DNA of 64,000 bases from Flavobacterium sp. WC2421 (lineage in GTDB: Bacteria; Bacteroidota; Bacteroidia; Flavobacteriales; Flavobacteriaceae): contig NZ_CP162004.1 in the NCBI RefSeq assembly GCF_040822115.1, positions 620,001 to 684,000 on the forward strand. Reading direction: 5' to 3'. Positions within the stretch are counted from its first letter, which is position 1, and each line of letters opens with the position of its first letter. A program made the translations under genes and the position numbers. The notes beneath the pieces are model-generated. The model had not been told where the DNA came from. It searched no databases and saw only the letters and a list, made by a program, of their open reading frames with translations. Of this stretch, positions 1-64,000 are shown in pieces.

Positions 1-233
1 TTTATGGGAGTAAAGGTAAAATTGCCTTTTCTATATTCGAAAACGATCCTTTACTTCTAACAAATGAACAAGGTGAAACGAAACTTCATATTGAACATCC
101 CGAAAACATTCAACTGTACCATGTTCAACAAATGAAAGACAGCTTACTCCATAACGGCACACATCCTTCTGATGGAAAAACTGCAACTCACACCAATTGG
201 GTAATGGACAAAATTATCGGAAATATAATATAA
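1..233 (+). CDS. Gfo/Idh/MocA-family oxidoreductase, C-terminal fragment
   Basis: This is the 3' end of a gene that begins outside the window; the open frame has codons starting at position 3 and stops at TAA 231-233. The visible part is about 76 residues. It starts YGSKGKI and later has IEHPENIQ, followed by LLHNGTHPSDGKTATHTNW and a short hydrophobic end. This pattern (a beta strand, then a conserved HPS..ALHT.W helix near the C-terminus) is typical of the C-terminal domain of flavobacterial NAD(P)-dependent sugar or inositol dehydrogenases of the Gfo/Idh/MocA family. The Rossmann domain lies outside the window, so substrate cannot be inferred. Family assignment is from remembered pattern, with moderate certainty. 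Confidence 0.6.
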   Translation, partial: YGSKGKIAFSIFENDPLLLTNEQGETKLHIEHPENIQLYHVQQMKDSLLHNGTHPSDGKTATHTNWVMDKIIGNII

Positions 234-235
234 AA

Positions 236-264
236 AAAACAGCTCTATAAAATAGAGCTGTTTT
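236..264. terminator. Bidirectional intrinsic terminator
   Basis: An 8-bp perfect stem AGCTCTAT (241-248) / ATAGAGCT (252-259) with an AAA loop is flanked by AAAAC and GTTTT, which extend the pairing. It lies between two convergent genes, so it can end transcription from both sides. Confidence 0.8.
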
Positions 265-282
265 CATAAATTCTGTTGTTAA

Positions 283-879
283 TTATTTTTTAGCCGAAAC
301 TGTCTCCATGAAAACTTTATCACCATACGTCATAACGAATGTATATTTTTCATACGGTAAGTTTTTGATATCAAAAACCTTTTCAACATTTTGATCTACT
401 AAAACTGGAGATGTATACACTTCCTCGTCAGCTTGATTATAAATTTTAATGCTCACTGGGTTTTTGTACAAATTAAAAATGCTTAGAGAAACTAAACCAT
501 TTTTGTTTGTAAACACTGGCTTGTACACCTCCGAAACTGGACTTGAAGCAAGAACTGCAGTTTTCCCAATCACAGAAATCTCATATTTCGCGATTTTCGT
601 ATCTGATTCTGCTACAAGAAAATATGTTCCTTCTGGCAAAGCTTTTAAATCATACGTTCTGTTAATACTTCCTTTAGAGTTAACATTTTCAGTGTGAATC
701 AATTTATTGTCTAAATCATAAATTGACAATTCTACTTTATTTGACTCATTAAGAGCAAAAGTTACCGTCTTACCTTCTCCTTTTTTTACATCTAACGAAA
801 AATCTTTTTCTGATGCACTTACATTCATAGCAGTCAATACAGCTGCTACTACCAAACTAAATTTTAAAATCTTTTTCAT
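283..879 (-). CDS. Secreted protein with two Ig/beta-sandwich-like repeats, function unknown
   Basis: 198 residues. An N-terminal Sec signal peptide (MKKILKFSLVVAAVLTAMNVSA, cleaved about residue 22) is followed by two similar beta-rich halves, about 25-105 and 115-195. Each half has a strand pattern like 'vsLSIYdldnkli...ydLkaLPeGtY', in the first half VELSIYDLDNKLIHTENV and in the second VSLSIFNLYKNPVSIKIYN. This resembles the Ig-like modules of periplasmic or sorted Bacteroidota proteins such as DUF3244-type small secreted proteins. No catalytic residues, lipobox or T9SS C-terminal KxxxK tail is apparent, although the very C-terminus is SAKK. A -7 box precedes it at 918-925. I do not recognise a function. 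Confidence 0.75.
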   Translation of the reverse strand: MKKILKFSLVVAAVLTAMNVSASEKDFSLDVKKGEGKTVTFALNESNKVELSIYDLDNKLIHTENVNSKGSINRTYDLKALPEGTYFLVAESDTKIAKYEISVIGKTAVLASSPVSEVYKPVFTNKNGLVSLSIFNLYKNPVSIKIYNQADEEVYTSPVLVDQNVEKVFDIKNLPYEKYTFVMTYGDKVFMETVSAKK

Positions 880-917
880 AATTTAAGTTTTTAGATTTAT
901 AATCCTTTTAACTATTA

Positions 918-925
918 CAAATCTA
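918..925 (-). promoter_or_regulatory. Bacteroidota -7 promoter element for the small secreted protein gene
   Basis: On the minus strand this reads TAGATTTG, an exact match to TAnnTTTG, about 39 bases upstream of the ATG at 879. No clear -33 TTG is seen at the usual spacing. Confidence 0.5.
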
Positions 926-1033
926 CGGCAACCATTTCATTGAATATAATGCAGGATTTTCACGATTCTACGCTATTTTACCTTTTACGAAATCGATAAA
1001 GGTTAAAAAAGCTAACAATTCCGCAATGTTTAC

Positions 1034-1041
1034 TAAATTTG
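1034..1041 (+). promoter_or_regulatory. Bacteroidota -7 promoter element for the AraC-type gene
   Basis: TAAATTTG matches TAnnTTTG and lies 25 bases upstream of ATG 1066. It overlaps an in-frame TTG at 1039, which argues that TTG is part of the promoter and not a start codon. Confidence 0.55.
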
Positions 1042-1065
1042 CATACTAAATCAATAAAAAAGAAT

Positions 1066-1938
1066 ATGAGACCTATACACCCCAACTTAGAAATCATAGT
1101 CCCCTCTTTTGGAAGTTCATTTTCTATAGCGAAACATGAACAAAACAACAACGTACATACAAATCACTGGCATTATCACCCTGAAATAGAATTAGTTTAT
1201 ATAAATGGAGGCTCCGGTAAAAGACAAGTAGGCAGTCATGTCTCGTATTATAATGATGGTGATCTAATTCTTATAGGTAGTAATTTACCTCATTGTGGTT
1301 TTACAGATGAAGAAACAGGGAATAAAAAAGAAACGGTAATACAAATGAAACCTGACTTTCTTGGAAACAGTTTTTTTGAAATTTCAGAAATGACAAATAT
1401 TAAAAACTTATTCAGCCAAGCCAAACAAGGAATCTCGTTTGTTGGAAAAACGAAAAAAATAATTGGAGAACGAATAGAAGCACTTGATGAACAAAATCAA
1501 TTAGAAAGATTACTAAGCATGTTGTCTATCTTAAATGAATTAGAGTTGTCAAAAGAAAGCGTCATATTGAATGCCGAAGGATTTTCGATGGAAATGCAAA
1601 TGCAGGACAATGACCGCATGAATGTGGTATATAATTTTGTGAAAGACCATTTTCAAGAAAGCATAAGCCTAGAAGAAATATCAGATCTTGTTGCAATGAC
1701 TGTCCCATCCTTTTGTAGGTATTTCAAAAAGATAACCAACAAAACATTTACTAAATTTGTAAATGATTATCGATTGGTGCACGCATCTAAATTATTAGCT
1801 GAAAAACAAATCAGCATAACTGACGTTTGTGATGAAAGTGGCTTTAACAATTTAGGACATTTTAATAAATCGTTTAAAGAATTCACTGGGAAAAGTGCCT
1901 ATCAATACCGTCAAGAATTAAGAACCTTTTTAGAATAA
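1066..1938 (+). CDS. AraC-family transcriptional regulator with N-terminal cupin sensor
   Basis: 290 residues from ATG 1066; an in-frame TTG at 1039 sits inside the -7 box and is rejected as start. The N-terminal half (about 15-110) is a cupin with a His-rich segment (HTNHWHYHPEIELVYI) and GDLILIGSNLPH, as in small-molecule-binding AraC regulators. The C-terminal ~95 residues hold two helix-turn-helix units: one around SFCRYFKKITNKTF, the second DVCDESGFNNLGHFNKSFKE followed by TGKSAYQYRQE. It is probably a DNA-binding activator. It converges on the xylBA operon across a long hairpin, so its target need not be xylose; the effector is unknown. The nearby xylose genes and the truncated oxidoreductase are the only contextual hints. 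Confidence 0.85.
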   Translation: MRPIHPNLEIIVPSFGSSFSIAKHEQNNNVHTNHWHYHPEIELVYINGGSGKRQVGSHVSYYNDGDLILIGSNLPHCGFTDEETGNKKETVIQMKPDFLGNSFFEISEMTNIKNLFSQAKQGISFVGKTKKIIGERIEALDEQNQLERLLSMLSILNELELSKESVILNAEGFSMEMQMQDNDRMNVVYNFVKDHFQESISLEEISDLVAMTVPSFCRYFKKITNKTFTKFVNDYRLVHASKLLAEKQISITDVCDESGFNNLGHFNKSFKEFTGKSAYQYRQELRTFLE

Positions 1939-1990
1939 AAAACAATATTTGAGACAATTTATCCAGTCACAATTTGAGATTACTGTTATA

Positions 1991-2031
1991 CAAAACTTTA
2001 ATTCAGCACAAAATACTGAATTAAAGTTTTG
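1991..2031. terminator. Long hairpin between convergent genes, probable bidirectional terminator
   Basis: A perfect 16-bp stem CAAAACTTTAATTCAG (1991-2006) / CTGAATTAAAGTTTTG (2016-2031) has a 9-base loop. It separates the AraC-type gene from xylA, which converge. The T-rich tract is inside the stem end and not after it, so termination efficiency is uncertain. Confidence 0.65.
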
Positions 2032-2107
2032 TTAAAAACTAAATATTATTGATTTACACCATTTACTTTTCACAATAATTTAGTTAGTTAATGGTTGTTT
2101 TAATAGA

Positions 2108-3430
2108 CTAATATGCGTTGGCAATAATTTGTTCAAATAATTCTTGTTTTCCACTTATTTGTTGAGGTTCTCCATTTGCACGAGCAATTTCACTAAGTGC
2201 TTCCAAAGAGAGCTCTCCTTTTTCATACTTCGCTCCATTACCACTGTCAAATGATCCGTAACGTTGTTCACGTAAATTTTTATAATTTGTATTTTGTAAA
2301 ATATGGTCCGCATAGATAAGACCGCGTGCAAAAACATCCATTCCAGCTATGTGAGCAATAAATTTATCGTCTAAATCAGTTGAGTTTCTGCGTACTTTTG
2401 CATCAAAGTTGATTCCGCCACCTTGAATTCCAACACCTTCTAAGATGATTAACATAGCTTGAGTTATTTCATAAACATTTATTGGAAACTGATCAGTGTC
2501 CCAACCGTTTTGATAGTCTCCCCGATTTGCATCAATGCTTCCTAACATTCCTGCATCTACCGCAACTTGTAACTCATGCTCAAAAGTATGTCCAGCAAGG
2601 GTAGCGTGATTTACTTCTAGATTCAACTTGAAGTCATCTTGAAGTCCATATTTATGTAAAAACCCTAATGTTGTTGCCGCATCAAAATCATACTGATGTT
2701 TCATGGGTTCCATAGGCTTTGGTTCAATAAGAAAAGTTCCTTTAAAGCCTTGTTTGCGTGCATAATCTCTACAAATAGTCAAGAATTGTCCCATATGATC
2801 TAATTCTCTTTTCATATCGGTATTTAAAAGACTCATGTAGCCTTCACGACCTCCCCAAAAAACATAATTTTCACCACCTAAAGCAATGGTAGCATCAATA
2901 GCAATTTTGGCTTGAGCACTTGCATAAGCTACAACATCAAAATTAGGATTGGTTGAAGCTCCATTCATATAACGAGGATTACTAAACAAGTTTGAAGTTC
3001 CCCACAACAGTTTAATCCCCGTTTCATCTTGTTTAATTTTAGCATAAGCAACTAATTCTTGCACTCGGTTTTCAAACTCTGATAAAGTTGGTGCTTCATC
3101 TACGATATCTAAATCATGAAAACAATAATATGGAATCCCTAATTTGCTCATGAATTCAAAAGCCGCATCCATTTTGTCTTTGGCTCTTTGAATTACATTT
3201 TCGTTTTTATCCCAAGCAAGAATTTCTGTATTAGCACCAAAAGGATCTCCCCCTTTGTTACATAGCGTATGCCAGTATGCCATGGAAAAACGCAGGTGTT
3301 CTTTTAAAGTCTTTCCTGCTACTACTCGGTTCTCATCATACCATTTAAAAGCAAGTGTGTTAACACTTTCTCTTCCTTCAAATTTTATGATATCAATGTT
3401 TTTAAAATAAGTTTGTTTAGTTGTATTCAT
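2108..3430 (-). CDS. xylA: Xylose isomerase
   Basis: 440 residues, the usual length of the longer (class II) bacterial xylose isomerases. It interconverts D-xylose and D-xylulose in the cytoplasm using two divalent metals. Visible signatures are the catalytic histidine segment CFHDLDI (about residue 103), the metal-binding stretch [17 protein letters not shown] (about 234), [19 protein letters not shown], and the C-terminal [20 protein letters not shown] with its metal-ligand aspartates. Its start ATG overlaps the xylB stop (ATGA, 3427-3430), so the two are translationally coupled. The pair provides the complete entry of xylose into the pentose phosphate pathway. Confidence 0.97.
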
Positions 3431-4932
3431 GATTGTTCTATTTTAATATGATTTTTCCATTCTTGATAAATATCTTGATACTGTGAAGTCAGCGATTGAT
3501 TGGGTTCAATTCGTTCTATACATTTTAACCCTTTAAACGCCTCATCAAGTGAGTCATAAAATCCATAACCATAGGCTGCACCTCGCGCTGCACCTTCGGC
3601 CCCAGAAGTATTATAGAGTTCTAAAGTAGTTTGTGTTGTATTGGTGAAAATTTCTCTAAAAACGGGACTCAGGAATAGATTGGCATTTCCAGCTCTCACT
3701 ACTTCGCCAGAAGCTCCCACGGATTTCATCACATCAAATCCATAATTCATGGCAAACACGATTCCTTCGCAAGCTGAACGGATAAGATGCCCAGATTGAT
3801 GGATGTTAAAATTGAGATTCTGAATTCCTGAATTGGCATTTTTATTATTAAAAATACGCTCTACTCCATTCCCAAAAGGATAGAAACGAAGTCCTTTACT
3901 TCCTGCTTTCACTTTAGCAGCTTCGGCATTCAACGTTTCATATGCGATTAAATTTGATTGGTCAACAGACATGATTTTGCGCAACCATTGGTACAAAATA
4001 CCAGAACCATTGATGCAAAGCATTACCCCATTTTTTTTCTCTGTTTCAGTATTATTTACATGTAAAAACGTATTGATTCGATTTTCTTTGTCATAGATAT
4101 CTTTGTCACTTACTGTATAAATTACGGCCGAAGTTCCAGCTGTAGTAGCTATTTCCCCTGGTTTTAACACATTTAGAGATAATGCATTATTGGGTTGATC
4201 ACCGGCACGATAGGTTATTTTAGTGTTTCTGTCAAGGCTTAACTCTAAAGCGATATCTGGGTGAATTGTTGCTTGATAGCCAAAGTTGGGTACAATTCCT
4301 GGGATCATTTCCTCAGGAAGATCCATTTCTTGGAGTACTTCAGTAGCTAAACCCCCTCTTGAAAAGTTCCATAATGCAGCTTCTGATAGTCCAGAAGTAC
4401 TAATTTGTGGAATCCCTGAAAGTTTTGCAGCAATAAAATCACCAGGAAGCATCATGTAGACCGCTTTATTAAAAACTTCTGGCTCATTTATTTGAACCCA
4501 TTTCAATTTAGAAGCAGTAAAATTTCCTGGACTTCCTAAAATTTGTTGCTGGCAATATTCTTGTCCCATACGATCGTATGTTTCATTCCCTATAGTTGCT
4601 GCTCTACTGTCACACCAAATAATCGAAGAACGAACAGGATTTAATTTCTCATCCGTTAAGACTAAACCATGCATTTGATAGGCTATCCCAATCCCTGCAA
4701 TTTTTTTTAAGTCAACATCCTGTTTTGTTCCCAAAACTTGTATGCCCTTTTTAACATTTTGCCACCAAGAATTAGGATCTTGTTCAGCCCAGCCAAATTT
4801 CGGAGCAATAATATCCATCTCCATTTCTGGAACAGTCACTGCGCCAACAGTAGTTCCTTTTTCCGGATCAAATACTGTTAGTTTAATTGAAGAGCTTCCT
4901 AAATCTATTCCTAAAAAATACATATTCTTCAT
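3427..4932 (-). CDS. xylB: Xylulokinase
   Basis: 501 residues, a FGGY-family sugar kinase that phosphorylates D-xylulose to xylulose 5-phosphate. The N-terminus [16 protein letters not shown] is the first phosphate-binding motif of the actin-like ATPase fold. [10 protein letters not shown] contains the MHG motif of xylulokinases; [27 protein letters not shown] and GTSAVIY are the expected downstream motifs. It is first in the xylB-xylA operon and overlaps xylA by 4 bases. The divergent neighbour is a Nudix-type regulator, and the shared intergenic region contains a palindrome AACCATA-N4-TATGGTT, a likely operator. Confidence 0.96.
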
Positions 4933-4988
4933 TTTAAGAGGTTGCTTTTACTTTTATGTTTGCATCTCTACAAACTTCTAGTCATAAA

Positions 4989-5006
4989 AACCATATACTT
5001 ATGGTT
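4989..5006. promoter_or_regulatory. Palindrome AACCATA-N4-TATGGTT, candidate xylose operator
   Basis: Perfect 7-bp arms separated by TACT, 57 bases upstream of the xylB start. Its size and symmetry suit a dimeric repressor. The obvious candidate is the adjacent Nudix-type regulator, which is an inference from position. Confidence 0.5.
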
Positions 5007-5016
5007 AATTTGACTA

Positions 5017-5037
5017 CAAGTGTAATGCATTTATTTC
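5017..5037. promoter_or_regulatory. Degenerate AraR-like box upstream of xylB
   Basis: CAAGTGTA-N5-TTTATTTC keeps the AAGTGTA half of the box found at five other places in the window, but the second half matches only partly. It could be a weak site for the arabinose regulator or chance in AT-rich DNA. Confidence 0.25.
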
Positions 5038-5184
5038 ATATTAACAAAAAATTGTGTTTAAAAATTTGTAATTGATAATTAATCAAGCATACTATTACGC
5101 ATTTATACTAATGAAGGCTCCTAACAGCAGGTGAAAAAAAATAAAAAATTATACTTCTAATTCCATGATTTTTTTTAAATATTT

Positions 5185-5198
5185 GCGAAAACATTCGC
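5185..5198. repeat. Inverted repeat GCGAA-AACA-TTCGC
   Basis: Perfect 5-bp arms, 73 bases upstream of the Nudix-type regulator gene and directly following TATTTG, a loose match to the -7 element. It may be an autoregulatory operator or a short 5' UTR hairpin. Confidence 0.3.
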
Positions 5199-5270
5199 CT
5201 CATAAAAAACATATAAATTAAATACCCTCGCTTTTTAATTTTTCATATATTTCATTCAAATTTCCAAACC

Positions 5271-5990
5271 ATGGTTGATAAAAAAACTACTGAAGACTCT
5301 TTAAAAACTGTTGAGCAATCAGCCATGAATGCCATTACAATTGACTGTGTGATTTTTGGTTTTGACAACGGAATATTAGAAGTCCTATTAGTCCAACATG
5401 CTGAAGGTATTAGTAAAGGAAAATGGGGGCTTCCCGGTGGGTGGATAAAGAAAAAAGAAAGTATAGATAATGCTGCTCATCGATTGTTAGGAGAACTAAC
5501 AGGATTAGATAATATATTCCTAGAACAATTAAAAGCTTTTGGGGATCCCGACCGTTTTCCATTAAGACGGGTAATTACAATAGGTTATTATGCTTTAATA
5601 AAAAGAGAAGATTATAATGTAACCGCAGGTTTTACAGCATCTGATGCAAAATGGTATAAGATTAATGAAATTCCAGATTTAATATATGATCATAATGAAA
5701 TATTAGATTATAGCTTAAAACAATTACGTAATCGGGTGCGTCAAGCTCCAATAGGTTTTAATCTTTTACCCGAAAAATTTACTTTATTGGCACTTATGCA
5801 TCTTTATGAAGAAATTCTAGGTATTGAGATGGATAAATCCAATTTCCGTAGAAAAATTCTTCATATGAAACTGTTGGTTGCCTTGGATGAAAAACAACAA
5901 GACGTTTCTCACAGAGCAGCACAATTGTATAAGTTTGACTCTAAAATTTATGAAAAACTAACTAAAAAAGGATTTAATTTTGAATTTTAG
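5271..5990 (+). CDS. Nudix-fold (NrtR/AraR-type) transcriptional regulator, probable xylose regulator
   Basis: 239 residues. Residues about 18-150 form a Nudix fold: IDCVIFGFDNGILEVLLVQ, then KGKWGLPGGWIKKKES. The Nudix box should read GX5EX7REUXEEXGU, but the segment after GGWIKKKES is HRLLGELTGL, which lacks the paired catalytic glutamates, so hydrolase activity is not expected. The C-terminal part (about 155-239, starting PIGFNLLPEKFTLLALMHLYEEILG) matches the winged helix of the NrtR family. In Bacteroides the L-arabinose regulator AraR is of this architecture (known). Being divergent from xylBA, it is probably the xylose sensor-repressor (inference). A paralogue lies at 50160-50849. Confidence 0.85.
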   Translation: MVDKKTTEDSLKTVEQSAMNAITIDCVIFGFDNGILEVLLVQHAEGISKGKWGLPGGWIKKKESIDNAAHRLLGELTGLDNIFLEQLKAFGDPDRFPLRRVITIGYYALIKREDYNVTAGFTASDAKWYKINEIPDLIYDHNEILDYSLKQLRNRVRQAPIGFNLLPEKFTLLALMHLYEEILGIEMDKSNFRRKILHMKLLVALDEKQQDVSHRAAQLYKFDSKIYEKLTKKGFNFEF

Positions 5991-6068
5991 CTCTTAAAGT
6001 TTTCGAAAAAAAACCTATTTTTACTTATCAACAATCCCTAAAATTAACTTTTGTTATTTACAAGCATA

Positions 6069-6093
6069 AGTACATATTGAGTAATTTTGTACT
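6069..6093. promoter_or_regulatory. Inverted repeat AGTAC-N15-GTACT over the umuC promoter, candidate SOS operator
   Basis: AGTAC at 6069-6073 and GTACT at 6089-6093 bracket the -7 box TAATTTTG (6082-6089). The right arm abuts the ATG at 6094. A LexA-type repressor bound here would block initiation. I know of no established flavobacterial LexA box to compare with. Confidence 0.35.
6082..6089 (+). promoter_or_regulatory. -7 promoter element of umuC
   Basis: TAATTTTG matches TAnnTTTG exactly. It ends only 4 bases before ATG 6094, so the transcript would be leaderless or nearly so. Confidence 0.5.
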
Positions 6094-7368
6094 ATGTATG
6101 CCTTAGTCGACTGTAATAATTTCTATGCTTCCTGCGAACGTGTTTTCCAACCAGAATTCAACGGAAAACCGGTTGCTATATTATCAAATAATGACGGTTG
6201 CGTAATTTCCCGAAGCAATGAAGCTAAAGCTGTTGGAATACCAATGGGTGCTCCTGCTTTTCAAATTAAAGATTTAGTACGAGAAAAGAATGTCAAATTA
6301 TTTTCTTCTAATTATGCACTATATGGCGATTTGAGTAATCGAGTAATGTCAATTTTGGCACAATTTACTCCTAATGTAGAAATCTACAGCATTGATGAAG
6401 CGTTCTTAAATTTTGACGGACTAAACGTTTTAGATTACCACGATTATGGTATTCAAATGAAAAAAAGAGTTCAAAAATGGATTGGAATCCCCGTTTGTAT
6501 TGGTTTTGCAGAGACCAAAGCATTGTCAAAAGTGGCCAATAAAATAGCCAAGAAATTCCAAGAAAGAACTGGTGGTGTTTATGTAATTGATACGGATGAA
6601 AAACGCTTTAAAGCACTCAAATGGACCAAAATTGAAGATGTTTGGGGCATAGGTCATCGAACAACCAAAAAAGCAAAACTACGCAAGATCAACACCGCAT
6701 TAGACTTCATACAACCACAACATGAAGCTTGGATAAAAAAAGAAATGGGTGTAATAGGAATGCGTTTAAAATATGAATTAGAAGGGAAGCAAGTATTGGA
6801 CTTGGACCCCTTTCCAGACCAAAAGAAAAGCATTTCCACCACTCGGAGTTTTCCAAAACAAATATCCGATTTTGATTTATTGCGAGAGCGGATGGTTACG
6901 TTTGCCTCTGTTTGTGCCGAGAAACTGCGAAAACAAAAATCATGTTGTCATACCATTATCGTATTATTAGTGGTTGACAAACATACTGTTCAAACCTCCA
7001 AATATTATTTTAATATGGCAATGAACCTCCCATACGCAACAAATTCAAGCTTAACAATTGCTAATGCTGCTGTGGCAATGCTGAAGCAAATGCACAAAGG
7101 GAACGAGGGTTTGAAATTTAAAAAAGCGGGAGTAATTGTTAGTAGCCTTATCGATGAAAACAAAAAACAGTTTCAATTGTTTGAAGATGAAAACCCAAAA
7201 CATTTAGCACTTATGAAAGTCATGGACGACCTCAACAAAAAAATAGGCTACACGCAGGTAAAGCTAGCCACACAAAACCTAAGTTTGACTTGGAATATGA
7301 ATCAGAATCATTTGTCACCCAAATTCACTACCAGTTTTAAAGATATACTTGAAATAAAATGTCAATAA
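6094..7368 (+). CDS. umuC: Y-family translesion DNA polymerase (UmuC-like)
   Basis: 424 residues, the normal length for UmuC, the catalytic subunit of DNA polymerase V. The N-terminus MYALVDCNNFYASCERVF holds the first catalytic aspartate. VAILSNNDGCVISRSNEAK and the palm motif EIYSIDEAFLNFDG (paired acidic residues about 101-102) are diagnostic. The middle has the helix-hairpin-helix region around EDVWGIGHRTTKKA, and the C-terminal little-finger domain includes KSISTTRSFPKQI. It overlaps the following umuD by 10 bases. Expected to be damage-inducible; the promoter region holds an inverted repeat. Confidence 0.94.
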   Translation: MYALVDCNNFYASCERVFQPEFNGKPVAILSNNDGCVISRSNEAKAVGIPMGAPAFQIKDLVREKNVKLFSSNYALYGDLSNRVMSILAQFTPNVEIYSIDEAFLNFDGLNVLDYHDYGIQMKKRVQKWIGIPVCIGFAETKALSKVANKIAKKFQERTGGVYVIDTDEKRFKALKWTKIEDVWGIGHRTTKKAKLRKINTALDFIQPQHEAWIKKEMGVIGMRLKYELEGKQVLDLDPFPDQKKSISTTRSFPKQISDFDLLRERMVTFASVCAEKLRKQKSCCHTIIVLLVVDKHTVQTSKYYFNMAMNLPYATNSSLTIANAAVAMLKQMHKGNEGLKFKKAGVIVSSLIDENKKQFQLFEDENPKHLALMKVMDDLNKKIGYTQVKLATQNLSLTWNMNQNHLSPKFTTSFKDILEIKCQ

Positions 7369-7799
7369 AAAAAGAACAAAAACTTACTTTTTTCCAACCC
7401 GATTTTGAAAGTGAAATAAAAATTCCATTCATGACCGAAGGTGTTTCAGCAGGATTCCCATCGCCTGCAGCGGATTTTATGGAAAATAATATTGACCTCA
7501 ATAAAGAATTAAGCGAAAACCCTCTGGCTACTTTTTATATCAAAGTAAAAGGAAATTCTATGATTGATGCTGGGATTAATGATAAAGATGTGCTTGTTGT
7601 TGATCGAAGTCTAGAGCCACAAAATCATAAAATTGCAATTTGTTTTATCGATGGAGAATTTACCGTAAAACGCATTCAGTTAGAAAAAGAATGTTTGTAT
7701 CTCATGCCTGAAAATGAAAACTACCCTCCCATAAAAGTTACTGAAGAAAATGAATTAATTATTTGGGGGATTGTAACCTATGTAATAAAAAAAGTGTGA
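7359..7799 (+). CDS. umuD: UmuD-like S24 autoprotease subunit of DNA polymerase V
   Basis: 146 residues, typical UmuD length, with no N-terminal LexA DNA-binding domain. The predicted self-cleavage site is A31-G32 in GVSAGFPSPA. The catalytic serine is S67 in KGNSMIDAGI and the lysine is K104 in FTVKRIQ, so the Ser-Lys dyad is intact. RecA-stimulated cleavage would give UmuD', which joins UmuC. The gene follows umuC and overlaps it, the reverse of the enterobacterial umuD-umuC order. The start ATG lies within the last codons of umuC (...AAATGTCAATAA), which implies coupled translation. A terminator overlaps its stop codon. Confidence 0.93.
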   Translation: MSIKKEQKLTFFQPDFESEIKIPFMTEGVSAGFPSPAADFMENNIDLNKELSENPLATFYIKVKGNSMIDAGINDKDVLVVDRSLEPQNHKIAICFIDGEFTVKRIQLEKECLYLMPENENYPPIKVTEENELIIWGIVTYVIKKV

Positions 7800-7829
7800 A
7801 ACCAACGTTAAGTTAGCTTCACACTTTTT
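7788..7829. terminator. Bidirectional terminator between umuD and the symporter gene
   Basis: AAAAAGTGTGAA (ending at 7800) pairs with TTCACACTTTTT (7818-7829) around a 17-base loop. The left arm contains the umuD stop codon. It carries A and T tracts on both sides, suiting convergent genes. Confidence 0.75.
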
Positions 7830-7856
7830 AATTTATAATGAGCTTAAAATTACTTT

Positions 7857-9542
7857 CTACCAGAACTTAGCATACAAAGCAAAAATAGTCAATATCGTTA
7901 TTACAATCAAAACAGTAGTTTGCGGTTTCAATTTGAACATTTCAGTATCTAATTCAAATGCTTTTGGATTCACTTTAGGTCCAGCAAAACTTATGGCAAT
8001 CATTAAAAGCATTGTAAATGCAAAAGACAATCCCATACAAATGTGAAATGGAATTTCAAATCCCCCATTACCGTTAGGAAAAGCAGTATATAATAACGTC
8101 TCATTTCCAAATAATGCTGGAGCAAATTCATTAAACAAAACGGATAATAAGAAACCTGCAATTACCCCTACAATTGCTGCAGTACCTGTAGTTCTTTTCC
8201 AAAACATCCCAAGGAAGAACATGGCAAATACACCAGGACTAATAAAACCTGTATATTTTTGAATGTAAGTAAATCCACCTACACCACCAATTCCAAGTAA
8301 ATCATTCCAAGTAAATATAACAGCAAGAAGCATGGCACCAAATACTGCGATCCTTCCAATATTAACTTGTCCTCTATCAGTAGCGTCTTTTTGAATGTAT
8401 TTTTTATGAACATCAAGCGTATAAATAGTTGAAATACTATTTACTTTCCCTGCTAAAGAGGCCACAATAGCTGCCGTTAATGCCGCTACAGACAATCCTT
8501 TTAAACCAGTTGGTAGGAATGTCAACACTGCAGAATAAGCACCATCTTTTCCTCCTACTAATTGAGGTAAATGTCCGTTTTCATATAAAACAAAAGCTGC
8601 AATACCAGGCAACATAACGATAAGTGGCATTAATAATTTTAAAATTCCTGCAAACAAAATACCTGTACGAGCCGTTTGTAAATCAGCACCTAAAGCTCTT
8701 TGTGTAATGTATTGGTTACAACCCCAATAATTAAGATTAATAATCCAAATACCAGCCAAATACGACATTACACCTGGAAAAGTAAGGTATTTATTAATCT
8801 CTAATTGTGTAGATGTAGCTGTAGGTCTTGGAATAATCATTTTGAAATGCTCTGGAGCTTCTCTCATTAATACTTTGAAACCTTCAATAGCATTTTCACC
8901 CACTCCAAAATAGCGTCCAACGGTTGTTAAAGCAATATATGAAGTAACTAATCCTCCAATAATTAATACAGCAACTTGAATTACATCTGTATAAGCCACT
9001 ACTTTCATTCCTCCCAAAGAAATTAATAAAGCAAAAAGAGCCAATCCAATCATAATTATATGCAAATATTCTCCACCAGCCAATCCATTAATGGCAACAG
9101 CTCCTAAATATAAAATAGAAGTTAAGTTTACAAATACGTATAAGAACAACCAAAATACGGCCATAATTAAAGCAGTAGATTCGTTATACCTTGTTTTTAA
9201 AAACTGAGGCATGGTATAAATCTTGTTTTTCAAATAAACAGGAATGAACCAAACGGCAACAATAATTAAAGCAATAGCAGCAATCCACTCATAAGCGGCA
9301 ACAGCAATTCCTAAAAAGAAACCTTCTCCACTCATTCCAATAAACTGTTCAGCAGAAATGTTTGAAGCAATCAATGAAGCACCAATAGCCCACCATGTCA
9401 ATGTTCCTTCTGCAAGGAAATAAGCTTTGGCATCGTGTTCGTTTTTTTCGCGTTTGCGATAAACGGTATATCCATAAGTGGATACCACGATAAAATAAAT
9501 AATAAATACTGCGTAATCCGCAAAAGCAAGGTGTTGGTTCAT
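7857..9542 (-). CDS. Sodium:solute symporter (SSS family), probable L-arabinose transporter
   Basis: 561 residues, an inner-membrane transporter with about 14 hydrophobic segments in the SSS (SGLT-like) fold. Typical motifs are LTWWAIGASLIASNISAEQF and IGMSGEGFFLG near the N-terminus, LGGMKVVAYTDVIQ in the middle, and WGCNQYITQRALGA, which is the SSS family signature. It imports a sugar with Na+. Position beside galE would suggest galactose, but its upstream region carries a perfect copy of the box shared with the transketolase and arabinan SusC genes (9773-9793). I therefore infer L-arabinose as the substrate; galactose or xylose remain possible. Confidence 0.9.
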   Translation of the reverse strand: MNQHLAFADYAVFIIYFIVVSTYGYTVYRKREKNEHDAKAYFLAEGTLTWWAIGASLIASNISAEQFIGMSGEGFFLGIAVAAYEWIAAIALIIVAVWFIPVYLKNKIYTMPQFLKTRYNESTALIMAVFWLFLYVFVNLTSILYLGAVAINGLAGGEYLHIIMIGLALFALLISLGGMKVVAYTDVIQVAVLIIGGLVTSYIALTTVGRYFGVGENAIEGFKVLMREAPEHFKMIIPRPTATSTQLEINKYLTFPGVMSYLAGIWIINLNYWGCNQYITQRALGADLQTARTGILFAGILKLLMPLIVMLPGIAAFVLYENGHLPQLVGGKDGAYSAVLTFLPTGLKGLSVAALTAAIVASLAGKVNSISTIYTLDVHKKYIQKDATDRGQVNIGRIAVFGAMLLAVIFTWNDLLGIGGVGGFTYIQKYTGFISPGVFAMFFLGMFWKRTTGTAAIVGVIAGFLLSVLFNEFAPALFGNETLLYTAFPNGNGGFEIPFHICMGLSFAFTMLLMIAISFAGPKVNPKAFELDTEMFKLKPQTTVLIVITILTIFALYAKFW

Positions 9543-9772
9543 GGGTAATTTGTTTTTTAGAAATTAATATAAATGCATACGGTTGTTGTCCTGTGCTATT
9601 TTTCTTTTTTATAAATAGTTCCTATTTATAAATCATTTTGCATATCTACAATAATTTATAGAAATCCATTACAGAATTAGTTATAAAATGTGATATGTGT
9701 TTTAATTTAATTGATATTTTATGAAATTATGAAAGTCAAAAGTAAAATAAAAATATTTATTTACATAGTTTA

Positions 9773-9793
9773 TAAATGTATTTTTTACATTTA
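9773..9793. promoter_or_regulatory. AraR-type operator upstream of the symporter
   Basis: TAAATGTA-TTTTT-TACATTTA, a perfect 8-5-8 palindrome; one more base pair on each side also matches. It is the most symmetric of five related boxes in the window and lies about 230 bases upstream of the start codon. Confidence 0.75.
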
Positions 9794-9795
9794 TT

Positions 9796-9809
9796 ACAGA
9801 TGAATCTGT
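9796..9809. promoter_or_regulatory. Palindrome ACAGAT-GA-ATCTGT
   Basis: Perfect 6-bp arms separated by two bases, directly next to the AraR-type box and upstream of it with respect to the symporter. It could bind a second regulator, such as an activator. Confidence 0.35.
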
Positions 9810-9909
9810 TAAATTTTATTTTATTATTCCGTAAACAACTATAATACAATGTTTTATAATTTATTTTTATGTTGATTATATCTTGTTATAAATGACACAA
9901 TCACTATTA

Positions 9910-10929
9910 TTAGTTTTTATTCCTGATCTTCTGCTCCCATTTCCAAGCACTTGCTATCCCTTCTTCAAGTGTAGCTTGTGTTTTCCATCCAAGAATAGTA
10001 TTTGCTTTATCTGTATTGGCATAAGCCGAAACAACGTCTCCTTCTCTTCTACCAACAATGGTATAAGGCAATTTTTGACCGCTTACTTTTTCGAATGCTT
10101 GAATCACCTCCAAAACCGAACTTCCAGTTCCTGTCCCCAGATTAAACGTTTCTATTTTAGCCGAATTTTTTTTGTTTACTAATCGTTGCAAAGCAATAAC
10201 ATGTGCTTTAGCTAGGTCAACAACGTGGATATAATCCCGAACGCAAGTACCATCAACAGTTGGGTAATCATCCCCATAAACCGAAAGTTCTTTTCTCAAA
10301 CCCATTCCAGTTTGTGTGATAAAAGGGACTAAGTTTTGTGGTACTCCAACGGGTAATTCACCAATTTCGATTGATGGGTGCGCCCCAATAGGATTAAAAT
10401 AACGCAACAAAATAGCAGTTATACCACTTACTTTTGTAACATCAGTGATGATTTCTTCCCCAATTTGTTTGGTGTTCCCATAAGGAGACATGGCGGGCTT
10501 AACTGATGCGTTTTCATTAATAGGCATTACATCTGCTTGACCATAGACAGTACACGAAGAACTAAATATAAAATGTGACTCTTCTTTTTGTTGCAATTCC
10601 TGAAGCAAATAGATTAACGAACTTATGTTATTTTCATAATACAATAAAGGATTCCCCACACTTTCACCTACTGCTTTTGATGCCGCAAAATGAATTACGC
10701 CAACAACATCAGGATGTCTTTTAAAAAAATCTTGAACAGCTATTTTTTCTCTTAAATCTAACTTTTCAAAAAGGGGCTTTTTACCTGTTATAGCAACTAT
10801 ACCATTTAAAACATCCTCAGTAGCATTAGAAAGATTATCGATAATGACAACATCAAAACCTTCATTTTGTAATTCAACAACAGTATGCGATCCAATAAAT
10901 CCTAATCCGCCAGTAACTAGTATTTTCAT
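9910..10929 (-). CDS. galE: UDP-glucose 4-epimerase
   Basis: 339 residues, standard length for GalE, a short-chain dehydrogenase-fold enzyme that interconverts UDP-galactose and UDP-glucose with bound NAD. The N-terminal MKILVTGGLGFIGSHTVVEL carries the GxxGxxG nucleotide-binding motif. FSSSCTVYG contains the catalytic serine/threonine region, and SPYGNTKQIGEE the YxxxK pair. It is last in the minus-strand LacZ-GH36-galE run, 34 bases after the GH36 stop. With galM, galK and galT further upstream it completes the Leloir pathway. Confidence 0.96.
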   Translation of the reverse strand: MKILVTGGLGFIGSHTVVELQNEGFDVVIIDNLSNATEDVLNGIVAITGKKPLFEKLDLREKIAVQDFFKRHPDVVGVIHFAASKAVGESVGNPLLYYENNISSLIYLLQELQQKEESHFIFSSSCTVYGQADVMPINENASVKPAMSPYGNTKQIGEEIITDVTKVSGITAILLRYFNPIGAHPSIEIGELPVGVPQNLVPFITQTGMGLRKELSVYGDDYPTVDGTCVRDYIHVVDLAKAHVIALQRLVNKKNSAKIETFNLGTGTGSSVLEVIQAFEKVSGQKLPYTIVGRREGDVVSAYANTDKANTILGWKTQATLEEGIASAWKWEQKIRNKN

Positions 10930-10963
10930 ATTTTACAATTTTATAATATGCTTTTTCTAAATT

Positions 10964-13186
10964 TTATTTCACTTCTGTTATTTCAAGAACTACACTTGTT
11001 CTTCTCAAATTCACATTTGGATTGATCCCTGCTTTCATCAAGAAATCACCACTATACACCTTGTCAGAAGCAATTGAGGATGTTGTTCCTGGAAACAGGT
11101 TAATTTCTTTTACCGTATATTTTTTCTTTGGATCCAAACCGTTTAATACAACTGGTCGCTCAGTTGCTGTAATACTAAACCTATTATTCACTAAGTAATT
11201 AAAAACGACAGCTTTGCTTTTCTCTGGATTTACATACATTAACGCTGCGATATCATTTTCATGAGGATTAACCAAACGAAACATATCTCCATGCCAAACA
11301 ACATCTTTAAATGAATTGTAATTTGAAATAGCTTGTTTGCAAAATGTTTTATCATCGGGATTTAATTTGCTTGCTACAATATCAAAACCTAATTTTCCCA
11401 TACTAGCCACATCAACTCTAAATTTTAGTGGTTGTTTACCCCAATCCGTTACGTGGTTGCAAGTTGTAATCGAAGGAAAGAAATAGGAATAATCCCATTG
11501 AACAAATATTCTTTCTAAAGGTTCCGTATCATCCGTTGGCCAAAATTCTGTAAAATACTTCAAGAATTCATAATCGCCACGACCACCTCCGCCAGAGCAT
11601 AACATCATTGGCACTTTTGGGTATTTAGCTCTAATCCGCTGTAGTACTTTATACAATCCTTTAGTATAATCAACGTACAAATTAGATTGTGGCAATCCCT
11701 TTTTATTAAGATATGCCGAATAAGCGTTATAAATTGTCGCATTACAATCCCATTTTATAAAGGCTAATTCGGGATTTTTTACAAATAAATCATCTACAAC
11801 ACCAAATACAAAGTCCTGTACTTCGGGATTTGACAAATCTAAAACAAGTTGGTTTCTATAATAAATCTCAGGTCTTTCTGGTTGACGAATTACCCAATCT
11901 AAATGTTTTTCATACAACTCACTTTTAGGATTTACCATTTCAGGCTCTATCCAAATACCGAATTTCACCCCTTCTTTTTTGGCTTCTTTAACCAAATAAC
12001 CTAAGCCACTTGGTAATTTCTTTTTATTTTCTTGCCAATCACCAAGCCCAGCATTGTCACCATTTCTTGGATATTTATTTCCAAACCAACCGTCGTCTAA
12101 CAAGAACATATCGACACCCAAGTCTTTAGCGTCTTTAAATAAGTCTTTTATTTTATTTTCATCAAAATCAAAGTAGGTAGCTTCCCAATTGTTCAACAAG
12201 GTAAGTCGTTCTCCTTCGCCATCTAAAACTCTATATTTTCTTGCCCAATCGTGTAAATTCCTACTAGCATCTCCTGTTCCATGATTTGAAAGCACATAAA
12301 TTAAAGAAGGCGTTTTAAAAACTACATTTGGAGCCAATAAATATTCCGAAGCAAAAGGATTGATTCCTGCAATTAGCCTAAGATTTTTATTAGAGTCGAC
12401 TTCAAATTCCAATTTAAAATTACTACTCCAAGCTAATTGTCCTAGCAATACCGTTCCTTCATTTTCTGATGCAGGTTTTCCAAACGAGACCATAAAATTA
12501 GGACTTTGCGTAAGCATCGCTCTAGTTCCCAATTTGCTGTCCAGAGATCTCATTCCTTGTACAAGCTTAGTCTCCGCAGGTTGCATTTCTTTTAGATATT
12601 CTCCTTGAAAACTGGTGAGATAGAAGTTTTTTCCTCCAAAAAATAAATTTGCCGAAGCGTATTTTTGTAACAATACCGCTTTCTTTTCATTGTGTTTTAT
12701 TTCAGTCCATTGTTCGATTACATTTTCCTTTGGCCAAACTTTATAAAACAAAGTTACCTCAAATGGATAAACGGGATCTTTAAGAACGATACTTGTAAGA
12801 GCGCTATTAGCGTCAATTTTTTCCGTTTTATGACTTACATATTTCAGTTCTAAAGAAGTGTTTCCATCAGCATGTTTGACCTGGATTGCTGGTTCACTAA
12901 GATTCCAAGTACCAGATGGTGTATATGCTGAATTGTAAATTCCCTGATTAGAATAATCATAATTATATCCAGCTGAAACCGCTGCGAATTCATTTTCGTT
13001 TTCAAGTGGTTTACCAAAATAAACGGTCATCAAACGGTTGTCATTATCTGTTTGCAACAGCATCATATTGCTATTAGTAGCAATAGGTATTGTCACTTTC
13101 TGGGCCCATAAACTAATTGCGCCAAACATAAAAAACAATGTAAAAACACCTTTTAAATGGAAACAGCATTTTAATTTTTCTTTCAT
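10964..13186 (-). CDS. Secreted GH36 alpha-galactosidase
   Basis: 740 residues from ATG 13186; a longer in-frame TTG start at 13207 is less likely. A signal peptide ending near SLWAQ directs it to the periplasm or outside. An N-terminal beta-sandwich is followed by the (beta/alpha)8 barrel beginning around LLNNWEATYFDFDENKI and FLLDDGWFG. The nucleophile aspartate lies in FIKWDCN (about residue 480). CSGGGGRGDYE and WPTDDTEPLERI, with the acid/base aspartate (about 550), complete the GH36 signature. It removes alpha-1,6-galactose from raffinose-type sugars or galactomannan side chains. Neighbours are LacZ and galE. Confidence 0.92.
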   Translation of the reverse strand: MKEKLKCCFHLKGVFTLFFMFGAISLWAQKVTIPIATNSNMMLLQTDNDNRLMTVYFGKPLENENEFAAVSAGYNYDYSNQGIYNSAYTPSGTWNLSEPAIQVKHADGNTSLELKYVSHKTEKIDANSALTSIVLKDPVYPFEVTLFYKVWPKENVIEQWTEIKHNEKKAVLLQKYASANLFFGGKNFYLTSFQGEYLKEMQPAETKLVQGMRSLDSKLGTRAMLTQSPNFMVSFGKPASENEGTVLLGQLAWSSNFKLEFEVDSNKNLRLIAGINPFASEYLLAPNVVFKTPSLIYVLSNHGTGDASRNLHDWARKYRVLDGEGERLTLLNNWEATYFDFDENKIKDLFKDAKDLGVDMFLLDDGWFGNKYPRNGDNAGLGDWQENKKKLPSGLGYLVKEAKKEGVKFGIWIEPEMVNPKSELYEKHLDWVIRQPERPEIYYRNQLVLDLSNPEVQDFVFGVVDDLFVKNPELAFIKWDCNATIYNAYSAYLNKKGLPQSNLYVDYTKGLYKVLQRIRAKYPKVPMMLCSGGGGRGDYEFLKYFTEFWPTDDTEPLERIFVQWDYSYFFPSITTCNHVTDWGKQPLKFRVDVASMGKLGFDIVASKLNPDDKTFCKQAISNYNSFKDVVWHGDMFRLVNPHENDIAALMYVNPEKSKAVVFNYLVNNRFSITATERPVVLNGLDPKKKYTVKEINLFPGTTSSIASDKVYSGDFLMKAGINPNVNLRRTSVVLEITEVK

Positions 13187-13276
13187 AATAATTATTTTAA
13201 GTAGCAACCTCTTGCAACAGTTTCGATTATATAGCAGTCCTATTTTACAACATATAAAATAGGACTGCTAATCTAT

Positions 13277-16793
<3,517 letters not shown>

Positions 16794-18311
16794 TTACCAA
16801 TTGGCATTTTGAGTCATCTTAGGATTATTGTTTAATTCACTTTCTGGAATAGGAAAGTAATTGTATTTGGCTGAGTAATTATTGTAGCCTTCTCTTAAAC
16901 TTTCTTTAATCACTTTTTCTAATGTACCCCATCTTCTTAAATCATACCAGTGAAGTCCTTCACGAGCAAATTCAACATTTCTTTGATGCATAATTTCATC
17001 CATCATTTGAGTTTGAGTCCATCCTGTCATTACAATGCTAGTTAGCTTCGCTCTGTCTCTAATTCTTTTAACTAAAGGGATTGCACTTGCCACTTTTCCT
17101 TGCATAGTTTGCGCTTCAGCAAGCATTAAAAGTACATCGGCATAACGCATAGCGTATTCATTCAATTCTGATTTCCAATCTCCTTCATCGTTATTCCACC
17201 AGTTTTGATTTTTTCTAATCCAAATAGCATTTGCTCCAAATTTTGTTGCAAAATCAGCATTATAATACATGCTTCCTGGGTAGTTCCATGCCAAAGTAGC
17301 CGTCGCTCTTGGATCAAAACCTCCATCTACCGTTTTCTCTTTGGTCATTGCATTCAATAATGTTTTTGAAGGCAATAACTCAAACCATCCACCTACTTCA
17401 CCAGGAGCACATTCTTGAGCCATTGTTGTAGCTCTAGTTCTTTGTGCTGGTTCTCCTCCCCAAATAGTTGCTCCACCTACTCTACTAAACTGAATTTCAA
17501 ATACAGATTCTTTACTGTTCTCATGCTTACCATCAAATAATTGAGCATAATCATCCAAAAGACCGTATCCATTTGTCCCTTCGTTATTTACTAATTTAGC
17601 AAATTGCTCTTCGGCTTTTGCCCACTCTTTTCTATATAAATACGCTTTTCCAAGATAAGCAATAGCAGTATTTTTAGTTACTCTCCCTTTTAAAGCCGCA
17701 GGATATATTTCTGGTAACGGACTAGTAGCTGCTAATTGAAAATCAGCAATTATTTGGTTCCAAACTTCATCTTCAGTCGACTTTTCTTTAAAGTAATCGG
17801 ATGGGTCTTTTACTAAATCAGTAAATATTGGCACACTTCCAAATTCAATTACTAAATTAAAATAATTCAATCCTCTTAAAAAACTAGCTTCGGCAACTAA
17901 TTGCGCTCTTTTAGTTTCATCAATATTTTGGATTTGTGGAGCATAATTTATCACCTGATTGGCACGAAATATCCCTATGTACATTGCTTTAAACATCCCT
18001 GTAGTTTCTGCCGTACTAGGACTATTTTTATAAGTAGCGACTGCAAAACGTCCAGGAACGTCATTTCTAGCAATAAAGTTTTCTGTTCTATTCTCTTTTA
18101 ATTGCATGGCTTGAATTTCCCAATACCCTGCATTATTATTATCTACTAATGTATTATATACCGTAGCTAATCCAGACTCCAGATCGGCTGGTGTTTGCCA
18201 GAAAGATTCTGTTGTTAATTTATTTGGGTTCCCGAATTCAAGGTTGTCCGAACAAGAACTTAGCGTTACAAGTCCACCCATAAAAAATACTATGATTAAT
18301 TTCTTTTTCAT
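16794..18311 (-). CDS. susD: SusD/RagB-family outer-membrane glycan-binding lipoprotein (galactoside locus)
   Basis: 505 residues from ATG 18311; a longer in-frame start at 18344 would overlap the SusC stop and lacks a signal sequence. The lipoprotein signal MKKKLIIVFFMGGLVTLSSC ends at the lipidated cysteine, followed by acidic SDNLEFGNP, which favours surface export. The N-terminal LTTESFWQTPADLESGL, TPR-like helices, and C-terminal EFAREGLHWYDLRRWG and YFPIPESELNNNPKMTQN are classic SusD motifs. It caps the SusC channel and binds oligosaccharide. It starts 11 bases after the SusC stop. Confidence 0.95.
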   Translation of the reverse strand: MKKKLIIVFFMGGLVTLSSCSDNLEFGNPNKLTTESFWQTPADLESGLATVYNTLVDNNNAGYWEIQAMQLKENRTENFIARNDVPGRFAVATYKNSPSTAETTGMFKAMYIGIFRANQVINYAPQIQNIDETKRAQLVAEASFLRGLNYFNLVIEFGSVPIFTDLVKDPSDYFKEKSTEDEVWNQIIADFQLAATSPLPEIYPAALKGRVTKNTAIAYLGKAYLYRKEWAKAEEQFAKLVNNEGTNGYGLLDDYAQLFDGKHENSKESVFEIQFSRVGGATIWGGEPAQRTRATTMAQECAPGEVGGWFELLPSKTLLNAMTKEKTVDGGFDPRATATLAWNYPGSMYYNADFATKFGANAIWIRKNQNWWNNDEGDWKSELNEYAMRYADVLLMLAEAQTMQGKVASAIPLVKRIRDRAKLTSIVMTGWTQTQMMDEIMHQRNVEFAREGLHWYDLRRWGTLEKVIKESLREGYNNYSAKYNYFPIPESELNNNPKMTQNANW

Positions 18312-18321
18312 TTTTGTCGAT

Positions 18322-21300
18322 TTAAAAGTTAAGTTGAATTCCAAATGTAATTGTCTTGCTTAACGGATAAGATTTATAATCTATCCCTCTACCTCCAAGT
18401 CCATCACTTGAAACATCTGGATTATATCCTGTATACTTAGTAAAAGTATGCAAGTTGTCTCCGGCAACATATAATCGGCATCTGTCAATCGCTAATTTTT
18501 GACTTAAGCTATTCGGGATAGTATACCCAACTTGGACCGTTTTGATTCTAAAGTAAGAACCGTTTTCAAGAAAACGATCAGAATAGTCTGCTCCATTATC
18601 ATTTAAATCGTCAATGTCCAATCTTGGGAAATTTGAATTTGGATTAAATGTATAAGAGTTTAAAGTTGCACTAGAATAATTAATGTTTGATCTTACAGTA
18701 GCGATATCCGTATTATTACCATTATAAATCATATTTCCTTGCGTCCCTTGAGCTGCTATTGTAAAGTCAATTCCTTTCCAATCAGCTGTAAGACGTAAAC
18801 CATATTCAAAATCTGGGAAAGCACTTCCTCTATACTGTCTATCAGCACCATCAATTTGCCCATCACCATTAAAGTCAACATATTTTATATCTCCTACTTG
18901 TGCTCTTGGTTGGATTGGATTTCCATTTAAAGTATAAGCATCAATTTCTTCTTGAGATCTGAATAAACCATCCGTTTTAACAAGAAAAAAAGAATAAATA
19001 GGATATCCTACTTTACTATACGTTACTGCTGCTCCGTGGAATGATCCACTAGAACCTGCTAGAATTTGACTTCCTGTACTTAAATCTTCTACACGATTTT
19101 TTACACTAGAAATATTAGAAGAAACAGAGAAATTAACTTCTCCTACTTTTTTATTATAAGTCAATCCTAATTCAAAACCTTTGTTAGACACTTTACCAGC
19201 ATTCGTATAAGGGTCATTGCTAGAACCTACTGACAATGGAATTGGCACACGCAAAAGTAAATCTGTCGTATTTTTTTCAAAGTAATCAGCAGTAAAGTCT
19301 AATTGACCATTCCACATTGACAAATCAACCCCTACATTTGCAGTTGCAGTTGATTCCCATTTTAAACCAATTGCAGGATATTCTTGTTGAATATTACCAA
19401 TCCATAATGAATTTGGCTCGCCCACTGCATAGCTGATTCCTGGAGAAATCAAACCAAGATACTGGTAGTCTCCAATTTCTTGATTCCCTAATACACCATA
19501 ACTAGCACGTAATTTTAACTCAGATACAGGTAAGTTTAACTTGGTGAAAAAATCTTCTTTTCCAATTCCCCAAGCTGCAGAAATAGATGGGAAATTCCCC
19601 CATTTGTTTTCTGGGCTAAAACGAGAAGAACCATCACGTCTAAATGTTGCAGTAAAAATATATTTATTGTCATATGAATAAATAGCACGACCAAGGAAAG
19701 ACATTAATTTACTTTCACTTGCTAAACCAACAATTGAAGGATCTTCTGCTCCAGCAAGAACATAAATACCATCAGGTAATCCTGAAACTGAACCTGAAAT
19801 TGAACGAAATTTATTTTCATAAACCGTATGTCCAACTAATAAATTTACAGAATGTTTTCCAAAAGTTTTAGAATAATTCAACGTATTTTCTATTTGATAA
19901 TACTGATTCATATCACTTCCTTCAGCTAAAGTATTCTTTAAATTCTTAAAGAAACCACCCACTTCGTAACGAGGTGTATAATTATAAGCTTTATGCTCAG
20001 AAATAGTTGCCCCTACGTTTAACTTATATTTAAAACCATCAAAAAAACTTGCTTCAGCATAAGTGTTTATCAATGCTTGGTAATAATCATTCTTTACATC
20101 AAAAAGATTCAAAGCAGCAACTGGATTAAATATATCCGTTACTGAACCAGATGCACCTCCATAACCTCCGATGGCGTTTTCGTCATAAATGGCAAAACCA
20201 GGAATCATTGATATTGCTGATCCTACAACATTTCTTCCTTGTCCAGGAACACCTGGTAAATCTTTTCTTTTTTCTTTGGTCAACATTACTGTTTCACCAA
20301 TTTTAAAGATCCCTTTTTTATAATCCGATTTAACTCTTAAATTAACACGGTCATAATTAGTCTCTTTAACAACTCCTTCTTGATTAAAGTAGCTTAATGA
20401 CATACTATACTTCACATTATCAGAACCTCCTGAAAGTCCCAATGAGTAATTTTTAGTTGGAGCCGTTCTGAATATTTCATTTTGCCAGTTTATACCTGCA
20501 CCCGAAACTTCTGGGTTTAGAGCAATATCCAACGGCTGTTTTCCTGCTGCGGTATAGGCCGCAGTACTTACTTTTGCCCATTCCTCTTGATTTAACAAAT
20601 CTAACTTTTTAGCTACGCTTGCAGACCCAAAAGAAGAATTGAAAGATACTTTCATATCTCCCTTTTTACCACTCTTTGTTGTAATTAAAATAACCCCATT
20701 TGCAGCTCTAGACCCATAAATGGCGGCAGCAGATGCATCTTTCAATACTTGAATAGACTCAATGTCATTTGGATTCAAATTATTCATTGATGCTACTGCA
20801 ATATCATCAACTAAAATCAACGGATTATTATTGTTTAATGATCCAGCTCCTCTAATCTGGATTTTAGTTCCAGAACCTGGAGCACCTCCACCTGATTCTA
20901 CTGTTACACCAGCAATTTTTCCCTGAATTGCACTACCTAAATTCGTGTTACTTTGAGCGTCTAATTGTGATGCTTTTAAGCCTCCAACAGCTCCAGTCAT
21001 ATCACTTTTCTTGATAGTACCATATCCAATAATAACAACTTCATCTAAAGTGTTATTTTCTTCATTTAATACTACATTAACGATTTTTCTGCCTTTAACA
21101 GCCTCTTCCACTTTACCATATCCAATGTAAGAGAATACTAAGGTTACATTAGAATCACTTACATTTAATACATAATTTCCATCAACATCAGTCATGGTAC
21201 TATTGGTAGTCCCTTTGACAAGTACAGAAGCTCCAATAATAGTTTGAGATGTCTTTTGATCTATAACAGATCCCTTTATCGTATTTTGAGCTTGCAAACT

Positions 21301-21396
21301 AATACAAGAAATCAAAATAAAAAGAGATAAAGTGAGTTTAGAAGTTAAGAAAGTTTTAATCCTTAACATCTGATTTACGTTCTTCATGGTTTTCAT
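18322..21396 (-). CDS. susC: SusC-family TonB-dependent oligosaccharide importer (galactoside locus)
   Basis: 1024 residues. A long signal peptide (to about residue 37, ending SLQAQ) precedes a carboxypeptidase-regulatory-like domain (about 38-115, with KGSVIDQKTSQTIIGASVLV). The SusC signature LDEVVIIGYGTIKKSDMTG comes next, then the plug with VLKDASAAAIYGSRAANGVI and a 22-strand barrel ending GIQLNF. It imports oligosaccharides using TonB. It sits between galT and susD, 160 bases after galT; that gap contains long T and A runs. Probable cargo is galactosides, judged from GH36, two GH2 and the Leloir genes. Confidence 0.95.
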   Translation of the reverse strand: MKTMKNVNQMLRIKTFLTSKLTLSLFILISCISLQAQNTIKGSVIDQKTSQTIIGASVLVKGTTNSTMTDVDGNYVLNVSDSNVTLVFSYIGYGKVEEAVKGRKIVNVVLNEENNTLDEVVIIGYGTIKKSDMTGAVGGLKASQLDAQSNTNLGSAIQGKIAGVTVESGGGAPGSGTKIQIRGAGSLNNNNPLILVDDIAVASMNNLNPNDIESIQVLKDASAAAIYGSRAANGVILITTKSGKKGDMKVSFNSSFGSASVAKKLDLLNQEEWAKVSTAAYTAAGKQPLDIALNPEVSGAGINWQNEIFRTAPTKNYSLGLSGGSDNVKYSMSLSYFNQEGVVKETNYDRVNLRVKSDYKKGIFKIGETVMLTKEKRKDLPGVPGQGRNVVGSAISMIPGFAIYDENAIGGYGGASGSVTDIFNPVAALNLFDVKNDYYQALINTYAEASFFDGFKYKLNVGATISEHKAYNYTPRYEVGGFFKNLKNTLAEGSDMNQYYQIENTLNYSKTFGKHSVNLLVGHTVYENKFRSISGSVSGLPDGIYVLAGAEDPSIVGLASESKLMSFLGRAIYSYDNKYIFTATFRRDGSSRFSPENKWGNFPSISAAWGIGKEDFFTKLNLPVSELKLRASYGVLGNQEIGDYQYLGLISPGISYAVGEPNSLWIGNIQQEYPAIGLKWESTATANVGVDLSMWNGQLDFTADYFEKNTTDLLLRVPIPLSVGSSNDPYTNAGKVSNKGFELGLTYNKKVGEVNFSVSSNISSVKNRVEDLSTGSQILAGSSGSFHGAAVTYSKVGYPIYSFFLVKTDGLFRSQEEIDAYTLNGNPIQPRAQVGDIKYVDFNGDGQIDGADRQYRGSAFPDFEYGLRLTADWKGIDFTIAAQGTQGNMIYNGNNTDIATVRSNINYSSATLNSYTFNPNSNFPRLDIDDLNDNGADYSDRFLENGSYFRIKTVQVGYTIPNSLSQKLAIDRCRLYVAGDNLHTFTKYTGYNPDVSSDGLGGRGIDYKSYPLSKTITFGIQLNF

Positions 21397-21556
21397 AAAT
21401 TCATGTTTTTAATAATTGGTTGGTTAATAATTTTTTTTTTTTGCTTAATCATTCTTAAAAAAAAACACAAAAGTTTTGCAACCCTACTTAAAAAGAAGGA
21501 AATTTAAATTGAGCTCTAATTCAATTTTTAAGTGTATATTTTAAAAGATTTTTTTA

Positions 21557-22609
21557 CTATAGGCGCGTCTTATAATGAACTTCTGATTGGTTTTTCAGAA
21601 GTTCCGCACTTTTCTCAGGGGTAATATCTCTTTGTGATTCTCCCATCATTTCATATCCTACCATGAATTTTTTTACGGTTGCAGAACGTAATAATGGTGG
21701 GTAAAAATGCATATGAAATTGCCATTCTGGATGTTCCTCACCATCAGTTGGAGCTTGATGAATTCCTGAGGAATAAGGGAATGACGTTTCAAAAAGATTG
21801 TCGTATTTAATTGTTAATAGTTTTAAAATGGATGCAAAACCAGTTACCTCATCAGTTGTAAAATCAGTAATTTTTGTCAAATGACGTTTACTGATAATCA
21901 TTGTTTCATAAGGCCAAATAGCCCAAAAAGGAACCAATGCTACAAAATGATCATTCTCGATTACAATACGCTCATTTAGTTTTAGCTCTTCTTGCAAATA
22001 ATCCTGCAATAAATTACTTCCGTTTTTGTCTAAATACCCTTTTAAATTATTTTGCGTTTTCTCTACTTCTGTTGGTAAAGAAGATTGTGCCCATATTTGT
22101 CCATGCGGATGCGGGTTACTGCATCCCATAACACTTCCTTTATTTTCAAAAATTTGAACGTGATTGATGTAATCTACAGCACCTAAATCCGTATATTCTT
22201 TTTGCCAAGTATGAATAATGTTTTCAATACCTTCCACTTCCATTTCAGGCAATGTCAAATTGTGTTTTGGTGAAAAACAAACCACACGAGAAATACCTCT
22301 TTCCGGTTGTGCTTTAAAAAAAGTGTTGTTTTTGTTTTCTTCAAAAGCAATCTCTTCTTGCTTTAAAGCGGCAAAATCATTTTCAAAAACAAAGGCATTT
22401 TCATACGATGGATTTACTTCTCCATTAGCGCGCACATTTCCTGGACACAAGTAACAAGTTGGGTCATATTCTGGCAAAGAATCTGAGGTGACTTTTTCAT
22501 TTTGACCTTGCCAAGGACGTTTAGCACGGTGTGGCGAAACCAAAACCCATTCGTTGATTAATGGATTATAGCGTCTGTGCGGATCTTCGTTGATATCAAA
22601 ATTTTTCAT
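21557..22609 (-). CDS. galT: Galactose-1-phosphate uridylyltransferase
   Basis: 350 residues, the usual GalT length. It transfers UMP between UDP-glucose and galactose 1-phosphate. The N-terminal DPHRRYNPLINEWVLVSPHR, the metal-ligand CYLCPGN, and the catalytic NPHPHGQIWA (HPH with the uridylylated histidine) are all present; the C-terminal region has HMHFYPPLLRSATVKKFMVG. The start codon follows the galK stop by one base, so the two are tightly coupled. Confidence 0.97.
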   Translation of the reverse strand: MKNFDINEDPHRRYNPLINEWVLVSPHRAKRPWQGQNEKVTSDSLPEYDPTCYLCPGNVRANGEVNPSYENAFVFENDFAALKQEEIAFEENKNNTFFKAQPERGISRVVCFSPKHNLTLPEMEVEGIENIIHTWQKEYTDLGAVDYINHVQIFENKGSVMGCSNPHPHGQIWAQSSLPTEVEKTQNNLKGYLDKNGSNLLQDYLQEELKLNERIVIENDHFVALVPFWAIWPYETMIISKRHLTKITDFTTDEVTGFASILKLLTIKYDNLFETSFPYSSGIHQAPTDGEEHPEWQFHMHFYPPLLRSATVKKFMVGYEMMGESQRDITPEKSAELLKNQSEVHYKTRL

Positions 22610-22610
22610 T

Positions 22611-23780
22611 CTAATTGTTTTTATAAAGTGTTGTTCCGTTTCCGATTTTTACATCATAAATTTTTAATTCTATTCCAAAAGTCTCAAAATAAAGTGCCGA
22701 AAGCTCCTTTTTGATTCGGTTTTCATGTCCTTTTTTAATTAAGTTAATGGTGCAGCCGCCAAAACCACCACCCATTAATCGAGAACCTACAACTGCTTCC
22801 TCGTTTTTAAGGGTATTGACAATCATGTCTAGTTCAGCACAACTTACTTCATAATCTGAGGACAATCCTTCATGTGTTTCAAACATTAACTTCCCAAGAG
22901 TTTCAATATTTCCTTTGTCTAATGCTTCACATGCCAGGATAACCCGATTGATTTCTTTTACTACGAAAAGACTTCTTTTAAAAACATTAGGACTCATTAC
23001 ATTTTGTAATCCTAAAATATGTTGCTCTGTACAATCTCTAAAACTTGATATCTCAGGAAAATTATTTTTCACAATTGCAATCCCTTCTTCACACTGTTCT
23101 CTTCTTTCATTATATGCCGATGTCATTAAGGAATGCTTCACATTTGAATCAAATAAAATCAAAGAATAATCATTGAAATCAGCATTATGATATTCATACT
23201 CCAATGTTTTGCAATCAATTTTTATTACCTTATTTTCTAAACCCATCACACTAGAAAATTGATCCATAATTCCACAATTGATTCCTACCCAATGTTCAGC
23301 GCTTTGCCCCATTAGCGCCATATCAACTGGTTTTATATCCAAATTAAAAAGTTCATTTAGTCCAAATAAAAAACCACACTCTAAAGCTGCAGAGGATGAT
23401 AACCCAGAACCAACTGGAATATTACTGCTAAAAACACAGTTGAAACCTTCAAACTCAAAACCTTTTATTTTCAATTGATTGATAACCCCTCTCACATAAT
23501 TAGTCCAAACATTGTCGGTCAATTCAACTGAATCTGCAAGGTTAATTTCGAATTCATCATTAAGATCAATTGCAACTATTCTTGATTGATTTGTATTGTT
23601 TTTCTCGAAAGCAAAACAAATTATTTTATCAATTGCCGCTGGCAAAACATAACCATCATTATAATCAATATGTTCTCCAATAATATTAATCCTTCCTGGA
23701 GAAAGCACAATTTTTTCTGCAGTTGAACCAAAGGTTTCCTGAAAAAAATTGGTAGTATTTTTAATTAAAATATCATTCAT
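22611..23780 (-). CDS. galK: Galactokinase
   Basis: 389 residues from ATG 23780; an upstream in-frame start (23870) would add 30 residues that galactokinases do not have. GHMP-family kinase that makes galactose 1-phosphate. Motifs: the substrate signature GRINIIGEHIDYNDGYVLPA, the ATP loop PVGSGLSSSAALECG, and the C-terminal GGGFGGCTINL. Catalytic aspartate and arginine regions (GIMDQFSS, HIDYNDG) are intact. Located between the second GH2 gene (115 bases upstream) and galT. Confidence 0.97.
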   Translation of the reverse strand: MNDILIKNTTNFFQETFGSTAEKIVLSPGRINIIGEHIDYNDGYVLPAAIDKIICFAFEKNNTNQSRIVAIDLNDEFEINLADSVELTDNVWTNYVRGVINQLKIKGFEFEGFNCVFSSNIPVGSGLSSSAALECGFLFGLNELFNLDIKPVDMALMGQSAEHWVGINCGIMDQFSSVMGLENKVIKIDCKTLEYEYHNADFNDYSLILFDSNVKHSLMTSAYNERREQCEEGIAIVKNNFPEISSFRDCTEQHILGLQNVMSPNVFKRSLFVVKEINRVILACEALDKGNIETLGKLMFETHEGLSSDYEVSCAELDMIVNTLKNEEAVVGSRLMGGGFGGCTINLIKKGHENRIKKELSALYFETFGIELKIYDVKIGNGTTLYKNN

Positions 23781-23895
23781 TATTTTGAAATTATTATTCT
23801 TAACTGTATTAGTTTTCGAGGCTTGAACCACTTTTTCCCTTTTAAAATCCTTCTCTTTATAAGGTATCACTGCAATTCTTGCTTCGACTTTTTAT

Positions 23896-26337
23896 TTATT
23901 TTGTAGATACTAAATTTAATTTACCACTCTTAAGCCCTGCTCCATTTACTTCGAGCTTTACATCCCCAGCTGTTGTTGTCGATTTTACAAGTACTACTAA
24001 CTTTCCACTAAAAAGTTTCATAGTATCTTTATGAAACATTTCGAGCGAAGTAGCATCCCCATTACAAGCTGCCCTGAAAGTACCCGCTCCTTTAACTTTA
24101 AATTTTAATTGGTTTGTTGCCGTAGGGCACGGAATTCCATTTTTATCAACTACTGATACAGTGACAAAAGATATATCTTCGCCATCAGCAGTAATTGATT
24201 TTCTGTCTGCGTCTAAAACTATTTGATATGGCTTGCCAGCAGTTTTTACTTCTTGTTCAGCAATCGCTTTACCATTGTCGTCATAAGCCACGACTTTTAC
24301 CGTTCCTGGCTCATATTTTACATCCATCCACATTAAACGGTAGCGATTTTGTGGGGTACTGTTGTTTTTTTTCTGCACACCCATGCTTATGCCATTTATA
24401 AAAAGTTCAGCGCTGTTGTAGTTCGTATAGACAAAAACAGGAGTAATTTCTCCTTCACGACCTTCCCAGTTCCAATGCGGCAAAATATGAAGAGTTGATT
24501 CCTTCGTATTCCAACGGCTTCTGTATAAATAATAGCGATCCTTAGGTAAACCCGCTAAATCGTTAATTCCAAAATAAGAACTTCGAGACGGCCAGCTTTC
24601 ATCATAAGGTGTAGGTTCACCCAAATAATCAAAACCAGTCCAAACAAATTCACCAATAACCCAAGGTTTATCATCTTGAAGAACAAAATCTTCATCGGGT
24701 ACATTAGACCAGCTACACGCTTCTAAATCATAAGATGAAGACTGAAAGTCAGGATATTGCTTCATTTTTTCTTGAACCACAGGAAATTTATAAATCCCTC
24801 TAGAACTTACAGTTGAAGCAGTTTCTGAACCTAAAATAAAACCTTGTGGAAATTTCGCAAAGGCTTCATCATATAAATGCACACGATAGTTTAAACCTGG
24901 AACATCCAACACTGCTCCAAAACCAGATTCCATAGTCGCTTTTACTTGATCCATACCCACAGTTACTGGGCGTGTTGGGTCTTCTCTATGAAATATTTCT
25001 TGCAACCATTTGGCTCTTTTTACACCTGCTTCTCCCCATTGATCAGGCACTTCGTTTCCAGCACTCCACATTACAATAGAAGGATGATTTCTTGTTGCAC
25101 GCACCAAATTCACGATGTCTTTTTCGGCATAATCCTCAAAAAAACGATGATAACCATTCTCTACTTTCGGTTTTGCCCATTCATCAAAACTCTCTGCCAA
25201 AAACAAAAAACCCATTTCATCAGCCAATTCCAGTTGTTCAAAAGAGGGCATATTGTGTGAACTACGGATCGCATTGCAACCCATATCTTTTAATATCATC
25301 ATTTGTCTGCGCAAAGCAGCTTTATTTACTGCAACTCCTAGTGGACCAAGATCGTGGTGCAGACAAACGCCTTTAAATTTAGTTACCTTCCCATTTAGAC
25401 TAAATCCTTTATTGGGTTCGTATTTTATTTCTCGAATTCCAAAAGGAGTTGACATCACATCTTTCAGTTCTTTACCAACATACAATTGGGAAACCGCTTT
25501 ATATAAATAAGGGGTTTCAGGGCTCCATAATTTTGGATTTTCAACTTTTATATTTTGATCAAACTCATTTCCGAATTGTATCGTCGACTCCTCAGAGTTT
25601 AGTTTATGTCCTTCGGCGTCAAAAATAGTGGTAACTAAACGGGTGTTTTCCCCAGAAGTTTTTGTCTTAATATTAACTTTAGCAACTTCGTCATTTATAA
25701 AAGGTGTCGTTACAAACTGTCCCCATTGGTCAATACTTTCGTTATTTTTTATAATAACACTTACATTTCGATATAAACCAGCACCAGGATACCAACGTGA
25801 AGCAAATTCTTTATTGGTTAGTTTTACTGATAAAGTGTTCTCTCCTTCTTCTACAAATTGGGAAACATCAAAATAGAAATAACTGTAACCATACGCCCAT
25901 TCTCCTACTTTTTTTCCGTTCAAATACACTTGAGGTTCGCTCATTGCCCCTTCAAAAAGTAAAATTATTTTCTTCCCTTTTGAATCTTTAGGTAATGTAA
26001 ATTTATTGCGATACCAGGCCGTTCCTATGTGAGGTAAAGCTCCTGTGCGCCCAGTTTTTTCGGTAGCTACATTTTCTCCGTTTTGAACAATGGCAACACT
26101 CTGCTTATCTACATTTTTATCAAATGGCCCGTATATTGCCCAGTCATGTGGAACAGTTACAGATTCCCATTTCGAATCATTAAAATTTATTTTTGACGCC
26201 TCTTCAAAATCTCCTTTTTGAAATTTCCAATTCGTATCTAATTTTATTTTTGATTGTGACTGTGCTTGAATTTCTCCAGAAGAAAAACCCAATACAATTA
26301 GCAATAAAAAAAGTATGTTGTTTATAATTTTAATCAT
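23896..26337 (-). CDS. Secreted GH2 glycosidase, beta-galactosidase type with C-terminal Ig-like domains
   Basis: 813 residues with signal peptide (MIKIINNILFLLLIVLGFSS, ending EIQAQS). Order: jelly-roll domain (about 30-210), Ig-like domain, TIM barrel, then a DUF4982-like module and an invasin-like Ig module (QIVLDADRKSITADGEDISFVTV). Acid/base glutamate is in WSAGNEVPDQWG (about 429); nucleophile in VIGEFVWTGFDYLGEP (about 565). This shorter, differently ordered GH2 type differs from the LacZ encoded at 13277-16411, so the locus has two unlike beta-galactosidases. It begins one base after galM. Exact substrate (beta-galactoside, possibly galactan side chain) is inferred from context. Confidence 0.9.
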   Translation of the reverse strand: MIKIINNILFLLLIVLGFSSGEIQAQSQSKIKLDTNWKFQKGDFEEASKINFNDSKWESVTVPHDWAIYGPFDKNVDKQSVAIVQNGENVATEKTGRTGALPHIGTAWYRNKFTLPKDSKGKKIILLFEGAMSEPQVYLNGKKVGEWAYGYSYFYFDVSQFVEEGENTLSVKLTNKEFASRWYPGAGLYRNVSVIIKNNESIDQWGQFVTTPFINDEVAKVNIKTKTSGENTRLVTTIFDAEGHKLNSEESTIQFGNEFDQNIKVENPKLWSPETPYLYKAVSQLYVGKELKDVMSTPFGIREIKYEPNKGFSLNGKVTKFKGVCLHHDLGPLGVAVNKAALRRQMMILKDMGCNAIRSSHNMPSFEQLELADEMGFLFLAESFDEWAKPKVENGYHRFFEDYAEKDIVNLVRATRNHPSIVMWSAGNEVPDQWGEAGVKRAKWLQEIFHREDPTRPVTVGMDQVKATMESGFGAVLDVPGLNYRVHLYDEAFAKFPQGFILGSETASTVSSRGIYKFPVVQEKMKQYPDFQSSSYDLEACSWSNVPDEDFVLQDDKPWVIGEFVWTGFDYLGEPTPYDESWPSRSSYFGINDLAGLPKDRYYLYRSRWNTKESTLHILPHWNWEGREGEITPVFVYTNYNSAELFINGISMGVQKKNNSTPQNRYRLMWMDVKYEPGTVKVVAYDDNGKAIAEQEVKTAGKPYQIVLDADRKSITADGEDISFVTVSVVDKNGIPCPTATNQLKFKVKGAGTFRAACNGDATSLEMFHKDTMKLFSGKLVVLVKSTTTAGDVKLEVNGAGLKSGKLNLVSTK

Positions 26338-26338
26338 T

Positions 26339-27349
26339 TTAAAAAGATTGAAATTTATAAATTGTTTTATGATGATATAATTCTTCTTTTCTCAAAATTG
26401 AACTTGGAAAATGTTCGTGATTTGGAGCATCTGGGAAATTTTGTGTTTCAAAACAGATGCCACTTAAAGGATGATAATCGCAATTTTCTTTGCCTTTTAC
26501 TTCATTAAAACAATTGCCTCCAACATAAATATGAACTCCAGGTTGATCTGTATAAACAGTCATTTTTAGCCTATTCTTTTTGTTGAAAAGTGAAGCTGCA
26601 AACTCCTCTTTATTATCCAAAACAAAGGTGGTATCAATTTCCGATGGACATTTTTTGGGACTACTAAAATCAAATGAAGAACCGGCAATGTTCAAAAATT
26701 TTCCTGTTGGAATATTTTCATTTGTAGTTTCCAGAGTTCTTTTAGAATTAACTATTAACTCTTGCTCTAATATGTCTGATTTGTGACCATCAAGATTAAA
26801 ATAACTGTGATGTGCTAAATTCACAATAGTGTCTTCACTTGAACTTGCTTGGTATTCTATAATTAATTCATTTTCTTCCGATACCGTATAAGTCAACTTA
26901 ACCGCAAGCTCTCCAGGATAATTTTCTTCTCCATTAGGGCTTAAACAACTTAATGTAATCGATGGGTTTTTACCTTCAGTCCAATTTTCTACAGTCCAAA
27001 TTTTTTGGCTAAAGTTCTCAATACCTCCATGAAGAGAATGATTATTGTTATTTTTATTTAATAAAAATGCTTTCCCATTCAAATTAAATAAACTGTTATT
27101 TATTCTTCCAGCAAATCTCCCCACTGTTGCTCCAAAATAAGGAGGACTTTTCAATTGAAAAGATTTTAGATACGCTTCTAAATTATCGAACCCTAAAACA
27201 ACATCAATGACTTCGCCAGTTTTTAATGGCATTTTTAATGAGACTACGGTAGCTCCATAGTTTATAACGGTTAATTTCATACCGTTTTTGTTACTTAAAT
27301 CAAAAGACTCAATAACCTCCTCGGTAGTTGTTAAACCAAACAATTTCAT
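26339..27349 (-). CDS. galM: Aldose 1-epimerase (galactose mutarotase)
   Basis: 336 residues from ATG 27349; an alternative ATG at 27364 is possible. Converts beta- to alpha-galactose for galactokinase. Visible are YFGATVGRFAGRIN, NNHSLHGGIENF, the catalytic-histidine stretch NLAHHSYFNLDGH, and the C-terminal GICFETQNFPDAPNHEHFPS with the catalytic glutamate. No signal peptide, so cytoplasmic, unlike the lipoprotein mutarotase at 44628. First gene of the galM-GH2-galK-galT run, with a -7 box at 27416-27423. Confidence 0.95.
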   Translation of the reverse strand: MKLFGLTTTEEVIESFDLSNKNGMKLTVINYGATVVSLKMPLKTGEVIDVVLGFDNLEAYLKSFQLKSPPYFGATVGRFAGRINNSLFNLNGKAFLLNKNNNNHSLHGGIENFSQKIWTVENWTEGKNPSITLSCLSPNGEENYPGELAVKLTYTVSEENELIIEYQASSSEDTIVNLAHHSYFNLDGHKSDILEQELIVNSKRTLETTNENIPTGKFLNIAGSSFDFSSPKKCPSEIDTTFVLDNKEEFAASLFNKKNRLKMTVYTDQPGVHIYVGGNCFNEVKGKENCDYHPLSGICFETQNFPDAPNHEHFPSSILRKEELYHHKTIYKFQSF

Positions 27350-27415
27350 TATATAATTAGTCATAAAATATGATATGTGTTTTATTTCTATTCTTTTTTT
27401 ATCAATATCAAAAAT

Positions 27416-27423
27416 CAAAATTA
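27416..27423 (-). promoter_or_regulatory. -7 promoter element of the galM operon
   Basis: On the minus strand TAATTTTG, an exact TAnnTTTG. The expected -33 region falls in the TACC repeats at 27445-27460, where a bound regulator could compete with polymerase. Confidence 0.55.
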
Positions 27424-27444
27424 GAATAATAATTCACTTTTACA

Positions 27445-27460
27445 TACCAGTACCTACCAG
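27445..27460. promoter_or_regulatory. Direct repeat TACCAG-TACC-TACCAG, candidate GntR-type operator
   Basis: Two TACCAG copies with starts exactly 10 bases apart (one helical turn), plus a third TACC between them. It lies in the galM/gntR divergent region, over the galM -33 area and just upstream of the gntR-type start. The adjacent regulator is the likely binder (inference). Confidence 0.5.
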
Positions 27461-27490
27461 TTTTTGTATATTGCAAAAAAAATCAGTCTC

Positions 27491-28489
27491 ATGAAAACAA
27501 TTTCCATTAAAAACAATCTTGGGATACCCAAATACAAACAGATCATCTCATCAATAGAAAAAACTATTGAAGATGGCAAACTAAAAAAAGATGAAAAATT
27601 ACCTTCTATAAACAAAGTATGCTTAGAATTCTCATTGTCCCGCGACACTGTTTTACAGGCGTATGAAGAATTGAAAAAAAGAGGAATAATCTATGCTATT
27701 CTCGGAAAAGGGTACTACATAAAAAGCACTGAAATAAGCACTAAACAAAGGATTTTCTTATTATTTGAAGAGCTAAATATCTTTAAAGAAGACATCTACA
27801 ACTCTTTCTTGGAAAACATAGGAAAAGAGGCCCAAGTTGACATCTTTTTTCATCATTTTAACATCCAAGTTTTTAAAAAACTAATAAATGAAAGCAATGG
27901 AAACTATACTAAATATATTATAATGCCAACCAATTTAGTGGAGGCAGCATCCGTTATAAAAACCCTACCGGTTAACGATGTTTACATATTAGACCAAACA
28001 AATCCTGATTTAAAATTGTATCCTGCGATATATCAAAACCACCTTAAAGACATCTACAATGGCTTACTTAAAGGAAAATCAAAATTAAATAAATACAAAA
28101 AAATTATCTTAATATTTCCTGGGTTTCGAGAACCATTAGGAATGAAAATAGGTTTTGAAAATTTTTGTAAAGACCACAATTTCAACTACGAAATAACACC
28201 CGACTTTAAAAATAGAGAAATAAAAAAGGGAGAAGTCTACATCATTCCAACGGATCGAGACCTCGTAAGTGTAATTGAAAAGTCAAAGTCTCAAAACTTA
28301 AAATTAGGCAGTGATTACGGTATTATTTCATATAACGAAACTCCATTGAAAAAGATTGTAGAAAATGGAATTACGACCATTTCTACCAATTTTGAAGCTA
28401 TGGGAAAAATTCTTGCACAAATGATTCTACAAGGAAAAAAAGAGCAAATTGAGAATAAAAGCGCATTGATTATTCGAAATTCTTTGTAA
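27491..28489 (+). CDS. GntR-family transcriptional regulator with LacI-like sugar-binding domain
   Basis: 332 residues from ATG 27491; an in-frame TTG at 27464 lies in the promoter and is not preferred. The N-terminal winged helix (about 5-70) contains YKQIISSIEKTIEDGKLKKDEKLPSIN and FSLSRDTVLQAYEELKKRGII, the GntR signature. The rest has the alternating alpha/beta pattern of periplasmic-binding-protein-like effector domains (YIIMPTN, ILIFPGFREPLGMKIGFENF, GVYIIPTD-like segment, GITTISTNFEAMGKILAQMIL). This layout is known in sugar regulators such as Bacillus AraR. Divergent from galM, it is probably the galactose-responsive repressor. Confidence 0.88.
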   Translation: MKTISIKNNLGIPKYKQIISSIEKTIEDGKLKKDEKLPSINKVCLEFSLSRDTVLQAYEELKKRGIIYAILGKGYYIKSTEISTKQRIFLLFEELNIFKEDIYNSFLENIGKEAQVDIFFHHFNIQVFKKLINESNGNYTKYIIMPTNLVEAASVIKTLPVNDVYILDQTNPDLKLYPAIYQNHLKDIYNGLLKGKSKLNKYKKIILIFPGFREPLGMKIGFENFCKDHNFNYEITPDFKNREIKKGEVYIIPTDRDLVSVIEKSKSQNLKLGSDYGIISYNETPLKKIVENGITTISTNFEAMGKILAQMILQGKKEQIENKSALIIRNSL

Positions 28490-28521
28490 AATAATTTGAG
28501 ATTTGAAATAAAACATCCCTA

Positions 28522-31500
28522 TTAATTTTTCATTGAAATATAATCTGATGGAGACATTTTAAAATGTTTTTGAAAATTTCTACCAAAACTGGTTTGCGAT
28601 TTATATCCTACCATTTCAGCAATTTCATACATTTTATAATCTCCATTAAGCAACAATTCAGCCGCCTTTTTTAATCGGACAATATTGATTAATTCATTTG
28701 GACTCAAATTAGAAATATCTTTGATTTTTCGATACAAAGTTGACCTGCTCATATTCATAATCTCCGATAGGGATTCTACACTTAAATTTTGATCTGTAAT
28801 ATTTTTAATAATCTCATCATCTAGTTTTTTCAAAAAAGCTTCGTCCGTTTTATTGTGAGCAATACTTTTGATGTGCGAAAGGGGAGAGCTGGCATAATAT
28901 TTCATTATTTGCTTTCTGTTTTCAATTAAATTTGAAGACTGAACTTTTAAATATTCCATAGAAAAAGGCTTGGATATATAGGAGTCAGCACCTACTTCAA
29001 GTCCGTCAATTTGTGATTTAAGTGAATTTTTTGCCGTTAACAATACTACTGGAATATGGCTTGTTTCAAGATTAGTTTTAATTTTTTTACACAACGTAAT
29101 TCCATCCATCACAGGCATACCAATATCACTGATAACTAATGAAATATTTTCATTATGAATTATTTCCAGAGCTGACTCTCCATTATTTGCAGAAAAAACA
29201 ATGTAAGAAGAAATAAGTTCTTTTGTAATAAAATCCAACAAATCTTCATTATCTTCTACGACAAGAATAGCAGTTTTTTCGCTATTTCCTTCCAACTCTT
29301 TTATTACACTTTCATTATTGCCAGAGTCTTTAGGAAACTCATCATATAACATAAATTCTTCTTCCTGATGCAGCGGAACAATAAGTTCAAAAACATTTAA
29401 TTCCGACTCTATAAAAACCAATTGTAAGCTCCCATGATGAAGTTGTGTTAAAGACTGTGCCAAGGACAATCCGATGCCAGTTCCTGAATTATTACCCATA
29501 TTTTCTACTCTGAAAAAGGGTTCGAAAATTTTATCTTTTAAATAACTAGGAATCAAATTTCCATCATTTTTAACCAACAGTTTTAATTTTTTTTCGTCCC
29601 TAGTTAAACTTACAATCACCTTATTATTGGAGTATTTAATTGCATTATTAAACAAATTACTGAGTATTTTTTTTAAAGCTTCTTTATCAACAAAAGCATA
29701 AATATCTTTATCACTTAAATCGAGTTCAAAATCAATGTTTTTTTCCTCTATTAGCTGACTAAAACGCAGGTGCAAGTTTCTCATAACAGCAGAAATATTT
29801 GTCTCTACAAAAGTGAGTTTTAAGCCTCCAATTTCTGTTTTTCTAAAATCCAAAAGTTCATTTACCAGCTTGAGTAATCTGGAGGTATTTTTTTTCATTA
29901 TTAAAAGATTCTGAGGAATCTCTGGTAATTCATAATCAAAATTCAATAATTTTTCTAAAGGACTTTTAATAAGCGTTAAAGGCGTTTTTATTTCATGAGC
30001 CACATTGGTGAAAAACTCTATTTTCGCATGATAAATTTCTTTCTCTTTTTCATCATTCAGATGCTTAATTTTTCGATTGTTTTTCTCTTGAGTCACATTA
30101 TTTGAATATCTAATAATTGCAAATAACCCGCAACATAATACTATAAAGTAAAATACATATGCATAAATACTAGCCCAAAACGGCGGGAGTATTTTTATAG
30201 TTATAGTAGCTTCTTTACTCCAAACTCCAAAACTATTTAATGATTTTACTTTAAAAGTATAAGTACCAGAGGCAAGAGCCGTAAAAAAAACTTTATTATT
30301 CCTTCCTAAATACACCCAGTCTTTATTAACGTTTTCTAGCTTATACCAATATTCAGTCAGTTGCGCACCAGTATAATTTAAAGCTGCAAACTCAATATTA
30401 AATGATGACTGATCGTATTCCAACTCTAACTCATCTAGGTATGAAATGGATTTTTTTAGAGGTGAATTTTCCTCATTTGTCAAAACCTCTTTGTTATTTA
30501 TTTGCAAACTGGTTATAAATATTTCCGGTTTATATTTATTTTTAGTGAAGTTTTTAGGATTAAAACTAATCATCCCGTTCAGGTTACCAAAATACATATC
30601 TCCATTACTATCTTTAAATGCAGAGTTATAATTAAACTGGTCACTTAACAATCCGTTTGCAGTGGTGTAAATTTTAATACTTGTGTGATCTGAACCAAAA
30701 TTCACTAATCCCTTGGAAGTTGTTATCCATAGATTTTTCAAGTCATCTTCTACTATAGAATAGAACACATTACTAGGAAATCCATTTGTTGTGTCGAATT
30801 TAGTAAAGCTTTTCGTTTTTTTATCATAAAGATTCAATCCATTCTCTGTAGCAATCCATAAATTATTGTTACTATCTTGAAAAATACAGTTTATAGAACT
30901 GTTGCTAATCCCCTTTTTGTCTTTATAATTGTATCTAAAGATCTCATTTTTCTTGTTTTTAGAATCATAAAACAATAATCCTTCTCTATAAGTTCCAGCC
31001 CAATAATTACCATCAACATCCTCCATAAAAGTAGTATAATGCATGGTTTCAGGAAATATACTAAAGAGATCAAAATTATCTTCGAGTTCATTGTATTTGT
31101 AAATCCCTATTGAAGTCAGTATTAAAAAATCCTTGTTTCTTGTTTCATAAAAGCTAAATACAAAGTTGCTTTTAAGCGCCCCTTTGGCGCTACTAGCTTC
31201 ATAATGTTTAATTACTTTTCCTGTATTTCGATTTAAAACATCTAAACCATGCTCAAAAGTTCCTATCCAAATATTGTCCTTTCTAGGCAATAAAGCATGA
31301 ATATTATAATAGGACACTGAACCTGACCTTCCATTTGGTTTAAACGAAGTGAATACCTGTGTTTTTGTATTAAATTTATTCAAACCAGCATCTTCAGTAC
31401 CTATCCAAAAATCACCTTTATCATCTTTATGAATTTCTCTTACCGCACTTCCGCTAATGGAGTTTTGATTGTTTTTGGGGAAATATTTTTTAAATTGTGT

Positions 31501-32478
31501 ATACTGTTTTTGATGGTAATTAATGCCCCCAAAATAAGTTCCTATCCAAACACCCAATTCCTTGTCAATAGTTATAGAATAAGCCGCATTATCTGAAATA
31601 CTAAAGGGATCGTTAAAATCTTTTTTAAGATTAGTGTATTTATTTGTTTTGATATTATAAATAAACACACCCGATTCACTAGCTATCCAAATTTCATTAT
31701 TTGTTTTTTTATTGAACTGACGAACAAACAAACATTCATTTTTGGCAAATGGCAATGCTACTGTTTTTTTAGTGATAGGATTGTACGAAAGAACACCATG
31801 TTCTTGTGTCCCAATTACTATATTATTAGTATCTACAGCATAAATAACAGTTATCCTATAAGGAGTTTTACTTACAGCATCATAATTCAACACAACATTC
31901 TCAAATGACAAACTTTCATCTGAATAGTGGTACAGCTTGTTTAAAGACGAAACCCATATTTCCCCTTTTGCATCTCTAGTTATTGATGTTGCAATAAAAT
32001 AACTATTAGGATTGAATGTCGTAGTTTCATTTTTTAGTATTGAATATTTATAGAGAATGTTACCTGAAATAAACCATATATTACCATGTTCATCATGCTC
32101 TATTGTCGCAATTCTATCATTAATGGCCTCATTTAGAATACTAAACCGATCTGCTATTTTATCATATTTATACAACCCCTTATCAGTTCCGATCCAAATA
32201 ATTCCTTTGTATTCATGCAGCGATTGAATATAGTTACTACCCAAACTATGAATAGGATCACCATTCCCGCGGTAGGTCTTAAATCCATAGCCGTCAAATC
32301 TATTTAATCCATCTTTTGTACCAAACCACATAAAACCATCTTGGTCTTGTAACGAAGTTAAAACGGTATTATTCGAAAGTCCTTCTTCTACTTTATAGTG
32401 CTTAAAATAATAGTCTTGAGCATATAAAAAATTAGTAAAAAAACAAATAAGAATTACAAAATATAAGAATTTACTCAT
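28522..32478 (-). CDS. Hybrid two-component system sensor/regulator (HTCS)
   Basis: 1318 residues from ATG 32478 (an upstream TTG at 32505 is not preferred). After a signal peptide come two seven-bladed propellers of reg_prop repeats (motifs like DGFMWFGTKDGLNRFDG, GIWIGTDKGLYKYD), a Y_Y_Y domain, and one transmembrane helix at about 765-790. Then a HisKA domain (phosphorylated His in AHEIKTPLTL, about 828), an HATPase domain (NNAIKYSN; GTGIGLSLAQ), a receiver (phosphoryl Asp in VISDIGMPVMDG, about 1116), and a C-terminal AraC HTH. It senses a periplasmic oligosaccharide and activates the divergent PUL at 32866. All catalytic motifs are intact. Confidence 0.95.
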   Translation of the reverse strand: MSKFLYFVILICFFTNFLYAQDYYFKHYKVEEGLSNNTVLTSLQDQDGFMWFGTKDGLNRFDGYGFKTYRGNGDPIHSLGSNYIQSLHEYKGIIWIGTDKGLYKYDKIADRFSILNEAINDRIATIEHDEHGNIWFISGNILYKYSILKNETTTFNPNSYFIATSITRDAKGEIWVSSLNKLYHYSDESLSFENVVLNYDAVSKTPYRITVIYAVDTNNIVIGTQEHGVLSYNPITKKTVALPFAKNECLFVRQFNKKTNNEIWIASESGVFIYNIKTNKYTNLKKDFNDPFSISDNAAYSITIDKELGVWIGTYFGGINYHQKQYTQFKKYFPKNNQNSISGSAVREIHKDDKGDFWIGTEDAGLNKFNTKTQVFTSFKPNGRSGSVSYYNIHALLPRKDNIWIGTFEHGLDVLNRNTGKVIKHYEASSAKGALKSNFVFSFYETRNKDFLILTSIGIYKYNELEDNFDLFSIFPETMHYTTFMEDVDGNYWAGTYREGLLFYDSKNKKNEIFRYNYKDKKGISNSSINCIFQDSNNNLWIATENGLNLYDKKTKSFTKFDTTNGFPSNVFYSIVEDDLKNLWITTSKGLVNFGSDHTSIKIYTTANGLLSDQFNYNSAFKDSNGDMYFGNLNGMISFNPKNFTKNKYKPEIFITSLQINNKEVLTNEENSPLKKSISYLDELELEYDQSSFNIEFAALNYTGAQLTEYWYKLENVNKDWVYLGRNNKVFFTALASGTYTFKVKSLNSFGVWSKEATITIKILPPFWASIYAYVFYFIVLCCGLFAIIRYSNNVTQEKNNRKIKHLNDEKEKEIYHAKIEFFTNVAHEIKTPLTLIKSPLEKLLNFDYELPEIPQNLLIMKKNTSRLLKLVNELLDFRKTEIGGLKLTFVETNISAVMRNLHLRFSQLIEEKNIDFELDLSDKDIYAFVDKEALKKILSNLFNNAIKYSNNKVIVSLTRDEKKLKLLVKNDGNLIPSYLKDKIFEPFFRVENMGNNSGTGIGLSLAQSLTQLHHGSLQLVFIESELNVFELIVPLHQEEEFMLYDEFPKDSGNNESVIKELEGNSEKTAILVVEDNEDLLDFITKELISSYIVFSANNGESALEIIHNENISLVISDIGMPVMDGITLCKKIKTNLETSHIPVVLLTAKNSLKSQIDGLEVGADSYISKPFSMEYLKVQSSNLIENRKQIMKYYASSPLSHIKSIAHNKTDEAFLKKLDDEIIKNITDQNLSVESLSEIMNMSRSTLYRKIKDISNLSPNELINIVRLKKAAELLLNGDYKMYEIAEMVGYKSQTSFGRNFQKHFKMSPSDYISMKN

Positions 32479-32865
32479 GTTTTTAAATTTGATGTTAATC
32501 GACAACTTCTACAAATCGTCTCAATTGTATTCCAAATGTTGCAACAACATAATTTTTTAGCATTAAAAAAGAAATCTGCATCATTTACAAGTAATATTGA
32601 CACAAATGAATTGATTTTTTTCGAATAAAAAAGGCCTAATTTGAATTTTGAAATAAAACATATTGATATTTTTTTAGCTTAAAAATTATTACATGTGTAA
32701 AAAAAACAAATTAAAAATACACAATAATTAAAATTTAGAAAAATGAAGCAACAGATTTTAAAAAACAATATTAACTATTTTTTTGATCGAATAAGAGACG
32801 ATTAAAATAATAAAGGAACTATCCAAAAAACCAAAATCAATGAAAACTTTTTAAACGAAAAATCA
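32479..32865. other. Divergent regulatory region between HTCS and susC
   Basis: 387 bases, strongly AT-rich. It contains TGTTGCAACA (32537-32546), TAATTTG (a near match to the -7 box, about 32637), a small ORF at 32743-32805, and a 4-codon ORF at 32840-32854 whose start context repeats that of susC. An HTCS binding site is expected here but I cannot define it. Confidence 0.6.
32743..32805 (+). CDS. Possible 20-residue leader peptide upstream of susC
   Basis: ATG at 32743 opens a 20-codon frame (begins MKQQILKNN, ends FDRIRDD) that stops at TAA 32803-32805. It is followed by AAAGGA 61 bases before the susC ATG. Its length and charged end could be chance. I list it because it lies within the presumed susC leader, along with a second tiny frame at 32840-32854. 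Confidence 0.2.
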   Translation: MKQQILKNNINYFFDRIRDD

Positions 32866-35800
32866 ATGAAAACAAAAATCAACCAAATTTTAAAGCAGAG
32901 ATACTACCTCTTACTTTTTTTTAGTTTATTACTTCAACAAACGTATGCGCAAGACCAAATTCAAATTACTGGGAGAATAACTTCAGCTCTTCATGGAGAT
33001 GCTGTTCCATTTGCAAATATCTTAGTGAAAAATACTACAAATGGTACTGTTACAGATCTTGAAGGTAAATTTTCAATTACTGCAAAGACAAATCAAACTC
33101 TTGTTATCTCTTATCAAGGATATAAAACAAAAGAAGTTTCAATCAATAATCAAAAAACAATTAACGTTTCGCTAGAAGAAGGAGCAGTTGCTCTAGATGA
33201 AGTGGTGTTAATTGGTTATGGTTCACAACAAAAGAAAGATCTAACTGGAGCTATTTCAGTGGTTAAAGCCGATGAAATTCAAAAAAGACAAGTTACTACA
33301 ATGGCCGAAGGATTACAAGGCTTAGTAACAGGAGTTAAAGTTAGAGGTGGCGGAAGACCCGGACAAGAAGCCAGTATTGAAATTCGAGGACTTAAAAACC
33401 TACAAAATGCAAATCCGCTGTATGTAGTTGACGGATTAATTACATCAGCCAATAGAGATTTTAATCCAAATGACATTGAAACTATCCAAGTTTTAAAAGA
33501 TGCCTCTGCTGCTGCAATTTATGGCTCTAGAGCAGCAAATGGTGTAATTATAATTACTACCAAAAAAGGTAAAAAAGGACCACTAAAAATAGAAGTTTCC
33601 TCAAAAACCAGCTTTACATCTATGCCTACCTATGATTTAATGGGAACTGAAGAGTTTTCGAAATTTAATTTTCAAGCATACGATAATGCAGGTATTCCAA
33701 GACAAAACTTAAATCTTGGCGTAAACACTGATTGGCAAAAAGAAGTTTTTAAACAAGGCTTAATTCAAGATTACAATGCTAGTTTTTCAGGTGGAGGAGA
33801 CAATTCAACATTCTTTATGTCAGCAAATTATTTTGGAAATAAAGGAACTGTAGTTTCAACTGATTTCAACCGAGTTTCATTTAGAGTGAACACAAGTGGT
33901 ACAAAAGGAATTTTCAGTATTGGGGAGAACTTAGCCATCAGTAATTCAAAAACAGATGAAATGTCAGGCAACCCAATCATAGATACGTACCGATTATTCC
34001 CTACAATTCCAGTTTATGATGAAGATAACCCAGGCGGATATGGTTATGGAAAACAAGGTGTTGCAAATACTTTTGGGACAAACCCAATTGCTATTGCCAA
34101 TTTATTAGATACAGAAAATCAAAATTTTAGAATAAGAGGGAACTTATGGACGGAATTGAAACTAGCTTCTTTCCTAAAATACCGATTTAATTTTGGTTAT
34201 GAAACCAGTTTTGATAGTTACAACTTTATTAGAAAACTAGGAAATTGGACTTTAAATCAACCCTATGAGCAGTCATTTATTAATCAAAATAAAGGCCGTT
34301 CACAAACTAAATTATTTGAAAATACATTGACATTCAAAAAGGAGTTTGGTAAACATGAAATTACTCTTTTAGCAGGTCAAACCTTTCAAAAAGACAATTA
34401 CGACCAAATTTATGGTACAAAAAGAAATCTTTTGATTAATCCAAGTACAGGAAATTATTTTGATGTTTTGGATCTAGGTGATCAAGCTGAAGTTGGTGGA
34501 TTTAGAAATGAATCTGCATTAGCGTCTTATTTGGGAAGACTGGAATACAACTATGATGATCGTTATTTATTTAATGCTGTTTTCAGACGTGATGGCTCTT
34601 CAAAATTTAGTGATGCTAATAAATGGGGTAATTTCCCATCCGTTTCATTAGGATGGAGAGTGAGCAACGAATCCTTTTTTAAAGTGGATTTCATAAATGA
34701 TTTAAAAATGAGAGCCAGCTATGGTGAATTAGGAAGTGGAAACATTGGAAATTATGAATACCAAGGATTTATAAACACTTTTGGTGCCATTGTATTGGGA
34801 GATGGACAAACTTTATATCCATCAGCCAGTCAAGTTAGATTAGCAAACGAAGAATTGCGTTGGGAAAAATTAAAACAAACCAATGTTGGAATCGATTTAG
34901 GAATGCTAAATAACTCATTACGCTTAACTGCAGATTATTTTATAGCGCGTACAGAAGATGTTTTGTTTGGATTCCCAATTTTAATGACAACTGGAAATGA
35001 TGGTGGAAATCCAATTTCAAATGCGGCAACTATCGAAAATAAAGGATTTGAATTGGATTTAAGTTACAATAAGAAAATAAACGACTTCTCCTTCAATGCT
35101 TCTATCAACTTTACTAAACTAAACAACAAGTTAGTCTCTCTTGGTAATGGTCAAAATGAAAGTATTCAAGGGAATACAATAACAAGAGCTGGTGGTGCTG
35201 TAGGAATGTGGTACATGTTACAAACGGATGGGTTATTCCAAAATCAAGAAGAAATTCAAAATTATGTAAACTCAACTGGGACCGTAATAATGCCAAATGC
35301 ACAACCTGGAGACATTCGTTTTAAAGATGTAAATGATGACGGACAAATTACAAATGAAGACAAAGACATTGTAGGCAGTCCATGGCCAAAATTCGAAATG
35401 GGATTAAATGTAGGAGCTTCATATAAAAACTTTGATTTTTCTATGAACTGGATTACCTCACAAGGGGCAACCGTTTATAACGGATTTCGAAGTACAGTAG
35501 ACCGTTTTGATGACGATAGTAACTATAGATCTGGAATTCAACCTTGGACACCTGAAAACCCAAATACAGATTTTCCTAGAATTGTAAAAGGAACTACTTT
35601 GAACTCAAGAGGGGATAGTGATCGATTTTTAGAAAGTGGTGATTTTATCCGACTTAAATATGTTGGAATTGGTTACAACCTACCTGAAAAAACAATACAA
35701 AAAGCTGGTTTTACTAGTGCTAGATTTACTTTGTCTACACAAAACGTGATTACAATTACAAAATATCTTGGATTAGATCCTGAATTCAGTAATGGTAATA

Positions 35801-35877
35801 TTTTTCAAAGAGGGGTAGATGTAGGTTCATTTCCAAATCTAAAAACCTATTCACTAGGTGTAGAGTTTAGTTTTTAA
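32866..35877 (+). CDS. susC: SusC-family TonB-dependent importer (HTCS-controlled PUL)
   Basis: 1003 residues. Signal peptide to about residue 29 (ending QTYAQ), carboxypeptidase-regulatory-like domain (GRITSALHGDAVPFANILV), SusC signature LDEVVLIGYGSQQKKDLTG, plug (VLKDASAAAIYGSRAANGVI) and barrel ending SLGVEFSF. It is the first gene of a plus-strand run extending to 46833, divergent from the HTCS, the usual arrangement for HTCS-activated PULs. Its cargo is probably an arabinose- or galactose-containing oligosaccharide, inferred only from downstream enzymes. Confidence 0.95.
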   Translation: MKTKINQILKQRYYLLLFFSLLLQQTYAQDQIQITGRITSALHGDAVPFANILVKNTTNGTVTDLEGKFSITAKTNQTLVISYQGYKTKEVSINNQKTINVSLEEGAVALDEVVLIGYGSQQKKDLTGAISVVKADEIQKRQVTTMAEGLQGLVTGVKVRGGGRPGQEASIEIRGLKNLQNANPLYVVDGLITSANRDFNPNDIETIQVLKDASAAAIYGSRAANGVIIITTKKGKKGPLKIEVSSKTSFTSMPTYDLMGTEEFSKFNFQAYDNAGIPRQNLNLGVNTDWQKEVFKQGLIQDYNASFSGGGDNSTFFMSANYFGNKGTVVSTDFNRVSFRVNTSGTKGIFSIGENLAISNSKTDEMSGNPIIDTYRLFPTIPVYDEDNPGGYGYGKQGVANTFGTNPIAIANLLDTENQNFRIRGNLWTELKLASFLKYRFNFGYETSFDSYNFIRKLGNWTLNQPYEQSFINQNKGRSQTKLFENTLTFKKEFGKHEITLLAGQTFQKDNYDQIYGTKRNLLINPSTGNYFDVLDLGDQAEVGGFRNESALASYLGRLEYNYDDRYLFNAVFRRDGSSKFSDANKWGNFPSVSLGWRVSNESFFKVDFINDLKMRASYGELGSGNIGNYEYQGFINTFGAIVLGDGQTLYPSASQVRLANEELRWEKLKQTNVGIDLGMLNNSLRLTADYFIARTEDVLFGFPILMTTGNDGGNPISNAATIENKGFELDLSYNKKINDFSFNASINFTKLNNKLVSLGNGQNESIQGNTITRAGGAVGMWYMLQTDGLFQNQEEIQNYVNSTGTVIMPNAQPGDIRFKDVNDDGQITNEDKDIVGSPWPKFEMGLNVGASYKNFDFSMNWITSQGATVYNGFRSTVDRFDDDSNYRSGIQPWTPENPNTDFPRIVKGTTLNSRGDSDRFLESGDFIRLKYVGIGYNLPEKTIQKAGFTSARFTLSTQNVITITKYLGLDPEFSNGNIFQRGVDVGSFPNLKTYSLGVEFSF

Positions 35878-35895
35878 TTTTAAAAAAATAGTATA

Positions 35896-37422
35896 ATGAA
35901 AAAAATATTTTTAATAACTGTAGTTTTTCTCAACCTCCTTTCCTTATCATCATGCGATAATGAGCTTGAACTTAACAACCCAAATACATTAACAACAGGT
36001 CAATATTGGGCTACAGAAAGTGATGCACAAGCAGGAATAAATTCTGCATATGCTATGTTTTATAAAGATGGAATGTGGGCGAGATGGATTTATTTCCGTC
36101 TTGATTTAACATCTGATGAAGGTTTTAGCCAAAGCCCATGGATTGAATTAGCCGATTGGACCCGATTTAATTATATCAATTATAACTTCTGGGAAGGGAA
36201 TTCAGTTACTTGGAGAGATACATACAAAGCTATTTTTAGATGCAATCAAGTGCTAGCCAATGTTCCCAAAATTGAATTCAAAAATGAAGTGGATAAAAAG
36301 AACATTTTAGCTGAAGCAAAGTTCCTAAGAGCACTAAACTATTACTATGCAGCGATACTTTGGGAAAATATTCCAATCGTTTTAGAGCCTTCAACACCAA
36401 ATGATCGTCCAGAACAAAAAAATATCACTGAAGTTTGGAAACAAATTGAATCAGATCTAAATGATGCTTACGCCGATTTACCAACAGAATGGTCGTCAAG
36501 CCAAACTGGAAGACCTGACAAAGGTGCTGCAAAAGCAATGCTCGCAAAAGTGTATATGCAACAACGCAAATGGCCTGAAGCTAAGACGGCTTTAGAATAT
36601 TTAATAACTGGATCTGGCGCAAAATATAGTTTAGTAGCTAATTACAGAGATAACTTTACTGATGTAAATGAAAACAACAATGAATCTGTTTTTGAAATTC
36701 AGTTTGGAGATCAAAGAAAAGGGGGAACTGGTGAAGATCCTAGTGCGGCCGTTTCTAGTAACCGTGCTCAGTTTTTTGCTCCAAGAAGTATTGGATGGTC
36801 TGATGGACAAGCAAGATATTGGTTAGTTGAGGCTTTCAAGAAAGAAAAAAATAAAGACGGTGGTTTAGATATTCGATTAAGATATACCTTGTTTTATCCT
36901 GATTTATTAGCTGATTTTGGAGACAAAACCTATAATAAAACTTGGCAATGGGGAGCTGATGAGGCATGGTTTAGAAAAGGGAGTAGAGATTACTATAGAG
37001 ACAATGAAGATTATTACAGTCAAGTAAACTACCGATTAATTCGCTATGCAGATATTTTATTGCGTTATGCCGAAGTGTTGAATGAAACAGGAAATACCGC
37101 TGGTGCCTACCAATATGTAGACAAGGTAAGAGCTCGTGTAAACATAGGCACTTTAGCCGCTGCTCATCCTGAAATTGGAAATGACAAAACCAAATTCTTA
37201 GAACAATTAAAAATGGAACGAGTTTTAGAATTGGCTGGCGAAAGTGTTCGTTGGGAAGATTTAAAACGTTGGGGAGATTTAGATTCTCAAGCTGCTGTAG
37301 ATAAAATTGCAGCCCGTGATCCTGATTTTAAAAACTTCGTTGTTGGCAAACATAAAAGATTGCCAATTCCTCAAGTAGAGGTTAACAACAACCCCAATTT
37401 AATTCAAAATCCAGAATATTAA
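35896..37422 (+). CDS. susD: SusD/RagB-family surface lipoprotein (HTCS-controlled PUL)
   Basis: 508 residues, 18 bases after susC. Lipoprotein signal MKKIFLITVVFLNLLSLSSC with acidic residues right after the cysteine (DNELELNNP), favouring surface export. SusD motifs: LTTGQYWATESDAQAGINSAY, ALNYYYAAILWENIPIV, RYADILLRYAEVLNETG, ELAGESVRWEDLKRWG and RLPIPQVEVNNNPNLIQNPEY. A strong hairpin follows its stop codon. Confidence 0.95.
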   Translation: MKKIFLITVVFLNLLSLSSCDNELELNNPNTLTTGQYWATESDAQAGINSAYAMFYKDGMWARWIYFRLDLTSDEGFSQSPWIELADWTRFNYINYNFWEGNSVTWRDTYKAIFRCNQVLANVPKIEFKNEVDKKNILAEAKFLRALNYYYAAILWENIPIVLEPSTPNDRPEQKNITEVWKQIESDLNDAYADLPTEWSSSQTGRPDKGAAKAMLAKVYMQQRKWPEAKTALEYLITGSGAKYSLVANYRDNFTDVNENNNESVFEIQFGDQRKGGTGEDPSAAVSSNRAQFFAPRSIGWSDGQARYWLVEAFKKEKNKDGGLDIRLRYTLFYPDLLADFGDKTYNKTWQWGADEAWFRKGSRDYYRDNEDYYSQVNYRLIRYADILLRYAEVLNETGNTAGAYQYVDKVRARVNIGTLAAAHPEIGNDKTKFLEQLKMERVLELAGESVRWEDLKRWGDLDSQAAVDKIAARDPDFKNFVVGKHKRLPIPQVEVNNNPNLIQNPEY

Positions 37423-37428
37423 GCTATA

Positions 37429-37466
37429 ATTTTTAAGGGAATGATTCCTGAATCACTCCCTTAAAA
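37429..37466 (+). terminator. Hairpin immediately after susD, attenuator or RNA-stability element
   Basis: TTTTAAGGGA (37431-37440) pairs with TCCCTTAAAA, enclosing TGATT/AATCA around a CCTG tetraloop, with one A-C mismatch. There is no T-run after the stem, so it may be a partial terminator or an end-protecting structure that raises susCD mRNA over the downstream enzymes. Confidence 0.6.
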
Positions 37467-37500
37467 TTAGCAAACATTTGTCCCAATAAAATAAATTATA

Positions 37501-38673
37501 ATGAAAAACACAAAACTATATCTGGCGCTTGTGCTAGTAGGGATGTTATTACTTAGTTGTAACAAAACTAAATCAAGTAAAGAAAAAGAGAATAATACAG
37601 TAACAACCACGGTTGAAAAAAGAGAGATCTGGACAAAAGAACAGGCCAATTTCTGGTACGCAAAACAGCCGTGGCTAGTAGGGGCAAATTATTGCCCAAG
37701 TACTGCCATAAATCAATTAGAAATGTGGCAAGAAGCTACTTTTGACCCCAAAAGAATTGATCAAGAACTTGGTTGGGCAGAACAAATTGGAATGAACGTA
37801 ATGCGTGTTTATTTACATGATTTGTTACACAAACAAGATGCCGAAGGGTTATATAAAAGAATGAATAGCTTTTTAGAAATTGCCAACAAACACCATATAA
37901 AAATTTTATTTGTGCTTTTTGATTCTTGTTGGGATCCCTTTCCAGAATTAGGAAAACAAAGAGACCCAAAACCATTTGTTCATAATTCAGGATGGGTACA
38001 AAGTCCAGGGAAAAAAGCATTATTAGACGAAAAAGAATATCCGCGTTTAGAAAAATACGTTAAGGAAACGGTAGCGCATTTCAAAGATGATGATAGAATA
38101 TTAGGCTGGGATGTGTGGAATGAGCCTGATAACATGACAGGTCCTTCTTATGAAAAAGTGGAAATTGCTAATAAAGTTGATTTTGTATACCCTCTTTTAG
38201 AAAAAGCATTCCAATGGGCTAGAGAAAGTAACCCGTCACAACCATTGACTTCAGGTGTCTGGGCTGGCGATTGGACAGAGGTGAATCTAAAACCAATTTT
38301 TAAATTACAGTTAGAACAATCGGATGTAATCTCATTTCATTGCTATGATAAACCTGTCGATTTTGTAAAACGCATTAATGAATTAAAACGTTATGGAAAA
38401 CCAATGTTGTGTACAGAATATATGGCTCGCCCTAATGGAAGTACATTCGAAGGTTTTTTACCAATTGCAAAAGAAAACAAAATTGCAATGATCAACTGGG
38501 GTTTAGTTGACGGAAAAACACAAACAAAATTCCCTTGGGATAGTTGGACAAAAAAATACACTGCAGCTCCTCCAGTATGGTTCCACGAGGTTTTTAATAC
38601 AGATGGCTCTCCTTATATTGTTAAGGAAACTGAACTAATAAAGAAATTAACCTCTGAGGCTGTTTCTAAATAA
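37501..38673 (+). CDS. Clan GH-A glycoside hydrolase lipoprotein, substrate unknown
   Basis: 390 residues. Lipobox LLLSC (about residue 20) then a charged linker (NKTKSSKEKE). The body is a GH5-like TIM barrel: GMNVMRVYLHDLLH, ILFVLFDSCWDPFP, LGWDVWNEPDN with the acid/base glutamate (about 207), VISFHCYDKP, and the nucleophile glutamate in MLCTEYMARP (about 306), then MINWGLVDGKTQT. Relatives are often labelled 1,4-beta-xylanase or cellulase without biochemical support. As the first enzyme after SusCD it may be the surface endo-enzyme that starts glycan degradation, an inference. I cannot place it in a numbered GH family. Confidence 0.8.
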   Translation: MKNTKLYLALVLVGMLLLSCNKTKSSKEKENNTVTTTVEKREIWTKEQANFWYAKQPWLVGANYCPSTAINQLEMWQEATFDPKRIDQELGWAEQIGMNVMRVYLHDLLHKQDAEGLYKRMNSFLEIANKHHIKILFVLFDSCWDPFPELGKQRDPKPFVHNSGWVQSPGKKALLDEKEYPRLEKYVKETVAHFKDDDRILGWDVWNEPDNMTGPSYEKVEIANKVDFVYPLLEKAFQWARESNPSQPLTSGVWAGDWTEVNLKPIFKLQLEQSDVISFHCYDKPVDFVKRINELKRYGKPMLCTEYMARPNGSTFEGFLPIAKENKIAMINWGLVDGKTQTKFPWDSWTKKYTAAPPVWFHEVFNTDGSPYIVKETELIKKLTSEAVSK

Positions 38674-38688
38674 AATAAGCTGAAAACT

Positions 38689-38718
38689 AACCCTATTTTA
38701 ATGAATTAAAATAGGGTT
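38689..38718 (+). terminator. Intercistronic hairpin
   Basis: AACCCTATTTTAAT (38689-38702) and ATTAAAATAGGGTT (38705-38718) are perfect 14-bp complements with only GA between, so the real loop must include some stem bases. It lies between the GH-A and GH43-like genes, 14 bases before the next ATG, and could be an attenuator or processing site. Confidence 0.6.
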
Positions 38719-38732
38719 ATAATACCAATCAC

Positions 38733-39788
38733 ATGAAAAAAAGGATATTAAATACACTTTTTCTAATAGCCGTTTTATTTTTAGAAACGGCATTATTTGC
38801 GCAGCAACCTAATCCACCGGGACAAGTAGAAAATGGTTCAAAACCAAAGAACGAAGCCTACTTATTTGCTCATATGACCCATACAGATTACGGGAGGTTA
38901 TACTATTCAGTAAGTCTTGATGGCTTGCATTGGACTAATTTGAATGATGGAAAAAGAGTGTTTCCAGAATATCAAGGTCATCCTGATATTTGTAAAGGGC
39001 CAGATGGAAAGTATTATATAGCAGGAAATACCAGCGATGAATCACCAGAAATTAATATATGGGTTTCTGATGATTTAATAACTTGGAAAAAACATGCTGT
39101 TTATACACCTGACCTAAAAAGCACTCCTGATTATGCAAATGCATTACAAAGAATAGGTGCTCCAAAATTGTATTATGACAAAGACTCAGTAAAATTTATG
39201 CTAACATGGCACACACCACACAAACTAGGCTCAAAAGAAGATCCAGAAGCTTATTGGGCAAGTCAAAGAACACTTTATGTGTTATCTAAGGATTTAAAAA
39301 CTTTTGAAGGCACACCCAATCGATTGTTTGATTGGGATATGGGAACAATTGATGTATTTATTAGAAAAGTGGGAGATTCCTATTATGCTGTTTTAAAAGA
39401 TGAAACTTACCCCTCTTTATATTGGACCACGGGAAAAACCATCCGAATTGCTAAATCAAAATCGCTTTTAGGCCCTTACTCCTTACCACAAGAATCGATT
39501 AGTCCTAATTTTAGAGAAGCACCGATGTTGATTGCATCTCCTGATGATAAAATTTGGTACCTGTATTACGAACAATACCCAGGAGTTTCTTATGGATTAT
39601 CTATTTCAGATAATTTAAATGACCCTTGGTTTCAGGCCTCAGGATATACTTTTTACAGTGATTGGGATAAATATAGTTTACCCGAAAAAGCAAGACATGG
39701 CTGTATGATTTCCATTTCCACCAAGGAGTATAACAATTTGGTGCAAAAATTTGGTTTAAGTAAAACGGAATCAAATTCAAAAAAGTAA
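38733..39788 (+). CDS. Secreted GH43-like five-bladed beta-propeller glycosidase
   Basis: 351 residues, with a signal peptide ending LFAQQ. The body begins AYLFAHMTHTDYGRLYYSVS followed by DGLHWTNLNDGK and GHPDICKGPDGKYYIAGN. Later blades have INIWVSDDLITWKKH, GTIDVFIRKVGDSYYAVLKD, FREAPMLIASPDDKIWYLYYEQ, and ARHGCMISIS. The pattern (acidic residue in an early blade, Asp in TIDVF, Glu in REAP) parallels the base, pKa modulator and acid of GH43. Subfamily and substrate are not clear. It is periplasmic, because no lipobox is present. Only 5 bases separate it from the following gene. Confidence 0.75.
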   Translation: MKKRILNTLFLIAVLFLETALFAQQPNPPGQVENGSKPKNEAYLFAHMTHTDYGRLYYSVSLDGLHWTNLNDGKRVFPEYQGHPDICKGPDGKYYIAGNTSDESPEINIWVSDDLITWKKHAVYTPDLKSTPDYANALQRIGAPKLYYDKDSVKFMLTWHTPHKLGSKEDPEAYWASQRTLYVLSKDLKTFEGTPNRLFDWDMGTIDVFIRKVGDSYYAVLKDETYPSLYWTTGKTIRIAKSKSLLGPYSLPQESISPNFREAPMLIASPDDKIWYLYYEQYPGVSYGLSISDNLNDPWFQASGYTFYSDWDKYSLPEKARHGCMISISTKEYNNLVQKFGLSKTESNSKK

Positions 39789-39792
39789 AAAA

Positions 39793-41544
39793 ATGAATAA
39801 AATAAATCATTTATTTCTACTCTTTATTTTCATCCCATTACTTTCTTGTAGTGATTCTTCAAATGTGGTTGATGAAAAACCGATAGTAGAAAACATTCCA
39901 TCTAAACCCGCTGTTGAAGGCATCCGAATTGCTTGGGATTATAACACTTTAATTCAGGTTTCGGATAAAAATAGTCCGGATTACAATGGGTACGCGAGAT
40001 TAATACAATTAAACGATAAAAAACTAATTTGTACTTACGAATCTGGAGGAGCCATATTAGTAAAGACAAGTAATGATTTTGGAAATACTTGGAGTGCATC
40101 TATTAAAGTAGCATCTGGAAATACTGCGGTGAATATGACCACGCCTGATATTTTACAGTTAGAAGATAATTCTATTTTGATTTGCTATAATCCAAGACCA
40201 ATTAGTAATGGAAATAGCAACGAAAAATTTTCTATCAACACTATTAAAAGTTATGACGGAGGTTTGACTTGGAAAGAAAATCAAATTGTTTATGAAGCCA
40301 GTTCCGATTTTGAAAACGGCTGTTGGGAACCTTCTGCACTACAAATTCCGAGTGGAGAAATTCAATTGTTTTTTTCCAATGAAAACGTGTACCGCACTTC
40401 TACTGAACAAAACATTTCTCTTATTCGCTCTTCAAATAATGGTTTAACATGGTCAACAACACCTGAAATTGTGAGTTTCAGAGCTGGGAAAAGAGACGGA
40501 ATGCCTTCTCCTATTCTATTAAAAAATCAAACAGAAATTGTTTTTTCTATTGAAGATAATGGTGTTGAGAATCAATTCAAGCCCTATATTATTCGAAATT
40601 CAATTACAGAAAACTGGAAACAAACCATTGATGCAAACAGCAATAATCGAAATTATGCTTTGGAAGAGGTATTGAGTAACTCTGTTTATGCGGGTGCTCC
40701 TTACCTATCGCAACTGAGTACAGGAGAAGTGCTACTGTCCTATCAAGGAACAGAAAACAGAACTTCAAACGACATTAATAATGCCGATATGAAAGTGGTA
40801 ATTGGGAATAATGAAGCCAAAAATTTCAATAGAAAATCTACTCCTTTTCTACTTTCAAATGGAAAATCAGCATTGTGGAATAGTATTTCTGTTTTGGAAG
40901 ATGATACCGTAATTGCTTTAACAACCACAAACCAATTTTCCAACTCATCACAAATTTGGATGATAAAAGGGCATGTTTTACGCGATATTAATGCTGTCAG
41001 GGAAACTGCTACAATTGACGGACTGAGCAATGAAGGAGTTTGGCAGAAAGAAAGCCCAATTTTTATTGGCCAAAAAAGTGCCACACAATTAGAAGCTAAT
41101 TTTACGTATGATACCGAGTTTTTATATGTTTTTGCACAAATAAAAGACAGCCAAATTATAAGCACGGATGCAATAACTGGAAGTGATGGTTTGGATTTGT
41201 ATTTAGATCCTAAAAATAAAAAATTAATCGTTCCTGGAAGTTCCATCTTTAAACTCGAATTAGGACAATCCAATCAATTTTCACTTTATGAAGGCGAAAA
41301 TAGCAAATGGAAAAAATTAGATGGTTCTCAAGGAATTCTAACGACTACAGTTAAAACCACAAATGGCTATCGAATAGAAACCAAAATTCCTTGGACAACA
41401 CTAGGTGGAATCCCATCAAAAGACATGAGAGTACGCTACAACATAGCCCTTAGAGAGAAAGGAACAAATGATTATACAGAAGATATTGCAACCAATATAA
41501 ATAACAAACCCTATTCTTGGTCGACTTTAAAGTTGGTTAATTAA
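39793..41544 (+). CDS. GH93-like sialidase-fold exo-arabinanase lipoprotein with C-terminal CBM9-like domain
   Basis: 583 residues. Lipobox LLSC followed by SDSSNVVDE, an acidic stretch that suggests surface display. Residues about 45-390 form a BNR/sialidase-type six-bladed propeller with Asp-box-like repeats (SNDFGNTWS, SYDGGLTWKE, SSNNGLTWS). WEPSALQIPSGEIQLFFSNEN and GKRDGMPSPILLKNQTEIVFSIED resemble GH93 exo-alpha-1,5-L-arabinanases, with glutamates in the expected places. The C-terminal ~190 residues (SPIFIGQKSATQLEANFTYD, FLYVFAQIKDS, DGLDLYLDPKN, IPWTTLGGIP) match the CBM9-like fold. GH93 is my best guess; a plain sialidase or uncharacterised BNR hydrolase is possible. Confidence 0.7.
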   Translation: MNKINHLFLLFIFIPLLSCSDSSNVVDEKPIVENIPSKPAVEGIRIAWDYNTLIQVSDKNSPDYNGYARLIQLNDKKLICTYESGGAILVKTSNDFGNTWSASIKVASGNTAVNMTTPDILQLEDNSILICYNPRPISNGNSNEKFSINTIKSYDGGLTWKENQIVYEASSDFENGCWEPSALQIPSGEIQLFFSNENVYRTSTEQNISLIRSSNNGLTWSTTPEIVSFRAGKRDGMPSPILLKNQTEIVFSIEDNGVENQFKPYIIRNSITENWKQTIDANSNNRNYALEEVLSNSVYAGAPYLSQLSTGEVLLSYQGTENRTSNDINNADMKVVIGNNEAKNFNRKSTPFLLSNGKSALWNSISVLEDDTVIALTTTNQFSNSSQIWMIKGHVLRDINAVRETATIDGLSNEGVWQKESPIFIGQKSATQLEANFTYDTEFLYVFAQIKDSQIISTDAITGSDGLDLYLDPKNKKLIVPGSSIFKLELGQSNQFSLYEGENSKWKKLDGSQGILTTTVKTTNGYRIETKIPWTTLGGIPSKDMRVRYNIALREKGTNDYTEDIATNINNKPYSWSTLKLVN

Positions 41545-41568
41545 TAGGAACCATATATAAAAAAACTA

Positions 41569-41657
41569 GTGAATTTTTAGTGGTTAAGAAATTCACAAAG
41601 TTGGTTAGTTAGTTTTTTTTTTTAAAATTACCGGACTATTTAAAATAGTCTGGTAAT
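41569..41657 (+). repeat. Two consecutive hairpins between GH93-like and GH2 genes
   Basis: The first is GTGAATTT (41569-41576) / AAATTCAC (41589-41596). The second, about 41627-41657, pairs ATTACCGGACTATT with AATAGTCTGGTAAT, with one G-T wobble, preceded by a run of 12 T. The 177-base gap is the largest inside this PUL and may contain a terminator plus a secondary promoter. Confidence 0.6.
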
Positions 41658-41721
41658 TTATTTAATGACAAAAAAATAACACGTCAATTTAAATGATGTG
41701 TGCTTACAAATAAATAATATA

Positions 41722-43542
41722 ATGATGAAAAAAAATGTACAGGTAATCCTATTTTTATTTTTAGGGTTATCACTATCCGCACAATGGAAACCTGCTGGAG
41801 AAAAAATTAAAACAGTATGGGCAAGTAAAGTAGAACCTAATCATGTACTTCCTGAATATCCTCGCCCAATTATGGAACGAAAGGAATGGAAAAACCTAAA
41901 CGGATTATGGAATTATGCGATTCTAGAAGTTGGAAAAGCAGCTCCTGAGAAATATGACGGTCAAATTCTTGTTCCTTTTGCAGTCGAATCCAGTTTGTCT
42001 GGTGTGATGAAAGATGTTGGCGCTAAAAATGAGCTTTGGTATAACACTAGCTTCACTATAGAATCCAATTGGAAAGGCCAGAATATTTTACTGCATTTTG
42101 GTTCAGTTGACTGGAGAACTGAAGTTTGGTTGAATGGCGTAAAAATAGGTTCCCATACTGGTGGATATACTCCGTTTTCTTTTGATATAACACCTTTCAT
42201 AACTGGAAAAACGCAGCAATTAACGGTAAAAGTTTGGGACCCCTCTAATGAAGGACCACAACCAAGAGGAAAACAAGTTAGGAGCCCAGAAGGAATCTGG
42301 TACACACCGGTTACGGGAATTTGGCAAACCGTTTGGATAGAGCCTGTAAATAAAAAGAATATTACAACGATTAGAACCACGCCAAATATTGATCAGAATG
42401 TGATTAACATAAAACCTGAAGTTGCAGGAGCAAGTTATGGAGATCTAATTGAAGTAACTGTTTATGAGGATTCAAAAGCACTTGTAACTGTTAAAGCTTC
42501 GGCTGGAGAAAATATAGAAATTGTTTTAAATAATCCAAAACTATGGTCACCAGAATCTCCATTTTTATACAAAACCAATGTGAAATTAATTAGCAACAGG
42601 AAAATGGTTGATGAAGTAAAAAGCTATTTTGCCATGCGGAAAATTGGATCTAAAAGAGATTCAAATGGTGTTCTTAGAATGCAACTGAATAATAAAGACT
42701 ATTTCCAATACGGCCCATTAGATCAAGGTTGGTGGCCTGACGGACTATATACCGCTCCTACTGATGAGGCTTTAAAATATGACATTGTTAAGACAAAAGA
42801 ATTGGGTTTTAATATGATTCGGAAACATGTTAAAGTAGAGCCAGATCGCTGGTATACGCATTGTGATGAAATAGGAATTTTAGTATGGCAAGATATGCCA
42901 AGTGGTGATGAGCAACCTATATGGCAAAACAAAAAATATTTTGAAGGTAATGAATTACAAAGAACACCTAAATCTGAAGAAATTTATAAAAAAGAGTGGA
43001 AAGAAATTATGGATCATTTGTATTCCTATCCAAGTATTGTCGTTTGGGTTCCTTTTAATGAAGCTTGGGGACAATTCAAAACCGTTGAAATTACAGACTG
43101 GACCAAGAATCACGATCCAAGTAGATTAGTCAATTCATCTAGTGGAGGAAATCATTTTCAAACAGGCGATATCTTAGATTTACACAATTATCCTGGTCCC
43201 GAATTGTATCTTTATGATGCTAGAAGAGTAACTGTATTAGGGGAATATGGGGGAATTGGATTACCTGTCGAAGGTCATTTATGGAGAGCAAATGACAATT
43301 GGGGGTATGTAAAATTCAAGAATAATGCTGAAGTAACCAATGAATATATTAAGTATGCAACCGAATTAAAGAAATTAGTTAAAACAGGATTTTCTGCAGC
43401 AGTATATACCCAAACTACTGATGTTGAAGGTGAAGTTAATGGGTTTATGACCTATGATAGAAAAGTAGATAAAATGGATTTTGAAAAAGTAAGCACAATC
43501 AATAAAGAAGTTATTGATGCTCTAAATAACAAATCTAACTAA
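41722..43542 (+). CDS. Secreted GH2-family glycosidase (three-domain type)
   Basis: 606 residues from ATG 41722 (an upstream in-frame GTG at 41698 is rejected). Signal peptide ending LSAQW. Jelly-roll domain (LLHFGSVDWRTEVWLNGVKIG), Ig-like domain, and TIM barrel with FNMIRKHVKVEPDRWYTHCDE. Acid/base glutamate is in VPFNEAWG (about 447) and nucleophile in VLGEYGGIG (about 507). It is much shorter than LacZ and has no C-terminal domain. Bacteroidota GH2s of this type include beta-galactosidases and other exo-enzymes; in this PUL a galactosidase acting on arabinogalactan-type side chains is plausible, unproven. Confidence 0.82.
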   Translation: MMKKNVQVILFLFLGLSLSAQWKPAGEKIKTVWASKVEPNHVLPEYPRPIMERKEWKNLNGLWNYAILEVGKAAPEKYDGQILVPFAVESSLSGVMKDVGAKNELWYNTSFTIESNWKGQNILLHFGSVDWRTEVWLNGVKIGSHTGGYTPFSFDITPFITGKTQQLTVKVWDPSNEGPQPRGKQVRSPEGIWYTPVTGIWQTVWIEPVNKKNITTIRTTPNIDQNVINIKPEVAGASYGDLIEVTVYEDSKALVTVKASAGENIEIVLNNPKLWSPESPFLYKTNVKLISNRKMVDEVKSYFAMRKIGSKRDSNGVLRMQLNNKDYFQYGPLDQGWWPDGLYTAPTDEALKYDIVKTKELGFNMIRKHVKVEPDRWYTHCDEIGILVWQDMPSGDEQPIWQNKKYFEGNELQRTPKSEEIYKKEWKEIMDHLYSYPSIVVWVPFNEAWGQFKTVEITDWTKNHDPSRLVNSSSGGNHFQTGDILDLHNYPGPELYLYDARRVTVLGEYGGIGLPVEGHLWRANDNWGYVKFKNNAEVTNEYIKYATELKKLVKTGFSAAVYTQTTDVEGEVNGFMTYDRKVDKMDFEKVSTINKEVIDALNNKSN

Positions 43543-43553
43543 CAGTCGTCACA

Positions 43554-44594
43554 ATGAAAAGATATTTAATGTTGATGTTAATCGTAATTATTTCTGGTTG
43601 CAATTCCGAAACCTATTCGCAAAAAGAAACCTTTACTAATCCTATTTTACCTTCTGGCGCAGACCCATATAGTACGTATTACAATGGATATTATTATTAT
43701 ACACATACGTTGCAAAACAGGTTGGTTTTATGGAAAACTAAAAATCTAGCCGATTTGAAAAATGCAGAGAGCAAAACCATTTGGATAGCACCAAAAAATA
43801 CTGCCTATTCTGGGGACATCTGGGCACCCGAATTTCATATTATAAATGGAAAGTGGTACGTGTATTTTGCCGCAGATAATGGAGACAATAATACCCATCG
43901 AATGTATGTATTAGAAAACAAATCAGACGATCCTTTTAAAGGGGAATGGGAATTTAAAGGAAAAATAGCTGCAAAAACAGATAAATGGGCCATTGACGGA
44001 AATGTATTTTCCTATAAAAATAGCCTATATATGATTTGGGCAGGATGGGAAGGAGATACTAATGGACAACAGAATATCTATATCGCAAAAATGAAAAATC
44101 CTTGTGAAATAGAGGGAGATCGAGTACTAATTTCATCACCAACTCTGGAATGGGAAAAGCACGGAGCCTTAAATGATCCGTCTAATCCACCACAAGTGAA
44201 TGTCAATGAAGGACCACAGTTTTTATCAAATGGAGGCCAAGTTTTTATAGTGTATTCAGCAAGCGGTTGTTGGACTGATTTTTATGCTTTAGGCTTATTG
44301 CATTATAAAGGAATTGGCAATTTACTGGATGCTTCTTCTTGGATAAAATCAGAGCAACCCTTATTTCAACAATCGGTAAAAAACCAAGTTTTTGCACCAG
44401 GACATAATTCGTTTTTCAAATCCCCAAACGGAAAAGAAGATTGGATTTTATATCATGCCAACTCTAATCCTGGGGAAGGTTGTGGAAATAAAAGAGCTCC
44501 AAGAATGCAAAAAATAAACTGGGACTCAAACGGATTTCCTGTGTTTGGAGAACCCCTTAGTGCTGGAACGATACTAAATATTCCTGCCGAATAG
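43554..44594 (+). CDS. GH43 exo-alpha-L-arabinofuranosidase lipoprotein (GH43_26-like)
   Basis: 346 residues. Lipobox IISGC near residue 16. The N-terminal TNPILPSGADPYSTYYNGYYYYTHT carries the catalytic-base aspartate in the arrangement of GH43 subfamily 26 exo-1,5-alpha-L-arabinofuranosidases. SGDIWAPEFHIINGKWYVYFAAD, WAIDGNVFSYKNSLYMIWAG (pKa modulator Asp) and NEGPQFLSNGGQVFIVYSAS (acid Glu) follow, with APGHNSFF holding the conserved His. It would release arabinose from arabino-oligosaccharide ends. It starts 11 bases after the GH2 stop. Confidence 0.85.
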   Translation: MKRYLMLMLIVIISGCNSETYSQKETFTNPILPSGADPYSTYYNGYYYYTHTLQNRLVLWKTKNLADLKNAESKTIWIAPKNTAYSGDIWAPEFHIINGKWYVYFAADNGDNNTHRMYVLENKSDDPFKGEWEFKGKIAAKTDKWAIDGNVFSYKNSLYMIWAGWEGDTNGQQNIYIAKMKNPCEIEGDRVLISSPTLEWEKHGALNDPSNPPQVNVNEGPQFLSNGGQVFIVYSASGCWTDFYALGLLHYKGIGNLLDASSWIKSEQPLFQQSVKNQVFAPGHNSFFKSPNGKEDWILYHANSNPGEGCGNKRAPRMQKINWDSNGFPVFGEPLSAGTILNIPAE

Positions 44595-44627
44595 TTTTCT
44601 TTAAAAACGATATAAAAATTAAAAAAA

Positions 44628-45809
44628 ATGAAAAAAATTCAGATTTACACCGCTATAATTCTTACTGTAATTCAAGTTTCATGCAAAGAAAATAAAAATA
44701 ATAATTCAACTCAAAAAGATATGAATCAAGAATCGACTACTCAATTGGCTAAAAATTCTTTAGAAAATAAAAATTTTGAAACAGTAATAGACAATAAAAA
44801 GACGAGCTTATATTGGATCGAAAATAACGGTTTAAAAGCGGCTTTCACCAATTACGGAGGAAGATTAGTAGGATTATGGTTAATAGATAAAAATGGAAAA
44901 GAAACTGATGTTGTAGTTGGAATGAACAGTGTCATTGGGTTTCAAAAATCGACAGAACCCTACTTTGGAGCTACAATAGGTAGAGTTGGAAACCGAATTG
45001 CAAAAGGGAAGTTTACCCTTGAAGGTAAAGAATACAATGTTCCTTTAAATAACGGAGAAAATGCATTGCATGGTGGTAAAAAAGGCTTTCAAGATGTAGT
45101 GTGGAGTGCGGATAAAACGGATGAGCATACTTTAATTTTGACCTACATTGCTGCTGATATGGAACAAGGATTTCCTGGAAATCTACACGTAAAAGTAACC
45201 TACAGTATTACTGCAGATAAAACTTTAAAAATGGAATATGAAGCCACCACTGATAAAACTACCATTGTTAATTTAACCAATCATGCTTTTTTTAATTTAA
45301 ATGGAGAAGGTAGTGGTACTATTTTGAACCATGAATTACAATTATTTGCACAACAATATACACCAGTAGATTCTGGTTTAATTCCAACTGGTAAATTAGA
45401 AAATGTTGCTGACACCCCTTTTGATTTTCTTGAAAAACACACTATTGGAGAGCGCATTGAGACTAAAAACGAACAGCTAGAGTTTGGAAAAGGCTACGAT
45501 CATAATTATGTCCTAACTGGAGATATTAAAGATGGAATGCAACATGCGGCTACAATTACTGGAGACCTTTCGGGGATTTCTATGGATATATATACAACCG
45601 AACCTGGAATTCAGTTTTACAGTGGCAATTTTATGCAAGGTAAAAACACATTTAAATCAGGTGCAAAAGATAATTTTAGAACCGCATTCGCTTTAGAAAC
45701 ACAACATTTTCCAGATGCACCAAACCAACCAAATTTCCCATCGATAACCTTAAAACTGGGTGAAAAATATCACACAATCTCGTATTACCACTTTTCAATT
45801 CGTAAATAA
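44628..45809 (+). CDS. Aldose 1-epimerase lipoprotein
   Basis: 393 residues, a GalM-fold mutarotase with a lipobox (VIQVSCKEN) and a 50-residue polar linker. Motifs: YFGATIGRVGNRIAKGKF, NNGENALHGGKKGF, NLTNHAFFNLNGEGSG with the catalytic His, and FALETQHFPDAPNQPNFPS with the catalytic Glu. Because it is exported, it should equilibrate anomers of released sugars (galactose or arabinose) in the periplasm before transport. It is a distant paralogue of the cytoplasmic GalM encoded at 26339. Confidence 0.93.
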   Translation: MKKIQIYTAIILTVIQVSCKENKNNNSTQKDMNQESTTQLAKNSLENKNFETVIDNKKTSLYWIENNGLKAAFTNYGGRLVGLWLIDKNGKETDVVVGMNSVIGFQKSTEPYFGATIGRVGNRIAKGKFTLEGKEYNVPLNNGENALHGGKKGFQDVVWSADKTDEHTLILTYIAADMEQGFPGNLHVKVTYSITADKTLKMEYEATTDKTTIVNLTNHAFFNLNGEGSGTILNHELQLFAQQYTPVDSGLIPTGKLENVADTPFDFLEKHTIGERIETKNEQLEFGKGYDHNYVLTGDIKDGMQHAATITGDLSGISMDIYTTEPGIQFYSGNFMQGKNTFKSGAKDNFRTAFALETQHFPDAPNQPNFPSITLKLGEKYHTISYYHFSIRK

Positions 45810-45831
45810 AATGATCTCTAATTAAACTCAA

Positions 45832-46833
45832 ATGAAAAAAATTTATATAATTCTATTTTTAGGACTAAGTTTAAGTTCTTGTTCTCAACCAAAAGGAGAA
45901 GATAAAATAACCCCTGCCCCCCCAGTAGCATTAAAAGATATTTTTCTAGCAGATCCTACCATTTTTTATAACGATGGAACCTATTACTTATACGGAACAA
46001 CTACTGGAAACACAACTGTTATTGGAGAAGGCTTTCAGGTGTATACCTCAACTGATCAAAAAAATTGGAAAGGACCCGTAGGTGCTCAAGGTGGTCTTGC
46101 ACTCAAAAAAGGAGATGCATATGGAACAACCGGATTTTGGGCTCCACAAATAATAAAGTATAACAATCTATTTTATATGATTTATACTGCCAATGAAAAT
46201 ATTGCCGTTGCAACAAGTAATAACCCGATTGGACCATTTAAAAATACAACAAAAGAACCTCTAGTAGCTCTAGTAAAGCAAATAGACCCATTTGTATTTA
46301 TAGATGATGATGGCAAAAAATATTTATATCATGTTAGACTTACAAATGGAAACCGAATTTTTGTAGCCGAAATAAATGATGACCTTTTAAGTATAAAACC
46401 AGAAACACTAACAGAATGTATCTCTGCACAACTACTATGGGAAAACACCCAAAATGTAAACTGGCCAGTTGCCGAAGGGCCTACAGTGATAAAAAAAGAG
46501 GGCTTGTATTATTTAATTTATTCAGCAAATGATTTTAGAAATCCTGACTATGCCGTAGGATACGCTACCAGTAAAAGTCCCTTAGGACCTTGGGAAAAGG
46601 CAGCAACGAGTCCTATTATTTCTCGAAATTTAATTGGAGAAAATGGAACCGGTCATGGTGATTTATTTTTGGACAAAGAGAACCAGTTGCAATATGTTTT
46701 CCATACGCATTTCAATGGTGCTCAGGAAGCACCCAGAAAAGCAGCAATTATTGAAATGAATTTTACTAAAAAAGAAAATGCATTTCAATTAGAAGCAAAA
46801 AAAGAGACTTTCCGATTCTTGAAGACTAATTAA
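45832..46833 (+). CDS. GH43-family glycosidase lipoprotein
   Basis: 333 residues, last gene of this PUL. Lipobox LSSC followed by SQPKGEDK. Five-bladed propeller with the base Asp in IFLADPTIFYNDGTYYLYGTT, GFWAPQIIKYNNLFYMIYTAN, the modulator Asp in QIDPFVFIDDDGKKYLYHV, the acid Glu in WPVAEGPTVIKKEGLYYLIYSA and the conserved His in GTGHGDLFLD. All catalytic positions are present. The subfamily is not obvious, so arabinofuranosidase, xylosidase or galactosidase activity remain open. A terminator follows. Confidence 0.82.
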   Translation: MKKIYIILFLGLSLSSCSQPKGEDKITPAPPVALKDIFLADPTIFYNDGTYYLYGTTTGNTTVIGEGFQVYTSTDQKNWKGPVGAQGGLALKKGDAYGTTGFWAPQIIKYNNLFYMIYTANENIAVATSNNPIGPFKNTTKEPLVALVKQIDPFVFIDDDGKKYLYHVRLTNGNRIFVAEINDDLLSIKPETLTECISAQLLWENTQNVNWPVAEGPTVIKKEGLYYLIYSANDFRNPDYAVGYATSKSPLGPWEKAATSPIISRNLIGENGTGHGDLFLDKENQLQYVFHTHFNGAQEAPRKAAIIEMNFTKKENAFQLEAKKETFRFLKTN

Positions 46834-46896
46834 ATAATACCTCAACACAAAGGGGATTTAACCTTTCTATCGTTTTTCAATAACACAGTCTTACTT

Positions 46897-46933
46897 TGGC
46901 AATACTATCAAAAAAATAGTATTGCCATTTTTT
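46897..46933 (+). terminator. Strong intrinsic terminator ending the HTCS PUL
   Basis: TGGCAATACTAT (46897-46908) and ATAGTATTGCCA (46916-46927) make a perfect 12-bp stem with a 7-base loop, followed by a T tract. Confidence 0.9.
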
Positions 46934-46999
46934 ATTGGCTAAAAAAATAAGATTCTTATTTAAAAAAGTTATAAAAATAATTTATTTGTTATTGTAGAA

Positions 47000-47007
47000 T
47001 AAATTTG
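47000..47007 (+). promoter_or_regulatory. -7 promoter element of the transketolase operon
   Basis: TAAATTTG matches TAnnTTTG exactly. Transcription would start at about 47013, so the operator at 47018-47038 lies just downstream and a bound repressor would block initiation or early elongation. Confidence 0.6.
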
Positions 47008-47017
47008 CATACATTTG

Positions 47018-47038
47018 TAAATGTATTTTTTACACTTA
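47018..47038. promoter_or_regulatory. AraR-type operator upstream of transketolase
   Basis: TAAATGTA-TTTTT-TACACTTA. It differs from the symporter box at a single base. An overlapping TACATTT-GT-AAATGTA symmetry (47010-47025) shares the left arm, so two binding registers are possible. Confidence 0.72.
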
Positions 47039-47231
47039 TTATTTTTCAACAATTTTCAATACACAATTTCTCAAGTTTGGTTGATTTTGTTTTTAACTAA
47101 TTAGTGAAAAAAAACACTTAATCTACTTTAATTCAATCGCTAAAAACGACAACAAATTTTGTTTTTATTATAAAATTGAATTGACAGTTTGGATTTTTAA
47201 TTAATTACAATAAAAAAATAGAACTATAATT

Positions 47232-49271
47232 ATGAACCAAAAAATTGACCAATTAGCTACAGACAACATAAGAGCGCTTTCCATTTCAATGGTAGAAAAA
47301 GCCAATTCAGGACATCCTGGAGGCGCCATGGGTGGTGCCGATTTTATGCATCTTTTATATACGGAATACCTCAACTTTGACCCAACCGAAATGGATTGGC
47401 CATACAGAGACCGTTTCTTTATGGATGCTGGACATTTATCAGCATTAATGTATTCTCAATATTATTTATTAGGAAATTACAAAAAAGAAGACCTTCAACA
47501 ATTTAGACAATGGGGCTCCGTAACGCCAGGACATCCCGAAGTGGATGTTTTGAGAGGTATTGAAAATACCTCGGGACCATTAGGACAAGGTCATGCTATG
47601 GGTGTTGGAGCAGCTATTGCCGCCAAGTTTCTTGATGCAAGATTCAAAGGGCTTTTTGAGCATAAAATATACGGTTTCATCACTGATGGTGGTGTTCAAG
47701 AGGAAATTTCTCAAGGGGCAGGTAGAATTGCTGGACACTTAGGATTGAATAATTTCATCATGTTTTATGATTCTAATGATGTGCAACTTTCGTCAATGAC
47801 AGATGAAGTAACATCCGAAAATACCGCCATGAAATATGAGGCTTGGGGTTGGAACGTAATCACAATTGATGGTCATGATCATACTCAAATAAGAAAAGCA
47901 CTTAGTGAAGCACACGAAGAAGTTGAAAAACCTACTTTGATCATTGGGAAGACAATTATGGGAAAAGGTTGTGTTACAGCAACTGGGGCGATGTATGAAG
48001 GAGAATGTGAATTGCATGGAAAACCTATTGGTGATACAAAAGCAGATTACGTAAAAACACTTTTAAATCTAAAAGCAAATCCCGAAGATCCATTTGCTAT
48101 TTATGAAGAAGTCGCAAAACATTACGCTAACATCCTTGAATTAAAAACAGCAACATCTGCTAATAAAAAACTCCAAATCGCTTCTTGGAAAAAAGAAAAT
48201 CCAGCACTTTCTTTAAAACTAGAATCGTTTTTATCTGGTGAAATTCCTGATTTAGATTTAAGCAGTGTTGTTCAAAAACCAAATGTAGCAACAAGAGAAG
48301 CTTCTTCTGCTGTACTTGCCTATTTAGCAGAAAACGTAGAAAATATGATTGTTTCATCGGCAGATTTATCGAACAGTGACAAAACTGATGGATTCCTTAA
48401 AAAATCATCGATTTTACAAAAAAATGATTTTAATGGTGCCTTTTTACAAGCTGGAGTGGCTGAATTAACAATGACTTCCATCGCAAACGGAATTGCGCTT
48501 CATGGTGGTGTAATCCCTGTAGTAGCGACATTTTTTGTATTCTCCGATTATATGAAACCAGCTATTCGATTAGCAGCTATTCAAGAATTACCTGTAAAAT
48601 ATGTTTGGACACATGACTCGTTTCGCGTTGGTGAAGATGGACCTACGCACCAACCTATCGAACAGGAAGCACAAATTCGCTTGATGGAAAAAATTAAAAA
48701 CCATTCAGGGAATCAAAGTTTATTGGCCTTACGCCCTGCCGATGCGATAGAAACATCAGTAGCTTGGGATATGGCATTAAAAAACACTAAAACTCCAACT
48801 GGTTTAATTCTTTCGAGACAAAACATTCAAGATATTCCTGCACAAGGAACTTCAAGATACGAAGAGGCTACAGAAGCGTCAAAAGGCGGATATTTAGTAA
48901 AGTCAACTCAAAATCCAGATATCACATTAATCGCAAATGGTTCGGAAGTGGCAACCCTTTTAGCTGCTGCAGTTCTATTGGAAAAAGAAAAAAATCTAAA
49001 AATAAATGTAGCCTCCATCATTTCTGAAGGATTATTCAAAGAGCAATCTAAATCGTACCAAGAAAGTATAATTCCAAAAGGAAAATTAGTTTTTGGCCTT
49101 ACTGCTGGACTACCCGTAAATCTTGAAGGTTTGATAGGAGATAGCGGAAAAGTAATTGGGCTAGACCATTTTGGATATTCGGCACCAGCAACAGTTTTAG
49201 ATGAAAAATTTGGATTTACAAGTGCACATGCTTGCGAAGAAATCCTAAAATATATTGAAGAAAGTAAATAA
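47232..49271 (+). CDS. tkt: Transketolase
   Basis: 679 residues, full-length single-chain transketolase, thiamine-diphosphate dependent, moving two-carbon units between pentose and triose/hexose phosphates. Thiamine-binding region GFITDGGVQEEISQGAGRIAG and YDSNDVQLSS; N-terminal KANSGHPGGAMGGADFMH; the pyrimidine-domain motif VWTHDSFRVGEDGPTHQPIEQ. It is co-transcribed with transaldolase (27-base gap). The AraR-type box upstream places it in the arabinose response, likely as a dedicated copy for pentose catabolism. Confidence 0.96.
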   Translation: MNQKIDQLATDNIRALSISMVEKANSGHPGGAMGGADFMHLLYTEYLNFDPTEMDWPYRDRFFMDAGHLSALMYSQYYLLGNYKKEDLQQFRQWGSVTPGHPEVDVLRGIENTSGPLGQGHAMGVGAAIAAKFLDARFKGLFEHKIYGFITDGGVQEEISQGAGRIAGHLGLNNFIMFYDSNDVQLSSMTDEVTSENTAMKYEAWGWNVITIDGHDHTQIRKALSEAHEEVEKPTLIIGKTIMGKGCVTATGAMYEGECELHGKPIGDTKADYVKTLLNLKANPEDPFAIYEEVAKHYANILELKTATSANKKLQIASWKKENPALSLKLESFLSGEIPDLDLSSVVQKPNVATREASSAVLAYLAENVENMIVSSADLSNSDKTDGFLKKSSILQKNDFNGAFLQAGVAELTMTSIANGIALHGGVIPVVATFFVFSDYMKPAIRLAAIQELPVKYVWTHDSFRVGEDGPTHQPIEQEAQIRLMEKIKNHSGNQSLLALRPADAIETSVAWDMALKNTKTPTGLILSRQNIQDIPAQGTSRYEEATEASKGGYLVKSTQNPDITLIANGSEVATLLAAAVLLEKEKNLKINVASIISEGLFKEQSKSYQESIIPKGKLVFGLTAGLPVNLEGLIGDSGKVIGLDHFGYSAPATVLDEKFGFTSAHACEEILKYIEESK

Positions 49272-49298
49272 ACAAACAAAAAACTAAATAATAAAGAC

Positions 49299-49955
49299 AT
49301 GAAATTTTTTATAGATACAGCAAATTTAAAAGACATTAAAGAGGCAAATGATTTAGGAATCCTAGATGGTGTAACTACTAACCCATCATTAATGGCAAAA
49401 GAAGGAATTACTGGTGCAGCTAATATCATTGCTCATTATGTAAAAATATGCGAATTAGTTGATGGCGATGTTAGTGCCGAAGTAATTTCAACTGACTTTG
49501 AAGGAATGGTTGCCGAAGGAGAAAAATTAGCTGCCTTGCATCCACAAATTGTAGTAAAAATCCCAATGATAAAAGACGGGATCAAAGCAATAAAATACTT
49601 TTCGAACAAAGGAATAAAAACCAATTGCACTTTGGTGTTTTCGGCAGGTCAAGCTTTATTGGCAGCCAAAGCAGGTGCTACTTATGTTTCTCCTTTTATA
49701 GGAAGATTAGATGACATCTCTACCGATGGTTTAACACTTATCGAAGACATCAAATTAATTTATGACAATTACGGTTACGAAACTCAAATTCTAGCCGCAT
49801 CAGTACGTCACGTCATGCATATTTTAAATTGTGCTAAAATTGGTGCCGATGTAATAACTGGACCATTGAGTGCTATTGAAGGCTTGCTAAAACACCCACT
49901 TACAGATATTGGTTTGGCTACATTTTTAGCCGATTATCAAAAAGGAAATAGTTAA
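49299..49955 (+). CDS. tal: Transaldolase, short (TalC/MipB) type
   Basis: 218 residues, the short transaldolase/fructose-6-phosphate aldolase subfamily. N-terminal [20 protein letters not shown] then [14 protein letters not shown]; the Schiff-base lysine is in [25 protein letters not shown] and [13 protein letters not shown] are family motifs. It completes the non-oxidative pentose phosphate branch with transketolase. The short type could have fructose-6-phosphate aldolase activity instead, but operon context favours transaldolase. Confidence 0.95.
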
Positions 49956-50095
49956 AACAAAAAACAGAGCTAACTTATTTTAGCCATTTTATTTCACTAA
50001 ATAGTTCTTAATTGATACCGAATAATCAAATCTCTTGAAATTGTAGTACGTCAAAGGCGATGGGATAAATTCTATATCTCACGATTTAACTATCC

Positions 50096-50133
50096 AAAAA
50101 AAAGGAAGCCTCAATAAAGAGACTTCCTTTTTT
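50096..50133. terminator. Bidirectional terminator between transaldolase and Nudix-type regulator
   Basis: AAAAAGGAAG-C-CTC pairs with GAG-A-CTTCCTTTTT around an AATAAA loop, with one C-A mismatch. A and T tracts flank both sides; the two genes converge. Confidence 0.85.
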
Positions 50134-50159
50134 ATTTTAAGTAACGAACTACTAAATTA

Positions 50160-50849
50160 TTAAAGATTCAGTACAAAATCATTCAATAATTTCGCATCGT
50201 ATTTTTCTTTGTCAAAAGTATACAGATACGACCCTTTTCTAGAAGACATCATATCTTTCTCCTCTAATTTTATCAAAATATCCAATGAATTTATTTTACT
50301 GATAAAATTCCTTTTATCCAGCTCTTTGCTTAAAATTGCTTCATACAATTCTAACAATTGACGCATCGTGAATTTTTCAGGCAAAAGTTCAAATCCTATT
50401 GGTTTAATCGAAGTTCTATAACGCAATCTTCTTATAGCATGTCGTAGCATCGAATCATGGTCAAAAATTAATTTTGGAGCATTCGAAACACTAAACCATT
50501 GTGCATGATAATTTTGAATCAACTCTGCATTATGATTTTCAATATTAATTAAAGCATAATAAGCTACTGAAATAGTTCTCTCGACAGGGTCACGATCAAT
50601 ATCACTATAAGCATGCAACTGCTCCATATAAATATCTTGAAGTCCCGTATAACTATTAAGGATTCTTAGTGCAGCAGCATCTAATACTTCTTCTTTTTTA
50701 AGAAAGCCTCCTATTAAAGACCACTTCCCTTTTTCTGGTTCAAAATCCCTCTTTATCAAAAGTATTTTTAAACCTTCATCATCAAAACCAAAAATGATAC
50801 AATCTACTGCTAATAATACTTTGTCAGCAGAACTATAACTATTAAGCAT
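50160..50849 (-). CDS. araR: Nudix-fold transcriptional regulator, probable AraR
   Basis: 229 residues, same architecture as the regulator at 5271: Nudix fold (LAVDCIIFGFDDEGLKILLIK, GKWSLIGGFLKKEE) and a C-terminal winged helix (PIGFELLPEKFTMRQLLELYEAILSKELD). The Nudix box is even more eroded, RILNSYTGL in place of RExxEExG, so catalysis is excluded and sugar sensing likely. In Bacteroides, AraR of this family is a repressor released by L-arabinose (known). Divergent from the arabinan susC, with one AraR-type box near its own promoter and two near susC, it is the best candidate for the operator-binding protein of this window. Confidence 0.85.
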   Translation of the reverse strand: MLNSYSSADKVLLAVDCIIFGFDDEGLKILLIKRDFEPEKGKWSLIGGFLKKEEVLDAAALRILNSYTGLQDIYMEQLHAYSDIDRDPVERTISVAYYALINIENHNAELIQNYHAQWFSVSNAPKLIFDHDSMLRHAIRRLRYRTSIKPIGFELLPEKFTMRQLLELYEAILSKELDKRNFISKINSLDILIKLEEKDMMSSRKGSYLYTFDKEKYDAKLLNDFVLNL

Positions 50850-50900
50850 ACTCCTTTTTTAGGGTAAATATATAAACTTCCTCATCCGTTTCATAATTTA

Positions 50901-50921
50901 TTAATGTGGTTTTTACACTTC
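50901..50921. promoter_or_regulatory. AraR-type operator near the araR-like gene
   Basis: TTAATGTG-GTTTT-TACACTTC, the most diverged of the five boxes. It lies 52 bases upstream of the regulator's start codon, consistent with autoregulation. Confidence 0.55.
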
Positions 50922-51299
50922 GTAAATTATAAAGGGTAAATCACAGCTAAATTATGTTCGGAAATTGAGATAGTAGTTGTTTTAATTTTGGATATCGTTC
51001 TTATCATTAATAAAAGAAGGCCACTATCTTTTTTTTAAGTTAATTCAATTAATGAAGCACTTTATTACCGTTTTACCATTCCAAAATACCTGCGATTTGT
51101 TAAAAAAGGATGCTGTAATAAGCTTTTATTACACAATACTACCCTGATTTATAGTTAAAAACGCAAATAAATCCTGATTTTAATAATAATTATTCACTGC
51201 TGATTTTTTGATTAAATAATCGCTTTTTTAATGAAAACACTACCTTTTATATAAATAAATTGTAAAAACGTTATGGTTTTTTAAAAAAAATACAATTTT

Positions 51300-51320
51300 T
51301 AAATGTTGTTTTTACACTTA
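51300..51320. promoter_or_regulatory. AraR-type operator, distal to susC
   Basis: TAAATGTT-GTTTT-TACACTTA; its right end runs into TTAATTTG, a possible -7 element, so binding would occlude the promoter. Confidence 0.68.
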
Positions 51321-51398
51321 ATTTGCAATATGTGTTTTTTTTCGATATTTTTTTTACCATATTAATTTGTTTTTATAGTTTTTTTTTAATTAAATTTA

Positions 51399-51419
51399 CA
51401 AATGTAAAATATACACTTA
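51399..51419. promoter_or_regulatory. AraR-type operator, proximal to susC
   Basis: CAAATGTA-AAATA-TACACTTA, 22 bases upstream of the susC ATG and about 100 bases from the distal box, a spacing that would allow DNA looping or independent blocking of two promoters. Confidence 0.65.
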
Positions 51420-51441
51420 TAACTAACCAAAACAAATTAGA

Positions 51442-54400
51442 ATGAAAACAAACCAACGATCATTTTTCTATTGCAATTTTGTATTGCCGAGAAAAGAATG
51501 GCTATTAGTAATAATAGTTATGTTATTTTCTTCTTATACTCTTTCTGCCCAAGAAGATAAGACTATAAAAGGGGTTGTCAAATCGGCAAAAGATGAAATG
51601 CCAATACCAGGAGTCAATGTTTTAGTAAAAGGAACCAATACCGTTACTGTTACAGGACTAGATGGGGAATATTCAATAAAAGCATCACCAAAAGCTATTC
51701 TTGTTTTTTCCTATTTAGGATATTCAAATCAAGAAGTTGCTGTGGGTAATAAATCGCAACTAAACATCGCATTAAGTGACAATTTAAATAAATTAGATGA
51801 AGTAGTTGTTATTGGGTATGGTACTCAAAAAAAATCAGACCTTACAGGATCTGTTAGTGTGGTAAACATGGATAATGCTAAGAAAACAGTAACTTATGAT
51901 GCTGCAAAAATGCTTCAAGGTCAAGTAGCAGGAGTTACCATGCAAACCTCAGGAGAACCAGGTGGATTCGTTAACATTAAAATTAGAGGTATTAACTCTT
52001 TTAGTAACAACAATCCACTTTTTGTAATTGATGGTATGATTGTAGACAGTCCTTATGACTTTGCAACTGGTGAAATTGAATCTATGCAAGTTTTAAAAGA
52101 CGCTTCTTCTGCTGCAATATATGGGGTTCGTGGTGCAAATGGAGTAATCATTATTACTACTAAAAAAGGAAAAGCAGGTAAATTTGACATTAAATACAAA
52201 TCACTTGTTGGTTTTCAAAACGTAGCCAAAAAATGGGATCTTACTGATAGAGTAGGATATCAAAATATTACTAGTGCTGCAGAGGTTAATGCTGGATTAA
52301 CTATTGCTCCAGGTAATGATCCTAGTAGCCCTTATTACATCAACAATGTAGATACAAACTGGCAAAATGCAGCTTTTAAAACTGGAATTATAGAAAACCA
52401 TTCTCTTACTTTTAGTGGTGGTGCCGAAAGTTTAGGGTATAATATGAATGTGGACTATTTTAAAAATAGTAGCTATATCGATTCCCCACAAGATTATAAA
52501 AGAGTATCTACTACTTTGAATTTAACTGGTAAAAAAGGAAAATTTAAATACGGTTCAAAATTAGGATTTACACAATCAGGTAAAGAAAATTTTAACGAGT
52601 ACAACGCTGGTGAATCTCCAATTAGTGATTTATTAGGTGCTATTCCTACAATGCCTGTTTATGATGCGAACCGTTTAGGTGGTTACGGTGGAACAACAAA
52701 CTTAACACAAAGAGCTATTTCTATGAACGTTATTGGTTACAACAACTTGATAACTAATACTGGAAAAAGAAATCGTTTTATTGGAGATATTTGGGGAGAA
52801 TATGAAATCGTTAAAGGTTTAAAATATAAAATTGACGCTAGTTTTGACAGACTGGATTGGCAAAATAGAAAATTCATCCCGCCAAGTGATTTAGGATGGT
52901 ACTATCTTACTACAAATGATGAAGCTTCATTAGATGTTTCTACAGGAAGTCAATCAAGAACTTTCTTAAACAACTTACTTACTTACGAAAAAGAAATTGG
53001 CAAACATAAATTTGATGCTTTAGTAGGTTGGGTACAAGAACGTAGTGATAACTACAATCACTGGTCAAGAGGAGTTGGATATACTCCCGGAGAAATTAGC
53101 CATTTAGAATATGCTGATAACACTAGTGCTGGAGAATATGAAAACACAATTACTGGTGTATCGTATTTAAGCAGATTAAATTATGCGTATGATGACCGTT
53201 ACTTGTTGCAAGCTAACTTTAGACAAGACAAAACTTCTCTTTTTAGTCAAAAATACAATAAAGGTAATTTTTACTCTTTCTCAGGAGCATGGAAAATCAG
53301 TAATGAAAAATTCATCCACTTGCCAGAATGGGTAAGCAATATTAAATTAAGAGGAGGTTACGGTATATTAGGTAACAACACAATCCCAACTTACTTTTTC
53401 GCAACTACTACCAATAGTTTTGCTGGTTATGATTTTAATAACGCATTGGCACCAGGAACAACAGTAGTAAGTGCTTTAGATCCAAATGTGCACTGGGAAG
53501 AAACAAGAACTACGAACGTCGCTCTTGAATTAGGATTACTTAATAATGACCTACAATTTACAGCTGAATATTATGTTAAAAAATCAACTGACCTTTTAAT
53601 TGGAGTGCCATTACCGTTTTCAACTGGTGCCTTTCCTGCAAGTGTAACAACAAATGCAGGTGCAGTTAGAAACAATGGTTTAGAATTTTCAGCTACCTAT
53701 AATAATGATCATAATGCTTTCAAATATAGTATCTCAGCTAACTTAGGTACTTTGAATAACAAAGTATTACAAATAGGTCTTGATGGAAACCCAATTTACG
53801 GTGCTGCTTCAAAAACAGAAGTAGGTAGATCAATAGGTGAAATTTACGCATACGAAACTGCTGGAATTTTTCAAAATGCTGCAGATCTGGCTGCATCACC
53901 AACACAAACTAATGCAGGAGTTGGAGATGTAAAATTCAAGGATGTAAACGGTGACGGAATGATTACTGATCTTGATAGAACGTACCAAGGAACTACAATT
54001 CCTAAATACAGTTATGGTTTTAACTTTAGTAGTTCATACAAAAACTGGGACTTCTCTATGTTTTGGCAAGGAAGCGGTGGAAACAAAGTGTTTGATGGAA
54101 TGTATCGCAATTTAATGGCTGGACAATATGGTAACCATAGTATAGATGAATTAAATTACTGGACACCTACAAATACAAATACAAACGTTCCTCGTCCAAT
54201 TATAGGTGATCCAAATGCAAACACAAGAGACTCTAATCGTTTCATCGAAAAAGGAGACTACATAAAATTGCAAACAATGCAAATTGGTTACGAAATTCCA
54301 CTTAAAAATATAAGCTTTATTCAAAAAGCAAAATTATTTGTAAACGGTCAAAATTTATTAATAATCAGCAAATACAGAGGATATGACCCTGATTTTAATA

Positions 54401-54489
54401 GCAATGATGGTTTGTTCTCAAGAGGATACGATGGTGGTTCATTCCCAAATCCTAGAACTTTTTCTTTAGGACTTGAAGTGAATTTTTAA
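51442..54489 (+). CDS. susC: SusC-family TonB-dependent importer (arabinan PUL)
   Basis: 1015 residues. Signal peptide to about residue 37 (ending TLSAQ), carboxypeptidase-regulatory-like domain (KGVVKSAKDEMPIPGVNVLV), signature LDEVVVIGYGTQKKSDLTG, plug (VLKDASSAAIYGVRGANGVI) and barrel ending SLGLEVNF. It starts the arabinan PUL; the following enzymes all match arabinan breakdown, so arabino-oligosaccharides are the predicted cargo. Two AraR-type boxes precede it. Confidence 0.95.
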   Translation: MKTNQRSFFYCNFVLPRKEWLLVIIVMLFSSYTLSAQEDKTIKGVVKSAKDEMPIPGVNVLVKGTNTVTVTGLDGEYSIKASPKAILVFSYLGYSNQEVAVGNKSQLNIALSDNLNKLDEVVVIGYGTQKKSDLTGSVSVVNMDNAKKTVTYDAAKMLQGQVAGVTMQTSGEPGGFVNIKIRGINSFSNNNPLFVIDGMIVDSPYDFATGEIESMQVLKDASSAAIYGVRGANGVIIITTKKGKAGKFDIKYKSLVGFQNVAKKWDLTDRVGYQNITSAAEVNAGLTIAPGNDPSSPYYINNVDTNWQNAAFKTGIIENHSLTFSGGAESLGYNMNVDYFKNSSYIDSPQDYKRVSTTLNLTGKKGKFKYGSKLGFTQSGKENFNEYNAGESPISDLLGAIPTMPVYDANRLGGYGGTTNLTQRAISMNVIGYNNLITNTGKRNRFIGDIWGEYEIVKGLKYKIDASFDRLDWQNRKFIPPSDLGWYYLTTNDEASLDVSTGSQSRTFLNNLLTYEKEIGKHKFDALVGWVQERSDNYNHWSRGVGYTPGEISHLEYADNTSAGEYENTITGVSYLSRLNYAYDDRYLLQANFRQDKTSLFSQKYNKGNFYSFSGAWKISNEKFIHLPEWVSNIKLRGGYGILGNNTIPTYFFATTTNSFAGYDFNNALAPGTTVVSALDPNVHWEETRTTNVALELGLLNNDLQFTAEYYVKKSTDLLIGVPLPFSTGAFPASVTTNAGAVRNNGLEFSATYNNDHNAFKYSISANLGTLNNKVLQIGLDGNPIYGAASKTEVGRSIGEIYAYETAGIFQNAADLAASPTQTNAGVGDVKFKDVNGDGMITDLDRTYQGTTIPKYSYGFNFSSSYKNWDFSMFWQGSGGNKVFDGMYRNLMAGQYGNHSIDELNYWTPTNTNTNVPRPIIGDPNANTRDSNRFIEKGDYIKLQTMQIGYEIPLKNISFIQKAKLFVNGQNLLIISKYRGYDPDFNSNDGLFSRGYDGGSFPNPRTFSLGLEVNF

Positions 54490-54519
54490 AAATAACCAAA
54501 CAATTTAAAACGAATCAAA

Positions 54520-56082
54520 ATGAAATATAAAATATTTAATTACCTAACTGTTTTCTTCTCAATAGCAGTCGTAACAACGAGTTGCGTGAATGATGAAGAT
54601 TTAATTCAAGTTGACCCGAACAACAATGCGGTAGATTCTTTCTGGAAAACGGATCAGGATGCTATCCAAGGTGTAAATGCTGCTTATGGTAGTTTGTTAA
54701 CTGATGGAACGTACATGAGAAGTACTCCTTTATTATTAGACTTAAAAGGAGATGACACAAGAAGTAACAGTCCTTGGGATGCCATGTACAATGTTGGGCG
54801 TTTCAACTCTAATGTATCAAATTCAGCAATTTATGGTTGGGCTTACGAAACGTATTACCAAGGTATTTATCGTGCGAATCAAGTACTTACGAATGTTCCA
54901 GCTATTGAAATGGCAGATGCAGGACTTAAAAACAGAATTTTAGGTCAAGCCTATTTCTTAAGAGGATTGTATTTGTTTCATGCCGTAAACATGTTTAAAA
55001 ACGTACCATTACCTACAGACATTGCTGTTTATTATCCACAAAAAACGCAAGAAGATGGATGGGCACAAGTAATTGCCGACTTTAAAGCAGCTGCAGATTT
55101 GTTACCAACAACTTATGATAATGTTACAGGATTAGATGCAGGTCAAAAAGGACGTGCTACAAAAGGAGCTGCTTTAGGATATTTAGGAAAAGCCTACTTA
55201 TTTACTAAAGATTTTGCCAATGCTAAAATTGCATTTAAACAAGTAATCGATTTAGGCGTTTATTCATTAGTCTCTAACTACCGTGATAATTTTACAGACA
55301 GTAATGAAAACAATTCGGAGTCATTATTTGAAGTACAGTTTAGTAGAGATGCAGGTGGAGTTGACTTAGGTTGGGGTGGTGCTCCTGCTTCTGGATGGGG
55401 AAAAACATCTGCTAGAGCAATTACTTATGGACCAAGAGCATTTGGATGGACAGATGTTCAGCCAACAAGAACATTGTTTGATGAATTTCATGAAGAAACA
55501 ACCACTACTGGTGGTGTAGATCCACGATTGGATGCTACAATGTTCTATAACAAACCTGGTGGAATGCAATTGTACGGACAAGATTTCGCCACTTTTTATG
55601 CAGCAAACCCTGGAGATTTGAATGATTTGTTTTGTAGAAAATATGAAAATTCAGATGGAAACTATGCTAATGAATACGACTGGCGTTCAGGAATCAACGA
55701 GCGTTTGTTACGTTATGCTGATATCTTGTTAATGTATGCTGAAACTTTAAACGAGACTGGCGATACTCCAGGTGCTTATACTTATATTCAAATGGTTAGA
55801 ACTAGAGCTGGATTACCTAATTTGGCTACAGCAAAACCCGGATTATCACAAGCAGGTATGAGAGACCAAATAGGTCACGAAAGATTCTTAGAGTTCCCTC
55901 TTGAAGGACACCGTTTTGATGATATTCGCCGTTGGGGTTGGTTGCAAGATCCCGTAAAGCTTGCTTGGTTAAAATCAAGAGATGTTGAATTTAATTCTTA
56001 CGCATCAGGAAGAGAATATTTCCCAATACCACAATTAGAAATGGATAACAATCCTGGTACCGTTCAAAATGATGGGTATTAA
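54520..56082 (+). CDS. susD: SusD/RagB-family surface lipoprotein (arabinan PUL)
   Basis: 520 residues, 30 bases after susC. Lipobox VTTSC then VNDEDLIQVDP, an acidic export signal. SusD motifs: SFWKTDQDAIQGVNAAYGSL, RGLYLFHAVNMFKNVPLP, RYADILLMYAETLNETG, EFPLEGHRFDDIRRWG and YFPIPQLEMDNNPGTVQND. Binds arabino-oligosaccharides at the surface, by context. Followed by a hairpin. Confidence 0.95.
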   Translation: MKYKIFNYLTVFFSIAVVTTSCVNDEDLIQVDPNNNAVDSFWKTDQDAIQGVNAAYGSLLTDGTYMRSTPLLLDLKGDDTRSNSPWDAMYNVGRFNSNVSNSAIYGWAYETYYQGIYRANQVLTNVPAIEMADAGLKNRILGQAYFLRGLYLFHAVNMFKNVPLPTDIAVYYPQKTQEDGWAQVIADFKAAADLLPTTYDNVTGLDAGQKGRATKGAALGYLGKAYLFTKDFANAKIAFKQVIDLGVYSLVSNYRDNFTDSNENNSESLFEVQFSRDAGGVDLGWGGAPASGWGKTSARAITYGPRAFGWTDVQPTRTLFDEFHEETTTTGGVDPRLDATMFYNKPGGMQLYGQDFATFYAANPGDLNDLFCRKYENSDGNYANEYDWRSGINERLLRYADILLMYAETLNETGDTPGAYTYIQMVRTRAGLPNLATAKPGLSQAGMRDQIGHERFLEFPLEGHRFDDIRRWGWLQDPVKLAWLKSRDVEFNSYASGREYFPIPQLEMDNNPGTVQNDGY

Positions 56083-56111
56083 TACAATTTGATTGAATTA
56101 GTTAGAAATTT

Positions 56112-56156
56112 TAATATCACATGCTAGGCCTTAAAAAAGTTTACCATGTGATATTA
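56112..56156 (+). terminator. Hairpin after susD of the arabinan PUL
   Basis: TAATATCACATG (56112-56123) pairs perfectly with CATGTGATATTA (56145-56156) around a 21-base loop. As in the HTCS PUL, a strong stem directly follows susD and precedes the first enzyme gene; no T-run follows. Confidence 0.6.
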
Positions 56157-56171
56157 TTACTTAAATAAAAT

Positions 56172-57716
56172 ATGAAAAAAGCGTTATTATTATTAGTTTT
56201 TATTTTTTGTAACCAAAGTATTTTTTCTCAAAAAGAGACTACCGTGCTTACTATAAAAAGTAATGAAAGTGCACCTACTATCAACAAAAACATCTACGGC
56301 CATTTTGCCGAGCATTTAGGACGTTCTATCTACGGAGGTTTTTTTGTGGGTGACACATCCAAAATTCCAAATACAAATGGAGTACGAAATGACATTGTTG
56401 AAGCACTAAAAAAATTAAAAATCCCTAATTTAAGATGGCCAGGTGGTTGCTTTGCGGATACTTACCACTGGAAAGATGGTATTGGACCAAAAGAAGAAAG
56501 ACCAACAATGGTAAACAAATGGTGGGGAGGAACAACTGAAGACAATAGTTTTGGAACCCATGATTTTTTAAACCTATGTGAATTACTAGGAGCAGAACCT
56601 TACTTATCCGGAAATGTAGGAAGCGGAACTGTGCAAGAACTTTCAGACTGGGTACAATATGCCAACTTTGGAGGTAAAAGCCCAATGAGTGATTTACGTA
56701 AAAAAAATGGTCGAATAGAACCTTGGAAAGTAAAAATTTGGGGAATTGGTAATGAAGCTTGGGGTTGCGGTGGCAATATGACACCTGATTATTATGCTGG
56801 AGAATACCGTAAATATGCCACTTTCATGTCTGATTGGGAAAACACTGGTGGCTTGATGCGTATAGCATCTGGTGCAAGTGATGCCGACTATAACTGGACT
56901 GAAACTTTGATGAAAAATATCCCAGCAAACATGTTGGGTGGTGTAGCAATGCATCATTACTCAGTGATTGAATGGAATAAAAAAGGAGATGCAGTTGATT
57001 TTACCGAAGGGCAATATTTCACAACAATGAAAGAAGCCATAAAAATGGATGAATTGATCGTTAAACATGGGGCTATCATGGATAAATACGATCCAGAGAA
57101 AAAAATTGCTTTGGTTGTAGATGAATGGGGCGGTTGGTACGATGTGGAAAAAGGAACTAATCCTGGATTTTTATACCAACAAAATACTATGAGAGATGCG
57201 GTTCTAGCAGGAGCTACTCTTAATATTTTCAACAACCATGCGGATCGTGTTCGAATGGCAAACCTAGCACAATGTGTAAATGTTTTACAAGCTGTTATCC
57301 TTACAGATAAAGCCAAAATGATTTTAACACCAACCTATCATGTGATGCAAATGTACAGTGTACATCAAGATGCAAAACTATTACCAATAACTTTAAATTC
57401 TCCACTGTATACCTATAATGGCGAATCGCTTCCTGCTTTATCGGCTTCGGCTTCAAAAGATAAAAACGGATTAGTTCATATTTCATTGGTAAACGTAGAC
57501 ACTAAGAAAGATCATAAAATAGAAATTGATCTAAACGAACTTGGAATCAAAGCAATTTCTGGAAACATATTATCATCATCAAAATTGCAGGATTACAATT
57601 CTTTTGATAATCCAAACAAAATACAACCAGTAGTTTACAAAGGATTTGACGTGAAAAAAGGAAAGTTATCTATTGTGGTCCCTCCTTTTTCTGTAATAAT
57701 GTTAGAAAGTAAATAA
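56172..57716 (+). CDS. Secreted GH51 alpha-L-arabinofuranosidase
   Basis: 514 residues, typical GH51 length plus a signal peptide (ending SIFSQ). NIYGHFAEHLGRSIYGGFFV opens the barrel; LRWPGGCFADTYHWKDGIGP is the family motif. The acid/base glutamate is in WGIGNEAWGCGG (about 194) and the nucleophile in VVDEWGGWYD (about 317). A C-terminal beta-sandwich ends VVPPFSVIMLESK. It removes terminal arabinofuranose from arabinan or arabinoxylan. Confidence 0.95.
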   Translation: MKKALLLLVFIFCNQSIFSQKETTVLTIKSNESAPTINKNIYGHFAEHLGRSIYGGFFVGDTSKIPNTNGVRNDIVEALKKLKIPNLRWPGGCFADTYHWKDGIGPKEERPTMVNKWWGGTTEDNSFGTHDFLNLCELLGAEPYLSGNVGSGTVQELSDWVQYANFGGKSPMSDLRKKNGRIEPWKVKIWGIGNEAWGCGGNMTPDYYAGEYRKYATFMSDWENTGGLMRIASGASDADYNWTETLMKNIPANMLGGVAMHHYSVIEWNKKGDAVDFTEGQYFTTMKEAIKMDELIVKHGAIMDKYDPEKKIALVVDEWGGWYDVEKGTNPGFLYQQNTMRDAVLAGATLNIFNNHADRVRMANLAQCVNVLQAVILTDKAKMILTPTYHVMQMYSVHQDAKLLPITLNSPLYTYNGESLPALSASASKDKNGLVHISLVNVDTKKDHKIEIDLNELGIKAISGNILSSSKLQDYNSFDNPNKIQPVVYKGFDVKKGKLSIVVPPFSVIMLESK

Positions 57717-57727
57717 AAAAGGATACA

Positions 57728-59341
57728 ATGAAAAAATTTAATTCTATTTTAAAATTAGTCCCATCACTAGTACTGTTGCTGGTTGTGGCTTCTACCAGTA
57801 GTTGCTCAAGTAGTGATGCCCCTACTCCAGATCCAACTCCTACACCAACTCCCACTCCCACTCCAGTTACCTTTCCAGGACCAAGCTATGCAGATAATTA
57901 TACGTCTATAGCCGCTTGGGGAACTAATTCACAATGGAATTTAGCCAATGTTCACGACCCTACAGTAGAGAAATGTGGCGATTATTACTATATGTATCAA
58001 ACGGATGCATCCTATGGAAACGCTACTGATGGACACGGTCATTTTTTTTATAGAAGATCTAAAGATCTTGTCAATTGGGAATTCATGGGGTCTTCGATGA
58101 CTACTGCTCCTACTTGGGTTTTGGATTCTGTAAATAACAAAAGAGCTAGAATGAATCCAGTTTTGCCTCCAATTACAAGTCCTAACTACGGTTTTTGGGC
58201 ACCTTGTGTGAGAAAAGTAGGTAACAAGTATCGTATGTACTATAGCATAGTAGTTGATAATCCAATAATTGGTTCTGATTTTACCTACTCATGGAGTGAA
58301 AGAGCATTTATTGGACTGGCTGAAACCGACGATTTGGCTTCGAATGTTTGGGTAGATAAAGGGATGGTTGTATGCTCAGAACCAGACGGATTAAAACCGT
58401 ATTCCTTTACGGGTGCTAGAAATTGGGAAGATGCCTATTTCAAGTTCAATGCAATTGACCCAAGTTTTATTGAAACTCCTGCAGGAGAACAGTATTTAAT
58501 TTATGGTTCATGGCATTCGGGTATTGCTGCCTTAAAATTAGACCCAACAACAGGGAAGCCATACCAATTAAAAACTTTAAGCGATTATGGAACCCGTATC
58601 GCTAGTCGTAGTGCAATTAGTCGTTGGCAAGGTTCCGAAGGACCAGAAATTATATACAATACAGACACCCAATATTATTATTTATTTATGGCGTATGACG
58701 GACTAGATGTACCGTACAATACTCGTGTCGCTCGATCAAAAAACATCACAGGTCCTTATCTAGGAATAAACGGAGCCAATGTTACAAACGGAGCCGATTG
58801 TTGGCCGATGCTAACACATCCTTACGGTTTTAACAATCATACGGGCTGGGTTGGAATTTCACATTGCGCCATTTTCCAAAACCCAGATACAAAACAATGG
58901 TTTTATGCCTCACAAGCGCGTTTACCAGAAGGTGTTCCTGGAATTAATGTTTCAAATGCAATAATGATGGGACATGTACGAGAAATTCAGTGGTCGGAAG
59001 ATGGATGGCCAGTAATAGCACCTGAGCGCTATGCTGCAGTACCAAAAACTACATTAACCGAAAGCTCTTTTATAGGTCAATGGGAACAAATCACAATGAA
59101 TTACCAATACAAAGTCATTCAAAAATCGGTTACTATATACTTAACAGCCGATAAAAAAGTGAGCGGTGGACTTACCGGAACTTGGTCTTATGACAGCACA
59201 AACGCAGTACTTACCGTAAACGGAATAAAATGTAAAGTTAGTGATGCTTGGGATTGGGAAAGTGCCACACGAAAAGTAACAATAACTTACTCCGGACTTA
59301 CGACAGCAGGATTACCTGTTTGGGGTAAAAAAACAAACTAA
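57728..59341 (+). CDS. Surface GH43 endo-arabinanase lipoprotein with C-terminal lipocalin-like domain
   Basis: 537 residues. Lipobox TSSC followed by SSSDAPT and a Pro-Thr linker of repeated PT units (about 38-52), which would hold the enzyme off the surface. The GH43 propeller has base Asp in VHDPTVEKCGDYYYMYQTD, modulator in NAIDPSFIETPAGEQYLIYGSW, and acid Glu in QGSEGPEIIYN. The C-terminal ~100 residues (SFIGQWEQITMNYQYKVIQK, GTWSYDSTNAVLTVNG) are the extra domain typical of extracellular AbnA/Abn2-type arabinanases. It is the best candidate for the first cut of arabinan backbone outside the cell. Confidence 0.9.
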   Translation: MKKFNSILKLVPSLVLLLVVASTSSCSSSDAPTPDPTPTPTPTPTPVTFPGPSYADNYTSIAAWGTNSQWNLANVHDPTVEKCGDYYYMYQTDASYGNATDGHGHFFYRRSKDLVNWEFMGSSMTTAPTWVLDSVNNKRARMNPVLPPITSPNYGFWAPCVRKVGNKYRMYYSIVVDNPIIGSDFTYSWSERAFIGLAETDDLASNVWVDKGMVVCSEPDGLKPYSFTGARNWEDAYFKFNAIDPSFIETPAGEQYLIYGSWHSGIAALKLDPTTGKPYQLKTLSDYGTRIASRSAISRWQGSEGPEIIYNTDTQYYYLFMAYDGLDVPYNTRVARSKNITGPYLGINGANVTNGADCWPMLTHPYGFNNHTGWVGISHCAIFQNPDTKQWFYASQARLPEGVPGINVSNAIMMGHVREIQWSEDGWPVIAPERYAAVPKTTLTESSFIGQWEQITMNYQYKVIQKSVTIYLTADKKVSGGLTGTWSYDSTNAVLTVNGIKCKVSDAWDWESATRKVTITYSGLTTAGLPVWGKKTN

Positions 59342-59372
59342 TTTATTCCTTCTTATTATAAGATTGAATAAA
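59342..59372 (+). repeat. Weak intercistronic hairpin
   Basis: TTTATTC / GAATAAA outer arms and TCTTAT / ATAAGA inner arms with a single-base centre follow the preceding stop codon. It is all AT-rich pairing, so stability is low. Confidence 0.35.
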
Positions 59373-59385
59373 AATAAAACATAAA

Positions 59386-60381
59386 ATGAAAAATATATTT
59401 TTAATCCTATGTACTGTTGTACTATTCTCCTCTTGTAAAGCAATAAAAATAGATAAAAATAACGCTTCCGCAAATGGAGAAATAAACAGTGGTACAACAA
59501 CCTTTAACAATCCAATCATAAAAGGAAAGTATACTGGTGATCCAGCTGCGCTTGTTTACAAAGACAAAGTGTACTTGTACGCTGGCCATGATGAAGCACC
59601 AAATGATTTCAATTTTTATAAAATGAACGAATGGCTGGTTTATTCCTCATCCGATATGATTCATTGGGAGGAACATCCAGTACCTCTTAAAGTAACTGAT
59701 TTTGCTTGGGCAAGCTCTGATGCTTGGGCGGCACAAGTTATTGAACGCAACGGTAAATTTTATTGGTATGTTACTGTTTCTCATGGAGCCATCAACGGGA
59801 AAGCCATTGGAGTTGCAGTTTCGGATAGTCCAACAGGTCCTTTTAAAGATGCATTAGGAAAAGCTCTTGTTACTAATGACATGACCACACAAACCAAGAT
59901 TGATTGGGATGATATTGATCCAACGGTTATGATTGATGATGATGGACAAGCCTATTTATTTTGGGGAAACTCAGTTTGTCATTATGCTAAATTAAAAGAA
60001 AACATGCTCGAATTAGATGGCCCAATTAAAACCATCTCCTTACCAAATTACACTGAGGCGCCTTGGATTCACAAGAAAAAAGATTGGTATTATTTATCTT
60101 ATGCATATCAATTTCCCGAAAAGATAGCTTATGCAATGAGTAAATCAATCAATGGTCCATGGGAATACAAAGGCATTTTGAATGAAATCGCTGGAAATTC
60201 AAATACCAATCACCAAGCTATAATTGAATTTAAGGGAAAAGACTATTTCATCTATCACAATGGAGCTACTCAGCCAGACGGCGGAAGTTTTAGAAGATCC
60301 GTTTGCATCGATCGATTGTATTACAACGAAAATGGCACAATGAAACGAGTAATTATGACTTCAGAAGGAATTCAAAAATAA
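59386..60381 (+). CDS. GH43 glycosidase lipoprotein (GH43_1-like)
   Basis: 331 residues. Lipobox FSSC near residue 15. Base Asp in KYTGDPAALVYKDKVYLYAG, then WASSDAWAAQVIERNGKFYWYVT, modulator Asp in DDIDPTVMIDDDGQAYLFWGN, acid Glu in YTEAPWIHKKKDWYYLSYA, conserved His in NTNHQAIIEF. This order matches GH43 subfamily 1 xylosidase/arabinofuranosidases. In this PUL it probably trims arabinose side chains. Confidence 0.85.
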   Translation: MKNIFLILCTVVLFSSCKAIKIDKNNASANGEINSGTTTFNNPIIKGKYTGDPAALVYKDKVYLYAGHDEAPNDFNFYKMNEWLVYSSSDMIHWEEHPVPLKVTDFAWASSDAWAAQVIERNGKFYWYVTVSHGAINGKAIGVAVSDSPTGPFKDALGKALVTNDMTTQTKIDWDDIDPTVMIDDDGQAYLFWGNSVCHYAKLKENMLELDGPIKTISLPNYTEAPWIHKKKDWYYLSYAYQFPEKIAYAMSKSINGPWEYKGILNEIAGNSNTNHQAIIEFKGKDYFIYHNGATQPDGGSFRRSVCIDRLYYNENGTMKRVIMTSEGIQK

Positions 60382-60391
60382 AATAAGTATA

Positions 60392-61378
60392 ATGAAAATA
60401 CATAAAAAAATACAATTCTTACTTTTACTAATAATCGCTACTAGTTCATCATGGGCGCAAGATATTACGGTTCATGATCCAGTGATTATTAAACAAAAAG
60501 ATACTTACTATATCTACTGTACAGGACAAGGTATCAGTGTTTTTAGTTCTAAAGATTTAAAAAAATGGAAACCAGAACCAGCAATATTTAATGAAAAACC
60601 AACCTGGGTGGATGCAGTTGTACCTGATTTTAACAATCACATCTGGGCACCAGATATTTCTTTCCACAACAATACTTATTACTTGTATTATTCGGTTTCT
60701 GCTTTCGCAAAAAATACTTCGGCAATTGCGGTAACAACCAATACTACTTTGGATCCAAAAGACCCTGCTTACAAATGGGTCGATCAAGGAATTGTGATTC
60801 AATCCATCCCAAATCGTGATTTGTGGAACGCCATAGATCCCAACTTGACATTTGATGAAAACAATGTTCCATGGTTGGCTTTTGGCTCTTTTTGGAATGG
60901 CTTGAAAATGGTAAAATTAAATCCTGATTTAAAATCAATTGCTCAACCTCAAGAATGGTACACCATTGCAAAACGCAAAAGAACATTTGAACTAGCTGAC
61001 ACTGATCCTGGCGATGGCGCACTTGAAGCTCCTTTTATTTTCAAAAAGAACGGGTATTATTACCAATTTCTTTCTTGGGATTTGTGCTGTCGAGGAGAAA
61101 AAAGCACCTACAAAGTAGTGGTAGGAAGATCCAAAAACATTACCGGACCTTATGTTGATAAAGAGGGAAAAGCATTAAACGAAGGCGGAGGAACGCTACT
61201 TATTCAAGGCAATGAAAACTATTATGGTGCAGGACACAACGGCGCTTATACTATGGATGGAAAAGATTATATCATTTTTCACGCCTATGATGTCAAACAA
61301 AAAGGAAGACCTGTCTTAAAAATAAAACAAATGCAGTGGGACAATGCGCTTTGGCCTATTGTGGACCCACTGAATTAA
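60392..61378 (+). CDS. Periplasmic GH43 arabinan endo-1,5-alpha-L-arabinanase
   Basis: 328 residues, signal peptide ending SSWAQ and no lipobox. Catalytic base in VHDPVIIKQKDTYYIYCTGQG, IWAPDISFHNNTYYLYYSVS, modulator in NAIDPNLTFDENNVPWLAFGSF, acid Glu in GALEAPFIFKKNGYYYQFLSW, conserved His in GAGHNGAY. This is the compact ABN-type arabinanase (GH43_5-like). It should cut imported arabino-oligosaccharides in the periplasm, complementing the surface arabinanase at 57728. Confidence 0.9.
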   Translation: MKIHKKIQFLLLLIIATSSSWAQDITVHDPVIIKQKDTYYIYCTGQGISVFSSKDLKKWKPEPAIFNEKPTWVDAVVPDFNNHIWAPDISFHNNTYYLYYSVSAFAKNTSAIAVTTNTTLDPKDPAYKWVDQGIVIQSIPNRDLWNAIDPNLTFDENNVPWLAFGSFWNGLKMVKLNPDLKSIAQPQEWYTIAKRKRTFELADTDPGDGALEAPFIFKKNGYYYQFLSWDLCCRGEKSTYKVVVGRSKNITGPYVDKEGKALNEGGGTLLIQGNENYYGAGHNGAYTMDGKDYIIFHAYDVKQKGRPVLKIKQMQWDNALWPIVDPLN

Positions 61379-61398
61379 TAAAATAAATAGCAGTTAAA

Positions 61399-63363
61399 AT
61401 GACATTCAAAAAAACAATAATAGTAGTCGCCAGTTTAGCAATGACCATTTCTGGACAGGCACAACAACCAATCAAAAAAACAACTGCTTCAACTTTAGGT
61501 TATTCAATTACACCTGTCAATATTCAGAATGTAAAACTTACTGATAATTTTTGGTTACCCATTATAAAAAAGGTTCAAGAAAAAACAATTGAGTATGCGA
61601 TTCAAAAATGTGAGGAAGAAGGTCGCATGGATAACTTTTTGATCGCAGGTGGTATAATGACAGGAGAGGTAAAAGGTCAAATGCCTTTTGACGATACCGA
61701 TGTCTACAAAATTATCGAAGGAGCATCAAACACCTTGATTAGTGAACCCAACCCAAAACTAAGTACATTATTAGATTCCCTTATTGGTATTATAAAAGTA
61801 GGTCAAGAAAAAGATGGTTATTTAACCACTTGGAGAACAATAAATCCAGCGAAACCACCAGCAACTTGGGTTCCTGTTATCGAGGGAAAGCGTTGGGAAT
61901 CGTTGCAAATCAGTCATGAATTATATAATTCGGGCCATATGTTTGAAGCTGCAGTAGTACATTATGAAGCGACTGGAAAAAGAAACTTCCTAGATATTGC
62001 GATAAAAAATGCCGACTTATTGGTTAAAACTTTTGGTGATAATGCCAATCAAGTTCATGGAGTTCCGGGACATCAAATTGTAGAAACAGGATTGGTGAAA
62101 CTATATCAAATTACAAAAAACAAAGCCTATTTAAATTTGGCTAAATACTTTTTAGATAATAGAGGCAACCCAAAAAATCATGCTTTATATGGAGCCTACT
62201 CCCAAGATGATATCCCTGTAATCCAACAAAAGGAAGCAGTGGGTCATGCTGTAAGAGCCGTTTATATGTATGCTGGAATGACCGATATTGCTGCGATCGA
62301 GAATGACAAAGAATACCTTAATGCAGTGAATGCTTTGTGGACAAACATGGTCAACAAAAAAATGTACATCACTGGTGGAATTGGTGCCATACATGATGGA
62401 GAAGCTTTTGGTGCAAACTATGAATTACCGAACCTTACGGCTTATAATGAAACTTGTGCTGCTATTGGTGATGTGTACTGGAACCATAGATTACACAATC
62501 TAACTGGAAGTTCTGATTATTATAATGTTATTGAACGCACTTTGTATAATGGCTTAATTTCTGGAATTTCATTAGACGGAAAACAATTTTTCTATCCTAA
62601 TGCACTAGAATCAGATGGAGTTTATAAAAACAACAGAGGCTCTTGCACTCGTCAATCATGGTTTGATTGTTCTTGTTGCCCAACAAATTTAATTCGTTTT
62701 ATTCCTTCAATTCCGGGATTAATTTATTCGACAAGCAAAGAGGTACTGTATGTGAACTTATATGCTTCAAATAATGCAAAAATTACATTAGATAAAACTG
62801 AATTAGAGATTGCTCAACAAACCAATTATCCTTGGGATGGTAAAGTTGCAGTTACTGTTTCACCAAAAAAAGAAAGTGAATTCACTATAAAATTAAGAAT
62901 ACCAGGTTGGGCAACTAACCAAGTATTACCTGGAGATTTATACAGTTATAAAAATGTTTCATCTGCAAAAACAACCGTTTCTATAAACGGAAAACCAATA
63001 AATTACCAAGTAGATAAAGGATATATTACCATTACTCGTAAATGGAAAAAAGGCGAAAAAATAACCCTTAATTTTCCTATGGAAGTAAAGGAGGTAGTGA
63101 CTAATAGTAAAGTAGAAAGTAATATTGGAAAAGTAGCATTAGAATATGGTCCAATAGTGTATGCGATTGAAGAAATTGACAATGCAACTGCATTCGATAA
63201 AATTACTGTCGATGCCAATGACAGCTTCAAAGTTCAAAAAGAAAATAACCTTCTAGATGGGGTGAATACGATTCAAAATAAAAGATTAAAAGCCATTCCT
63301 TATTATTCCTGGTCTAATAGAGGCGTTGGTAAAATGAAAGTTTGGATTGATTATAAAGAATAA
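61399..63363 (+). CDS. Secreted GH127 beta-L-arabinofuranosidase
   Basis: 654 residues, signal peptide ending SGQAQ. The (alpha/alpha)6 barrel motifs include YNSGHMFEAAVVHYEATGK, HQIVETGLVKLYQIT, and YITGGIGAIHDGEAFG. YNETCAAIGDVYWNHRL and the cysteine cluster CTRQSWFDCSCCPTNLIRF (residues about 415-435) supply the Zn-binding and catalytic cysteines known for GH127 (HypBA1 family). It cleaves beta-L-arabinofuranose, which occurs at arabinan tips and in hydroxyproline-linked arabinans. Distinct from alpha-specific neighbours, so the locus handles both anomers. Confidence 0.92.
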   Translation: MTFKKTIIVVASLAMTISGQAQQPIKKTTASTLGYSITPVNIQNVKLTDNFWLPIIKKVQEKTIEYAIQKCEEEGRMDNFLIAGGIMTGEVKGQMPFDDTDVYKIIEGASNTLISEPNPKLSTLLDSLIGIIKVGQEKDGYLTTWRTINPAKPPATWVPVIEGKRWESLQISHELYNSGHMFEAAVVHYEATGKRNFLDIAIKNADLLVKTFGDNANQVHGVPGHQIVETGLVKLYQITKNKAYLNLAKYFLDNRGNPKNHALYGAYSQDDIPVIQQKEAVGHAVRAVYMYAGMTDIAAIENDKEYLNAVNALWTNMVNKKMYITGGIGAIHDGEAFGANYELPNLTAYNETCAAIGDVYWNHRLHNLTGSSDYYNVIERTLYNGLISGISLDGKQFFYPNALESDGVYKNNRGSCTRQSWFDCSCCPTNLIRFIPSIPGLIYSTSKEVLYVNLYASNNAKITLDKTELEIAQQTNYPWDGKVAVTVSPKKESEFTIKLRIPGWATNQVLPGDLYSYKNVSSAKTTVSINGKPINYQVDKGYITITRKWKKGEKITLNFPMEVKEVVTNSKVESNIGKVALEYGPIVYAIEEIDNATAFDKITVDANDSFKVQKENNLLDGVNTIQNKRLKAIPYYSWSNRGVGKMKVWIDYKE

Positions 63364-63394
63364 AGCAATATCCATAGAGAAAATAAACAAATCA

Positions 63395-63430
63395 TTAAAG
63401 TTTAAATTAACCCACAACTTTAAACTTTAA
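63395..63430 (+). terminator. Intercistronic hairpin before the last GH51 gene
   Basis: TTAAAGTTTAAA (63395-63406) pairs perfectly with TTTAAACTTTAA (63419-63430) around a 12-base loop. No U-tract follows, so an RNA-processing or stability role is as likely as termination. Confidence 0.5.
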
Positions 63431-63449
63431 ACCTTAAACAAATGTAAAA

Positions 63450-64000
63450 ATGAAACCAAATTTAATTACCAAAATTACGCTATGCGGGCTTTTACTTAAC
63501 GGCTTTTATGGTCAAGCCCAAAAGACGACGCTTGAGGTGAACACCACAAATACTGTTACTAAAATTCAACCTACAATGTACGGTGTGTTTTTTGAAGACA
63601 TCAACTTTGCTGCCGATGGAGGTCTTTATGCCGAAATGATCAAAAACCGTTCATTTGAATTCGACACGCCACTTATGGGATGGGAACAACCCAACAGTGA
63701 CACTCATTCATTCAATAACGAATCAGGAATTGCAACCACTATTAAGGCATTAGAAAACAAAACAAACCCTAGTTTTTGTAGAGTTCTGGTAAAAAATGAC
63801 AAAGGATTTGAAATGATCAATGTTGGATTCAGAGGAATGGGGATTAAGAAGGATGCAAAATACAATCTTTCTTTAAAAGCAGCCAATCACAATGGTGCTA
63901 TTAAAAAAATCATAATCCAATTTATTGATAAAGACAAAAAAGTATTAGGCGAAACTAGCATTGTTCCTACATCAAACGATTGGAAAGGATATTCAGCACA
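63450..64000 (+). CDS. GH51 alpha-L-arabinofuranosidase, N-terminal fragment (runs off the window)
   Basis: About 183 residues are visible. Signal peptide MKPNLITKITLCGLLLNGFYG, ending QAQ. The mature start has IQPTMYGVFFEDINFAADGG followed by LYAEMIKNRSFEFD, the hallmark of the longer GH51 enzymes. A CBM4_9-type beta-sandwich insertion begins near GWEQPNSDTHSF. Catalytic residues lie beyond the window. It is a second GH51 type for the arabinan PUL, different from the one at 56172. The gene, and probably the PUL, continues to the right. Confidence 0.88.
   Translation, partial: MKPNLITKITLCGLLLNGFYGQAQKTTLEVNTTNTVTKIQPTMYGVFFEDINFAADGGLYAEMIKNRSFEFDTPLMGWEQPNSDTHSFNNESGIATTIKALENKTNPSFCRVLVKNDKGFEMINVGFRGMGIKKDAKYNLSLKAANHNGAIKKIIIQFIDKDKKVLGETSIVPTSNDWKGYSA

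Follow-up and report, generated by a model that had tools for sequence, protein, structure and literature searches.

The five 21-bp boxes described here lie in a window of 64,000 nucleotides (the whole stretch of Flavobacterium sp. WC2421 DNA that was analysed). They are very probably operators of the L-arabinose-sensing repressor AraR, and mark out a Flavobacterium AraR regulon. The arrangement is real and conserved, and examples of its kind have been described before, in gut Bacteroides. Such regulation would confine the expression of genes for arabinose uptake and breakdown to times when the sugar is present.

The boxes and their promoters

The sequence-only reading had placed five boxes in the window, with a right arm of TACACTT or TACATTT and each upstream of a gene. 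All five sets of coordinates hold, as does the right arm in every box, and all five boxes are intergenic and lie 5' of the genes assigned to them. The features are as follows, with mismatches counted against the pattern TAARTGT-N7-ACAYTTA.

7857..9542, - strand: sodium:solute symporter (SSF), likely an importer of L-arabinose and/or D-galactose (presumed specificity)
9737..9744, - strand: -7 box TACTTTTG for the symporter gene; operator 28 bp away
9773..9793, - strand: predicted AraR operator upstream of the symporter gene, exact match
47010..47017, + strand: -7 box TACATTTG of tkt, directly next to the operator (3/3 sequences)
47018..47038, + strand: predicted AraR operator of tkt-tal, exact match
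47232..49271, + strand: transketolase (tkt)
49299..49955, + strand: transaldolase / fructose-6-phosphate aldolase-like (tal)
50160..50849, - strand: araR, NrtR-family regulator, with a degenerate Nudix domain (sugar sensor) and a winged helix (DNA binding)
50865..50872, - strand: -7-like box TATATTTA for araR; the operator lies 28 bp upstream
50901..50921, - strand: candidate AraR operator before araR (autoregulation), two mismatches
51300..51320, + strand: distal predicted AraR operator at the susC promoter, exact match
51391..51398, + strand: -7-like box TAAATTTA of susC, adjoining the proximal operator; TTTG stands 21 bp upstream of the box
51399..51419, + strand: proximal predicted AraR operator of susC, one mismatch, over the expected start site
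51442..54489, + strand: susC-type TonB-dependent receptor, arabinan locus
54520..56082, + strand: susD, arabinan locus
56172..63363, + strand: downstream enzymes of the arabinan locus, as in the next three lines
56172..57716, + strand: alpha-L-arabinofuranosidase, 3' of susD
57728..59341, 59386..60381 and 60392..61378, + strand: three GH43
61399..63363, + strand: GH127 beta-L-arabinofuranosidase

With at most one mismatch, the pattern has four matches in the window against 0.23 expected, a number reached by none of 100 shuffles. With at most two mismatches there are seven, against 3.3 expected, and 5 of 100 shuffles reach seven. Because the two-mismatch level is close to chance in the window shuffles, the box at 50901..50921 has no significance on its own. 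The five-box set is confirmed, with this weakest member backed by its conserved position in relatives: a box with no more than two mismatches is found 45–65 bp 5' of araR at 59 of 80 loci, and the reversed control gives only five matches at that level in total when the full 800 bp upstream is searched at each of these 80 loci.

In the whole genome of 3,833,975 bases there are exactly five exact matches (none for the reversed control), all between 629773 and 693100, which is 63 kb of the 3.83-Mb genome. The probability that five random places would fall within so short a span is about 4e-7. Three are inside the window. The other two lie 1.5 kb and 9 kb past its right end; araB-araD-araA-galM has one of them upstream, and a GH97 gene the other. 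A genome scan had been proposed as a check on the regulon; run with the exact pattern, it adds only these two sites. The idea that the window holds a complete regulon falls, with two of the five exact genomic sites, that of araB included, outside it. Allowing two or fewer mismatches brings no genome-wide enrichment (146 matches, with 188 for the reversed control), so a loose matrix would swamp the signal; loose genome-wide patterns were therefore discarded and exact matches used instead. Outside the cluster there are 11 one-mismatch places, seven inside ORFs of at least 100 aa and four not. These were judged to be chance; the one nearest to an ORF start precedes a UvrD-type helicase gene.

We give almost no credence to the boxes being palindromes that arose by chance in AT-rich DNA, or pieces of a dispersed repeat. 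The window has a GC content of only 34%, and the lack of enrichment at two mismatches would fit such an origin, but the exact matches are clustered, intergenic and rare in genomes of the genus without AraR, and their position and spacing are kept across species though large parts of the leaders of tkt and the symporter differ.

The operators are located at or close to conserved -7 boxes. At araB, the operator and TATATTTG are kept in all 30 loci (own included), and the operator pairs are 88–89 bp apart. The two susC operators are 99 bp apart, start to start, and the -7-like box and TTTG are present in 28/28 sequences with the 99-bp pair, window included. Among eight AraR-containing relatives examined, the same box is found before the symporter orthologue in five and before tkt in two. 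The operator lies 28 bp from the -7 box in 5/6 symporter sequences, and exactly 28 bp from it in 46 of the 63 araR promoters that have a box, using a -7 pattern that also allowed a final A. Looping was considered; the 89/99-bp spacing was rejected as proof of it, the intervening sequence being itself partly conserved. An Rfam scan of the window at gathering thresholds found nothing, so the leaders of tkt and the symporter, each about 200 nt long, match no Rfam family.

An operator 28 bp upstream of the -7 box, as at araR and the symporter, is an unusual place for simple blocking. Upstream positions of this kind are more typical of activators. AraR might thus be correctly paired with the boxes, and yet act as an activator or in a dual role at some promoters (araR and the symporter, with the operator centred near -51), the 28-bp distance being found at the symporter and at most boxed araR promoters. 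We regard this as improbable. At araB, susC and tkt the operators overlap or abut promoter elements, and AraR of Bacteroides thetaiotaomicron (BtAraR) binds DNA in its apo form and is released by L-arabinose, which induces the genes (Chang et al. 2015, PMC4666351).

The regulator and its paralogues

The protein encoded at 50160..50849 matches the Pfam families NUDIX, NrtR_WHD and AraR_C above their cut-offs. It is 47% identical to BtAraR (5BS6) in an ungapped alignment of 217 aa, as compared with 34–43% for the four paralogues in the genome, and among solved structures BtAraR scores 229 bits and the next best 79 bits. Judged by identity and bit score, it is the AraR orthologue. The earlier description of it as a local paralogue of the known AraR should be corrected, the paralogue being the xylose-side protein at 5271..5990, while its proposed role as natural binder of the boxes is supported. 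It is not beside xylA/xylB, as would be expected of XylR, and scores 135.3 bits against a cut-off of 400 for the NAD regulator NrtR (NCBIfam NF050029).

The residues that hydrogen bond to L-arabinose (R34, R86 and H131) are kept, as is the hydrophobic pocket except for V92T. Across the 80 orthologue loci R34, R86, H131, Y5, F36 and F129 are invariant, and F49 is present in 79. The Nudix catalytic motif is impaired, with three of its four glutamates replaced (RILNSY in place of REUxEE, read by eye from an alignment). In the winged helix, the DNA-reading trio K179-R180-N181 is kept here and invariant in 80/80 loci. Identity at all six base-contacting residues is a reported correlate of Bacteroidetes orthologues rather than a defining feature; here three of the six differ from BtAraR (K184S, K204R and R205K), with S or N at 184 and K at 205 each in 79/80 loci. 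The expected 21-bp operator with inverted half-sites and a 7-bp centre is present before the ara operon, the first half-site base being relaxed from G to R.

The genome encodes five NrtR-type winged-helix proteins, one of them elsewhere in the window, and the boxes could in principle belong to another of these, above all the xylose-side paralogue 5271..5990. We consider this very unlikely. The four paralogues have KSN, RRN, NRN and RGN in place of K179-R180-N181, and in none is the arabinose pocket complete, even though R86 and H131 persist in all four and R34 in one. The xylose-side protein is itself not a likely binder of the TAARTGT boxes: it has its own candidate palindrome upstream, TTRTGGT-N7-ACYACAA (window 4999..5019), found at no more than two mismatches in 8/9 upstream regions, the consensus having been drawn from those same regions and the count being without a shuffle control. 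In a scan of its own genome at no more than one mismatch this motif is not enriched (16/18 against 23/18). The two regulators make a useful comparison, having the same spacing but different half-sites, with R180 in AraR and S180 in the paralogue.

By analogy with BtAraR, which is the source for binding, repression and L-arabinose as inducer, we propose that a ligand-free AraR dimer would sit on the palindromes and block transcription of the susC operon (arabinan importer and enzymes), the symporter, araB-araD-araA-galM, transketolase-transaldolase, the GH97 enzyme and araR itself. L-arabinose, freed from arabinan or arabinogalactan, would occupy the catalytically dead Nudix domain, upon which the winged helices would rotate and AraR would leave the DNA. 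Uptake, isomerisation, phosphorylation and the pentose-phosphate step would then be induced jointly.

The box across Flavobacterium and beyond

The boxes track AraR through the genus. In a sample of 199 Flavobacterium genomes, 57 with an AraR orthologue and 142 without, at least two exact boxes are found in 51/57 and 1/142 respectively. Exact sites number 220 in the former and 23 in the latter (reversed control 29 and 42); Fisher p-values for such comparisons ignore shared ancestry. In the four genomes with AraR but no exact site, the stretches examined contain one-mismatch sites upstream of araR or araB. All 34 exact sites fetched from eight AraR-containing relatives are outside ORFs (at least 150 aa, or at least 80 aa with a match to a window gene), as against seven of eight inside ORFs for genus genomes without AraR, two of the seven being copies in one genome. 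One site in an AraR-containing relative precedes a hybrid histidine kinase gene.

This distribution also bears on the choice of regulator. Among 37 genus genomes, the eight with NrtR-type winged-helix matches but without AraR have no or one exact box, against another family member as binder. On the other side, the box can apparently serve other branches: in genome G043 an exact copy stands some 54 bp ahead of an NrtR-type gene whose product is 39% identical, and two genomes from another family of the order (G037 and G052), without a close AraR, have boxes and only about 39–40% identical proteins. The KRN trio is present in the G037, G052 and G043 proteins, and a 53%-identical protein in G038 has M179. 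Overall, a dispersed arabinose regulon with 50160..50849 as likeliest binder, as first suggested, is supported by the genome scan, by the tracking of AraR in the genus and by the paralogue's different motif.

G037 and G052 have three exact boxes each, all six intergenic and preceding genes for glycolysis, fermentation, starch utilisation or redox functions; G052 has four reversed-control matches as well. Since the box thus also stands before genes without a pentose link, the box alone is no proof of an arabinose regulon. At the counterparts of four boxed genes in the sister genome, the box has one mismatch at glucokinase, three at aldolase and phosphate acetyltransferase and four at GH77. Within the same 300 bp the reversed control reaches 3–4 mismatches at best, so only the glucokinase pair is convincing. 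A tentative explanation, which we hold to be possible but the less probable one, is that the box is a DNA word common to a broader branch of Nudix-type regulators whose sensors differ, and that in G037 and G052 a KRN protein without the arabinose pocket controls central carbon metabolism. Its targets would be glucokinase, fructose-bisphosphate aldolase, phosphate acetyltransferase, 4-alpha-glucanotransferase and redox enzymes, and such a Nudix-type regulator would govern sugar flux instead of a single pentose. These boxes, together with a KRN protein lacking the pocket, suggest that the family's DNA-reading and sugar-sensing functions evolve independently of each other.

Comparison with known systems

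AraR of B. thetaiotaomicron (BT0354; PDB 5BS6, 5DD4, 5DDG and 5DEQ) and its regulon were first predicted in 2013 (PMC3878776) and were described by Chang et al. (2015, PMC4666351). Open-licence literature searches bearing on a Flavobacterium AraR gave these two papers and work on Pseudomonas and Gramella flava.

The Flavobacterium protein resembles BtAraR in belonging to the NrtR family, with a Nudix-like sensor, a winged helix, an impaired Nudix motif and three hydrogen-bonding arabinose residues. The 21-bp operator with its 7-bp centre is arranged like GTGT-N7-ACAC, the operator in the BtAraR crystal, and the targets (ara catabolic operon, SusCD, GH43, GH51 and GH97) and tandem operators are also alike. 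NrtR, the ADP-ribose-responsive regulator of NAD genes in Shewanella and Synechocystis, shares the fold and winged-helix family, but differs in targets and ligand pocket. XylR of Bacteroides (BT0791) is of the NrtR family, and 5271..5990 likewise adjoins xylA-xylB, a likeness of family and neighbourhood; the candidate half-site of 5271..5990, TTRTGGT, has the same 7-bp centre as the AraR boxes.

The differences from BtAraR are as follows. The half-site is RTGT in Flavobacterium as against GTGT in the BtAraR crystal operator, although 169 of 189 sites in relatives have at least one GTGT half, and the residues at 184, 204, 205 and 92 have changed as noted above. Here araR lies apart from the ara operon, unlike in the BtAraR system, and paired operators are 88–89 and 99 bp apart, start to start, whereas in Bacteroides the sites are separated by 3 bp or 42 nt. 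Transketolase-transaldolase is boxed here, and both words are absent from the main text of Chang et al. (2015). A regulator known from gut Bacteroides is in this way extended to Flavobacterium with a testable genome-wide map, which names members past the window (araBDA-galM and GH97) and adds pentose-phosphate enzymes.

Boxes in the window and in the genome

A 21-bp palindrome, here scanned as TAARTGT-N7-ACAYTTA, had been read from the sequence alone at five places in the window, each with TACACTT or TACATTT as its right arm and none within a gene. The coordinates and the arms both agree with the sequence, and all five copies are intergenic.

9773-9793: box before the symporter gene (7857-9542), exact
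47018-47038: box before tkt (transketolase, 47232-49271, with transaldolase), exact
50901-50921: box before araR (50160-50849, minus strand), two mismatches
51300-51320: distal box before susC of the arabinan locus (51442-54489), exact
51399-51419: proximal box before the same susC, one mismatch

With up to one mismatch the window holds four matches against 0.23 expected, and with up to two mismatches seven against 3.3. Four boxes are well above chance; the fifth is dependent on outside support.

The window covers bases 620001-684000 of a single contig of 3.83 Mb, in which the exact pattern occurs in five places: 629773, 667018 and 671300 within the window, and 685536 and 693080 past it. The reversed pattern, scanned as a background, has no exact match in the genome. 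The ATG of ribulokinase (araB) comes 46 bp after the box at 685536, and the genes next in line encode L-ribulose-5-phosphate 4-epimerase, L-arabinose isomerase and a galM-type mutarotase; a second box, with one mismatch, is found 89 bp upstream of this one. That the ara genes carry the box is the outcome that the sequence-only reading had named beforehand as support. The box at 693080 immediately precedes a GH97 (glycoside hydrolase) gene.

The AraR protein and its co-occurrence with the box

The genome encodes five NrtR-type winged-helix proteins. The protein of 50160-50849 is 47% identical to Bacteroides thetaiotaomicron AraR (BtAraR) over 217 residues without gaps, and in the alignment three of its four Nudix-motif glutamates are replaced. 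It retains R34, R86 and H131, reported to form the hydrogen bonds to L-arabinose in BtAraR (PMC4666351), together with Y5, F36, GGF and F129; V92 is replaced by T. The DNA-reading residues K179-R180-N181 (KRN) are kept, with K184 changed to S, K204 to R and R205 to K. All four paralogues in the genome keep R86 and H131, and one of them also R34 and F129, but none of the four has a complete pocket, and none has KRN.

Orthologues were compared at 80 loci, the best of a longer list of matches, taken from named records and mostly from Flavobacteriia. In these best 80 matches the pocket is constant except for one F49L, position 92 is always T and the KRN trio is invariant, while residue 184 is S or N and residue 205 is K, each in 79 of 80. 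Chang et al. (PMC4666351) describe six DNA-contact residues as absolutely conserved among Bacteroidetes orthologues, a statement from which these Flavobacteriia-rich loci depart.

An orthologue (E <= 1e-70) is present in 57 of 199 Flavobacterium genomes. These 57 contain 220 exact boxes, against 23 in the other 142 (reversed pattern: 29 and 42), and at least two boxes are found in 51/57 genomes with an orthologue against 1/142 without (Fisher 1.8e-39, a value that ignores relatedness). The four genomes that have an orthologue yet lack an exact box (G115, G119, G122, G182) do carry, in the stretches retrieved, boxes with one mismatch before araR or araB. In eight orthologue-bearing relatives all 34 exact boxes are outside ORFs, and they precede araB in six genomes, the symporter in five, the araR-susC region in four, and tkt and GH97 in two each. 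Of the other 11, one is next to galE where a contig ends and one is elsewhere; the rest precede four SusC-type receptors, two weakly glycosidase-like genes, a melibiase, a lectin-domain protein and a hybrid histidine kinase. The kinase (L194, on G030:C17), about 186 bp after its exact box, is a target with no evident sugar link. Seven of eight boxes fetched from orthologue-free Flavobacterium genomes are inside ORFs.

Separately, the ribulokinase matches of four genomes that keep AraR (G115, G085, G192, G031) count one or two internal stop codons, for which possible reasons are gene decay, errors in sequencing, or a reading frame that simply ends there.

Promoter layout and neighbouring sugar loci

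The flavobacterial sigma-A -7 box is given as TAnnTTTG, spanning -12 to -5 (PMC9723704). At all 30 araB loci, including the present one, the operator is 44-48 bp from the ATG and a -7-like TATATTTG follows 13-15 bp past it, which would place the operator over the -33 region. The proximal susC operator begins exactly at the end of TTTG-N21-TAAATTTA (28/28 sequences) and the tkt operator exactly at the end of TACATTTG (3/3), positions in which they would cover the start site. For the symporter and araR, the -7 box is 28 bp downstream of the operator in 5/6 and 46/63 sequences, respectively.

Paired araB operators are 89 bp apart at 23 of the 30 loci and 88 bp at three; at the remaining four a second operator was not found. 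Among the best 80 matches, susC operators are paired 99 bp apart at 27 loci, as in the window, the six further spacings all coming from Lutibacter and Mangrovimonas, and the araR box is present at up to two mismatches at 59. At eleven loci (among L088-L166) there is a weak extra box, TTTGTGT-N7-ACACTTT, displaced from the distal susC box by a near-constant 64-66 bp towards araR.

The symporter with its box is separated from a GntR-type regulator (27464-28489) by a galactose block (9910-27418: galE, GH36, GH2, SusCD, galT, galK, GH2, aldose epimerase). Symporter, galT-galK and AraR are close together in three of five stretches of relatives, hinting that the symporter carries both L-arabinose and D-galactose. 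A second locus (28522-46833) has SusD, several GH43 and a hybrid two-component regulator, with a 1003-residue ORF (32866-35877), presumably SusC, before its SusD. The window scan at up to one mismatch finds no AraR box there, and the locus is probably under its hybrid regulator.

The left end of the window holds the xylose genes.

2108-3430: xylA
3427-4932: xylB
5271-5990: NrtR-type gene

The palindrome TTRTGGT-N7-ACYACAA is upstream of genes of this NrtR type in 8/9 regions (window copy 4999-5019), with a weaker tandem copy at 4976-4996, between xylB and the NrtR-type gene. It shares the 7-bp centre of the AraR box and differs in its half-site. Because the consensus was drawn from the same upstream regions, with no shuffle control, the palindromes at 4976-5019 are only a candidate XylR operator.

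The box beyond the genus and comparison with Bacteroides AraR

A simple pairing of the box with AraR does not hold everywhere. Two genomes of one genus in another family (G037, G052) have three exact boxes each, all six intergenic (L258-L263), and no close AraR. Five of the six are 27-81 bp before a gene (4-alpha-glucanotransferase, a ROK-family glucokinase-like protein, phosphate acetyltransferase, a pyridine nucleotide-disulphide oxidoreductase and class II fructose-bisphosphate aldolase), and the sixth is between two distant iron-sulfur enzyme genes. Between the two genomes, conservation of position is convincing for glucokinase only. In the closest NrtR-type proteins of these two genomes (39% identity) KRN and K184 are conserved, but with N34, E/D36 and S47 there is no arabinose pocket. 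The G043 protein also has KRN, with an exact box before its own gene; the genomes of three RRN proteins hold 0, 0 and 1 boxes. As an exception, a 53% identical MRN protein (G038) comes from a genome with five. From these comparisons of box, KRN and pocket, the box is associated with a branch of the family. It is the pocket and the target genes, and not the box alone, that point to arabinose, and WC2421 has both.

For BtAraR, Chang et al. (PMC4666351) report that the apo protein binds the operator, that the complex is impaired by 0.01 mM L-arabinose and abolished at 0.5 mM, and that D-xylose has only a partial effect; they also describe the domain movements. The best explanation in WC2421, by analogy, is the same cycle, in which apo AraR would bind the boxes and L-arabinose would release it. 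Our searches of open-licence literature brought up no study of an AraR from Flavobacterium. This kind of regulator and regulon is already known from Bacteroides; the additions made here are the Flavobacterium regulon, the relaxed half-site, the spacing of the paired operators, and transketolase-transaldolase as a target.
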